Source: Morchella semilibera (lineage: Eukaryota > Ascomycota > Pezizomycetes > Pezizales > Morchellaceae). Taken from it: DNA of 64,000 nt. The translations under genes were made by a program, and so were the position numbers. Below the pieces are notes generated by a model. The model worked only from the letters and a program-made list of their open reading frames with translations, ran no database searches and was not told where the DNA came from. This document shows positions 1 to 64,000 of this stretch, piece after piece (the first letter of the stretch is position 1; each line of letters opens with the position of its first letter). The stretch lies in NCBI GenBank assembly GCA_009192285.1, contig CM018605.1:1512530-1576529 (forward strand), written 5' to 3'.

Positions 1-267
1 CGTGGCCCAACAGCGGCCCATAAAAAAAACCAATAAAGAAAGGAGCGCAAGAATCCACAACAACAAAGCAAGCCAGATATTAACCCACGCCGTTCAAAAA
101 AAAAAGAGGGGGAAAAAAAGCACACATCAAAAATAAGTGATAAAACGACAAAAAAAGGACAGGCACTAACTGCCCGCACAGGTATCGTAAGAGTGTCGCC
201 GTATCTTATCTTACACAAGCGTTGTATGGAGAGATATAGAGATCTAAGATCTAGGTCTATGCTCTAT

Positions 268-1775
268 TTAGGTTTGTGCGAGGGGGTGTTCAGGGAGGAG
301 CTCCCGGTGAACCTCTTCGTCGGCGGGGCCGTCGTTCTGGACGAGGGCTTTGCCAAGGCAGGCGGCCATTGGGGGACGGACGAGCTCTGTTTTGTATTAG
401 CCGTTTATCCTAGACACTGATTGGGGTGGGGGGCGGAGAAGAGCTTACCGTTAAATAAGAAAGTTCCGTAAACCAACAACGCGAACCCCAAAAGCTGGAG
501 AGGCTTGAATGTCTCCCAGTGAAGCGCCAAGCTAACAATCCAGATAAACAGCGTCCTGCACGTATCAATGATACTTCTCGCCGTCGCACTGATACTCCTC
601 GTAACACTGATACCAAAGAAGTTGAACCCTCCGATCGAGACCATGATCGCCACTGACGATATCGCGACCGCGCGGTAGCTCGTAATCTCACGGAATCCCT
701 CAACAGCATCAAAGTATCCATACTGCCCCTCCGGGTGGCGCCCAATTGTCACGTGCAAGATAACCATCCCAACAACAGTGACAAGGAAACCAAAGACACC
801 CTCCCAGCCAACAACCTTCAATGGCTCGAGTGCGTAGTTCTCCAGGATCCACTCCTCGGTCACGAACTGTGTTGCAGTGAAGATCTGGGCGCCAGCGATG
901 AGGAGAATGCCGATAATAGTTCTGACGGCAGCACTAGATGCGTTCTCCTCAACGGGGGCGTCATGGTGGACCTTTGGGACGAGCTCCTTCTCCTTGAAGA
1001 GGGCGCCGGCAAGGCCAACGATCCCACACCGAGGACGACGATGAACAGCGCGAACCACTGGAAGGGGCGGAGATGGCGCTTCAAAAACAGGACAGAGAAG
1101 AGACCGACGAAGAGGACGAGAGCCCCACGGGTCATTTGGTAGATGGACGCAGCAACAAACAGGAAGCCGACGTTCATGAGGGTTGTTCCGGCGATATCGC
1201 AGCATGCAGGGATAGCCAAGAGGAAGACCTTGAGTCCGGTGATTGGAGTGCGGCCATCATGGCTCTTGACGAGCGGCTTGACGACAGGCGAGACCTCGTT
1301 CGTGGGCTCCTCGGAGCCCGCGACAGGCTCGTAACCGGCGCGCTGGCGGCAGTGCTCGGCGTACATCTTTTGGAGGGAGAAGCAGCCGACGATCAGCCAG
1401 CAGCCCATCTCACCGATAAACATCTGGAGACTGTTTACAAAACACCAACCATTAGCCGTTGTTGTTGTTGTTTTGAGTTTCCGCGGCTACCCGAGTTTCA
1501 GGGGACCAGGAGAGTTTTGGGGGGGGGGGGGCTTACGTTTGCATAACTGGCTGTTCGAAGACATGGCGTTTCGCAGGATTGGGGTCGTCGCAGTTACGGA
1601 CGCACTGCATGTCCTGGTATTTCGTCAAGAGGGTATTCGCGACACCTGTCGCGAGCATCTGTGGAGCTGTTAGCACCAAGGCATTCCCTTATCAGTTGTT
1701 GTATCGGGGGTGGGGGAGGAATAGGTATTAGCTTACACCAGTGACCAGCAACGCGACGACCGCTTTACCCGTCAT
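268..1775 (-). CDS. SLC35F6-like drug/metabolite transporter (DMT superfamily membrane protein)
   Basis: A multi-pass membrane transporter of the SLC35/EamA group, expected in an endomembrane; its substrate cannot be read from sequence. I see four exons: 1775-1737, 1658-1537, 1430-449 and 386-268, with GTAAGC donors and CAG acceptors. The start is the ATG at 1775 (MTGKAVVALLVTG), followed across the intron by a family-typical stretch (MLATGVANTLLTKYQDMQC). The third exon carries several hydrophobic helices, for example FALFIVVLGVG and VRTIIGILLIAGAQIF. The last exon is a short hydrophilic tail ending in a TAA at 268-270. The exons sum to one base short of a multiple of three, and the frame changes at the CCC at 1023-1025 (GGG on the coding strand). 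One extra G there restores VLGVGIVGLAGALFKEKE, giving about 420 residues, close to family length. Family assignment is by recognition of conserved stretches, not by alignment. Confidence 0.82.
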
Positions 1776-4700
1776 GATTGCGAGCTGATGTTATTGGTGG
1801 GAAGTATGAAGGGAGACTCCTGGAGAGTCGTTTATAGTTCTGTTATTGTTTTAGACCAGCTGTACCTTCTACAGTCTGCTGGATGAGATGGGAAGAAGAG
1901 GAAGAAGAGAAGAAGAGAAGAAGAGAAGAGAAGGAGGGCTGGCCGGTAAGTGGTTGTGGCTTTGTCCGGAGAGGTTGAGCTGAGTACTAGTGGTTGTTGG
2001 TTGCTATCGCATCTGAGACATCACGAGGGGGTCAACGCCGAAGGATCCATGCAGGGGTGGGAGAGACCTTCCCCGAGATACATGTATACATAGGATATAA
2101 TCCAAGTTCAAGTCTCATGTCTAATATATTACAGATAAGTTACTATATACTATGTAGTAAGCACATATAGGACTTTGAGGGAACCTCATTCATTATTGTA
2201 TAATTATCACGTGAGTAGCGTCAATGATAGCTGTAGCCGAACAAAGCAGACCCCGGCTGTCTTTCTTGTTCTGTCCAGCTGGTGCAACTTCGGGCACTCA
2301 GGGGGCGAGATACACATACAAGTACTTACCTAGTACTCCATACCAAGATCTATTTTCTGTTTACTTATTACCCGCTGATATCATAGGAGCAGACATGACT
2401 AAACAAAGAAAAGAGGATCGACAGCGACTATGCACAAATCCAAAGAGCTTGAAGGCCCTGTTAACCGTCCGAGTGATCTACCATGAGTATTCAGCCGGCC
2501 GAGCCAACAACCACACAAAGCCAGGACCCGATTATCCATCACAGCCAGAGCTATTTTTATTTACGGCGGGATTAATTTTTACCTTTCGCAGGTAGCAACC
2601 GCCGATCTCGCCATTCCTCAAACCCACCACCATCCATGGCCATGTCAACACCGCCGGTGTCTAAAGCTTGCAGAGGTAGTTTATTTCAAGCATAAGGGTG
2701 ACCTTGGACCTACTCACCTTAACGAAACTGGTGGGTCTGAACGGTTGCCGGCGCGATTGGGACAGAACCTAATAATACTTACTTAGCTTAGTCACAAGTG
2801 TAGAGGTTGAGGATACGTGTACAGTACAGTATGTAGTAAGAAGCCAGTTAATGAGGAGGTCATCGTTATTACTCGTCCTTACAACCAAGACCTCCCATCG
2901 AGTTTAGCACTTTAACGCAGTATCCCTTAGTCTGTCAATGCTGACCCCCCCCCCCCTATAATAGAGGAATTCAATTTGTATGGAAGATCTACTATTTGAT
3001 AAGGGGATCTGTTAGTAAATCCACACAAAGTTGCTTCTTCTGGGGGGGCTAGCATTTTACTGACTATAGTACATGTCCAGTCCGCTACTCGTCTTGCGAG
3101 AGATAATGGTAGGTGCATATAGCTAGCTGGTACATACCACCACCCCGACCGAGGTACACCAACCGTGAAAAGTGATAACATATCAGCCCCACTTACGCAG
3201 GCTGCCGTATCTCTATCCCTTCGACAAAGTGCTGCTCTCACCATCTAGACCGATAGATACATGTAAGTCTACCGCTGACAATACGAGACCCGCAAGCAGG
3301 AAAACAAGACTGAGAACCAAGCCGTCACGGGGCACAGTATGTAGCCTCCTAGGCTTGTAGGGTAATTAAAATGCCATCTTAGTCCGTTGCCCGTAAACAT
3401 GCCGCTACGTCGAACCCCCCATCCAGTAGAGTAGCAATCCCTTCACACGAGACCGCGAGGTCAATAACCTATGAGACCTTGATACCGACCCCGTAGTTAC
3501 AGTCGGGCGGGGCTACCTTGTGCCCATCACCCCAGGTGTCAATTAAGCTCGCAAAGGTAGATGAATACATGTAGGTGCGATACAGGGCCTCAGAAACACG
3601 TATGTAGGTTGGAGAGGAGAGTCCCGTATATAAGTAAGTACATGTATATATCAGATCCAACCCTTGAAGCCTTAGCACGAAGCGTTCTCTCTAATACCCC
3701 CTAGCGCAAAACCCCGAGCCCCCCTAGTCCCCTCCCTTAACATTATACGCCCAAGCCCACGAACATGTACCTACAGCAAAGCAAAAAGACACCAGGCATA
3801 CCAATGACACACGGAGCACCAGCCGCCACGACCATGGATGCACAGTAACAAGGACAGCCAAAACCGAGTGACACGCCATGACTCCCCTCCTCCCCCCCAA
3901 GACCCCTAGCCCTGCCCGCCGGCCGGCACGTCCCGGCGAAACATACATACACGCACTAATCTTATCGATACCGGCGGGTCCATGCAAGCCCAACCCCTCC
4001 CCCACACACCATGCACCACCGGAGATTTGACAGGTTGTCGGTTGACAACTATCGATAAGCTGTCCTTTCCACAGTGGGGGAGGGGGAGGGGGAGGGGGAG
4101 GGGGGGGGGGGACAAGACAATGACAAGACGCTAAAATTGCTCATCGGGGAGCCTCACGCGAAAATTCACAGCTCGCGTTTTGAAAGGGAGTAAACTACAG
4201 AGGTGGGGAACGGTAAAGAAAAATAAATAAAATCATTCTCATAACACCCGCCGGCTGGAAGGAGAAGCAGAGGCAGATGAAAAAAAGAAGGGAAAAAAAA
4301 AATCTACACAGCGAAACGGACCAAGTTTCTTTTGTATATATCTGCAACACACTTCCGAAGCCAAAAAACGGGCGGGGGAAGGAGGAGAAGAAAAAAGAAA
4401 AAAAAAAGGACTTTCGAATTTCAGTTTATAACGCCCCCAGACCACACCCCAGGTAGTAAGATACGAATGCGAATGCAAAGCGACATAGAGAGATAGAGAG
4501 AGGGAAATGTAGGTAGGAGGGACAAAAAGAGAGATCGAGAGAGAGAGTAGTGATCCCAAAGGGAGTAAAAATAACAGTTGAAAGAAAAAAGAGTAATAAG
4601 AATCTCATCACAAGAAAAGAAGGGGAAGAAACGAAAGACAAGGAGGAGGATAGATGATAAAAAAAGAAAAGGGAAAAATATGCCGCTCATGGCCAGATAG

Positions 4701-4973
4701 CTAGCGAATACCTGCTTAGCCTCTGTTAATGTGATGTAAGTAACCAAATGAACTCTCTCCCCCTAGCCTCCTACTCTGCCTCTTATACAAGTTGCTCTTC
4801 GAATCATCTCACATGCCACTGATGCATCATAACACCCTTCAAGACCCGCCTCCCTCCTCACAAAAACAACAACAAACCACCATATTCAAAAACAATCAAC
4901 AACAAAAAGAGAAAAAAAAATAAAAGTAAAAGAATAAACTATACTAAAAATAAAAGATGCAGAAATTTATAAA
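1776..4973. other. gene-free spacer, SLC35F6-like gene to basic-protein gene
   Basis: No convincing gene. Just upstream of the transporter is a GA-rich tract (about 1895-1935). Four exact TACATGTA palindromes lie at 2079, 3258, 3566 and 3639. One copy of the bipartite CGAGTGA-N6-RTGA motif is at 3864-3882. A (GGGGGA)n run is at about 4076-4110. A-rich and GA-rich low-complexity sequence fills 4210-4700. The short reading frames here look like chance. Confidence 0.6.
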
Positions 4974-7349
4974 TTATCCTCGACCCCCCAGGCCCCGCCT
5001 CCCCAACCTATCTCCATCACCTGTGATTCTCTTCCTGGGGGTCGCCAGGAAGTCCAACCTTTTCTTTCGTTCTTCCTCCTCGCCTCCTCTTGGTCTCTTT
5101 TTTTGCACTGTTGCCCCGAGCATCTCCTCGTCTGAGCTCTGGTCGCTCTCCATCTTCCTCTTGTTGTTGACCGGAGTTGTCGCATCCCACTGCATTGGGC
5201 TTGTGGCAAATGGATCCTCAACACCTACGGGGTCGTTCTCAGAGACCTTCGGGGTTCCCATACCACCAAAAATCATCTTCCGATCATGCATCTCGCTGAG
5301 AGTGTTGAAACAAGACCTGACGGCCCGCGGCGAGCGCGGAAAGTAAATCCACCAGATGGGCCACCGGGTGTCTTCATTGGAGTTGAGGCAGGGGCTTCGG
5401 AAAAGTTGATCATTGTGTTGAGTCTACTAGTAGTTCCAGGCGGCTTTCGGGAGCTAGTGCTCCTCAGCCTGCCAGGTGTCGCAAATGTAGTCGAGGGAGT
5501 GAGATTGAGTGATGGCACCGGCCTAGGTAGTGTGTATTTCTGAGCATTAAGCGCACTTGACGGGCCTCCGGGTGTAAACATAGCCCGTTTCATCGGAGTG
5601 CTAGAGTCACCGTTTACGCCGACGAAGCGGGTAATTTTTGTCGGTTTTGACGACAGTGTCAGAGCTGCAGCATTGAGACGCTGTCGCTTTACCGGGCTGC
5701 GATCCTCCACACGACCCGACGGGTTAATCTCATCAGGCCTGCGCTTCTGAGGCGACGGCGAAGAGGGTGGTTCCCGCTCGCCAAGCACCGACTGGCACTT
5801 TGCGCGCTTCAGATTCTTGAGACCCATATCGGGAGTCTGGATCAACGCATTTTTGGGGGTGACTTCCGGAACTATGATTTTCGGGGCATTGGGGGTAGTA
5901 GTGGGAGTTCGCTTAGCGGCGTAGTGTGACGCAATGCTGTCCATCTTTGCGAACTGCTCACGGTGGATCTCGCTGAAGCGCTTCTTGCGCTTCGGCCTTC
6001 CCCCCGGCTCCTGCGACGTCGCCCTCGGGGTGGTCCCGTTCATCTCATCGGCCTCGCTGCTCTCCGCTACCGGTGGGGTCTCGAGGAGCATTGGCGTGGG
6101 GGGTGCGTCAGGGGTGCTAGGGGATGATCGCTTCATTCCCGGGAATCCGTCCATTATCTTCTTACCAGTCATTGGGAGCCCACTTCTGAAGCCGAAGGCG
6201 CCCTTTCCCTCCGGAACGTCGAAGCCACCCTTCATGGGTGTGATGGGGCCTGTCTTGCTGCGCGTGGAGAAGCGACCAGTTGTGGTAGTAGTAGTAGTAG
6301 TGGCAATAGGCATTTTGGACTTTGACATTGGCGGTGTCTTTGGGGGTGGGTTAGTTTTGAGAACCTGCTCGAGCGACAGATACGAGGGAGTCGTCGCTAG
6401 AGTGTCGGTAGTTGGTGGTGGTAAAGCAGGTGCCTGTGGCGATAGAAAAAGCGAAGTTTTGCCTCTTTTATAGTTGATGTTATTATTATCAGACTGCAGG
6501 GCTGTTACTGCTCCTACTTCTCCTACTTCTACTTCTTCCTCTTTCCACTCTTCTCCTTCTTCCTCCTCTTCCTCCTCTTCAGGGGTGGAGATAGCAGTGG
6601 TATTAGTAGTAGTAGTGGCGGTTGTGGTGTTGGTGGTTGTGGCTGTCGACTGCTCGATGATAGCGTTGAGCCTTGACGATTGTTCAGTGATGCGGGAGAG
6701 CGTCGGTTGCTGTGAGAAAAAAGATACGAGGGATGAGGGATTAGCAATGGAACGGGGATAGAGGAGGGGGTGTGTGTGGAGGTGGTTGTGGAGGTGAAAG
6801 TGGTTGTGGAGGTGGGTGTGGTTGATGATGATAAAAGTGAAGTGAGGCGGAGTGATGAAGTGAAATGAAGTGAAGTGAAGGGGTTATGGGTTGTTGTTGG
6901 GTTTGGGGTGTGGGTGATGGATGTGGATGGGGGGAGCGAAGAAGGAAAGTAGGGGAGCAACCGTCGGTTGCCACAAGAACACAAAATGGGTAACGGGTGA
7001 GGCAAGTCAAAACACTGCAGGGATGTGAGGGGGAGGCTGCAGCAGCAGTAGAACAAAAAATAGGTAAGCCTACAGCGGGGTGTAAACAAATGATGGTGTG
7101 AGGGAAACAGTCAGGTCCCGGACGGGGGGGATAATTGATAATCACGAAGAGGGGAGGGAGAAAAAAAAAAAGAGTCAGGAAAACAAAATGGAAGAAAAAC
7201 GTAGAGAAAACCCGGGAAAGAAAGAGAGAAAGAAAAAAAACAACAGTACTCACAGAGATCATAACGCCCCATCCCGTGCCGGCGGGTGAAAGCCCCGTTC
7301 GAGCACCTCTTCTCATCCCAACCGTAGTAGTAGACCTCAGACGAGTCAT
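4974..7349 (-). CDS. unrecognised basic, S/T/P-rich, probably nuclear protein
   Basis: Two exons: 7349-7254 and 6709-4974, with a GTGAGT donor, a CTCACAG acceptor and a 543-bp intron full of homopurine/homopyrimidine tracts. The start ATG at 7349 is the best candidate but is not fixed by homology. Exon 2 opens with QPTLSRITEQSSRLNAIIEQ, then a Thr-rich run and a long Glu-rich run. The rest is rich in Ser, Thr, Pro, Lys and Arg with many TP/SP sites (CDK-like) and basic patches such as RPKRKKRFSEIH and SPVKRQRL, suggesting nuclear localisation. The segment FSEIHREQFAKMDSIASHYA looks like a conserved core motif; I recall a loosely similar pattern in spindle-associated proteins but do not rely on it. 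Exon lengths are one base short of a multiple of three. The frame changes at the CCC at 5324-5326, after which it reads SEMHDRKMIFGGMG and then an acidic, Lys-rich tail. Predicted length is about 610 residues. Confidence 0.62.
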
Positions 7350-8503
7350 CCTAACAATTGACACCAGAAAAAAAAAACCAATTCGTAAAGTCGTAGTATA
7401 TCGTTCTTTCTCTAGGTGCGTAGATCTACAAACAAAAAAAAAAAGAAGCCGGGGTATGCCTCCCACTTTATCCACCCTTTATCCTCCTCCATCTTGAGAC
7501 TTGCACCCAAAAACAGCACAACACATATCACTGCGTTTTTTCCTGATGAGCTGGACACTCTCCAGTGCACTGCAGTGATGTGGATTTCAACCAGTGGTCT
7601 GAAGTGGAGCGCCTCCGGAACCTGAGCCCCCTTGCTAGCGCCGTGTGATGTTTGTTTACACACCCCGACCCAGGCACCGCTCTTGGCGGCAACGGACGTT
7701 GCCCCCATAGCAACCACTCATCTGAATAGCACCAGTGCGGCGGCGGGGGGAGGTAAAGAGAGAGGGTGTCGTGCCCGCCGCTGGTTCCTGTGCCTGAGCG
7801 GCGTCCCTTTCTTTGCTCCTTCTAGACCACGTTTTGATGACCTCATGTCACGTGGGAGGGGCCAGGGCGTGAGTCCGAGTTGATGGGAGTCATGGTGGGC
7901 CTAGCTTGTTCACCCTTAGATTAGATGTGGGATCCGAGTGTTTAGAAAGCACATCTGGGTTTAAATGAAGGTTCTCATTACGGGTTGTGCTTGCCTTCGA
8001 GTTACTAATTTCACCGTGTGTGCCGTGAGAGAGGAATTGTCAGCAAGAACCTGTGTTTCTTCAATCGCGATGTTGAAACAGCGCAGTCGTCGTCGCGATT
8101 GGTGGACAGTATGACAACCAGCTGAACATACCGGTTAGAGAACTTCGAATCTGGGGGGGAAACAAACAGCTTCTACCGCAGTGGATGTGCCCCAAGAAGG
8201 CCGCTTGTGGTAACTATTATCCATGGATGCTTGCGCCCGCTGTTTCGAGGGTTTTCTAGGGATGACGGGGCGAAGATTGGAATTCTTACATTGGTGGCCT
8301 TCAAGCACTCTTATGCGTAGCTACTGGACGCTTGCTATGGCACAACGCCTGCTGAACTTTGGATGCGGAAAACACAAAAGAAGGAACATTATTGCTGTTT
8401 CTGGAATAAACAGGAGAAGGGCCTAATTATATGTTTTGTTACAGACGTCCTTACAAACACCTTTTGGTGAACCTAAATTTTGAGCTCCACGACTACTTAT
8501 CAC
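7350..8503. other. spacer between basic-protein gene and Ku80
   Basis: Probably the promoter/5'-UTR of the basic-protein gene on the left and the 3' flank of Ku80 on the right. A run of 100 codons on the minus strand (about 7717-7412) has no recognisable domain and ends in a poly-Phe stretch, so I do not call it. I see nothing else in this stretch. Confidence 0.5.
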
Positions 8504-11037
8504 TCAAGTCCACAAGAACGCCTTCGCCTCATCCTCCTTAACACCCCTCTCATTCTCCGCCATCGTTACCAATCCCAATTTATTCACCCTCACCTCTTTC
8601 CACATAACAATCCTATCACCGTCCAACTCCTCAGCATATATAGCCCTCTTCAACTCCCTCACAATATCATTATACACTCCTGGCTCATCAAACTCAATAA
8701 ACTCATCTCTCATAACCTTCAGCATCTCACACGCACGGTCGTAATTTGTGTCTGCCAAGCTGGCCGTGATGAGGTCCTTGATGATTTCCAGCATCTCCTG
8801 CCCCGCGGATATGAGTTCGTCAAGATCGTCTGTCTGGGTGAAGCGCTGCTTGAATTCGGGGATTGCATTGGTGACGGAGATCTTTTTAGGCTTTCTAGGG
8901 GTGTTGGAGGCTGCGCCGGGGTCATCTTCGTTGAGGAGTGCCTCAATGTCGAGACCAGACTTGGGTGCTGGCTGTTCACGGCGGCCTCTCTTGCCGGAGA
9001 CCTTAGGTTCAACTATTTTAACATCGCAGGCTGCAATAAGCTTGCCAAGGGGCTCTTCTATTTTTTCCAACAGACCTTCGGGCACCTTGGAGTATTTGGT
9101 TAAGACATCATAGGGGGGTGGGATGGGTTCGTCGGGGTGTGTGGCGCGCCAGCGAATGACTTGATTTACACGGTGGAGGATAGGGGAGAATGTGTCTTCC
9201 ACAGTGATATAATCGGATGGGTTTCCTTCATCATCTTCACCAAAGGTGGACAGGTCCATGCTATCCACATAATCACTCATATATTTGTCCATGTCCGGCG
9301 TGGGGATGTACCGATGTTTATCAAGCACCTTCCCTGTGATGGTTTTGACTTTATCCAGAGGAGGGAATTTGTATGCTCTAACATCTTCGGCAAATGGCAC
9401 CTTCTCTAATATGAGCTCCCGTTAAATTCCAAGCAAAATCATTTAGACTTACCTCGGTATCGATCAGGCATTCAAACCCAGCATCAATATAAGGTGCCAA
9501 GACAACCATCAGCGGCTGCGAATCTTTCTTCTTGACAAGCCTCGCCAGAGCATAAGAATCAAGCTCAAAAAGAGCGTGCACTAATGATGACAGTGCCATC
9601 CCAGCCTTAGGGTTTCCCTTTGCTCCAACAATAACATTGGTACTTGACATGCTGAAATACCGTTTATACTGAACACTTATAATTAATCAGAGTTCCACAA
9701 AAATCAAGTCAACAATCTTACCTTGTCTACTGGAATAAAGCCAATGATTTGCAATCCTGGCTCCGTTTCAAAAACTGTTACTGTCTCATCTGTACTACTA
9801 ATTGGCACAACTTCTCTGCCATAGGTGTATCCCTTTTCCATCTGATCCTTATCAACGTCCATCTTCCCTCCTGCTGCATTATGATCGTCAATTTGATAAA
9901 CCCTAGCCTGCATGACAGCTTCTAGACTGACGTCTGCTTCCTCGCCCTCTCCAGTCTCCGCTTTCATTATGTAAGAGGTAGCATTGGCGGGCTTAGCAAT
10001 CATTGTGCGTGGATAGCGCTCAACAGTGATGGCCACAGCATTTGGGTATTGAGAAGTGTCTCCAAGTCTGAGATCACCTTTAAACGAAGCCACTGGCCGA
10101 GTCTTCTTAAGGCGAGGATTGCCAAGCTCCGCAACAGCTTCCTGCAGGGTCCCGAATACACCACCGACATCTTCGCATAGCTTTTTCAAAGACTCTTCGA
10201 CTTTGGCCTGGAATGATTAGTCCTAGTACTTTAAACCTGACCATCCATAAATCTACCTTCTTCGGGGATTTGTCCTCCTCCTGGAACCCAAATTCCTCAT
10301 CATCAAAGTCCACGCCTCTAATCATTATCAGCAATCAATTCTTCAGGACTACTCAACCAAAAACTTACAAGATAGTAAGGTTGATACCCTCGGCTTTTAT
10401 CTGTTCCTTGATCTGATCAACCTCATCCATATCGAAAGAGCCTGTACCGTTCGTGACCAAGCAGATATTCCGGATGAATTTAAGTCGTTTGCAGTGAAGC
10501 AATATCATCTGTATCGCGATACAAAGCGCTGAGATACCATCTCCTACATCTACCCTGCTAGGAACAAGTTTCTCCTTCATCTCCCTCAGATCTGCTAATA
10601 AGAACCTGCCCGTTGATTAGCCATCTTCCTGGGTAGGGAAATGCCCATCTAGACATACTGCTTTACAGGGCTCATGACCATTATGTTGTCGTAGCTGTCA
10701 TCCTCCTCCTCGGCCATCTCATTGTCGGTTCCTAAGCCGCCCGCACCCCATTAGCCTAGCCCCACAAAGAGCAGATTAGTAGCTGAGCCAGACTCACCAT
10801 CCGTCCGGAACCCACAATCCCAATCGTATCCGTCTTCCTCCCATTCGCAATCTGCCCTCACAATCAGCAACTACTCCCCACTTTATCAACTAGGTAGTAC
10901 CGTACAGTCGACGTGATCCTATCCCACACGTATTTTAGCGCATACTCCAGGTCCGTCTCTGTGCGGTCGCCCCTGGGCCCATTGCCCATGGACTTTCCGA
11001 GGTCAATCACATAGATGGTGGTCTGCTTGTCGGCCAT
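8504..11037 (-). CDS. Ku80 (Ku70/Ku80 heterodimer subunit, non-homologous end joining)
   Basis: Ku80 pairs with Ku70 to form the ring that binds double-strand DNA ends in NHEJ and at telomeres. Eight exons: 11037-10906, 10851-10798, 10731-10659, 10605-10369, 10317-10257, 10207-9722, 9668-9453 and 9415-8504. Introns are 37-66 bp. The N-terminus is a von Willebrand A fold (MADKQTTIYVIDLGKSMGNG, then IRNICLVTNGTGSFD). The Ku core follows (RYFSMSSTNVIVGAKGNPKA, ALSSLVHALFELDSYALARL). A helical C-terminal domain (ECLIDTE to the end, including RHPDEPI-type linker and MLKVMRDEFIEFD) resembles the Ku C-terminal/DNA-PK-binding region. The exons sum to one base short of a multiple of three. Entry and exit phases of exon 2 conflict, and the CCC at 10811-10813 must be CCCC to read TIGIVGFRTDG. 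Corrected length is about 723 residues, normal for fungi. The orthologue is called mus-52 in Neurospora and yku80 in yeast. Confidence 0.95.
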
Positions 11038-14000
11038 GGTTTTTCTTTATTTTTACTCTGGGTTTAGAGGATGTGGGAGGAGATCTGAAGGCCTTTTAAG
11101 AGGGAGAAAGGGTAGACGCGTCGGGATTGCGAGGGAGACGTGTTGAGTGCGGGACACGCGTGATGTCGCTTACATGCCTGCATGCGGGATGGCGTGGGGC
11201 GTTGAGTCAGAGGCTAGGGTGGACTAGCGCAGTGTGTTGATTGGCGGGACTCGGCATGGTGGTACAAGCTGGTTTACTGCGACGGTAGAGTCTGGACAAA
11301 GAGACTGTGTTAAGGTACCTGTACTATTTTATAAAGAGTTCATCGCCTAGGGATTGAGGCGGATCTATCTTTTTTTCCCCCAAAAATATGTAAGCTAGGT
11401 TTAAAGAGCAAAGAAGGTTAGCACCACCATGCGTTGAGAGGCTGTGGGCTAGTGGTTGTGGGGGATGGATACGGGGTGGTCGTGGAGGAGAGGTTTCCCA
11501 GCCGCGCATGGGGGCGGGTTCTATCCCCGCCCCTGGAGGACTAACTTTTTTTCCCCTCCCCAATAGAATGGGACTACCGACCCACTTTTGCTATGGTAGG
11601 GCGTAACTGTGCATGGCTGAGGAGCTCTGACTCTCCGAGCACTGCGGTCTGCGTCACGGCTGGAATGCCCGCCGTCGATGCGCTGCTGCAGCTCCCACGC
11701 TGAATGGCTTGGGCCGCAGAACCTGACAGGCCGGACGGTGCTAACGCAATTTTGCAAGCATGAGACGCAATTGCTACAGGAGTTGAGGCACAACTGCACG
11801 GTACGGTGGTATATCCACGCAGCTACTTACTTAGTATCGCCATACCAATGCAAGACTAACTTCAGCAACCATACATGTATATATACCAACCGCAGCATTT
11901 ACGGAACCAGTGATAGAAAACCTTGACAGCCAGCCAAACGCCCCCCCCCCCCAATTGCTTCTTGGTTTGGTGGCTGACAGCTATCGGGTTTACGGTGCCT
12001 ACATTGTGTTATGTTATGTTATATCCCCACCCCCCCACCCCACCCCCCCGCGGCCGGACACCTACACCCTGTAGCAAGCTTAAGAGAGTTCTCCGGGGGC
12101 CGCATGCGGGACGCATGGTCATGATCAATGCTCGCATATGGGCTGAAGGCTAGATACTTAGTAGTACATCAAAGACACCCCTCCCCAGCGCACTATAAGC
12201 ATAACGTAAAGCAACAAACGACAGTCCTGCGCAAACAGGGGAGAACATATGTGGGTCTCGGGGCCGCCCCGCTAGAGGAGTCAATTGTTAGGGCGAATAC
12301 AAACAACTAAGAGGAGCCGAGTGATACCCCGTGACGCAACACAAATGCACCGTTACAGTTAGGCTCCAAATACCGGTTTTACAGAGACACAACGACATTA
12401 TCGCGTTCTCTAGGCACCGCGTGGGAGTACGTATGTGGCCCAGTGGGTATACATACTTCAACTGATACGTTACATGACCGCATGAGCATGAGTTGATGAC
12501 ACAGAGGGCGTAAAAGTTCTTAGAGGCCAATTAGGTTCTTTCTGTGAGGGGGAGTAGTTGAGGCCTCAGTTGGTATCGCCCAAGGTGAACATATGGCGCC
12601 CGGAGCCCAGCGCCCACACCCAACCGCGAAACATGTTTAAGACAACCATTCCCGGGAATAGGCCGGCTTCATGAGGGGGTTTCGTTTAGTTGTGGGTCTT
12701 AGGGACCTGAACTCGGTGTTCGGCAGAGCGAGGTGGTGATCTCAGATCCGCGCGCTCTATCACCGCGGCCCTAGATTAAATCTTTTCCTAGCATATTATA
12801 GTAAGGGGGGCCACAACCACGGGTTCAAAAACGGCCTCCACGGCGGGGCTAGAATATCCATGGCCTTTTCTTCCACGGCCGCGGTTTGGGGTAGCGGTTG
12901 TCCCTGCACGGCCGTATGATATGTGGCCCAGACGGTGAACGGGGGCAATCACAAACAACCACCCCGGGGGCCGCAAACATCCCACCACAGGAAAACTCCC
13001 AACGGGCTGATCCCTCCTCTAGTCCAGCAAAGACCGAGTGATACCTAGTGACCAAAGCCTTGAGCAGCAGGCGCAAGCCAAGGCAGAAGCCGCACCCGCA
13101 CCACTGCAGCCTAAACCTTCCGGGGAATGCGCCGGTTTGGTGTCCCTCGGGGTAAATTAGAGGTAGTCCCCAGATGGGCCTGTTTTTCTGCGGGGTGGCG
13201 GTTTCTTTTGTTGGGGCCTTTGATTGTGGTGGTGGTGGGAAAGCGTTGCCAGAAGCTCACTGCTGGCTGCGTTATTACTTGCCGGCGGGATGTTAGAAAC
13301 ACCGTTGTATCCGGTCTTAGGTTCTCACCACCAGGGCCTGCTCCCGCCTTGTGTATCAGCTGTCCTACAACAACATGGCGACCGTGGAAGCCTAGAATAC
13401 CCGGCCGACAGTACAAACGACTGTGATGCCAGTCATTCACAGCCCAACCCTAGGTCTCAAGCTGCGAACGAAACATCGAGTGACCCCCCGTGACGCCACC
13501 CCCAGTGGCGACCCAGCCCTACTTAGGTCTCCTTAACCACACCGGCCGGCAGACCCGGTGCTGAGCAGAGTATACGGATAGACCCCCGCCGGTTGTGGAG
13601 ATATCCGGGGACAAAGATTGCCAAGACATTCGAGTGATGCTGTGTGATCAGCGACAGCAAGACCCAGCCCGGGGTGCTTGAACCCCGTGGGCTGGGCTCG
13701 TTGGTTAGCCTCTATCACGACTCCCTATTGTCGGCACTCTTCCCGTGCGGTTATATGACAAACCAACCCCCCCCCCCAACCCACTCCCCGCCCCGCCCCG
13801 CCCCGTCGGACTACACAGCCCAAAGACATGACGGGATTCACGCGGGGCGCAGGCTGGTATACAACCATCCTCTCGTGAATCTCATCATGTCCTCGGGCCG
13901 TGCAAGCTCCCACGGAGCAGGGCGGGACGAGTCGGTAAATTGGGGGGCGGGTGGGATCTGGGAGGTCTTCTTCGTCCCCGCCCGTCTGCAGGTAAGAGCC

Positions 14001-14981
14001 GGCTAGTAAAGGCGTAGGGCCGTCTTCGGTGGGGCATACCACGGGCTGCCCCAGCCGAGGTTCCAGTGGAGGTGAAGCGGGGTACTGTCTACCCAGCTAG
14101 GTACTCCCCCTGGGGGCAACACCCGCCGATGCCTATGACCAGCTGCTGTACTGTCGATGCACACACGCAGTCAGCAAGCGTCATGGAGGGGGCCTGATAT
14201 GGTGGACTTATCTTATCCTATCCTAGCTTAAAGCACCCCCCCCCTCTGAGTAGGTACGAAGATGTGCGGATAACCAGGCGGAGCTGGAAGCTGTGAAGCA
14301 GTCGCGGAGGAAACCCCACCTCCCCGGACCGGTTGCCATAGCAATATACAGGAAACAAACAAACACCAAGCCAACCGAGTGAGCACCCATGACCATGCCA
14401 CCCGGTACAACACGGAGACCCGCCGCCGCTGCCCCCGCCCCGCCCAGAACATACACGCCCCCCCCCCCATCCCCAAGTACAGCAACACCAACCGCCAGCG
14501 GGACCGCTCCGATACATGTACAAGCCGCCAGTGGCACCCCACGACCGCCCCGCCCCACGTACCGCCCGCCCCACGTACCACCCCAAGACCTAGCGCCAAG
14601 CGCGCCGAGGCGAAGGGAATATACACCCCCCGGCAGCGAGTTCTCTCATGGCCACGAGACCACACACACCAAACTAACCCAACCATATCGAGGCACCTCG
14701 TTTGCTCCGCCCGCCACCGTGAACCACACCGCCAAGCTAGCGCCGCACCCCGCCCCCGGGCGTCCAGATACAGGCTACGGGTATCCCACACCACACCGCA
14801 CCGCGCTTCACAGGCGCTCACTCGCCCGCTACCACTTTGCTTCCGAGGACGGACGGGGGCTTTCACACGCACGCTCCTACATTCCCTTTAATTCTATCTA
14901 ACATAACACTACCACTAACACATAACCTACACAAGCAAGCAAATTGCGCCGCCGCCCACCACACTACTAGATCACAGGCCG
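11038..14981. other. gene-poor, GC-rich repeat-like block
   Basis: About 4 kb with no convincing gene. It contains a tRNA-like element near 11.43-11.55 kb, TACATGTA at 11872 and 14513, and five same-orientation copies of the CGAGTGA-N6-RTGA motif (12317, 13034, 13476, 13630, 14375). From about 12.5 kb it is strongly GC-rich with C-runs. The reading frames of 100-210 codons on both strands at 14.2-14.9 kb are what GC-rich sequence gives by chance (few stop codons) and show no domain. Confidence 0.5.
11435..11552 (+). ncRNA. tRNA-like / SINE-head-like element with pol III signals
   Basis: An A-box-like TGGGCTAGTGG lies at 11445-11455 (consensus TRGCNNAGYNGG) and a B-box-like GGTTCTATCC at 11517-11526, inside a perfect GC arm (GGGGCGG / CCGCCCC type). 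A run of seven T at 11546-11552 would terminate RNA polymerase III. I cannot fold a cloverleaf: no 7-bp acceptor stem pairs across the ends, so it is not an intact tRNA. It could be a decayed tRNA or the head of a tRNA-derived SINE. Confidence 0.42.
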
Positions 14982-16870
14982 TCACTCGACCACACACCAG
15001 AGAGAGAGACAGAGATGGAGAGGGAGAGGGAGAGAGAAGAAACACCATCGAGAACCCAAATTGAAGTAAGAATCGACAGAGAAGAGAGACCAGAACGCAC
15101 CAAAACAAACAAAAAAACAGGAGCAAACCCGCACCGAACACACCGAACGCACCGAACCAAAAAACCGCACCAAAGGAAAGGAAAAGAAAGGAAAAGAAAG
15201 GAAAGGACCACACCACCCCAACACCGCCAGAGGAGAGAAAACAAAAAAAACACCCCTAACAAATGACACACCTCCCCTATCCCCCCTCCTAATGCCCCTC
15301 CTGCGGCGCCTGACCTCAGCGCCGCCCTCCTCAGCACCCATATGCGCGGCCCACGCCCTCTCGACCTTCTCCGCCTCGCCCCACTCGCCACGGACACACA
15401 GGGCCCAGTGGGCGTCGACCACGCCCTGCCACCCATAGAAGCACTTGACCTTGACCCTTCCGCCAGGCGCCGCGTTCTGCGCGAGCGCGGCACGCACGCC
15501 CTCCCACGTCACGCCGGGGCAGTCGTAAACCGCAATCTGCACCTCCGGGGACCCGCGGTAGCGCACGGCGCGCACCGCCTCCTCGAGCACCGTGTCGCCG
15601 ACGCGCGTGCCGTCCGCGTCCACCACGGCCACCCGGCACTTGCGCAGTACCTGGACGACGCCCGTGTCCGAGACCTCGCTGCACCCGCCTGCGTTCAGGG
15701 ATTGGAGCTTCTGGTGGCGCGCGAGCGCCAGAAGGCTGGCGTCCGTCACGGCGACGCACCCCTCCACGTCTACGTGGGTTAGGGCCCGGGCGGCGGTGAA
15801 GAGCGGGACGAGCCCGCCGTCGCCGAGCGCAACGTTCCCCGCTAGCTCGAGCGAGACTAGGTGTGGGGCGTGTGTCGCTAGGACTGTCATTGCTGCGTCG
15901 GAGATGCGTGGGCAGGCCGCCATGGATAGCTTTTGCCAGCGGCGGGGCGGGGAGGCCGCAGCCCCGCTGGGGCCCATGCATAGGACCCTTACGGCCTCGT
16001 CCGTGAGCAGCGGACAGCTGCTCACGTCGAGCGCAACCAGGCCGTTTGCGCGCCACAGCGCACCCCCACGGCCACGTCCTCGAACCCAGCGACCCCGCAT
16101 GCGCGCAGCTCCTTCAAGCTGCCCGCGCACCCATCGAGCAGCCTGCGCAGCCCGCTCGCCGTCAGCCCCGTGCACCAGCTGATATCGGCGCTCTCGAGCT
16201 CGGGCAGCGACTGCGCGATGAGCTTCGCCACGCTGTCCGTCAGCGCCCTGCACCCGGCCACGTGCAGCCTGCGCAGGCCCGGGTTGCGCACGACCAGGTA
16301 TCGCAGCGCCGAGCGGCCGGGCTGGGCGCCCTCCAGCACCACGGAGCGCAGGTTGCGCGGAGCGTTGTAGACGGCGTCTTCGCGCCAGTCGGCGGCGAGC
16401 TGGCGGCACCCGCGCAGGTTGAGGTGGCGGATGAAGGGGCCGGCGGCGGTGACGAGCGCGGCGAGCCGCGCCGCGGGGATGCTGGAGTAGTAGGTGCTTG
16501 TGTCGAGCGTGTGCCAGAGCTGGCCGTCGGTGGCGAGCTTGGCAAAGTCGCGGGAGGTGGCGGTGGTGCGCAGCAGGTCCCGCGGCGGGAGGTGCCGCAG
16601 GATGAGGAGCTTGAGCTCGGGGGGGAGGGGCGTCCAGTGGTCGCGCGGGGGCCGCGGGGGGACGGGGATGGTGATGTGTAGGGACTCGCCGTTGGTGCCG
16701 AAGGGGATCTCGACGGTTGTTGTCTTTGCTGTTGTGAGCGGGAGTGTTGGGGTGGAGAGGGAGGGGGTTGTGAGGGGGGAGAGGAGCGGTGGGAGGGGTG
16801 TGAGTTGCGGGGAGGAGGAGATTCGGGAGAGACGGTCGAGGAGACGTCGGCGGCGGGTTGGATGCGGCAT
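14982..16870 (-). CDS. F-box and leucine-rich-repeat protein (SCF substrate adaptor)
   Basis: Likely the substrate-recognition subunit of an SCF ubiquitin ligase. The start is the ATG at 16870 (MPHPTRRRRLLDRLSRIS). A Pro/Thr-rich N-terminus leads to an F-box at about residues 75-115 (PPELKLLILRHLPPRDLLR, then FAKLATDGQLWHTL). About ten cysteine-type LRRs follow, for example IRHLNLRGCRQL, LRRLHVAGCRALTDS, LVALDVSSCPLLTDEAV and LTHVDVEGCVAVTDASL. The pattern is like fungal Grr1/Amn1/Pof2-type proteins. The frame breaks within the LRRs at the C5 run at 16063-16067; a sixth base would join FEDVAVGG to ALWRANGLVALDVSS. The true C-terminus is uncertain. The frame stays open to 14982, but past about 15290 it runs through AAAGG and CACCGAACG simple repeats, so the protein probably ends near 15290 after a basic RRRRR stretch. 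Codon third positions are almost all G or C. Confidence 0.8.
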
Positions 16871-18052
16871 GGTGATTGTCTTTTGGTGAGTCTGTCTCTG
16901 TTTTCTTGACTGCGGGGGTGAGTGAGTGAGTGAGGGGAGTGAGGTATAAGTAAGTGACCAGTACAGAGGTCGATATCGCACCTCACGGGTATCTGTAAGT
17001 TGTTCCTGTCCTTCCTTCCTTCAAGCAGTAGTAACAGAAGCAGCGTCCGTCTCAAAGAACCTCACGCACAGAAGAGACCAAGAAATAAATATATGCGTAT
17101 ATATATTTATCAACAGTCAGCCTCCCCACATCCACACACACACACGGCCCTTATATATATATATATATGAGAAGCAGCAGACCCCTCTTTGGAAATATGG
17201 TGTGGTGGTGGTGGTGTGGTGTGTGAGAGTGTGAGAGTGTGGTGGGTGTGCGGGGTCGAGATCTGATCTGACCAAATCAATCAATCAACCAGCCTGGCCA
17301 ATAAACACCAGTCCAGTCCTGAGTGGAGTGGATCTCGAACAGCATCAGCCAATCCGTGGAGAGCGCTCCGTGAAGAAGAAGAGAGGGCTTAACCGCCACA
17401 CCACCACCACCGCCATGGAGATGTCTGTTAGAGAGTTACTCGTTGCAGAGAGAGGGAGAGATACAGAGAGAGAGAAGAAAACCCCCTCGTCTTATCGATA
17501 ACAACCCCTCACTCACTCCTTGCATGTGGCTAAAATAGATGAATAGGCAGGAGAGGGGAAAAGAAAGGAAGAAAGGAAGCTCACACGACCAGATCACATA
17601 TGTTTCTTCTGTTTCAAGGAAGAGTAATATGCAGGGCTTTTCCCCGTGCGAGTTACGGTCGTTTTCACGATGCTGCTGCCCCCTGAGTGATTAAACGAGC
17701 TCGGCATAGCTGCAATACAATACACAACACAATACAATACGCAATACACAACACAATACCGCAGAGTTGGAGCTCTCATTACGATGGGTAAATAGGCAAT
17801 AAATAATGATAATGATGATAATAATAATGATAATACTTTAGATATAGATAATAATAATAAACAATATTAAGCAATAACAAGCATAACAAGCAATAACAAG
17901 CAAATAATACACGTGAAATCCTCTTCTCGCATGTGCAACTCTCACACCACACACACATCATAAACCCCTAACCCACACACACCTCCGCTCCATTCCAGAC
18001 AATTCGATATTCCCCCCCCCGACACTCCCGCTGCCACTCCCAACCCCCAATC
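16871..18052. promoter_or_regulatory. shared promoter region of the divergent F-box/LRR and PXA genes
   Basis: A 1.18-kb stretch between two divergently transcribed starts, so it must hold both promoters. It contains an (AT)n run at about 17150-17168, GTGTGG and GAGA tracts, a CCACCACCACCGCC tract at about 17398, an AATAC/ACAAT simple repeat at 17715-17760, and an AT-rich TAATAATGA stretch at 17800-17910. I see no reading frame worth calling. Confidence 0.5.
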
Positions 18053-19475
18053 ATGTCCCCGCCGACACCCCCGCCCCCGCCCCCACCCCCGCCCCCAACG
18101 TCCCCCCCTCCAATCGACCGCGCAACCCAATCCCTCATCCGCCGCGTCCTCTGCTCCCACGCCCCGCCGACCCAACCGCTCTCCGACCTCCTCCCCCCGC
18201 TCACAGCCCACCCAGACATCGACACAGAGCTGTACGCGCTGCTGGCCCTCGTCTGCCGCGACTACATCGACACCTGGTACACGCGCATCACGCCAGACCG
18301 CGCCCTCACGTCCGAGATCCTCTCCCTCTCGCACACAATCATCCACACCCTCGAGCAGCGCATCTCACAGGTCCCCCCCCCACACCCCCCCGGGCGTGGC
18401 CGCACAGCACTGACAGCCGCAGCAGATCGACGTGCCCCTCCTCCTGCTCGACGACCTCCCGGCGCTCATAACCCGCCACATAGAGGACTACCGCCTCGCC
18501 GCCTCGCGCACGGGCACAATCTCGCACCACACGCGCACGGAGCTGTTCCACCACCTGCAGCCGCACCCCGCGCTCGCCGCAAGCCCCACAACACAGCACC
18601 ACTACAACAAGCTCCTGTCGAGCGCCGTCCTCGCGGCGCTGCTGCCGCTGCACCACCTCGACAGCCCCTGCGAGCGCACGTTCCTGCGCGACCTGATCGC
18701 CGCCCTCGCAATCGGAAACACAATCGACCGCCTGAGCGAGCCCCACACGATCCACACCCTCCTCACCACGCTCCTGCACCGCCCCCCGCCTCCCCCCCCT
18801 CCCCCGCCCCAGCCAGCAGACAAGGGGGCACCAACGGTCCGCATCCCCCCCGCGCTCGACGCAGCGCTAGGGACACTCTGGCTGCTCCTGTCCGCGCTCG
18901 GCGCGCTCCTCGCAGCCCTCTTCCACCCGCCCCCGCGCCCCGCGCGCCAAAAGCCCATCCTCCGGATGGCAGCCGTGCGCCTACTCCCCACCTACCTTGG
19001 GATCCCGCGCCTGCAGCCCTGGCTCTGGGGCGCCGGCAGCCTCCTCCTACACCCGCTGACGTCGGGGCGGCTCGGGGCCGCGTTGGACGCGCTGCTCACG
19101 GACGCCGTGGGCAGCAGCGTCGACAGCGCGCTTGTCGCCCGCGCGCTGGGGCGTGCCCGTGCGCTCGTGTTTGGCGGCGGCGAGGCGGCGCCGCCGCCGC
19201 CGATGGGCGAGCGCGAGAAGGAGCTGGTCAGGGCCGCGGCGGTGGCGGCCGTCCTCGACTGCCTCCCTGCCCGGGTGTGGGGCGTGTGGTTTGGCGGCGG
19301 GGGGGAGAGCGCCAGCCGCGTGGCCGAGTGGTATGTCGATGTCTGGGCGGATAAGGAGGTCAATATGCACCTCTGGTACAACGTCGTGGACTTGCTGGTC
19401 GCGAGGCTGTTTCCGGAGCTGGTGCGTGTGGGGCCGAGCGAGCTGTTGAGGGAGAGGGTGGCAAGGGGGGGGTAG
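18053..19475 (+). CDS. PXA-domain protein (sorting-nexin/Mdm1-related)
   Basis: Two exons: 18053-18370 and 18426-19475, separated by a C-rich 55-bp intron (the acceptor could also be three bases upstream). Together they give 455 residues in frame without a break. After a Pro-rich start (MSPPTPPPPP), residues about 20-190 show the PXA pattern: a helix with LLALVCRDYIDTWYTRIT, then LSLSHTIIHTLEQRI, then IDVPLLLLDDLPALITRHIE and LLSSAVLAALLPLHHLDSP. A hydrophobic segment (LGTLWLLLSALGALLAALF) near residues 270-290 could be a membrane helix. The C-terminal half (VAEWYVDVWADKEVNMHLWY) is conserved-looking but I cannot name it. PXA domains occur in proteins linking endosomes, the ER and lipid droplets. 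No PX or nexin domain follows, so it is a short PXA-only type. It is transcribed divergently from the F-box gene and is extremely GC-rich at third positions. Confidence 0.82.
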
Positions 19476-20739
19476 GTGTGTGTGTGGGGGGGGGGGGGGG
19501 TAATGGGACTGGTGTTTGTATGTAGACGGCGTTTTTTTTTCCATAGCGGGTAGGTAGGGTAGAGCGTAAATAGAATCATTGATACCCATGCCTGCGCACG
19601 GTACCGGCAGCTCTCTTCTCTGTAGACTCAGGTAGCTATGAACGAACTGAACGGGTGTTGTGTTGTAAGTACACCCCGGGCGCGGCGGAGATGCGGCGAC
19701 GTCGCGCGTCACGGGGTATCACTCGTTTCCAGCTAATTTAGCGTAGGGCTTCCATCCATAAGGCCGCCCGCGCGCATTCCTACACCTAGTGCGTAGCAGG
19801 GCGGGTAGACGCTTCAATTTATATGGATGCAGGTTATAGCTGTGCATGCCGTGTGTTCTGTTCGCCGCAATAGAATTAATCCCCCAATTAAGCTACCACC
19901 ACCCACCACCCGCCCGCCACGGGCCGCCCCGGGCGTGCAGGGGTGGCAGCAGCGGGGGGTCAAACGTAAGCCCCCACCCCAAAGCCCCGGGACAACAGCC
20001 CAAGCCAAACCACACCCAAGCCAAAAACCCGTGCAGACCACAACAACACACGGCGATCTACCGGAGAGCGCAAGCCTAGAAACGAAACCGGGTGATAACC
20101 ATTTCTAGGGCTGGAGCCTGCAGCAATTGGAAATTAGCACGATGTTTACAGGGGGTACTTTGAGGCCTTCTGGGTCTATCTATATATACAAACCCCAAGG
20201 TCTATCGATTGGTGATGGTCCGGGCTGTATAGATACAGAGCGTAGGAGCATCGGTCGGCACCGTGTTGCGCGGGCAGGCCGGGGTTAGTTGGTTGGGACA
20301 CCCCCCAAGTGGGAGCGTGGTGCGCTGTGCACCTGGCTGCGCTGCCGGTGGGTGGGCGGGTCGGCTAGCCGGGCCCGGTGTCTAGGGCGCTGGGTCCGGG
20401 TGAGGTGCGAGTCACGGGTTGTCACTCGGCCCTTGTGGGGTGGGGTGTCGGCTTCTCCACGGTCTGTATATTGGGGCTTCTATAGCTCTACTAGTCCGGT
20501 CCGGGGTGGGGCGCGGGGATGGGACGCTGGGGCGCGGGGGTGGGTGAGTCATGGGGTATCACTCGCCTTTACTTCACTACTAATTGTCCCTGTAGGCAGA
20601 GTGTGGAGTGCGCAGACTATGGCTAGCAGTCGGGAGTCTGGGGCTGGGGCGGTCATACTTCACATGGCCAACCAGACCAACCACGTCCCATATACCTGTA
20701 TCTTAGCTATCTACAGATACCCACTAGCGTTATGCACCC
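19476..20739. other. gene-free spacer with clustered bipartite motifs
   Basis: Convergent 3' ends flank this stretch. It opens with a G-run (about 19488-19500). It holds three minus-orientation copies of CGAGTGA-N6-RTGA (19708-19725, 20411-20429, 20548-20565) and a weaker variant beginning CCGGGTGATAACC at 20088. No gene is visible. Confidence 0.5.
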
Positions 20740-21685
20740 TCACTTCCCCCCCGGCCTCCCGCCGTTACAAAACCCCCTAATCCCGCCCTTAACCTTGCCC
20801 TGCTGTTTCCCCGCGCCGTCTGCACGCCCCGCCGCCGCCAGGGGTCCCGGCCCCTTCTTCTCGGCCGCAGAGATCTTTCTCTTCTTGTTGTTTGGTGGCG
20901 CTGGGGGCTTTGTCTTTGTCTCCGTCTTTGGGGGCGTGTACTTTGGCTCCTCGTCGTCCTCGTATCTGTCCAGCTGTAGAACGGTTAGCTAGCCCGGTGG
21001 GGGGGGGGGGGGGGAGGCGGGCGGGCACTCACGCCGTATTCGCACTCCGGGAGCTCCTTCAGGGACCTCATCGATGGGTTACGGCCCTTGCGGGTCCTAC
21101 CGCCACCACCACCACCACCACCCCTACATGATCAGCAGCGCGCACACAATCCAAGGGGCCAGCCACGACACATACCCGAACCACAAGCGCCTTGCCAGGC
21201 GCAGCGTCTCGCCCACAAAGCCACCAAGACAGATGACCTCTACGCCGAGCTGCGGGCGGGCGAGGCTCTCCGCCACCAGCCGCACCCCCTCACACACCCG
21301 CCCCTCCCACCACGACCCCGGGATCTGCCTCCGCGCCGCCGCCTATCCCGTCAGCACACGCACACGGGGAGGGTGGGTGGGGGGGGACACATACCTGCTG
21401 AGCGGCGGCGGCGACGACGACGACGGCGCCGCCGAAGCTGTGCAGCACGAGGGCCGTGATCTGGGCGCGGGTGTGGGCGCCCGCGGCGCGGGGACACGCC
21501 TGGATCGCGAGAATGGAGGCCGTGGCGGGCGTGAAGTGGGCGGCGATGATGCCCGCGTGGTGGAGGCTGTCCGAGGCTGCGCTGAGGAGGTGGGTGTTCA
21601 TTTTTTGGGCCGCGGAGGTGGGGTAGGACTTGGGGCAGAAGAGGCAGTGGAGGGCCGGGGTGGCCGTGGGTGTGTGGTGGCCCAT
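20740..21685 (-). CDS. unrecognised protein with hydrophobic N-terminal half and Lys-rich tail
   Basis: A four-exon model in consistent phase: 21685-21395, 21342-21176, 21123-21033 and 20973-20740, giving 260 residues. Introns have donors GTATGT, GTATGT and GTGAGT, and the second has a CTGAT branch site and a TAG acceptor. The start is uncertain: ATG at 21685 (MGHHTPTATPALHCLFCPKS) or at 21601 (MNTHLLSAASDSLHHAGIIA). The first half is Ala-rich with candidate helices (ITALVLHSFGGAVVVVAAAA, GVEVICLGGFVGETLRLARR). After a Gly run the tail is basic (RTRKGRNPSMRSLKELPECE, then KKRKISAAEKKGPG). If intron 2 is retained, the frame instead ends at a TAG at 21124-21126 after LAPWIVCALLIM, an alternative with an extra membrane-like helix. 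I do not recognise the family. Confidence 0.55.
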
Positions 21686-22992
21686 TGGGGGTGTTTTGGG
21701 GGGTTGGGGGGAGGGGGTTGTTGGTGCTTTGGGGGGGGGGGGGGCATCCGTTTTGTAGATGGCGGGGTGGAGACATGTAGATAGCAATGTTGTGACTCCG
21801 CCAGCTACGCGCTTCCGGGGCGTTCTGGTGTATGTACGCGGGCATCTACATACAGAACCCGAAAGACTGAGCCACCAGGCCCGATTTCCAAACAAGGGCC
21901 ATGTATATCTCATCTAGATGGAACTAGTATCAAGAAGCCCGTGAGTGTACTATCTAGCCTGCTGGTGAACTACATTCTGAGGCGGGGGGTATGGTAGCAG
22001 TCCTATATCTCCTCTACCTAGCTTTCCTGGCACATGAGTTGCATGTAGCTAGATGTCGATAGGCTGTTGGTATCCAGCCCAGCCAGTCCCTTTATCTATA
22101 TCCTTATAGTAGGACTGGCATTGGCTAAGCATCCAGCCAGCTAGAGAATAGAAGCTATGTACCCACCACCACTACTACCGCCGCTGCTGAGTCGACCCAT
22201 GTACAAGTGTATGGAAGCTCTCGCGGCGCCACCTGGTAACGCTGTCAGCTACCCTCCCCAGACCACGTGTTGGTGTTTTGTCGAATGGGTGCTTGCTAGT
22301 GCACAGCTAGGTCTGGGTGCAGGTACCTCGTCGAGATTTGCAGAGGCTTGTCGATCGGTTGGCCCGGCGGGGGGTTGGCGTTTTGCGGTAGCTAGTGTCA
22401 GAAAACCGGAGGAAACGGGGTAGCTGGAGAGGGCTGGGCGGGGTAGTTTAGGAGTAGCCTAGCGATGGGAGGATAGGTCTATAGGTGGTTGACCCTCCAA
22501 TAAGCAAACTCAACGGCTAACCCAATTACGCCCGAGACAGCCTGGCCGGGCTCCAACTTAAAGCCAGGAAGAGCCCGGTGCCGTTTCAAAAAACCTGGGC
22601 GCTGGTTTAATTTACTTGACGTTATTACAACTAGTAGACCACCCGGGCCATAAAAAAGCATTTCATCTGGGACGACTGCTATCTATCTATCTATGAGGGC
22701 CGGTTCAACATTTCGGGCCAAATCAGTGGTGCCCCTCTATATGATAGCTGGAAATATTGTCCCGGATATCTACTGCATGGGTGGGTCATGTTCAACTTCT
22801 TTGGTCATTACGATTTCTTTTCCTGGGAACAATTCACTCGAAAGGGCAGTTAAACAGTTAAATAAAAAGCTATCCCAAGCAACCACAGCGCGAGAAAACA
22901 AGAGAGACCCATCAGGGTCCTCATACTATGGAGTATCAAAACTCCACCCCCGGAACGCCCTCCAAACCCGCCAACAAGCCGAGACACGCCCC
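21686..22992. other. spacer between the unrecognised gene and parvulin
   Basis: No gene recognised. It contains a poly-G/C run near 21730-21745 and short direct repeats of the AGCTAG kind around 21.95-22.15 kb. Reading frames here are short and show no domain. Confidence 0.45.
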
Positions 22993-23476
22993 TCACTTCC
23001 TCCCCTCAACCATGATACCTACAGCACCCTATTAGCCCAACCCCAACCCCCCCGGGGACCAGTAGGTACACTCACAATGATACCCCTCCTGCGTCTTGAT
23101 GGCGGGGTCCGTATAGACCGGCCTCTCACACGTCGACACGGGCAGCGCATACGCCGCGTCCTCAAACGCCCTGATCAAGCTGCCACGGACCTTCCACCCC
23201 AGCGACCCGCCCTGCCGCGCCTTATCCTCGCTCAGCTCGCGCGCCACGGCGTCGAACCGCTCGCCGCTGGCCAGCCGCGAGAGAACGGTCTCCATCTTTG
23301 AGTGCTTCTCGCACAGGATGTGGCGCACGTTGAGCGTGTTTGCCGCTTTGGGCTTGTCGGTGGTGGTGGAGGTGTCGGTCTTTTTCTTGCTGTTGCTGTT
23401 GCTGTTGCCGGTGTCCTTTTTGGTGTCCTTTTTTGGTGTCCTTGCTGCTGCTGGCTTTGGGCGTGGATTTTCCCAT
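22993..23476 (-). CDS. parvulin-type peptidyl-prolyl cis-trans isomerase (PIN4/Par14-like)
   Basis: Catalyses cis-trans isomerisation of X-Pro bonds. It belongs to the PIN4/Par14 group, which lacks the WW domain of Ess1/Pin1. Two exons: 23476-23076 and 23018-22993, with donor GTGAGT and acceptor TGTAG. The N-terminus is a Lys/Ser/Asn-rich low-complexity tail (MGKSTPKASSSKD), as in family members. The parvulin domain follows: NVRHILCEKHSKMETVLSRL, RFDAVARELSEDKARQGGSL, GWKVRGSLIRAFEDAAYAL, and it ends YHCIMVEGRK after the intron. The exon sum is one base too long. In the tail, the coding strand has AAGGACACC units separated by A6 (23429-23434) and A5 (23417-23421). Making the A6 an A5 turns the unit into a perfect repeat and joins the start codon to the domain. 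Corrected length is about 141 residues. Confidence 0.9.
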
Positions 23477-25462
23477 GGCTGGTGTGGAGGTGGGGAGTTG
23501 GTATCGAATAGGTATAGATGCGGAGCTATGGCTTACCTGCACGGGTAAGCACCCGCACCTCTGTTGTCGTGTCGTTGAGGTCAACAACCCTAACCCTGGT
23601 GCTGGCGGGTGGGCAGGGTAACCGTTGGACACTATGCTTCCGTCCAATTTATGCTGTAATAGAGACTTTAATTGCGGTCGATGAAGCGCAAAGAGGCAAC
23701 CCCCTTTGAGAATTGGCCCACAAGGCGAGATCCTACATACCAACACAGGAGACCCCGCCCCCACACTCCAGCACAACCACCCACAAAATGAGATACTGTA
23801 TACTCATGATCGATCACGGGACTGTTTCCGACTACTATCATGCTCCACAAAGACAACCAACCACGTGCAATGCTGTGTAAGCTACATGTACTTACACACC
23901 CTCCGCACCATGTCTGCCCCAGGGTACTCAAAATCAAAAGAAGGCCCGTCAGACACACGCACACAAAACTCTTGCCAGTGGGCACATATGATGCTGCTAT
24001 GGCTACCGGAATGCATTGTCGGCTCACAATCCCACAGGTAGGCTAAGACACGTGTCACTGAAAAACGTCTACATGTATGGGAAATACTACTCCACCCTGC
24101 CAAATTGAAGTGAACGGTTACATGAACCAACAAACCTAACTAATCCCGTGTGAGGGCCGGGGGGTTGGTTAATAATAGTATGGCGTTCAATCTAGATCTT
24201 CGCGTGCAAGTAGCATATACCCTATGTGGTGGTGCCCATATTGGCCACTCCACACCTCTGCGAACTCCCCATACCGGCCATTCAACAATGACCGAACCGA
24301 ACAAAACACAACACGCACGCCCGCGACACCAAGTGAACCCTCATTACCTTCAAATACAAGGCCAAGCTTAACCCGCAAACACAAACAATAAACAGCCAGG
24401 GATAAAAAAGCAGAGCGACAAAAGGTTTTTTCAACCCCCACCTGCACGGGGATTGAACGTGTGACCACCCCGTATAAGGTGGCAACAACGCCCCCCAGAG
24501 CGGTGTAACGGGTGGTGAACTGCTGAAGCCGAGCTATTTACTGCTCGGCCACGCACCCCGCTGAAAGAACCTGTCCCGGCGGATTTCTTCAACCAATGTA
24601 GATATACATAACCTGCAGACGGAACAAGTATCGCGCCCTATGTAGCCCTGCCTTGTAATTAAATCATACCTTAACCCGACTGGTGTAAAAATAGACAATT
24701 GGCGCCATGTCCCTTAAGGCCTAGTACCCCCCGTCTAAATCCTCCGGAAGGAAAATGAACACGCTGGTTGCCAGGACTGCGGCTATTTACTATGTACTCC
24801 TCGATAAAGGAGATATATCATAAGAAGGCTGCCAGGTTCAAAAAGGGAAATAAAGGATGTTGCTGTAGAAAGGGTAGTGTTCCTGTGGATTTAGAGAAGC
24901 GCACTACTGTGTCTTTTATCTAGTAAAACAGCTATGACAGCACCACCGTATATAGCGGCCAAGAGTCTATTCTTCTTATATGGATTTAGAGTGTTACTAA
25001 CTCTCTCATAACTGCAGCTTAGTTCGATACGGCGACTCTATAGCTCATCGTGGCCAGTTTACATTTAGCGAGGCGACATTTAGCGTCGGTTGCCATCCCA
25101 CTAGGGAAAAGCCAATGATCGAACTGCAGCTTTATACGCATCACAACCCATCACTCGCGCACAGTAATGATCGGAAAGGATTTTGTCTATAAAAGTGGCA
25201 TCACCGCTCGATTACCCCCGCGACAAAATGAAAAACAGAAGGAAAACCGAAAGCAGAACAAAAAATGCCATGAAAAACACCCCAAGATGATGAACGATAA
25301 AAAAAAAAAACACAAACGTCATATAATAAAAAAAAAACCCCTTCCAGGTACACACTCCCACTCACTCATCCTTTACTCTGCTTTTCGACATCCTCATATC
25401 TCAATACATATAAAAAAAGAAGAAATCGCCTATCCTAGAAACATACGAAAGACTGATCGCGC
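23477..25462. other. spacer with tRNA-like element
   Basis: No protein gene recognised. TACATGTA palindromes lie at 23883 and 24070. A tRNA-like element is at 24.40-24.56 kb. A minus-orientation CGAGTGA-N6-RTGA copy is at 25141-25158. A-rich low-complexity sequence lies at 25210-25340. Confidence 0.5.
24404..24556 (-). ncRNA. tRNA-like element (Leu/Ser-type A box, B box, T-run)
   Basis: Read on the minus strand, a GTGGCCGAGCAGT at 24552-24540 matches the A box and D-arm of type-II (Leu/Ser) tRNAs, and CGTTCAATCCCC at 24459-24448 matches the B box. A T6 run follows (the A6 at 24404-24409 on plus). The D-arm-like stem GCCGAGC/GCTCGGC is longer than in a real tRNA. The 5' GGGGTGC has no complementary 3' GCACCCC, so no acceptor stem forms. 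A decayed tRNA gene or tRNA-derived SINE fits better than a working tRNA. Confidence 0.38.
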
Positions 25463-27264
25463 TTAAGCGGTGAAGTGAACAGCCCTCTTCTTCATGCTAT
25501 ATCATTCAATCCAATTAGTGACTATAATACTATTAAGAACTGTATGGATCTAAAGGCTTACCTGTGCAAGATGACTTCCTCATCATCACCACCCTCACCG
25601 GCTAGCTCATCATCGGCCTCGGCAGCTGCCTCGTCATCTGCCTCACCACCAGCGCTCTCGTCATCACTTCCGGCAGCTTCGTTGTCGGAACCATCAGCAG
25701 CTGCCTCGTCGGCAGGAGCAGTGGGTGCGGCCGCCTCCTTGTCATCAATCTCACCCTGCTCATCGGCGATGCTCTCGGCTTCCTCGTTGTCCTCGAAGAA
25801 TTCGTCATCACCGCCTTCGGCACTCTCGTCATCACCGCCTTCGGCACTCTCGTCATCACCGCCCTCGGCACTCTCGTCATCACACCAGTGCTCTCGTCAT
25901 CACCACCAGTGCTCTCGTCATCACCACCAGTGCTCTCGTCATCACCACCAGTGCTCTCGTCATCACCACCGGTGCTCTCATCATCACTACCCTCGGGAGC
26001 AGCCTCCTCATCAGTGCCATCGGGAGCAGACTCCTCGTCAGTTGGAATGGCTTCATCACCGTCGGCAGGTGCATCAATGACCTGAGCAACTGACTCGTCG
26101 GCAGGGGCATCGACAAACTCATCAGCGGGGGCGTCAACGGATTCATCGGCGGGGGCATCGACGAACTCATCAGCCGGAGCGTCAACGGACTCATCGGCGG
26201 GAGCATCGACAAACTCGTCGGCAGGAGCTTCAACGGACTCATCGGCGGGAGCATCGACAAACTCGTCGGCAGGAGCATCAACAGACTCGTCGGCAGGAGC
26301 GTCGACAAATTCATCGGCAGGAGCGTCCACAGACTCGTCGGCAGGAGCATCGACAAATTCGTCGGCAGGGGCATCAACGGACTCGTCGGCGGGGGCATCA
26401 ACTGATTCGTCGGCAGGAGCCTCGACAGATTCATCGGCCGGGGCATCAATTGATTCGTCGGCAGGAGCCTCTACAGACTCATCGGCAGGGGCATCGACGA
26501 ACTCGTCAGCTGGAGCGTCAACGGACTCATCGGCGGGGGCATCAACTGATTCATCGGCGGGGGCATCAACCGATTCATCGGCGGGGGCATCGACGAACTC
26601 GTCAGCCGGAGCTTCAACGGACTCATCGGCGGGAGCATCAACGGACTCGTCGGCAGGAGCTTCACCAACATACTCATCAGCGGGAGCATCAACGGACTCA
26701 TCGGCCGGCGCATCAACAGACTCGTCAGCGGGAGCCTCGACCGACTCATCAGCGGGAGCCTCGACCGACTCGTCCGCGGGAGCATCAACCGATTCATCGG
26801 CGGGAGCCTCGACAGACTCATCAGCGGGAGCCTCGCCAACAAACTCATCCGCCGGTGCCTCTCCAACAAACTCGTCGGCGGGAGCATCTACAGACTCGTC
26901 GGCAGGAGCTTCAACAGACTCGTCAGCTGGTGCTTCCCCGACATATTCATCAGCGGGCGCCTCGCCAGCATATTCGTCCGCAGGGGCGTCTACAGACTCG
27001 TCCGCAGGGGCGTCGACGGATTCATCGGCGGGGGCTTCGACTGATTCGTCGGCTGGCGCATCGGAAGTGCCGACAAATTCGTCGGCGGGTGCGTCTAGAA
27101 CGGACTCGTCGCCAGGCGCGGCGTAACTAACACTTGATCCGCTCGAAGCAGTATAAAGCTCTAATAGCCAAATTGTTTGATCGGGCCCCTAGGCGCGCAG
27201 GGAGCGCATTGGTTGAAGAGGCCGCGAGCAAGAGGAAAACACCTGAAACAAGGTATTGACGCAT
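25463..27264 (-). CDS. secreted acidic protein built from an octapeptide repeat
   Basis: The start ATG at 27264 gives a textbook signal peptide (MRQYLVSGVFLLLAASSTNA, cleavage after TNA). A short region then leads into about 43 tandem copies of an eight-residue unit, D/E-A-P-A-D-E-S/F/Y-V, from 24-bp repeats at about 27110-26085. Next comes a GGDDEST/GGDDESAE repeat block and a very acidic tail (for example EAAAPTAPADEAAADGSDNE). The last exon (25496-25463) encodes MKKRAVHFTA after a TAATTGG branch region and an ATATAG acceptor. The codon positions of the repeat stay in one frame throughout. Two one-base shifts are needed: at the C4 run 27186-27189 (one too many) between signal peptide and repeats, and at about 25884 (CACACC where neighbouring units have CACCACC). 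They cancel in length, giving about 578 residues. I know no named family; a cell-wall or extracellular-matrix role is inference. Alternating S/F variants suggest duplication of a 48-bp pair. Confidence 0.68.
25888..25985 (-). repeat. coding tandem repeat encoding GGDDEST units
   Basis: Five near-identical 21-bp units in the acidic protein gene, followed downstream by related 24-bp units encoding GGDDESAE. One unit junction (25881-25886) is a base shorter than the others. Confidence 0.75.
26085..27110 (-). repeat. 24-bp coding tandem repeat (octapeptide DAPADE[S/F/Y]V)
   Basis: Roughly 43 units of 24 bp within the secreted acidic protein gene. The coding-strand core is GAY-GCN-CCN-GCN-GAY-GAR followed by a Ser/Phe/Tyr codon and a Val codon. 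Divergence is almost entirely at synonymous third positions, plus the S/F/Y swap. Adjacent units tend to alternate S and F. Confidence 0.9.
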
Positions 27265-28676
27265 TGTGAATACTTTTCAAACGAATGTGATATATATAAA
27301 AAAGGAATGTAAAAACAAAAAAAAACGGAAAGGACTGTAGGTAACCGGATAGGTAGAAGAAAAGGTATATTCAAAGGAGCGTAAGAAAGTAATAAGAACA
27401 CCAGGCTCTTGTATAAAGAAGAATGAAAAAGGAATGTAAGGCTTTTCGTAAAGAGAAGCCGGAACGAGTGACTGATCTGTGAGAGTGATGAGGAAGGAAA
27501 GAAACATGTTGGGCACGAATCCACAAGCTCTTATATCCATCCTTCGTGACCAGCGGTCGGTGAGGCAATCCGATATAGTAATATCCGGTCGAAGTTGGAC
27601 TTCTGTGATGACTTTGGTTCTTGTCTTGGTATGAGGCCCTAAGTTACCGTACGGTGTGCAAAGCAGCTACATAGTTTCCTGTGGCTTGGTAATTACTAAA
27701 CTCATGCACGGCATGTATCGGATACCTAGCGCCAAGCTGATGAGTAAGGAGGGACAGCACTATTGTGACCGACCGACCGACCGACCGATAGTTGATACCT
27801 TCTGAGAGATAATTTCGTTAACATGCTATGCTACTCGATGGCACAACGGTATTCGGGGGTACGGGCGTGGTTGAGTTGGTAGTAATAAAGTACCCAGCCC
27901 TGTCCCGGTGAGGTTCGACTTATTAGCCCCCACACTAGAGTTCCACGAATAGTACTTTGTTTAGCGAGGAAAACAAGTATTCTGCCGGAGAATGTGAAAA
28001 ACACCAAATTAGTTGATAATTAAGAGCTTGTTTCTGCGCAGGTAATTAATTTGACTGACAAAGAAGGGGGCTGTTATGAGGTTGTGTTACTATAAATAGA
28101 GTGGCTTTGAATCGCCAACTTCCAGAGTGCGGTAATAAACCCAACCACCATGCAGTGCCCTGCTGCACACCACATCAACCGAAGTGATATAGCTTTGTGT
28201 CTATCTGGGCCGAAACCGGTAATCAGTGATTTGTAAATTGCCTTTTCAATATCATGGCAAAGGCGCGTATCATGAGCAAATCCCATCCTTAGAACTCGTT
28301 CGACTACTCTATACACCTCAGTAACTAATCTTGTGTAGCGAGGAAACAACATTAAAGAATCTTACCGCAGGTTTCATGTGCCTACTGCAGCGGCCAGTTC
28401 CCTAAAACATATCTCACTCTTCCCCACATGGCTTGCCCCCATCCTACCGGAGGCTCGCAGCTCCACTGCCCTCTAGAGGTTATTTACTGGATGCGATGTT
28501 TATTTGTCGAAGGTGTCTGTTAAGCAAGGGTTTAAAAATGATCACTTGTCTCCTTTTGCAGATTTCTATCCCTAATTCCTTTTTGTTCTGCACTAGAGTC
28601 GTTAAAGATTTTACCCCCATTCCGACAGTTGGACTCCGGATCGTCTCCCAAAACTTCCTACAATAATAGAAGCACC
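27265..28676. other. spacer upstream of the acidic-protein gene
   Basis: Contains the promoter of the acidic repeat gene and a (CGAC)n microsatellite at about 27768-27787. A 92-codon minus-strand frame at 28352-28074 has no domain or splice support. A near-match to the bipartite motif with a 7-bp spacer lies at 27464. Confidence 0.4.
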
Positions 28677-28868
28677 ATGTTCTTTCGAGCCTTTACTATT
28701 CTTCAAATTGTTTTTATCTCATTCGCCCTGGCCGCTCCTTACCAGCGTGAAAATCCTGAACCGGGGCGGGAAGTTATATCAGTAGCGGAATCTAGCAAAC
28801 AGGTATTGGATTCATTATCTGACTGGTTTGTACATCGCCTCTTCGATTATATCGGTCCCTGGTACTAA
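28677..28868 (+). CDS. candidate small secreted peptide (63 residues)
   Basis: A single-exon frame from the ATG at 28677 gives 63 residues. The first 20 (MFFRAFTILQIVFISFALAA) look like a signal peptide with an Ala-X-Ala cleavage site. The mature part is about 43 residues, begins PYQRENPEPGRE and ends in an aromatic-rich segment (DWFVHRLFDYIGPWY). It has no cysteines, so it is not a typical disulphide-rich effector. The frame is open upstream to a GTG at 28629, but the signal peptide makes the 28677 start more likely. It sits in a gene-poor stretch. No family is recognised, and chance is not excluded for a frame this short. Confidence 0.4.
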   Translation: MFFRAFTILQIVFISFALAAPYQRENPEPGREVISVAESSKQVLDSLSDWFVHRLFDYIGPWY

Positions 28869-31800
28869 CTGGAATAGGCACCCAGATAATATCCAGAATC
28901 ATGGGGCAGCCCCAAAGGGTTCGAGAGGGCTTGTCTAGAGTTTAAGGGTAGGACCTTAATGCACAAAAAGGCTGGGCGGGATTGCCAACCGAGAAACAAG
29001 CTTTAAGGCTTCTAGAAGAGTCCCGGTTCCGGGATACAGGGACATATGGCGCCCAAAACCTTACACTAGCAAACTCGGGCTAGTACTTATTCCTGCCTTT
29101 AACGATATGTATCCAAAGTTTGATGAGTTACCGGCATGTACTCATGATACATTGAACCGGCGAACTTAATGGTCAATGCCCTAATCACCCACGCATTTTA
29201 TCTTTCCCTCCTTGCGCATTTGATAGAATTTCATAAATGAGTATAAGTATTTGCATTTAGAAGCTTGGTTTGAGACCCAAAAACAATTTTGTCGACTTGT
29301 GCAGATTCGAGGGTTGTACGACCTGAAGTATCGCTATTGTCGCAGGTCAGCAGCCCTAGCGTACATTCATGTATGTTCTGGAAACAATAGGGTGTTTTTC
29401 TGTTGTACAAGGGGTGAAATCTTACCTTACCGGTGATCTATCGGTAGATGCACCTATTTTTAGAACAGACTACCGGTCGATCCGCGGGTGGGGTCGGAAA
29501 CCTGTCAAATTTATTGCAGGGGTCCGTGTAAGGATGTAACGGGATACTGTGAATACAGAAGCGTAGAGCCCAAGTTGGAGTATATTGTCCAAACAAGGGT
29601 GACCCTAAGATTTTCTGGTAGTGGGGCACGGAGGGTTGGTTTTAAGGTTCGTTTAGGCATCCTGAGGTCAGGTCCTATGCAAGTTCAAGAACCATATAGA
29701 CCTCTAGAACAACCCAAGAAGCCAAAGTACCTTCGCAGACATAGCTGCTCGTGGCTGATGAAAACATCACCGCCTCCAGCCAAGGGGAAACCCTCAGCCC
29801 CCACCCGGATAGTAACATTGCTGAATAACCGGGATACTAGTAAACGATGATAGACCGGGTCGTTCAGTTTGGTGATTTATCGCTGACGAAAGAAGATCCC
29901 TTCCTCTTATAGCCATATGCGGCTACCGATAACCCTTAACTTAAGTGGGTGTTGATAGTGAGAGCGTTTTAGTCCTCCCATTTTTCCAGACTCGCAGCGC
30001 CGAGATATGCGCCGAGTCCTGTAAGAGTGCCTAAATCGGAAACGATCTGTAGTGATTAAGGCTCCCTATTGGTCTACTTTACACTCTTACAGGGCTCGGC
30101 GCTGCGAGTCTGAATTATGGACGAAATATGGCCGAAATATGGGGGACTAAAACGCTCTAATAATGACCCAAAAATCACCAGCGAGGGTAGACGGGTGATA
30201 AACTTGCTATATGTGCGGCTGTTGTTAAATTGAACTTGTATCTGTGAAGGGCATCACTATAGACGTCGGGCCTTGGTAGGCTAATGGGCGGTGGCACTTG
30301 GCAGAGTTGTCAGCTTGAGAGTCGATAAATGAATGAAGATAAGAAAGTTGAGGTTATCCGTGGAGGTTATCTTATCACAAAAAGTGAATCACATTTCCAA
30401 AGGTGGTTACGTCACGAGACATGATTGCAAGCACGTCAATCACCATATATCACTCGCATTATTACAGCGGCTCAGCGCGTTGTAAAAAATCACCTGTTGG
30501 ATGACATGCAGGTCAATATAAGAGGTTGCTAGGCCCAAGATTGACCACGTACATACTCGTTTGTTTTCCACTTTGGTACCAGGATAAGGTTTTCTTAGTT
30601 CATTATACTTTAGTCTATCAATCGATACGCGTTGGTAGAAAATGCGGGGAAGGCCGTATAACAGCAGCCTAAGCACGATACTATTTCCTATGACCACCCA
30701 CTCACCACAACATGTTATCGATTCCATCGTGTGTTTCCTCTTCACATATGAACAACCCCTCCCCATCCCGTCCTTTCTTGAAACTCCAACTGATCTTGAG
30801 GTCATCACTAGGGGTGTCGCCCTCTCTTCGTGTGAATCAACTACCTGAAACTGATTAACAGTAGTTCTATGAGCGGTACGTGTAGGACTAAAGGTCGGGG
30901 GTGCTTTTTAAGCCCCTTCTACCTGAGAACCTCTTGATTTCTCATAAGCTTAAACTACCTCGTGCTCATGATATATATTGAGATCAACTACAGACAACGC
31001 AACGCACCAACTGAACTTTGATGGCCTACCAACACCAGCACCAGACTACCCCTCCCCTACCTCCTCGGATGGATGAAAGCCACAATGTCATCTGGTGAAC
31101 ATATACTACATCGGATTCCGCCGATACAAAGAATACAGCCCTTTGCGGCCACAAGAAACCAACACTTGGCTCTTGAGACAATGCCCCCTCGAGATCATCT
31201 TTAAAACGCCAAGTTACACGAGATAGTTTGAGGTGAAGCCTCTCGGAAATCTCCATGTTTCTAATCCTCAGGGCCGAGGCATCTTCATCTTGGTGTCATC
31301 ATAATACCTAACAGCCCAATAAACCACACGCAGTTACAAACTGGGCTGTGGGAAGCGAATTTGCCTTACATCATAAAACTCCAAGAGTCTCTTGGTTTTG
31401 CCATTGAAAAGCCCTCCTTCCTAATCCGCGGGTCCCTGATCCGCAAGAGCGGTAGTGGCAAAGGGGGGACACGGTGGAACCGCCCAAACAAGGTTCTTCT
31501 GGGCGATTTCCATTGAACCACAGACCTTTTCTTTTTTCTTTCTTCTCTTCCTTGAACATGGTGGCTTTCGCCACAAAAAAACTTTCCAACACTTCGCCGA
31601 TTCTTATTTCAACGGCTCCGGGTGACATCTATGGTGCCCATCGGCCGACGCAGTAGTTACCGCAGTCCAGGGGGTGCAAAATCAGTCAAAGATCCGCAAT
31701 GCAAGAGAGCAAGCCGTGTTCGATTGAGAATCATACTACATAAATGCAAATTTGATTAAAGGAAGCTGCATACCGGACCACACAACAATCTCATCTATTT

Positions 31801-33729
31801 TTGTCACTAGGAGATGCCAATTTGACAAATATAGACAATCAACCGCCGATCCTTTTAGAATCAGCTATAATGGTTTGTATATGAACGCCTCTAAAATTAC
31901 TAGATTTGGAACTATACTTTCGCAATCGAGTGAGAGTTCATGATTCAATTTCAGAGGATCAAGACGCATCCTCACCAAAGCGACCAACAAATATCACGCC
32001 ATCTGTATCGAACCACCGGTCGGTAGTTGCACCGCGAATGTCACCAACAGGAAGAGAGAAAAAGACGCAAACCCCTCCCTTAAAATGCCAGGACTAGAAC
32101 ACAAGCCGTTACCCCACAAAAACATGCAAGCCAACGCGCAGGAGAGAAAAAAAAAAAAGCGGGCTACAACAACGAAATATCTCAAACGGTGTTCGTCGTC
32201 CTCAAGCTGTTCAACACCATACTCGCCGGTATCCACCTAGAATGGGCATCCGGCCAGACCGCAAAATAAAAAATTGATTGCCAATCAATTAGCAACCGCC
32301 AATCAACGAGCGAGCAGAACCGATACCAAAAGCGACCAACCTTAGCGAAATAGGCGTTGAAAACGTTCTTCCCATAATCTAGAGTAGAGTACTAATCTAG
32401 TAGACAGGTACCAGTTCTCTTACTCTCGAGCTAGAATTTCCTCATCCCTACAAGGTTTCCCGTCATTTGGGCTGCCGCAGCTTATCCCGCCTGCATCAAT
32501 CTGCACGCGTAGTCAACGGGTATCTGGTGTCTAATGTTTCTTTTTTTCTTTAATCTCTCCAGATGTACGGCTCAACATGCCATCCTTGAAGGCAGAGTTA
32601 TTACAGCGACGCTGTATGTACATGTATGTATGTCCCACGGCAATCAGCACTAATCCACTTTGGCCAAAGCCCCGCCCACCGAACCAGCGTTTTCCCTCTC
32701 TCCCCTTCGTTGCCTACATACGCGACCCTCGGTTGAATGCCGTCTAGGCTTATGTATGTGGTTGTGGTGGGTGTGGAGCTCCTCACCGCATCATAGCACC
32801 AGAGGAGCAAGACACAGATTTTTTCACCTTTTTTTTTTTTTTTTGCAAGGGGGTTGGAGAGTGTGTGTAGTGAGTGAGGCATGGCCCCATGCGTCGGAGA
32901 AATTTCTTCACCCTGGATGGATCTATACTTGTTTCGCCTGTTTCCGATCTGCCCGCCGGCAATTGATCATGATCTTCACCTCGTATGAGAGCGATGATGA
33001 TTGATGGTCTAGTTGATACATCATCATCATGGTGGGTGTATATAGGATCGAGGAACCTAGGCTCAACATCAGGGAAGGGGTGGGTGGAAACTGCAGAAAA
33101 CATTGGCGGGGAGCTCCGATAAATGACCCCATGTGGTCTATGCGCTCGTATTTTGATTTATGCAAGGAAGTTGAACTTGGAGGGCCAAAAATTTGGCTTC
33201 CTGTCCGGTTTACTCACGACCCAAATGCAATGTTTAAAATACCTTGTTTTTAGTGTAACTAATTATCCATCCCTTATGGCAAGAAAGAAAAAAAAGGGTA
33301 CTATTTCTTGTGCTACAGCCTGCAATAGTTTCATGTGGTCAAAATTCATGTACCCTTCTCCTTTGAGAGCAGCAGCCCTTTCTCTCCTTGCCAAAGTCGT
33401 CTGTTCCTGCGTATTGTAATAATAGCAACCATTTCCTGAGACAAATATCTCATCAGGCTCAGAACGCCGGGGCGGCAATTCAAGCCATTCTATGTTCTCT
33501 TACATGCGTTTGAGCCTTCTCAAAAGCAAAGGAAATGAATGGAAAAGGAAAAGGAAAAGGAAAAGGAAAAGAAATAAAAGATTAGTTCAATGCATTCTCC
33601 ACCTCCTCCGGCGTCCTTCGACGCTGCCGGAAACAAGCCAGCCAAGAAAACGGCCCTGACGATCCTCCGCAAATTACCTCCGACAACACGGCGACGACGA
33701 AAGACCGACCGACCGAGTGATACCCACGG
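28869..33729. other. gene-free spacer with an inverted-repeat element
   Basis: About 4.9 kb without a recognisable gene. It holds the inverted-repeat element at 29961-30157, a minus-orientation CGAGTGA-N6-RTGA copy at 30440-30456, TACATGTA at 32619, a poly-T run at about 32827-32844, an AAAAGG microsatellite at 33540-33575 and a half motif (CCGAGTGATACCC) at 33713. A 122-codon minus-strand frame at 30808-30440 has no domain. Confidence 0.45.
29961..30157. mobile_element. MITE-like element with ~75-bp imperfect terminal inverted repeats
   Basis: The left end AGAGCGTTTTAGTCC (29961-29975) is exactly inverted at the right end (GGACTAAAACGCTCT, 30143-30157). Further in, GACTCGCAGCGCCGAG and CCTGTAAGAGTG are also inverted, so the arms extend about 75 bp around a unique centre of about 50 bp. 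The left arm carries a small internal duplication of GCGCCGAG. I find no coding sequence and no clear target-site duplication. This fits a non-autonomous DNA transposon; the superfamily cannot be assigned. Confidence 0.65.
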
Positions 33730-36418
33730 CTAAATAAGACTCTCCTGCAGGGCGCCCCCGTAGACCCCCATACCCCCCGGTATTTCGTCGTCCTTGCTGA
33801 CCTTCCTCATGGTAGTGACTCTAGAACCCTCCCTGAACACTGAAACTGCGCTTGACCTTCTTCTTTCAGCATCGTGATACTGTTTCTGCTGCTCTTCCCG
33901 GATTTCCCTCTGCTGCTCGGGACCCATTCCGGCGGCCCATGGGTTGCCGGGCCCGAGACTAGGAACATCAATTTCTAGTTTCCTGGGATCATCTAAGGTG
34001 ATCTTTCGTTTCCTTTGGGCAGCTACCATCTTACTAGTACTGTCAGGAGAAGGCTTCTTTTCTTCAAGACCTGGTATCAACACTCCCGAACTTCTGCCAG
34101 ATGAGTTTTTTGTGGACGTAATCCCCTAGGCTTGGCTGGGTTCATATTATTATTCTTATGCCTAAGTGAGCCCTTGCGCTCTGGGATTAGTACACTCTCC
34201 CGGGGTGCCTTGAACGCACGTCCTGCGATGTTGTAGCGTCGTCCAGTGCCGTACTTTTCCCCGAAGGCCTCGGCGACCTGCAATAAATGATTCGGCATTA
34301 TATCAAGCGAGTTCTACATGTGTCAGAGTATCTGTAATAGAAAAATTAATAAAGTAGGCGAATAATTTGAAACAAACCATATGGATGATGGTCAGTGGTA
34401 GCTGACACCTTATGGTTCTCCTAAATATTAATATTACCAAATTAGTTAACCACATCAACCGGAAAAGCAACGAATAGTGTAAAGGCACACAGAACAGTAA
34501 GCTACGCACGCCGCAAGAGTGCACACGGCAACATCTACAAAATACTTGACCTCAAAAAACCGACCCATCTTCACCGATAGTTGGTTCCTCGGTATTTCAA
34601 TCTCGCAGGTCACAACATCCAATTGGTTACCCTTAACACCTTTCCAACGCCTCCCTACGTTCAACTCGGATTGTGCAAGTGTTTTGTGCTCGATCCAGCT
34701 GGGAACCCTAAGATGTCCAGCAGATTTATTTTCTGCTAATGCCACAGTCTGCGCACGTGAACTCAGTGGGGTTTAAAAAAATATGGAAAAATAAAATAAA
34801 GTAAAATAATGAAGAAAAAGCAAGAAAAAAAGTAAAAAAAAAAAAGGCCAAGTTATTCGTAAAGTGGGAACAGGCTGGACTCACATTCTTATAAGCTAAT
34901 ATATGCCGCCTTAGCTTTAATCGGATTGTATTAACCCTCCTACGTGTATTGTTCACGATGTTCACGTCGACATATGCCACGGTTCCAGAAACCCACACCG
35001 CTCGATGCAAGCCTGCCGTGACTTTCAACGTGTCATACCCTCCCCACCTCAATGGACCCTCTTCAGTGGTCAGTAGTGGGGTTTCCAGGGGTAATAGAGC
35101 TCTTTCGGGATCTAAGGCTGAGATCACGCGTATGTCCCTGCAGCAGCGGACTATATTTTTCCTACCGTTCACGGTATACATTACGGTCCTAGAATTATAA
35201 ATTCAACCCCCGCCTTGTTTCGTTTGTTTTTTGCTTGCCCTTTCTTTTTTTGAGCGAAAGGGAAAACAAGTAAATCACAAGGCTAGAGATATTTCATACC
35301 CGTGAATGATATATCTTATCCGAGCCCTGAAAGATTCAAATGGGCCGGGGCCAACGTTGAGCGGCAGGTTCAGGCGAAAGGGGAGAAATGACCGCGAAGG
35401 TTTCACTTTCCAGAAAGTTTTCTGATCAAAATCTGTAGGGAGAAGAATAGCTGGTGGTGGCGGGTGCTCATCATCAATGAGCTCACTGGCGATACTCATA
35501 AAGATGGTTTTGCGGGAAAACGATATTTCTAGATATCAAGTAAATACAGTGCACCCAGGAATTTTTGGAGACACCTAAAACAATGTAACTTGCCTTCAAC
35601 CCCAACTATATCGATCCCTACACGGCCGATTCTAATATCGTCTAGACGTGTTCCACGTATATGAATATTAAGCCTACCATCTACACAACCGCCACCTACA
35701 TATAATGGCGAGCTCGTAGCCATGTTCATGGTTACCCTGGGATTGAATATTACTGGGAAGTCCAGCAATTCTAGTGGCGGAATTGGACGAACAAATGTCT
35801 TGGCAATGGGTGGCGGATTCGTTTCCTCCACAGCGGCAGATTCCCCGTCAAATTGTCCCGAGAGGGGACGGGTAGGTGCCGTGTTCCCGTAGCCACGATG
35901 GTTTTCATGGCTCACTCGGCCAGTTCCGACTCTGTTTGTGTGACGTGTGGACTGCTGCAGAGGCGGCGTCGGCGGGCGGCCCAAAATGTTTTCTGGGGTA
36001 ATAGTAAGCCGTTCAGAAGCTTCTTTAATATCATCTAGTGGGATTGCCCCGCGATTAAACGTGTCGTCGAGATTGGGAACGTAGATCATGGAGTTGAGAC
36101 CCGCGGGCATTGCGTGACCGAATGATGCCCGGTGACCGATATTTGGTGGTGCATCTGGCGGCAACCCAAGTCAGATCCCAGGGCCAAGCCTTCCGTATAG
36201 GAAAAAATATCCCACCTGATCCAGCTTCCCCCCCAAAAGTTGCACCTCTCCGGCGGCTAGGACCTGAAGATTTTTTACTCTCAGTATACAAGGCGAGGAA
36301 AAAGGCGAGTAGTGAGCCGAGGCTGTACCAGAACGATATCCTCTGCGAGGTTCTGGTCTAGATCCATCACCTATCCGTGGTTGGCTCCTCCATGTTCCAG
36401 TTTCGACATTTTGAGAAG
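33730..36418 (-). CDS. alpha-arrestin (arrestin N/C domain trafficking adaptor), 5' end unresolved
   Basis: Alpha-arrestins recruit a Rsp5/Nedd4-type ubiquitin ligase to membrane transporters. Exons in consistent phase: 36418-36329, 36263-36216, 36154-35594, 35528-35300, 35188-34885, 34748-34510, 34420-34378 and 34313-33730. A Ser/Pro-rich N-terminus precedes the arrestin-N domain (PLYVGGGCVDGRLNIHIRG, RIGRVGIDIVGVEE, IFMSIASELIDDEHPPP, LPFRLNLPLNVGPGPFESF, ARIRYIIHG). The arrestin-C domain follows (VTAGLHRAVWVSGTVAYVDV, VNIVNNTRRRVNTIRLKL, RRWKGVKGNQ, LPLTIIHMNSLDIMPNHLLQ). The intron after GVE has a GC donor (GCAAGT). The last exon needs one extra base at the C4 run 34123-34126 to join NPAKPRG to ITSTKNSSGRSSGVLIPGLE. 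No ATG is assigned: the open frame in the first listed exon lacks one, so at least one upstream exon near 36.4-36.7 kb is missing. I see no PPxY motif. Confidence 0.85.
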
Positions 36419-38964
36419 CTGTAGGTTTTTACCATGATTATTACACTGAGTAACTAGCTGTATGTGCTGGAGACAAGTTGAATTCGGCGATGGGACGAAC
36501 CAAGGGGAGGTTGAATTATCACTTTCAGCTCTGTCGAAGCGATAGGTTTTTCTCTCTCTTTAGCTACCAAAGTGACGTGATCAAGCGTGCGGCATATTCG
36601 TACCTGGACGCGACTGAGCATCCCCAGATGGAACTGACCCTGGATCAACCTCCGTCAGGAGAGGAGAGGGCTGAGGAATAAATGCTCGGGTCTGGATTCA
36701 CCAATCATGTGAGCTATGGACGTGGGGATGAATGTGCATTATTCCTTGGTTTCCCAGGAGAATTTTCATTATTATGTACCTCTGCTGACGAAAACGACAT
36801 ATATGAAGGTCTCAGACGAGGCGAGCGGCGCGTGTGGGGGGTTCGGTTCCTGATTATAGTGGAAATTTTTTTTGATGACGAAGGGGATAAGTGGGGGTCA
36901 AAAGTGCACCAAAGAAAGAGAAGAATGATGAGGGTTTTACTAGGGTTTGTAGTAGGTAGCAGGCAACGTACCAGGCTCAGGGAGCAAAGAATAAATTAGG
37001 AAGACCCTGGATATGCTGTATGTAGCTGCTGGACGATAAAAAGAGCTGGCTCGAAGCACTAAACATCAAGAACCCAGTAACAGTAGCATCTGTATCGGAG
37101 AAATCTTCAAATTTATTCTAGAGCACGTCCACCATTGAATTTATATGCAGGTGTATTGTACAGAATCAATTGAAGTACATTATCTATCTGTGATAAAGTT
37201 TACTGATTACAATTTACATGACAAGGGACTTTGAGTAGGAAGTAGTAACTCTTTATTTGGGACTTGGGATGGAAGGGAAGGAAAATATTCCCGCGGAGAA
37301 GCAAACAAAGGGCAAAAAAAGGAAATCCAGATCGAGATGAAACTTTGCCCGTTGCGTTGCATCACACATCACACGGCTTCAACCGGTGTAGAGTAGACAC
37401 CTGCTGCCTGTCGGTGGGAAGGGGGACTGAGACGACATGAAAAATGCGGGGAAAGATCCTAGCACGAGACAGGAGCAGCTCCCATGGGCCATCATTACAG
37501 GGCAAGCCCTATTTTGATTCAGTTTTGCCCCTGGAATGTCGTGTCTTCTTGCTGATCCACCTTTTTCGGGGGGCGGCTCTGCTTGTTAGTTTTGACAAGG
37601 CTTGGTTGATTTTCTGAGTGGGTCCAGGGAACCGGGACTAAGCCAGTGAAGGCTGGTGAGCGGAGACTGCATCGTGCACCCTGCTCTCCAGTTTTAGAGC
37701 AGCATCGAGCATCTGCGCGGAACAGAAAGAAGGCTTTGCGTCCCTGGAGGGAGAAAAAGTGAAGGGGGAGGGGGGTTGGTTGGTTGGAAAAAAATTATCT
37801 TTTTATGGCTTAGTATCGGAGGTGGCCGTCACTCGTGACCCTGCCCGAGGCGACGAGGCCTCAGGACCAATCAGGGTAGCACCACTCGCATTCTGCCGGA
37901 AGCGTTTGCCGTTTTCTGTAGTTGGTGTCTTTTTTTTTCTTTCCCTCTTTTACACAAAAAAAAAATTCGCTGGAGACAAAGCCTGAGGATTGACTGGCTC
38001 TAAGCTGACTTATGGGGCGTAGAAAGAGAAGTATGGAGTGGGAGTCAGAGAGGGAAGGGTAAAAATTTATGTAGAAGGAGATGCGGGAGAAAAGGAAGAG
38101 ATCTAAGAGGAAAGAAAAGAAAATGTGAAGGTGTGAGAAGGAAATCTTCAATGCATGTGCGGTAACTTAGCCCATGGTGGTGTGTGTGGCACGATGTGAG
38201 TTGCAGCGAGTGATGGATGGATATGGATGGATGAAGAAATGCTGGGCTTCACTCAATCTCACTCACTCACTCACTCACTCAATCACTCACGATGGTAGTG
38301 AGAAAAGGCAGACACGGTAGGTATGTACATACATGTAAAGATGTACTAACGTACTCTAGATCCCCATGAGCTATGCTAAGTTTGTGGTCAGTAATCCCCG
38401 TCTTGCCTGTACCGTGACTGCCTGCACCAAAGATACTTCGACCCAACCCAACCTTCCTTCTGACATGGTCTTTGTGTTGCATCGTGTATCCCAATTGTCG
38501 TTCCAGGTCGCTTTTTGAATTGCTTTTTTCTTCCCTTCACTCTTTCCTCTCTCCCAACTCACTCGCAAAAGAAGTTTTGACTTCTTTTTTATGTTTGCGC
38601 AGCTGCCCGCGACCCCACGTTTTGCCGCTACCGAATTAGACTGGCAGGCTGCGAATTGAAATTGCATAAGCAGTCCTTTTCCCCACTTTTTTTTCTCGCT
38701 GCACATCATCGTCGTTCCTCTCCCCCTGCTGTTCCTCTGCCTTGGCTAGCTCCAAAGGTCCTGTTCCCACCCCATCACTAGTGCTGTTCCCTGTCTCAAG
38801 GATTTCTGTCAACCAACCATCTCAACTGCCCTCCTCTCCAAAAAAAAAGCTTCATAACCACCATCCCTCTACCTCCTCAAGCTTTCGACTCTTTTCCCAT
38901 CCAGCAGTAAGCCAGCCAACCAACTAGTATCAGTCTCCAAAATCGACAACCCCTCCTCACCGCA
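36419..38964. promoter_or_regulatory. divergent upstream region of arrestin and bZIP genes
   Basis: The arrestin (minus) and bZIP (plus) genes point away from each other, so this 2.5-kb stretch holds both promoters and probably the first arrestin exon. A TCAC microsatellite lies at 38262-38290, TACATGTA at 38330, and a C/T-rich tract at 38690-38960 that looks like a long fungal 5' UTR ending at the bZIP start (context CACCGCAATGGC). Confidence 0.45.
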
Positions 38965-40189
38965 ATGGCAGCTGTCAAGACCTCCCCTCCTCACTCATCA
39001 GCTTCCTCTGCCTCGTCGCCAGAAGCGACGACGGCAGAGCAGGCTCAGTTCCCGACTCAGAAAAGAAAGGGTGGAAGGAAACCAGTATACGCAACACAGG
39101 AAGAGAGGAAAATGAGAAACAGAGCTGCTCAAGCAGGTACGGTCCTTATCTTTATACTTTGGCTTCTCCTCCAACAACAGTTGGCTATGTCCCAGTTCCG
39201 ATGTGTCATGGAAAGTGTGGGTCTGCGTTTATTTTTAACGTTTCTATTGACACATCGAAATAGCATTCCGCGAAAGACGAACCGAGTATATCAAACACTT
39301 GGAAGCAACCATCAAACATCACGAAGAAACACTATCCAGCCTTCAACAATCATCCCGCAACGCTGCCGATGAGGTACTGATGCTTCGCTACAAGAATTCT
39401 TTGCTGGAGAGAATTCTTCTCGAAAAGGAATTGATGTCACTGCCGAGTTACGAGCATTCGCTCAATATGACGACACAGGTAGGCCTCAGGCTGCGCCGCA
39501 ATCAATGCCTATCTCCCGACAACAACCAATCCAACACCCTGCCCTTCGACCCATACATGGAGCACCAATCATTCAGAAGCGACCATCCATCAACCCACCG
39601 CCTGAGGCCCTTTACATCAAGACCAGCCCGCTGCTCCGGCCAAACCATTCGCGAACAACCTCGCCCTCCATTGCCATTCCAACACCTCCTGACCAGTCAT
39701 TCCAGATTCCCCACAGCACAGTAACAACCCCTACTGCACCGCAGGACTTTCCTCATGCAGGAATTTCAATGGGTCAAAATTTTTACCCATCACCATTCCA
39801 ATCACATATGGAAGAGCTCGGCAAGCTACCCCGTGTACTTTTTATCCTTCATTTCTCTGTTATGAAAGAGCCCGGCCATCCTAGATTGATCAATGTGTGT
39901 GCGTTTAGACCAGGAATACGATGCCGAGCTTCTCGAGAGCAACGATGATACCCAGTCACTCGATAACGAGGGTCAGCGGACTCCAAGCACTCCAGTGAAT
40001 GAAATGGGTAACTGCATGGGCATGCCGCAGCAGCAGCCGCAGCAACACCAGCAAGGACTTTTTAGTAATGTTAGAGGCTTCGAATATTCCCTCGATTCGA
40101 TGTTTGCATCGGATCCGACTCCGAAGAGCGCAGGCGGTCTAACGGATGTTTCATTAAAGCAGTACAATATGGGTTACGGTTACAGATAA
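38965..40189 (+). CDS. bZIP transcription factor (AP-1-like basic leucine zipper)
   Basis: A DNA-binding factor of the fungal bZIP class. Three exons: 38965-39136, 39264-39820 and 39909-40189. The basic region RKMRNRAAQAAFRERR carries the bZIP signature N-x7-R and is split by intron 1 between A and A. The zipper follows (YIKHLEATIKHHEETLSSLQ, then LMLRYKNSLLERILLEK). The C-terminus is Pro/Gln-rich with a PQQQPQQHQQG run and ends LKQYNMGYGYR. Intron 2 has a GC donor (GCAAGC) and a TTTAG acceptor; that choice joins MEELD to QEYDAELLES. The exon sum is one base short. GAAAAGGAATTGATG at 39422-39436 should be GAAAAGGGAATT, restoring LLEKGIDVTAELRAF, the expected family sequence. Corrected length is about 336 residues. 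Confidence 0.88.
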
Positions 40190-41720
40190 ATCCGTCACGG
40201 GTTACGCATCAGTACGATATGGATATCAGGTATTATCCCCCTCCATTCGGGGGGTTTTCATCCCATTAACCATGGTCTATAGTGACGCGGTATCCCATTG
40301 TGTTATATGGTCTCAACGTATATTGTTTTTTCTCTACTTCGGAATTTCGGTTGTAATGCTATCGTTCTGCGACATTTCCAAGATCCTTCGAGTACAAAAG
40401 TTTTTTATACCTGCTGTATCGAGTTTCGACCCTTCTTAATCTCGGGAGCCAATTTCCGTTCTCTTTCTTTCTTCTTATACGGAAAACTGTACCATAATCC
40501 ATTGGGGCCGAAACTACTACTACACACGCTACGATCCATCAAACAACCAACTCAAACTCGGCCGAACGACTCGATCGATCCAGCAGGGGGTTTCTTCTAT
40601 TTGTTGTTCCTTATCTTAGGGAGGTGTTTTTTGGACTGTCGACTGCAGGGTTGGTGAGGCGTATCTGGTTCTTTTTTATTTACTATTTTATTTTCAAAGT
40701 ATTTTGCTATCGTTATGTTTCCTATTGTCGGATTTTTTTTTGCCGAAAGCTGGGTTGGTTGGCGGTCTTTTTCCCCCTCTCTTTTCTTTTCTGGAAAATG
40801 CACAAAAAAAAGGTGTTTATTGTTTTTCGAGTCTTACTCTCTTCTTTCCCCCATCCTTGCGGGATTAGCGAAAAAAAGTTTCTGTGTTTTTTGGCTCGTA
40901 TTTGCATTGCTTGCAAACTGTAACTTATTGCTCATCTGTTGTACTAGTGTTTGCGTCGTGGGACGGTGCTGGCGGTGGGAAATACATGTACAAGATGTCA
41001 CGATTTTCTGTGTTCCGCGTTGCTTCTTTGCGAACTGATTTGACACGGAGACTGACTGATATCAACATTCCTTTGGGCATGACGGGGTCCTTTTTGTGTT
41101 TGGTGCCACGGAGATATACTGATTGGGACAGCAGAGGCTTTTGGGCCAGATTGGAGCCATGTGTGGTATTGAAGGCGAAGGATTGGTGGGTAGGAGGGAA
41201 TTTTGGGGTTCACGAGTGACGACAACGGCCGGAGAATTGTATTTGGCTTGGCTGCTGGGACGGCATGGGATGGAAGGCAGTGTGTACGCGCTGGCGAACC
41301 ACAGGGACGCCTACGATTGGGAACTACGGTTTTGGCGGAAAGGTATTAGGAACAACAAACCGATCACAGGAGTCCACACAGACTGAAGAAGGGATATTTG
41401 GGTGCGGATGGGGAAGAGAGAGGGGGGGGGGGGGGTGGCGACGGAGGTATTATGTGGTTGGAAGCAAGCGGCATCATCATCAACAAGACAAGCCCGTTGA
41501 AAGTTGAAACACAGCCGCCGCCGCTGCCGGCCAGGACCGACCGATCTTTCCATGCCCCTTCCAGAGCACGCCATAAATTAAGGCGCGCAGGGCCAATCAG
41601 CTCCAGCTCCAGCTCCCGTTGCACTGCGTACATCGATGTTAAAGGTCATTCTGCATGCCATGGCGTTATCGTATATCACCTGCCTACTGCTGCTACATAT
41701 TTTTCACATGTGACTGCTCA

Positions 41721-41752
<32 letters not shown>

Positions 41753-44700
41753 AGGGAGTGGTGTGTTGGAGGATATGGTTGTAAGCGATGCGATGTACTG
41801 TACATAAAGAGTGAGAAAGAAAGGAGGGAAAAAAAGTTACCCACATCTACCAGGACCTGTTGATACATATATCTTGGCGTTTCCCACAACCATGGATTGC
41901 ATGATCATCACATGGGGTGGGAGGGAGCGGGAGGAGGGAGGGGAGGGATGGGGAAGGCCGCACCTCCTCTACCTACATGTACATATGATGCCCCAGCCTC
42001 CAAACGTCATCAAGCTGCTCGAGTGATATCTCATGACGGGACTCAAGCCGCAAAAAGAAAAAAAAAAAAAAAAAAAAAAAGCCGCAGTGTTTCAGGCTAT
42101 ACTGCACCTCTAACTTGCTCTAACTAGAAAATCTTCCAGTCCGTGCGCATGGAAAGTGGAAAAGCGAAAAGTGCGTAGAAAAACCTTATCTTCGCCCCGG
42201 CCCGCAAGGACTCGTAATTATCTCCGCGGTCTTACTAGTAAGATCCCCCAGAGGCCTGCGCCGTCGGCGCCTTGGCAGATTTCTCTTGGTGTAACATGGC
42301 AAAGTATCAGGCAACACAACCAGGTAGCTTTTTCCCTTCCTTCGATTCTTCCTTCCTTCCCTTCCTTCTTTCTTCTTTTGTCCGATGGAATAGCTCCGAG
42401 TTAGATCTGGCTTATTTCTTTCTTCTTTTCTTCTTCTTGTTCCATGTCGCCTTCCACTGACCTTACTTATTCCTGATCCTGGGTGGGCTTGGACACTACA
42501 AGTATCGGATCTGGGGTATTAAATAGGACTGAATCTCCCTTCCCCCCACCATTACAACACCACCAGGTCGACTAAGTACTCTTGGTTTGATTTAGGTACG
42601 TCTAGCCAGCCCATCCTTAAGGTTTTCAGCCCGTTTTTTTTTCTCTCAGTCGATCAGGGATCCGACTATCGTCATCAGACCTTACATGATGTGCTACATA
42701 CATATGCCACTCACTCATTAACTCACTCACTGCAGGGGTTTGGTTGATTAGTGAATTAGTTGATTACTTTTTCTTTTTCTTCTGGACCGCAGTCGAGGAT
42801 CTTGGCCCCCTTCCCTCCGCACGTTGCTATTCTATTCGAGAGGAACCTTGGTGGTTAATTAAGCTAACATCCATCCACCACACCGAGAAAACCTCGCAAC
42901 CGGTGTCACGGTGGCCTTCCTACCCCCAAAGACATATGGAGTGGATGGGTGCGTAGACAACCGATCCCATTCCTAACTCCAACGAGATGTTTGTGCGGTC
43001 GGGTTGGCATCCTTTCCTATATTCCCTCGAGCCCAGGAAGGTACCAAGTTACAATACCTAGGTGGTGCAATTTAACCGCCCCCCCTCCCCACCAAATTCG
43101 TTTATCCAACCGACTCTATTACACCTCCCTGCATTCATACGAAACCCACGTTTCTCTTTCGCATACCTACCCTTTACCCCCACCAATACTTGACGTCATT
43201 ATAGGGTTAGGGTTCCTAGAACAAGGGCTTTCGTCCCATCACTCGGCTCTGGTGTATGTAGCTATTTTTGGAGGGCGGGTGCGGGTGCGGGTACGGGTGT
43301 TAAGCGTTTTGGGTGGCAAGAGGATCGGGTCACGGCGAGGCTACTCCCGTGGAGCGATGCTGGTGTGCCGGGTGTGATGGTCCTTTCACCGTGGGCGTGG
43401 TTGTGGGGCCCGGGGGATACCGGGATACCGCGGGCCCTCGGCCCATGCTATAGTTACCTCTTGTTAATGTATGGCGGATGGAGAAAATTGCGATCTTTTC
43501 TGGAATGGTTCTTGATGGTTCATGATGCCCCCCCCCCCCTCTTTACTAACTTTATAATTATTGTTTGGTCGGGTAGCACTTTTGGGGAAATGACACGTAT
43601 TTCTCGGAATTGAGGTGTTTCGATCCTCTAATATCTTAGTATACTACTAGCTCCGAAAGGAGTACGTCCAATCATTGACCCTTAAGCGATGGGAATGTGA
43701 TTTGTGAGTATGTAGGTACATTCGGGCGATCAAAGAACTAAGGTCAGGCCTATATATCTAAGATTAATTAAAACTTCCGTGCCCCCCGGGTTTCTAGGTG
43801 GGTGGCTAATCTCTCTTGATGTTGGGTCTTTGGGTAGGCTGTACGCGCCTATATAAGCTATCGGTTATGTCCATTACTTTGTGGAGCTTGTAGTTTATAT
43901 TCAGTGAGACCTAAGAGATCATAATTTTTCGTTTGAGGGGTGGAGGTACTCTTATATACCAAACTACTTGCATGATTATCGAGAAAGAGCTGGCATGGAA
44001 TTGGTAGCTGTAGTCCTCCACCCAGCAATCTAGTTCTTCTGTGACAATTAATGGCGATACATGTTAGCGGGGCCAAGTTGTGCCTGGTTACCTAGTGATA
44101 GCTCCCCAAGCATCAATCCGGGTTCATAGCTACTACATGTAGTATAATAGGCCCGCCAACTCAGTGTCTCGACCCAAATGTTCTGTGTCCGGACGTTGGA
44201 GTAGGGGCTAGCGTGTTCCTAAGTAGTAGTACTTTTCGTCTCTTTTTGGGTAGGTGGCTCACGGGAGGGTTGGCTATGCTACGGGCTAGGGAACTCCACC
44301 ATTTGTTTACTTATACGTCATACATATGGAGCGGTAAATGTGTCAAAAGTAATTTTACCACAGTGGTATAAACACTGAATTTCAGTCTTTATGCTCTGCT
44401 ATGCTAGAGTACATCACTAACTCTATTGTCCACCGGTGGATCTAGACCTAGCTAGGTCACCGCGAAAAGTCAACTTTAGGACTAGAGATATTCTAGGCTT
44501 AGGTGGGTGTAATGAGTTTACGGGTTTGGGGTCTCACTAGCGATCAGGCGCGACAGAAACCTGCGCACTCAGCTGGAAAACTCGCACTTGCTTAATTTAC
44601 TCCAATTTATACTCCAATTTACGTGTTTTGGGGCGTAGGACGAGACGAATTAATTGTTGACCGCCATCTAAGGTCCATCATGATATCTTTTGTAACTTTG

Positions 44701-47700
44701 TCCCCATACAACCCCGTCATCAGAAATTATATGCCGGATTTACTGTGTTGCTAGATTTTATAAGGATGGAGGTAGGTTGATTGGGGAGGGGGGGGGGAGC
44801 CGGAGGTGGAGGGATGGCCCATTTGACCAAGGTGTTGTTGGGCACTTTGATTCTGGGGCCCCCATATTGCTTGTGACTTGTACCCTCTTTAGACATACCG
44901 GAGTAATGGTAGCTAAACACTAGACGTAGCACCCGAGGCGCAGCAAGCATCCAGCCGGTTCTCGCCTGCCCGGCCCCAATTTCGGATTTCTTCAGGGACT
45001 CCGAGTGATATCTCATGATCCAATATTAGTTACATTATGTAACACTGATTGATGTAAACAAGTGCCTTGAGGGTGTAGTGCGCGGGAACGATCTGCTTTC
45101 TCAAGATATATCTAAAGGGTAGGAGTATATAATATAATCTAATATAATCATAGGAAGTAGAGGTCGAGAAAGCTAGGGCGGCAAGTTGGCAAGAGGCAGA
45201 CGAAGGGACCACTTTAGCTCCAACACTACTGGTCCGTTTCAAACACTCTGCCATATGCTGTGGGTCGGATCTTAGCCTGTTCCCGTTCCCGTTGTTCGGT
45301 TTAAAACCCTTTAGCTGAAGTGAACACTTGCATGCACTGGTACCGTTCCATGCGTCTTTTCTTCACACAGACCGCATATAGTTGGCTGTTTTTCTACGTG
45401 GCTTGGCAAGCAATTGGGCCTAGGCGGTGGGCTTATCGTCTTACACTTATGTCTGACCCTAAATCCGTACTATCCTCTCTGCTTGGCTCATGAGCCCACT
45501 TAGAATAGCAACGACTACTACTTCTGTATGCCCAGGGTACCTCGTCTCTCGTACTGATACATGGGGTAAAGAGGCAGGATAGCGTCACACATCATCCAAG
45601 GTCTTTCTAGGTATTTTACCCATGATGCTTCGGCCATTAGTCCTCCCCCATCACAATCACCAGGGCCAATTGATCACTAGTCTGTGTTTGTTTGTCCCTC
45701 CATGGGCCCCACCAATAGTGCGTTATATTACATTACACTATGAAACTTTTAGGCAGAGGCCGTAAGCGCCGGCCGTAGACTGGTTCTGCTGCAAAGACCC
45801 GGAAGATACGGCGAAAGAAAGAAAGGACCGGATATATATGCACTGAACCGGGTGATAGAGAATGTTCTGGTCGTGGTAGAGGGAGAAAAAGATGAGGGGA
45901 GTAAACAGCCGGAGTAATAATAGGGATGAAACTACTCGAGGCCGGGCCCAGGGTCTACGAGATTACCCAACAGTGGTGAGTCCGTTCGCATGGGCTCTTG
46001 GGGATTTTGTAACCATGTTGAGTAAGTCTAGTGTTAAATATGTATTAGGTTTGGGACTTGAGAGGCAGGAAATACAGGTATGTATTGCTATAGAGACTAA
46101 GAAGATTGGTAGAAAAAGGATTTATAACCGACTTGATATTTTGATTGTGACAGGGGAATCCGTTAGGATGTTCTCACTAGAATGACCCACTTATTTCTCA
46201 ATCTTATTGGTACATATGACCTCGTTTATATTCATACACTTTCATGAGACCTCTCCCAATGCTAAGAAGATCTCGGGACTAAAAGCCTCACGAGTCTCCC
46301 GAGAGGTCTCAGGCTCACTTTATAACTGAAAGCATTAATTATGTATGTAAATGAAGGGAGGGAAACCCCATGAGCTAAAAAGACAAGCGAAGCAGGGTAG
46401 CCCCACAATACCGAATCCACGGAACGTATGGGAAGGCGTAAAATAAAATGCTCTCTGTGAATGGTTTGCAAGATAGCACCGCTATGTTACATTTTCCTTG
46501 AGTTATCAAAGCTTGGTACATAAAAGAGCACCAGATAAGTATATATCAGATTCAATCCGCCATATATATATATATGATTTCCGATTGGTTGTAGCCTCTA
46601 GTCTCCGACAAAGGGTATCCCCCAATCCGTGTAAAGGTACCCGCTGCTAGACTCCAATAACATCAGCCGATGTACTATTCTATAGTTTGACACACGTACA
46701 ACACTTTGGCCGGCATTAAGTACTGCACACATACTTACATGTATACACATGTAGTGGTCCTAACGTCTACATAAGCAACGGAATTTAGCACATGGGTTAG
46801 GGTTGTGACGATGACAGTCCACAACCTGTGCATGCGGCCCAAGTCGTAGGGTAGATTATGCCCTTGAGACTCCTTCCGACATACTTTTGTTGTTGGTTGA
46901 AATAATATACAGGTAATATCTCGACTTGCACCACCCCTCTATAGAAATATCACTTTCGGTACGGAATAACTAATCTCCGACCTTGGCATAAGCATAACTG
47001 TGCTCGACTTGCCCGAGGCTTTAATTAAACCTATCGATACTAGGTCACATTGTATGATGAATTGACTACATACATATGTATACATATGTATGTACGAGGC
47101 ACTTCACTAGACAGTCTCGTTTAATCTGTTCGACTCGACCGGCCCTACCTTTCCTAAATCACAACCCATCACTCGCCACGCACGCACCCGTACAGTAACT
47201 ACATTCCTCCACCAGCACCCGTCAATGCTTTTATATATAACATAACGATACACAAATTCAAATTAGCTGGCTGGGGGATGGCTGGGTTGTCATAGCGTAG
47301 CATGTGGCAAGCATGGGCCGGTACGGTACGGTACTCGTTGATTGATCGTCGTTATCTCCATGCCATGAGGGCCGTGTTGAAAATGCAGCTACATGAAGAT
47401 TTCAAACCGCGCCCGCCCCCCCCAAAAAAAAGAAAAGAAGCGAGAAAAAAAAACAGCTCAAAACAAAACGTTAATCAACGTTTTGGATGGATCGCGATGA
47501 ATACTCCAAGGATGGAGGATGGGTCGAAACGTCATTATTGTGCTCTCTTCGATTCCCGGGTTTTTTTATACAACTTTCGAATTGCGACCCCCCAACCACC
47601 CCCCCTCAACCCCCAGTCAGGTCAAGGAAAGCAGCCCGAGCGCGAAAAACAAAAACAGTGGAAAATACGAGAAATATGTATGTATATATATATATTTTTT

Positions 47701-48332
47701 TGTACAGAGTAATAGTATTTTAGTCATTATTATCGTCATATCATATCGTAATTTTTGGCCACTGCCCGTTGTACATCGAGAATGTACCAAACACCAAAAA
47801 GAAAAGGAAATAAAAAGAAAAGGAAATAAAAATGGACAAATAAACACCTGCCGTCCTATAAACGGGGGGGAAGAGCAGATCAAAGAAGTAAATGTAAAAA
47901 GAAGAAAAGAAAAGAAAATGCTTTCCCAAACCACACGCTAGACTCCAAAATATGCCCCAAAAAGAAATGAGCAAAATCAGACCGAATCAAACAAAAAGGG
48001 CGGCGAAGCTAGCCCTCGAGTCCTTCCCCTCGCAAAAACAAAGTGGTATAACCCGGTCCTCCCAAGAAAGAAAGAAAAGCACGTAGTAAATAATAATACC
48101 CAACAGACCCCGCTTGGATAGGCACCCTCCTCCCCCTCGTTCACTATCCATAGCAAGCTGAAGTAAAGAAATGCAAAAGTGAGCCGCCGAATGCTGTTCT
48201 AGGTTGAACCCCTTTCTCCACTTGATGCCAGAACCAGAAGAAAAATGAATGCAATGAAAATAAAAGAATATAAACCGCCCCAAAGTGATCAAGGAGAAAT
48301 TTAGCAAGGAGTCTTCAAGTGAGAGCTCCAAA
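40190..48332. other. 8-kb gene-free region
   Basis: No gene recognised. It begins with the bZIP 3' region. It carries poly-T at about 41727-41752 and poly-A at about 42060-42079, TACATGTA at 40983, 41974, 44134 and 46736, and bipartite-motif copies at 42019-42037, 45001-45019 and (minus) 47159-47175. A CGGGTGATA variant is at 45848, a half site at 43233-43246, and a perfect 28-bp palindrome at 47067-47094. Pyrimidine and GA tracts are frequent. Reading frames of up to 140 codons show no domains. Confidence 0.5.
47067..47094. repeat. perfect 28-bp AT-rich palindrome
   Basis: The sequence reads identically on both strands, built from TACATA and TATGTA units around a central GTATAC. It could extrude a hairpin. 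It is related to, but distinct from, the TACATGTA palindromes. Confidence 0.85.
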
Positions 48333-50215
48333 CTAAGGTCTAAACATGCTGTCCATGACTTTCCGTGCGAAACCTCCCATCTCACCACCTTCTCTTAACA
48401 TCTCATCGAACCCATCAAGGACTCTGACCGCATGGAACATTTTCGCCACATATGTAGTGATGCTTTCTCTGAGAATAGCGGTTTCGTTATCCCTCCCGTA
48501 GCTGTTTCCACCTCGGTATGCGCTGCCGGCCATGCTGCTGACATTGCTCACTCTGCTATGGCTCCTTCGCTCGGTCATTGCCAAGCCATCATTCATATCT
48601 GATGCATAACCGAAGGCAGAACTTGCTCCTTCACGCTTCTCAACAACAGAGCCCGCTACCGCTGTGACATCGCTTGGTGGATATCCGCTACCGGCACCGC
48701 CACCGTAGACATACCCATGTGTGTATCCACCACTTGGGCTTCGTTCCCTGTCAATCATCCCGTTGCTGCCAACTGACGAACCCATCCCGCTATCCCTCTT
48801 CTTTGTACTTGTGCTTTCAGGAAGCTCCTCAAACGCAAACCTGATCAGTCGCAATAACCTGCCACCTGGAGGGTTAACGCTAGCGAGGTCGAGGAGCTCG
48901 TTTGTGAGATGGACTCGGATAAGGCTCTTGAGCTGTGAAATTCCGAACTTGTCCGCCATAAGAAACAGGGCGTATTTCTGTTCATCTTCCTCGTCTTCGT
49001 CAATCATGTCGACATTGTCGTAGGTGTTCATATATTCATAAGAATCTTCTGTCGTGGATTGAGCATCAGTAAAGGAGCTCCCGACCGTCGAGACAGAATC
49101 GTCCAATCCACGAGGAGGAATAGAAGGAGGGGAGCGCGGAGAGAGAAGCAGACCATCCGGAGAACTAGACTTCTTTGTCGTGATCATGGGCGAACCCGAA
49201 ATCCCGTGGTTCTCGATCGAAGCGAGAGGATACTCCCCCGTATACAAAAACTCCAACATAGCCTCAAAAATCTTTGGGTCCTCATCTGGCAAGATGATTT
49301 TTCCTTCCCTCGATTCCCTAAACTCAGGCCTCAGTGCAGCTTCGAACCATTCACTTCTTGTCGCAAGGATCGCCTTGTGCCCGTGAATAATTTGCTTATT
49401 TGGCCCTACCACCAGCTCCAAGTCCGAGAATTTTCTGTTGTTTACCAAGGTTCGGAGGTTCTTTCCTACAGGATCTACAACAGCGACACCACTAGTCTTC
49501 TGATCCCAATAACTTGCTGGAGTAGACGCCGCACGGGCAGCAGCATGGTTGGCGCCAATCATGGAACCACCGAGCAAGGATCCGGTGATACTGGGACTGA
49601 GAGGCCTTCGCATCTTCTCGCCGTCTGGATGGTATCGCAATCGACAGACAATGTCGATCGTACGCCTTGTATTCACCACAGGGTCCCGAAGTAGAATGCT
49701 GTTGTCAAGTAGTCCGGGGAAGCCCCATGATAGTTGATTCTCACGGTAGACAGCAACTGTGCTCTTGTCCTTCAGTTGTCGCCCGTCCGAGTTGAGGATG
49801 ACGAATTGGAGATATCTAATGTCACGAGTCCATGTTCGCTCTTGAAGCTCGTTGTCGGTCATGACAACGTAGAGAAAGATCCCGTAGACACGGTTGCCGT
49901 TGGCATCGACGTTCTGCTGGAACAGCATGCGCCAGACCCAACCGTCTGGGTGACCGAAATTTTGGGAATATCTGTAATGATCAGCTTATAGATCCTTGGT
50001 TGTGTTTAAACTTGGGCCTGTGCATACGTCTCGAAATCGGCAGACAGATCGACATTTCGCCATCGAAACTATTAGGCAAAGATGTTAACAACCATCTCAA
50101 CATCCAGAATAAGCAAGTCCACAAGACATACCACCCAAGTAACGTATTCCGATGAGACAGAGTTTATCTCCAAGACCATTGGAGACAACGGGATGTGAAC
50201 TATTGAAGCTGCCAT
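48333..50215 (-). CDS. MATH-BTB domain protein (candidate Cullin-3 adaptor)
   Basis: Three exons: 50215-50132, 50068-50028 and 49971-48333, totalling 587 residues with no frame break. The start is MAASIVHIPLSPMVLEINSV. The MATH fold covers about residues 20-145 (SSEYVTWVFRWRNVDLSADF, NFGHPDGWVWRMLFQQNVD, GIFLYVVMTDNELQERTW, YRENQLSWGFPGLLD). The BTB/POZ domain follows at about 210-340 (LRTLVNNRKFSDLELVVG, HKAILATRSEWFEAAL, IFEAMLEFLYTGEYPL). A Ser-rich acidic insert sits inside the BTB fold before KYALFLMADKFGISQLKSLI. The C-terminal 200 residues are Ser/Gly-rich with a final helical segment (ETAILRESITTYVAKMFHAV). MATH-BTB proteins in animals and plants bring substrates to Cul3 ubiquitin ligases; the same role here is inference. 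Confidence 0.87.
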
Positions 50216-53200
50216 ATCTGTGGTTTCTAGTTGTTTACACGGATTCGTCTTTCTAGAACGATGTTGTGACCGGTTTGCTCGACTAGCTGATATCCGTAAG
50301 GGCTTGCGGAGCTTCTTGGAAATGGGGCGAGTGGAAATCAGTTTGGGATATTTTAAGAGACACTACAGGTGTGACTCTTGGTGATCGATAAAGATTATTA
50401 TTTAAGACCCGGTGATGGACAGATATATGCTGGTACGTGGGGTACTACTGAGGTTTAACTTCTAGCAGGTAGGGAATTAGAGCCCAGATCAACAATAACA
50501 AAATAGCTGCTTCCGAAGAGCAACATCAAGAAGAGGTCAGATATATACCAATGGGTGGCAACTTGGGGCAAATCTATGTATGTCTCAGAGGTAGATGGGT
50601 GATGACGAGTGGTAGATAATACTGTATGTGTCCACACGTTTTTAAAATTTGTCCTCTGTGTTTGGGTCACCAGGGTTGGCTAGATGGCACTATGAAAAGG
50701 GAAAGAATAATAAAAGAATAATAAAAAAGGGCAGGGAGACGTGTTGTGTGGGTGCGTGTGTGGGGTAGTAGCGGGTACACCTAGATTGCCTCCGTTTGTG
50801 TATCTGTCTTATTTTTCCCAATAAATTCCCGGGAATGTGGAAGCAAAGAAAGCTGATGGACCAAGGACCAAATGATGACAGCGGGAGGAGGGGAGCTGAG
50901 TGGTGGAATCAATTTAATGAGGGGGGGTGTAAAGGAGGGGGGTGGTGGAAAAGGTAGGAATGAGGGGCACAGGTAGGAATTGGCAGAGATGTATGTACTC
51001 AAAAGCTGAGAAAAGCTATAGGAAGGGTTGAATTAGAGGAGGAGGGGAGGAGGCGGCGGCGGAGAGGGGAGGGAAAGAAGGAAAGAAGGAGAGATAGATG
51101 GGTAGCGGTGATACAGAACAGATAGACAAGCAGTAAGAGCGTAAAGTAGAATATCATGTAGAGAGCTGCCAGATCGCCGGCCACGCTGGCCAGCGAAGCC
51201 AAAGAGAAAAAAGGACTGCCATGTTGTTGTTATGTACATGGGACATCCCAATCCCAATCCAAAATGATCCCCCTCTGACCTCTTGTCCAATAGTAGTTGC
51301 AGAAGCCAATGGCGCAGCGTCTAATTTGCCTCACAGGCGTCTCGCCCTGTCAGGATGAGAGATACATAGAGGAGTAATTCTAATTCGAGAGGTAGATTTT
51401 ATCTCTTCTGGCCGTATTCGCACTTTGCTTCCTATGCCAGTCGCTCTCGCTTTCCCACCCATTATCCCTTTTCTCAATCTCAGGCGGAGTTAATCGGGAT
51501 GCCAGCTAGCAAAGGACGAGCGGTGAGAGGTCGGTGAGTCTCATCTGCTTCTGCTTCGTGCTGCTTCTACCATGCTTCCTGTGCTTCTTGTGTGTGCTGC
51601 TCGCTGCTTCTGCTTCTGCTTCTGCTTCTGCTGCTGCTGCTTCTCTCACTCTCACTGCTTCTACTGCTTCGCTGCTTCCTGCTGCTGCTGCTTGCATACG
51701 TGTCCAGGCGTCTGTGTGTGTGCTGTGTGTGCAAGCTATGGAGCGAGAAGCAGCGTGTAGGTCAGAGGGGATTCGATGTATGTAGTAATTCTGCGTTGTC
51801 GCAATCTCCCCACCTAAGCCCCTCTATTGCTCTCTCGGCCTTTCCCCTTTTCGCATCGGGTGCTCTCGCTGACAGGCGTGTTGTTGTGTGTCCTCCCCCC
51901 CCAACCGAATTGAGGCTGCAGAAAGTGGGTATCCCGCTCTACTTGCTATTCGTCGGGCGAGATGGCCAGCTGTACACACTCTCTTGTTTAAGGAATTTCT
52001 TCCAAGTTTGCACGGATACACGGCGTCCATCTTGGAAAGCTCGAAATACTTTGGGACTGAGACTTGAAATTGGTTTGTTTCTTGTGGTTCGTTTCTCTTG
52101 GTCTTCTTAGTACGGAAGAAGTCAACAGGCTGTATCCCGGTTCATGGTAATATACATGCTTCTATGTATCAATTGAACCACTCAGAGCACTGCATAAGAT
52201 TCTGCACTTTCCCAAACCTACAATTACTACTAACTCAATTTCTAGAGAGAGTCAAGTGTGTTCTACAAACTTTGCTTTTCAGAGGTCACGTACTCATACA
52301 TCTGGTCCGAGCGATCCTATAGGCCCACCAACTCTCGGCAGAGGACACGAGGGTTCAGAAATCCTGGGAGCTGGTCCAGTCTAAAAGTCTTGATAGCTTC
52401 GTGGCTCCCCTGCCATACACCACCTCTCACGACCATTGGCAGGCCTAACAGAAGGGGGAGAAAATTCTCCAAGATGACGGACTGATGAAGTTAGTTTTCA
52501 AAATAACCACCTTGTTACATCATATTGAAGGAACAGCTCATCTCTTCTCTATCGACGAAACCAAGAGCTTGCCTTCCGGCCTCGTGGCTACTGTTTACTT
52601 ACTGGAATTCAGATACATGCTATGCTATGCAATAGTGAAAAGACTACTCTGCTCTACACATGTTTACGTAGCTGCAGAACAAGTATTTTGAATACTCAAG
52701 GCAGGCAAGTGGGCTAGCCAGCAAGCCAGTGACTCGTGCTGCATAAAAAAGTCAATCATGGAACATTGATAATACCTATATCACTCCGCCCATGGCCAGC
52801 ACGTGCACACAGCCCGCTCCTCGGCCTTCTAAAAAGCAGCAAAAAATACCTACCACCACCTCACACATATCACATCATTCAGACGCAGGGACCACCCCGC
52901 ATCTTCCTGCTGCGGCGGCGGCGCCGTCGAAGATCTGTAGCAGACACGTCGCTGCTGTATCCGCCCAACTTTTTTTTCTCGCTGTCTGAGGAGAGGGAAA
53001 AATAAAAAAGCATCCGTCCAATCTTCAAAAGGGCGATCTTGCTCCAACTGCCGATCTCATCAGTCTTTTCCTAGCTGGTTTGCATGACATGCTGTGCCAG
53101 CACCGTCATCTCATCTGATATGAGGTCCCCCCCCAGGCCAGAATCTTTCTTTGTTCTATTTTTTCCCCCTCTCCTTCCCCGTCCGTTTTAAGCTCCGAAA

Positions 53201-54603
53201 CACTGCACTGGTGAGGCGGGAGCCGGAATTGTTGCGGAGGTGAAAAGAGAAGAGAGAGAAAACTGATCGAAGCTTGTAAGCCACAATCGCCAATTCCTAT
53301 AAATGTGCTTCCTGGATGACGCAGAGGCACATAATGATGTACGCACTGCAATAAAGTTCTGCACATACAAAAATTAATGAAGGCCCCCAACCAAAACCCC
53401 ACCACCCCATGGAATCAACAACATTGACTATGGAAAAACTTATGGTATCTTTATATTGTGGACATTTTTTATTTTTTACCTTTGGATTTCAATTGCCATT
53501 TTGGCGTGAGCATGAGGTTATCTACACACCGTGCCCAAGAGGACACCTAACCCGCTTCACTGCTTAGACCCAACACCAAACATCACTCACCCACAGCCCT
53601 ACGCACATCCACCCATCCACCCTTCAACCCCCCGCTCCTAACACCTGCTTACCTGCATACCATGTTGCCACAATCACCTGACCTAAGCGATCAAAACCCA
53701 AATCTCTCAGACAAGGCATCCCAATTTCAATTTTCAAGTGAAACATGTTTAATCAACACCAAACGTTGCAAAAGCAAAAAAAAAAAAAAAACTGCCAACG
53801 CACACAACGTCCCGCCGCCTGCCCGCCCCTTCTCTTCCCCACCCGGTTTATTTTCATTTTCACCTTCCCTAGCAGGTACATACATGTAGTCGATGACATC
53901 AGGGGCTCATGCAAAAAGGAGCGACACACAGTAGCTGTTCATGTTTAGTTTATTTATTTATTTATTTTTCAAATATAGTAGGTAGGGTACCAACCGACCC
54001 ACGTAAATAAGAAGAGGGAGGCCGGCACTTGCTATAGACCTAGCTATCGAGATCGATCCTTATCGTCGACGCCGGGCGGTCCGGCGCGCGCGGATCTTCC
54101 GTGAAGGTATAGGAAAAAGACAGAAACGAAGAAAAAGAAAAGGAAAAGGTAAAGGTAAACTTGAAAAACAGACAACAAGAGACCACCCAGAGAGTACTAC
54201 AAAAGAAATAGGAGAAAAAACAATCATTCGCAGGGAATAAAACCGCCCCGAGCCCAAAGTCAAAGTCCACCGACCCAACAGTAACAGCAACGGCAACTAA
54301 AATAAAAACTGCAATCGGGCAGAAAAAGAAGCCACAACCCCCCCCCCCCCCCCACCAAAATAAAAATAAATAAAAAAGAAAAGTCAAACCCCAGAATTTA
54401 TACAGTGGATTCCCAGCATATCTCCCCACCCCCCGCGAAAGTCATTGTCTTTAGCTACACGAGAGTCAATAACTCGAGGAATTGGGATGATAGCTCGGCT
54501 GAACCTTCAGACGTAGTTTTTTGCCCTATTGATCGAGTTACTGATTCAATTTGTGTATCAAGAGCTGGACCCTCTCGAGCCAACCAGCCCACAAAGAGCC
54601 ACA
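50216..54603. other. spacer between MATH-BTB and C2H2 genes
   Basis: The left part is the promoter side of the MATH-BTB gene. A CTGCTT/CTTCTG trinucleotide tract lies at about 51540-51690 and long purine tracts at 50.88-51.12 kb. TACATGTA is at 53881, a TTTA repeat at 53945-53968 and a C-run at 54340-54355. No gene is recognised; the frames across the CTG-type tract are simple Leu- or Ala-runs. Confidence 0.5.
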
Positions 54604-56050
54604 TTATTCCTCCATCCTTCCAAAGACGCCATCCTCCTCTTCGTCGCTCCCCCGTCTCCCTGACCACCCCTCAACTTCACTCCCACTCTCTTCCGGATCT
54701 ACCATACTCTCATCCTCATCATCCTCCTCTTCCCTCTTCACCTCATTCACCCGTCCCAACATGCTCCCCACAACCACCGGCTGCGGGCTCCCAATAGTCC
54801 TAAACGAGCAACTCAGCAGCTCAATCGCCGACGCCAGGGCCTCATCCTCAGTGGGTGTGATCCTCGGCCTCTGTCTCGGCGTCGTATGCTTCTGCACAAA
54901 GTGGCTCGGGAATCCTGTCGCATTCGGGGCGGTGGCCGAGCGCGGGTAGGACCCAGAGGGACGCTTTCCGGGCTTTCCAGCGCCGTTGCGGATGCCGCGC
55001 GGGGTCGGGCTGCCAATGTCAGAGTGTGGCGGTGGCGTGGTTTCCTCCGAGGAGGATGAGGAACTGTCGTGGTCGGCGCCGGAGTTAGATGCCGGGGGTG
55101 TGGTGCTCGGGTTCATGGAGACGAGGATGGAGGCGGCCTCGAGGAGCTGTACTTGCTGGTGCTTAGATATTAGGAGCTTGGAGGTGTATGACCATTCAGG
55201 TGTGTGTTCCCATCTATAGTATAGAGCGTAAGTAAAATTGGCCTTTGTAAATTCAGTTCATTGTTGATGGGCTATGATGGTGATGGTGGGCATGGGTCAA
55301 TGATGGGAATTGTGAGAAATGACAATGGTTTGGAGAATTCCCGCTGTCATTAATAGCATATCCACTATGTAAAGAAATCTGGGGGTATGTATATGGGACC
55401 AGGCCAGGCCAGAAAAAGAAAAAGAAAAAAGAAAAGACAAGTGTGGGGTAGGAGTAATTAATTGCAGCAAAGAGTAATGATAATAGTTCCGGTTCTCGTG
55501 AACCAACCCAATGAAGTATATGACAGATAACAGCACGGACGAGAAGATGGAGGGGGAGCACAAACAAATGTTTGGTTAAACAAGAGCTATGTTTATACCC
55601 CTTCCCACACTTGTCACACTTGAGCTCGCTCCCACTCCTTGCCCTACTGCCTCCGGGCGCTCCCCCTAGCACTAGATGCGCGCCCTCACTCGCTCTCCGC
55701 CTCCCTCCCGCGCTCTTCATCGCATCTGGTCCATAACCCTCAGCAATTGCACTGTCACCACTGCCATTTTCCAAACTCCCTGACTTCCTCGGGAACTGCA
55801 TATTCTCAGCTGCTGCCGCCGTTCCACTATTGATGCTGTTGCTACCGCTGAGGGTCGAGCCCGATGAGGTTGGCAGGCTACTTGGCGGGCTAGGATATCC
55901 ACTGTTTCCTAATACTGGCGTCTTGCCCATCTTACCAGGACTCCGAGCGAGCCCAGCTGGTGCTGGGAGCGAGAATGGTATTTCAGCAGCGGCTTCCTTG
56001 ACTGCCTGTACTACGGCAGCCATGTTAGCTGCTCCGGCGGTCGATGACAT
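54604..56050 (-). CDS. C2H2 zinc-finger protein (single finger, probable transcription factor)
   Basis: Two exons: 56050-55566 and 55213-54604, in frame, 364 residues. The start is the ATG at 56050 (MSSTAGAANMAAVVQAVKEA); a GTG six codons upstream is less likely. The N-terminal half is Ser/Gly/Pro-rich. One zinc finger of the form C-x2-C-x12-H-x3-H (CDKCGKGYKHSSCLTKH, then WEH) is split by the 352-bp intron just before its last histidine. It runs on into TPEWSYTSKLLISKHQQVQL and LEAASILVSMN, a finger-plus-extension I recognise from Pezizomycotina C2H2 proteins. The C-terminal half has SSEETTPPP and a strongly acidic EEEDDEDESMVDPEESGSE tail that could activate transcription. Confidence 0.85.
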
Positions 56051-59000
56051 ACTCTTCCGTCGCGTCACGCGATGGGTATTTACAGAGCCTATCGAGTGGG
56101 TTCTGTGATGAGGGGTTTTGATAGGGAGGGCACTGGATGTTGGGGAAGGAGGAAGGCGAGACGGAAATCGTGGGGATACGGAAGAAGATGAATCCTTTAA
56201 TTTTTGTCACAAATCAGATGAGCTTTCTTTCCCAGTAATGAGTGATAATAACAATAATAGGAAGAACAAAAAAAAAAAAAAAAAAGAGTGCTGATTTTTT
56301 TCTCGGTTTTAAGGGGTGTGAGTGAGTAAGCGTGGGGAGGAAGAGGGAGAGTGCCAGGTAAAAAGCAGACGGCTAGCCAGCTGGACAGGATGGATGAGAT
56401 GGATGGGATGGATGGGATGGATGGGATGGAGGGTGGATGGATGGGTTAGAGCTACCTTTGTGGAAGCCATCATGGAGTATGCGGTCGACAGTCCCGGTCA
56501 CCAGGCTTCTGTACCTTCTCCAACCAACTACGAGCTTTGTAATTTTAAGAAAAGGTGAATGGGATTAGGCGCGAGACTAGGCGGAGCTCCTCCCTATTTT
56601 TTTGCTTTTCTTTCTTTCCTGAACTCGTACAATTAGCAGAAGCTTTCAAAAGAAGTGAATCTTGAATGCTCTGCTTTTCTTTCTTTTTATTATGGAGTTA
56701 TTATTATGTTTTTTTCTTTTTATTTTCTATCCCTTCTCTCTGCCTCGTTTTGATGCGGGTGAGTGTGATGTGTGTGTGATGATGATCCCCCCAGGTGCTT
56801 GCTACTCGCAAATAATATTGAGCTGAGATAATACCCCTGCCGATGAAACCCAACTAAGCTGTCCGTAGCTATCTCAACTTTATTGTTGCTGTTGCTGCGG
56901 TAGTAATATTAGGTAGTAGATGGTTCCCGGGAGGTAAGCTGTTGGGCAGAATGGAAATATACAAGTGCCGTGTTCGACTGTTTTTGTTTTGTCGTACGCA
57001 AGTAGTAGAGGAAGAAAGTGGTAGAAGCAGTAGAAGGGGGAAAGAAGGAGAAGAGGAACGGATCCCAGGTGCTGGAAGGGAAAAAAAAAAAAAAAAAAAA
57101 GTAATCCAGAAGAAAAACCAAATCTCAGACCCTCCACAAAGAATATTATCGGATCCGGGCGCCCAGAAAGTAATCGTCGTTAGCTTAAAGCGGAAAGCGC
57201 CTGGTTGAATTGGATGGTGTTTCAATTCCTTGTGTAACACTATCGGGATGAAGGATTCCTGCTGCTGCTTCCTAGCTGGAGAGATGGTCTGGTTTATATG
57301 CTTCTAGAGATGAAGAGGGAGAAGGGAGATGAAGAGAGAAAAGGAAGAGGAAGTGGAAGTGGAAGAAGATGTAATTCAATGGATATGTATTGTATGTATG
57401 ATGATATGATGGGGGATGAGGACTGATGATGAGGGAAACGAGGGAGAGGGAATTTAGGAAGGAATGCAGGAGAAGAATAGTAATGATAATATCAATAAAG
57501 AAAAGAGATATCCGAGGTAATAGTTAGAGCGAGCGAGTGAGAGTGGGATTGATCGAGTGAGTGAGTGCACCGAGAAGGAGTAAAATGGCAAGAGGAGAGA
57601 AAAGAAGAGAGAGCAAAGGAGGAGAAAAAAGGTGCTGGACGATGGGATAATGAACGGAGCTGAGAAGCCGGGGTACGGTACGAGTGAAGAAAGAGATCGA
57701 GTGCGGGATCCAAGAAGGGAGGGATGCGCGGCGAACACGTTCACGATTTCAGTCAGACTGGACTTTTGCCTGTGGACCAAGATTTTTTTTTTTTTTTTTT
57801 TCTTATTCATGGCATGGTATGGGGTGCACTCATTCACGGCGGTTACTTCAATCTTGTACGATCACGAGGCTGATAATTTTTTTGTTTCCCAACTCTTAAC
57901 TCTCCCTCTTCGAATTCCATCTAGGACTTGGTGAGGAAAAAGGGGGGGGGGGTGTTTTTTTTCCTGCTTCTGCTTCTGCATATGTTCAATTGAGAAGCTT
58001 CCGCTTCTCAATTCCGTGGTTCCTACAGGAGAGTACGTCCCTGGCTGGTTTGGCTGGCTGAAGGAAAAAAAAAACAGGTCCTCCAACCAAACTTCGTCCA
58101 CATATTTTTCGTCCCTCTTCCCCACGGCAGGGCAGAGAAAAAAAAAAGACTCAAATTTTGAAAAAAAAGTGCACACACTTCCTCCAACCCATGCACGTAA
58201 GGCCGAGAACAGGAACCAGCTCGAATCGAAGAAGAGGGACGCCTACCTTACCTTACCTTACCTTACCTTACCTTACCTACCCCACCTTTTTCCTCATGCT
58301 GCTGCTACCAGGAACAAATCAGATGATCCGGCTGCAAATCCGCAATCGATCATTCAACTTTTTTTTTTTTTCTCTTCCTCGTCAAGGGAAAAAAAAGAAT
58401 GAGAAAGCCTTCTTTTCCTTTTTGCTCTACCTTCCCCATCTTTTTTTTTTTTTATGATCACCCGTACTCTAGCTGGTGATCATGTCGTATCGTCTCGGCT
58501 CGCTTTCTTTTCTCTAATTAAACCCGGTAAGTCGGTGGTGCCGGCAGAAACCTAGCTTCGGAACTGACATAGCTGTGTTAGAGCAGCTAGGCAAAGTGCT
58601 CTCAAGGGGAACAAGATACCCCCCCCCCCCAAGCTAGCACATCCAACCAAGATTTCAGGGCTCGGAAGGCAAGGACCTGGAAAGCTTTAGAGTACTACGG
58701 GGCGGGCATACATTCGTGGATGTGTTTCTTTGGGAGCTCAAGGCGTTGAGATTTAGTAGTACGTACGGGCACTGTGATCCATACCCTCCCCGCAATACGC
58801 AAACTTTTGGGCACTCAAAGTAGTTGAACAAGTTTGGAAATTGAAAGGTTCGTGGTTCGTGGTTCTGGTGTTTTACCTAAACCCACCAACACATCGATAG
58901 ATGTATATCACATTACATCAACCCGAGCAGGAGCTCTAGTTAGCTAAGCGAAATCAAAAACGCCTCCATGATCCACAAAAAAAAAAAAAAAACCTTCAGG

Positions 59001-60683
59001 TTCCTGTGCCCATGACGATCCCAGAAGCTTATACTTTTTCTTAAACCAACGCACGGGCTAGCTTCAATTAACACAACACACAAGAGTGGGAGATCCGACG
59101 ATTGCAAACAAAACTGCCTTCGTGCCCCGTACCGGAAACTTTACCTATCTATATCTGCGTGTGATACTGCACTCTACTCTACCTGTGTCCCCGGGAGAAT
59201 CATAATATCACGGCTCCCGATGATTCCAATTCTCCCGAATTCTTTTTTTTTTTTTTTTAATTTCTGACATGATATGTAGGTAGATGTCGCAATTTACTAT
59301 TTTTTGGGGGTTTATCGGCGCCTACTTTCTGAACCGGAAACTGTACAGGGCTTAGTTACCTAGATCTTGCTGTTGTGCGGAGAAACTAGCCGTACATACT
59401 GACGGAAAGGCTGCAAAACAAGCTGTCAAAACGGCCGGCAACGGCAGAGGGCTGTTCCTTGGGTGGTGGGAACGATGTCATGGGTTAGTTGGTGGGTTGG
59501 GTAAGGTTTTCGGGTTAGGTTTATGGGTAAACAGCAAAATTAAAACACGATATTCCCGGTGTCGGCACGGGGATAAAACAAAGATATCATAGATAAACAA
59601 TCCCAAGCTAAGGCCTATCAATTGCACAGTTTGGAGGGCTAAGCTTGAGAAAGTGAACTGAAGGGCAGATCTTCAATCTCAACGGATGAAACGAAACAAT
59701 ACTTTCTGTGTATTCTCACGGAGGGAGGAAAAATGTTGCCTGAGTTGATCATAAGTGAGACTCGCACAACCCAACCCACTGCCGGTGCGGTTCAGAATCG
59801 TTTCCCCCCGCGTGCAGCCAGCCTACCATAATCCATGTCAAGTACATACATCATGCAGTGTAGCGATTGCCTGCTCTGCCCTGTATGATCAGCAAGATTA
59901 CCCGTGGGAGATTAAAAAAAAGTTTTTTTTTAATGGCGAGATGATGTGAACGACAGCTTAAAAATTTTATTCTCTTCTCCTCTCCCCTAGTTCGGGAGAT
60001 GAATTATGTCTGGTGATGGAGGGATGTTTGACACAGGTCGAAGCACCATGTCACTCACTAGTTAAATGGGATGGATTGACTCGACATACATAATCCGGTT
60101 TTGTTTTCGGGGCCCAGAGCTGTGATGTGGCTTTAATTCCACCAACATCACTCGAGGGGCCTGGGGAGGGATGGAAAGGGATGGAACTGGTAGGTACACG
60201 TTGGCATCCCGAACACGATAATACATTGCAAGAGTCTCTAGGATTGGGGATTTGTAAATTGCTATGACAAAACAAATATCTACTTATCAGCGGCGCCCCA
60301 GGACCGAGCTAAAATGACTGAATGTTCATGGATATGGAATTGATTTGAGATGAATCATTTCTTCTCGGTACTGGAATGGGCGTGGTACCGAAACCTCTAG
60401 ATGCGTAACTGAGGATACAAAAAAAAAATGCATCAAAGTTTCTATGAAACACTGACACTCAGAAGAGTTTCCTTCGGGAAATCACTATTCCCATACTTCC
60501 CAGAAGTGGGTAAAGAGAAAGATCTTAAGAAACAAAATCAAGTGAGGCATAACCTCCCACAATCAGTTCAACACCAGAAGCTCGAGTACACGAGCAAAAA
60601 AAAGTGAAGGAAGGAAGGAGGGAAGGAAGCCACCATGACAAACTAGGGATTAGTTAGAGACCCCTCCCTTTGGCCGCCCCACT
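56051..60683. other. long low-complexity spacer
   Basis: Probably mainly upstream sequence of the C2H2 gene, then the 3' flank of the Par32-like gene. It contains a GGATG/GGGAT microsatellite at about 56385-56445, poly-A at 56270-56285, a poly-T run at about 57783-57801, a CCTTA microsatellite at about 58246-58278 and GA-rich tracts at 57.0-57.6 kb. No gene is recognised. Confidence 0.5.
58246..58278. repeat. CCTTA pentanucleotide microsatellite
   Basis: About six and a half perfect copies of the 5-bp unit. Confidence 0.9.
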
Positions 60684-61413
60684 CTACAAACCCGCCTCTC
60701 TCCACCCAAGCTCATGGCTCGCCTTTTCTCCATTCTTCATATGCGCCTGTCTAGGTTTCTGCACTGTCTGCTCCACATCTGCTCTAACCTTTTCCTCTTC
60801 GGCCTTTGCCCGATCCGCCTCCGCCTTCTCGACACCCTCAATCTGTTGCGGCGTATCAGCAGCATAATTCCCCGCACCGCCCCGACCTCGCCATATCCGC
60901 ACGGACTGTCCGTGCTTGGCCGGCGGCTCGGGAGTAGGCGCTTCGGACTGATCGGAGAGAACGCCGCCGGCGAGGTCGGAGGGAACGAACCAGTTACCGG
61001 CGCCGCCGCGGCCCCTGCGGGTTGTCAGCAGCTGCTAGTTTAAAGTAAAGCAAATATATTCGGACAGCTAGCTAGCTGCCAGCAGAGAGAAGGCAAAAAA
61101 AAGGAAAGGGAAGACCTTGAAGAGCTATGTACTCGGCCGGGTCTACTTACATATGCTTATACCCTGCCGGAGGACCAGGCGGGGATGTCTCGTCGACGCC
61201 AACCCCGTTATGCGCAGTTTTGGGCTCTTGGGCCTCGATATCCTCCTCCTACATATTTGTTAGCCCGTTGCATTGGATATCCATCTGCTCGCCTGCAGTA
61301 CTAGCTGGGTAGTTAATGGTGGGGTTGTTCATGTACTGTACCTTCTTCTCGAGCTCGGTTTGGGTGAATGTGTTGCCCGCACCCCCGCGGCCCATTCTGA
61401 CGTATCCCGACAT
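60684..61413 (-). CDS. Par32-like DUF3602 protein (GRGGAGN repeats)
   Basis: Three exons: 61413-61342, 61248-61151 and 61014-60684, in frame, 166 residues. The start is MSGYVRMGRGGAGNTFTQTE. The hallmark GRGGAGN occurs three times (RMGRGGAGNTF, MGRGGAGNWF, RGRGGAGNYA), the signature of the fungal DUF3602 family. The yeast member Par32 is a TORC1-regulated phosphoprotein that restrains Mep ammonium transporters; whether this copy does so is inference. The C-terminal part is a Glu/Lys/Ala-rich probable coiled coil (EGVEKAEADRAKAEEEKVRA). Poly-T (about 61420-61441) lies just upstream of the start. The protein is probably intrinsically disordered. Confidence 0.88.
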
Positions 61414-64000
61414 TGGTAGTTTTTTTTTTTTTTTTTTTTTTTCCTTCTTTCGGCTTTGTGGTCGAGTCTGGTTTTACTGGACCTTTTGTTCGAGATGGGA
61501 GGGGAGGGCTCGTAGCTGTAAGTGGATGGGCAAGTTGAGAAAGGACCTGACTACCTGGCTGGTTGGTTCGAAGAGGACAAGTCGTGGAGTATGTACCTAC
61601 TCTACAGCTTGGTTGTTAAGGCAAGTTATGATGCTATGGAAGTGGGGCACCTCAACTGATACAGGCATTACATAGTAGAAATAACGCCTGAGCTGCATGC
61701 AAATTCAACTCTCTGAATTGAGTTGTAGATAGGGCGATATCGGGGTTTACGACTGCCCAGTCTCGGGTGTACGTACATGTAGTTCTCCTTGCTGGGCAGG
61801 TGGGATCTACATTCTATTAAGGAAGACCCCCACGGGCGCCCGCCAAACTAGTTCCAGCACAGGCTCGCTAAGGTACATGCACTTGTACTCCGCTTTACCT
61901 ATCTGGAGCAGGGTACATGAAGTCGGTGGTCTTAATTTCCTCTGTGTGGTGGAAGAAGGAATGGAGATCTTGATGTGAGACAAGCATCTGGCACCGCTCC
62001 ACGATCGTTGCAGTCTCGGAATAAAAATAAAAATTATATTAAAAGAAGGGGATCACGAGGGAGGGACAGTCTACTCTACAGAGAGGGGGTGAAAGGGCTG
62101 AGTGCATACCTATGGTACTCTACTGTACCTACGTACGTACTGACAGTCTTAGATTATTTACATCCAGACGAGCGCCGTCCCTACATGATCATGATGTGTG
62201 CAGTACACTATGGTCACTATCGTACTCATACTCCACCTTACATATCGACGTTCTAGAGTACCACTCTCAGGAACCCTGTCTATCCAGTAGTTTCTCCTCG
62301 GACCTTCTGAAAACCCCAATCTCGTCAACGAATTCGCTATTATATACCTGTCCGTCAGTCACCTCCCGCCCTGCGCTTGACATAGGCAGTATGTTAATTC
62401 GGCCCCTGCCCGGTTTCCCCCACCACTTGACAACGAGGCTCTAGACTTTTTTTTTTCTCGAGTGCGGGGTTGGACTTTTTTTTTTCTTTCTTTCTTTTTT
62501 TTTTTTTGTTTTCCCTTTACCTGGTAAAGCCGGCTCTCCAATCGGAACCGCAGGGTGCGGCCCGCTTTATGTTACGATACAAAGCGGGCGTACTGCAACG
62601 ATTTAATTTTTCTTTGTGCGAGCTGCTGCGAGCGCGATCAAAACAACGTCGACATTGACGACGACGTCAAGCTGGCTCTGATCTGCTTGGATCGGACGCT
62701 TAGTCCGGCCTACGTTCCACACGGGACCTGGTCGTGGAGTGAAGAGGGGAACGGCTGAGGAAAGTTGTGATATCGGCGTCGTTGGCGGGGAGGTGGTGGG
62801 AGGGGTGGAAGGTGGGAAACCTTTTTTTCTTTTCCCTTCACTTCCCATTCTACAATGCGTGTCGGTACCAAGTGATCGAGAGAAATGTTCCGATTCATGA
62901 TCGGAGTCAATGTGGGACTGTCACGCAGCACCTTGGCGGGTTGATTGGGGGGGGAGGGGGGGAACTCTTCGGTCAAGAATTCTGACACGACGACAGTTGT
63001 CCGAGGGAGAGCCGAGAATATAGCCTGTAGTAGAACTACTCACTCTGCTGCTGCTGCTAATTCCCGAACAAGGGCCGAGTACCTACTACTGCGTATGTTT
63101 AGATGGACGACTGTATACTAGGGAGGTGAATTTGGCTTTGTTAGGTTTGTTACATTATGTCGCAGAGCTGGAGTTACTAACACATGGGAGCACTGGAGTG
63201 TGCGAGATGCGGGCGGTCGCTTTGCTGGCTTTTAACTGGGCACACCGGCGACACTGACAAACTTTTCGGACTTTGCTAGCTGGCCAGCTGATGGGTGGAC
63301 AGGTGCGGGTGTCTTCCTCTGTCGAAACGTGCCTGGCCGGTGCCGAGGGACATCTGATCATTGACCGTATGTCCACCGCTGGCCGGTCTGTGTGAATCAA
63401 GAGGACTAATTAAAACGGGCGTGGCAACATACTCCTCTTAGTTACGACATGGTAGAAACTCGTTTAATTAATTATTTGGGGTTCTGAATATACTCTTTTG
63501 TAGGCCCCAGGGTTAGGTTTCGGTGTTAACCCAGGCATTTGTTAGAATTATACCTACTCTATGATTACATAGCTAGAGCATACGGGATAATGGCTCGATC
63601 GTCAGGGATGCTGCATGCACACAACTCTATAGGTCTGAGCTCAGCTATCCCCGCGCGTGGATCTTGGATCTGGAACCCAGTGGCCCAACTTTCACTCCGT
63701 GATACCTAGTCTACGTCAAATAATATGAAGGCCCGCTCTAGATGGAAATTTATAGTGATCACACCTAGACTATATCACGTAGAGCATTATGGCGAAGATT
63801 AAGGTTGTGTTACTTGTTAGACTCCCATACCCAAACGCTGGTCATCAATATCAATACAGTCACTTCCGGTAGTCAATCATTATAGCACCTATATACCTAC
63901 ATGTACATATATACTTTTGGCCCCCAAAATTATAAACACCTACTCAGAACACCGAGGGTTAGGTTAGGTTATACCCCCCCCCCCTGAGTCCCCCACACCT
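61414..64000. other. right-end spacer
   Basis: No gene recognised. It includes poly-T tracts at about 62447-62507, TACATGTA at 61774 and 63898, and a short GGTTAGGTTAGGTTA stretch near 63957-63975. That stretch is too short and of the wrong unit (GGTTA, not TTAGGG) to be a telomere. Confidence 0.45.

What the first reader, a model, noticed from the sequence alone, without database searches (positions are those of the whole stretch)
3864..47175. Dispersed bipartite motif CGAGTGA-N6-RTGA, at least 14 copies, all between genes
On one strand or the other I find CGAGTGA, six variable bases, then GTGA or ATGA. Plus strand: 3864, 12317, 13034, 13476, 13630, 14375, 42019, 45001. Minus strand: 19708, 20411, 20548, 25141, 30440, 47159. 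The two GTGA halves are a direct repeat 10 bp apart, one helical turn. The six-base spacer varies freely (TACCCC, CACGCC, TACCTA, TGCTGT, TATATG, TATCTC) while the halves stay fixed. Flanking sequence is unrelated from copy to copy, so these are not ends of one long repeat. A pattern with about 10.5 fixed positions is expected about 0.06 times in 64 kb. Variable spacer with fixed halves looks like a site for a DNA-binding protein with two tandem contacts. Looser versions (CGGGTGATA at 20088 and 45848; half sites at 33713 and 43233) suggest decay or weaker sites. I know of no described fungal element of this form.
Basis: seen in the sequence. Interest (0 to 1): 0.78.

Follow-up and report, generated by a model that had tools for sequence, protein, structure and literature searches.

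The report
Morel genome's strict two-part DNA motif
A morel mushroom genome carries thousands of copies of a short two-part DNA word, mostly between genes, which looks like the docking site of an abundant but still unidentified DNA-binding protein.

Summary
The window holds 18 exact CGAGTGA-N6-RTGA sites (0.02 expected), four more than listed. The genome, matched to the published Morchella crassipes assembly, holds 8,470 against 44 for the reversed pattern, slightly inflated by redundant scaffolds. Flanks are unrelated; the 20-bp footprint is near BCGAGTGA-B-R-N-YYY-RTGA-YB, i.e. RTCAY twice, 10 bp apart, on the other strand. Exact copies outnumber one-mismatch copies (8,470 to 5,227, some 1,500 expected by chance). 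Tolerance is graded by position (1: 1,454 variants; 2: 226; 14: 90; 17: 1,558), which looks like binding specificity and not decay. In two contiguous blocks 2 of 34 sites lie in called genes covering 43%. Neighbours under 2 kb apart tend to share orientation (61 of 88). No preference for gene starts or ends was established. Best reading: recognition site of an abundant general-regulatory or architectural protein, its copies kept by selection. Protein and function are not shown. No description was found in the papers listed by my searches.

The parts
3865..3881 (+). site CGAGTGACACGCCATGA
12318..12334 (+). site CGAGTGATACCCCGTGA
13035..13051 (+). site CGAGTGATACCTAGTGA
13477..13493 (+). site CGAGTGACCCCCCGTGA
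13631..13647 (+). site CGAGTGATGCTGTGTGA
14376..14392 (+). site CGAGTGAGCACCCATGA
19709..19725 (-). site CGAGTGATACCCCGTGA
20412..20428 (-). site CGAGTGACAACCCGTGA
20549..20565 (-). site CGAGTGATACCCCATGA
25141..25157 (-). site CGAGTGATGGGTTGTGA
30440..30456 (-). site CGAGTGATATATGGTGA
42020..42036 (+). site CGAGTGATATCTCATGA
45002..45018 (+). site CGAGTGATATCTCATGA (same spacer as 42020, unrelated flanks)
47159..47175 (-). site CGAGTGATGGGTTGTGA

Best explanation
The motif is the recognition site of one abundant, sequence-specific DNA-binding protein of Morchella. Shown: footprint about BCGAGTGA-B-R-N-YYY-RTGA-YB, asymmetric, fixed spacing, thousands of copies, mostly outside called genes. 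Inferred: the protein contacts two RTCAY/RTGAY words on the same face of the helix one turn apart, through a row of C2H2 fingers or two tandem helix-turn-helix/Myb units, with looser contacts across the spacer. Inferred: it works as a general regulatory or architectural factor (opening chromatin, insulating or bracketing genes) and not as the switch of one regulon, because there are about 0.7 sites per gene and no tie to promoters was found. Inferred: most copies are kept by purifying selection, because copies broken at position 2 or 14 are hardly commoner than controls.
For: Window: 18 exact against 0.02 expected. Genome: 8,470 exact against 44 for the reversed pattern; 13,697 within one mismatch, so 5,227 with one mismatch, reversed control 1,513; the same words with a 7-base spacer give 1,567 within one mismatch. 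In an open gap search (0-30 bases) 87 of the 100 listed rows have spacer 6 (my count). Variants by position, reversed control in brackets: 1 not C 1,454 (322); 2 not G 226 (160); 3 not A 357 (84); 14 pyrimidine 90 (30); 17 not A 1,558 (139). Footprint without flank signal (61 sites, 200 sites). 2 of 34 sites lie in called genes covering 43% of two contiguous blocks, P about 2e-6. Neighbours under 2 kb share orientation in 49 of 72 and in separate blocks 12 of 16. In a dyad screen of 150 kb it is the main gapped dyad that is not a simple repeat or TACATGTA-like (rows shown).
Against: No protein, binding, expression or chromatin data. No relation to gene starts or ends was established: nearest end 3' in 18 and 5' in 14 (P 0.19) in the two contiguous blocks, 19 and 8 (P 0.38) in the site-centred loci. 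One search, which pooled a block chosen for its site cluster, showed a 3' excess (44 to 22 at one threshold) and a borderline excess between convergent genes (P about 0.06); I do not rely on either. Real binding sites usually tolerate more mismatches than these do. Identical spacers recur more than independent columns predict (38 pairs against 20, P 0.001), which could mean some copying between sites. TACATGTA is over-represented too (17 against 0.53), so abundance alone is not unique. Gene calls are my own, without RNA.
Confidence: 0.62

Rival explanations
1. A classical promoter or enhancer site of one transcription factor with a very large regulon, not an architectural or general factor.
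For: Mostly outside called genes, protein-like specificity, orientation shared between close neighbours.
Against: About 8,470 sites for 11,565 genes; no promoter preference in my gene maps; a cluster between genes called as convergent, seven sites at C1:858513-864488.
Confidence: 0.2
2. A self-spreading or driven sequence: exact copies are favoured by biased repair, uptake or conversion, as with bacterial DNA uptake words.
For: Exact copies outnumber all one-mismatch copies, the hallmark that I recall for uptake sequences; identical spacers recur in excess.
Against: No known process of this kind in fungi (recalled); tolerance is graded by position like binding affinity.
Confidence: 0.06
3. Remnant of a dispersed transposon or MITE family.
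For: Thousands of copies. Position-1 variants occur as same-strand pairs 7-8 kb apart (for example C1:4009449/4016699), which looks like long terminal repeats.
Against: No similarity outside the 20-bp footprint; no exact site in about 17 kb of Ty3-type ORFs, though only about three would be expected there.
Confidence: 0.03
4. An RNA element in transcripts (UTR signal or small RNA).
For: Asymmetric sequence; 2 of 34 sites lie in called genes.
Against: No strand preference relative to genes; equal numbers on both strands genome-wide (4,226 and 4,244); no Rfam match in the window at gathering scores.
Confidence: 0.03

Closest known systems
Yeast general regulatory factors Abf1, Reb1, Rap1, Cbf1 (recalled)
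   Same: Abundant, strict, often bipartite intergenic sites. Abf1 (RTCAY, gap, ACG) and Cbf1 (RTCACGTG) share an RTCAY word with this motif.
   Different: Here two RTCAY words repeat head to tail 10 bp apart with a TCG extension; no such consensus is known to me. Far more copies. No promoter preference found.
CTCF and animal insulator sites
   Same: Asymmetric 14-20 bp site, thousands of copies, outside genes.
   Different: The CTCF gene is said to be restricted to animals, and fungal boundary regions to await detailed study (passages of PMC10246852). Orientation is random beyond 2 kb here (50 of 115 same).
CENP-B box / pogo-type two-HTH recognition (recalled)
   Same: Two contacts about one turn apart in a 17-bp box with a variable middle.
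   Different: Sequence differs; sites are dispersed and not centromeric satellite.
Bacterial DNA uptake sequences (recalled)
   Same: Exact copies outnumber near-misses; dispersed on both strands.
   Different: Eukaryote, no competence system implied, graded tolerance, intergenic bias.

Membership tests
General regulatory factor site (Abf1/Reb1/Rap1 type) | Strict, abundant, mostly intergenic sites | tested here: met
General regulatory factor site (Abf1/Reb1/Rap1 type) | Matches the consensus of a known factor | not tested
   Compared only by eye with consensus sequences recalled from memory, none of which fits; no motif library was available
General regulatory factor site (Abf1/Reb1/Rap1 type) | Concentrated in promoters upstream of starts | tested here: inconclusive
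   No significant preference with home-made gene calls
General regulatory factor site (Abf1/Reb1/Rap1 type) | Nucleosome-depleted, bound by the factor | not testable with these tools
   No chromatin data
CTCF-type insulator | CTCF protein present | not tested
   A literature passage says CTCF is restricted to animals. The genome was searched only for single C2H2 fingers (22 matches, 150 of 201 candidates scored, no array listed); that search is insensitive
CTCF-type insulator | Convergent pairs at domain scale | tested here: inconclusive
   Beyond 2 kb orientation is random, 50 of 115 same; no contact map
Transposon/MITE | Copies share sequence beyond the motif | tested here: not met
DNA uptake or driven word | Perfect copies exceed single-mismatch copies | tested here: met
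   8,470 against 5,227
DNA uptake or driven word | Transmission or uptake bias | not testable with these tools
   needs crosses

The most novel reading that the evidence does not exclude
Morels possess a genome-wide architectural system of their own: thousands of strictly kept, oriented sites for a lineage-specific multi-contact protein that brackets genes or sets chromatin boundaries, a fungal counterpart to the job that CTCF does in animals.
Probability: 0.18. Interest if true: 0.87.

Novelty: new variant of a known kind. Interest (0 to 1): 0.63.

Why it matters
CTCF is said to be restricted to animals, and the boundary or insulator regions of fungi remain to be examined in detail (PMC10246852 passages). 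A word this strict and this frequent, about 0.7 per gene, points to a protein that matters across the whole genome and that could be fished out directly with a 20-bp probe. It also offers a natural test of how thousands of short noncoding sites are each kept intact.

Tried and rejected
Transposon origin: rejected on flanks; absence from the Ty3-type ORFs is only weak support. Gene-end preference: an apparent 3' excess was not significant when the cluster-selected block was left out and expectations were matched. GC-skew switch around 75 sites: two to two and a half standard errors in single bins, not used. Haplotype comparison for constraint: scaffold pairs C9/C10 and C12/C13 turned out 100% identical over the 5,000 and 4,000 bp compared, so they give no test; my notebook entry calling them haplotypes was wrong and was corrected. 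tRNA association: none found in the window, with the bacterial setting of the tool. Candidate protein: a C2H2 search gave 22 matches, no array listed. Paper searches: nine. sought the assembly. The other eight sought the letters of the motif or fungal regulatory, boundary or cohesin-site motifs; none of the listed papers described it as far as titles and abstract starts show, but the lists were capped (20 of 3,706; 10 of 7,912, none of the ten holding the word Morchella; 6 of 110). Of papers I saw passages of PMC8419926, PMC10246852, PMC13208314 and PMC7014384, and the whole of section 2.1 of PMC7014384.
Full report
Observation. An exact search finds 18 copies of CGAGTGA-N6-RTGA in the window, 10 on the plus and 8 on the minus strand, with 0.02 expected from dinucleotide shuffles. 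A tighter form with the flanking preferences, BCGAGTGAB-N5-RTGAYB, still matches 15 of the 18 and none in 100 shuffles. Lone CGAGTGA half sites are in moderate excess too (15 outside exact sites, 5.8 expected for all).

Organism. The window is C3:1512530-1576529 of a genome of 56,756,124 bases in 23 contigs whose first contig is 7,341,407 bases long. PMC7014384 reports for Morchella crassipes strain M10M26 23 scaffolds, 56.7 Mb, longest 7,341,407 bp and 11,565 genes (passages and one full section); PMC13208314 gives 56.76 Mb and 23 scaffolds for it (passages). I take the identity as settled. Many dispersed 5S genes (47 matches listed) fit an ascomycete.

Genome count. 4,226 plus 4,244 exact copies, against 15 plus 29 for the pattern read backwards. 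Scaffold pairs C9/C10 and C12/C13 are identical where compared (5,000 and 4,000 bp), and C21/C22 share a stretch of 5S genes at constant offset, so the true number is somewhat lower. On C1, 188 sites between 25.8 kb and 1.098 Mb are close to random apart from an excess of gaps under 2 kb (72 against 55.5 expected, P 0.001) and one empty stretch of 138 kb.

Anatomy. In 61 sites with flanks, no column outside the 20-bp footprint carries more than 0.15 bit, while the base just after the second half is a pyrimidine in 51 of 61 and the next is never A (0 of 61). In 200 listed sites, all from C1, position 8 is never A, position 9 is A in 108, positions 11, 12 and 13 are pyrimidine in 141, 158 and 170, and position 14 is A in 128 and G in 72. 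Identical spacers recur somewhat more than independent columns predict (38 pairs against 20, P 0.001), perhaps in part through a dependence between positions 12 and 13. Read on the other strand the motif is RTCAY-RRRN-Y-RTCACTCG: the word RTCAY twice, 10 bp apart. Spacer length is fixed: in a search allowing 0 to 30 bases (11,561 matches in all), 87 of the 100 listed rows have six (two of these are printed with a shorter overlapping match), and a 7-base spacer gives only 1,567 matches within one mismatch against 13,697 for the 6-base spacer.

Strictness. One-mismatch copies number 5,227 (13,697 minus 8,470), about 1,500 of which are expected from the reversed and the 7-spacer controls (1,513 and 1,567 within one mismatch). 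Exact copies therefore exceed all one-mismatch variants together. Variants by position, with the reversed control in brackets: position 1 1,454 (322), position 2 226 (160), position 3 357 (84), position 14 90 (30), position 17 1,558 (139). Positions 4-7, 15 and 16 were not tested one by one; by subtraction they share about 1,540. Positions 1 and 2 form a CpG whose two decay products should be equally common. Of the 100 listed position-1 variants, all on C1, 49 begin with T by my count, which would scale to some 700, while all three position-2 variants together number 226. This asymmetry speaks for binding tolerance and against passive decay. The rarity of near-misses at positions 2 and 14 suggests that lost sites do not linger, i.e. 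strong purifying selection on single sites; this step is an inference.

Surroundings. Home-made gene calls (3-periodic Markov model with splice signals) were made on the window plus the next 50 kb, a 50-kb block of C1 (taken where one search's list showed sites) and a 16-kb block of C1 chosen for its site cluster. In the first two, 2 of 34 sites lie in called genes that cover 43% (P about 2e-6), or 37% after leaving out the last 30 kb of the first block, where the retroelements lie (P about 3e-5). Real gene anchors in the window include Ku80 (PF08785, PF02735), a PXA protein, a BTB protein and an LRR protein. Sites show no significant preference for gene starts or ends; a pooled result suggesting 3' ends and convergent intervals included the cluster block and is not relied on. 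No strand bias relative to genes was seen. Neighbouring sites less than 2 kb apart point the same way in 49 of 72 cases on C1 (P 0.0015) and 12 of 16 in the other blocks (P 0.04); beyond 2 kb orientation is random (50 of 115 and 9 of 16). Leaving out the seven-site cluster at C1:858513-864488, 55 of 82 remain (P 0.0013). So the direction of the site matters locally, or some close sites arise from each other.

Other words. A dyad screen over 150 kb (the last 30 kb of the first block left out) brings up, among the rows shown, this motif and the palindrome TACATGTA as the dispersed words; the rest are simple repeats. The screen's third block had been chosen for its cluster, a small bias.

Mechanism. 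Shown: an asymmetric 20-bp footprint with two fixed words one helical turn apart, base tolerance graded by position, fixed spacing, thousands of copies mostly outside called genes, local orientation coherence. Inferred: a protein with two major-groove contacts on one face of the helix; reading the strand in triplets (GAG, TGA, TRN, YYY, RTG, AYB) would suit a C2H2 array of five or six fingers, and two tandem HTH or Myb units would suit as well. The C2H2 search listed 22 matches and no array, but such a search of short domains is insensitive. Role: with about 0.7 sites per gene and no promoter bias found, a general regulatory or architectural factor is likelier than a single-regulon activator.

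Comparison. Yeast general regulatory factors work in a like manner and some share the RTCAY word (recalled), but the head-to-tail 10-bp repeat with TCG matches none that I know. CTCF is said to be restricted to animals, and fungal boundary regions to await detailed study (PMC10246852, passages). I therefore file it as a new variant of a known kind, the protein-recognition site, with membership in any named family untested, inconclusive or not met. The papers listed gave no description of it as far as their titles and abstract starts show; three of those lists were capped.

Noticed in passing
window 2079, 3258, 3566, 3639, 11872, 14513, 23883, 24070, 32619, 38330, 40983, 41974, 44134, 46736, 53881, 61774, 63898: Palindrome TACATGTA occurs 17 times against 0.53 expected in shuffles, and 50 times in 164 kb of two blocks: a second strongly over-represented dispersed word in this genome.
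   Followed up: partly
contigs C9/C10, C12/C13, part of C21/C22: Scaffold pairs carry the same sequence (100% over the 5,000 and 4,000 bp compared for the first two; shared 5S positions for the third): apparently redundant scaffolds in the published morel assembly, so genome-wide counts are inflated.
   Followed up: partly
C1:4009449/4016699, 1914037/1921850, 1443392/1450633, 741479/749749: Position-1 A variants of the motif occur as same-strand pairs 7-8 kb apart with the same spacer, as expected for the two long terminal repeats of a retrotransposon; the element may have taken up the site.
   Followed up: no
C1:635606-773910: 138 kb without an exact site although a sampled 4 kb of it (L046) holds a thioredoxin-fold (disulfide-isomerase-like) gene; unexplained.
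   Followed up: partly
window 25602-27188: ORF with an array of about 34 copies of a 24-bp unit encoding ADESVDAP-like acidic repeats.
   Followed up: no
L037:2136 to L038:9153 (C3, about 32-49 kb beyond the window end): About 17 kb of Ty3-type retroelement ORFs (gag, protease, reverse transcriptase, integrase) without any exact motif copy.
   Followed up: partly
window 12000-22000: GC-rich patch (57-68% against about 48% elsewhere) that holds 10 of the 18 sites.
   Followed up: no
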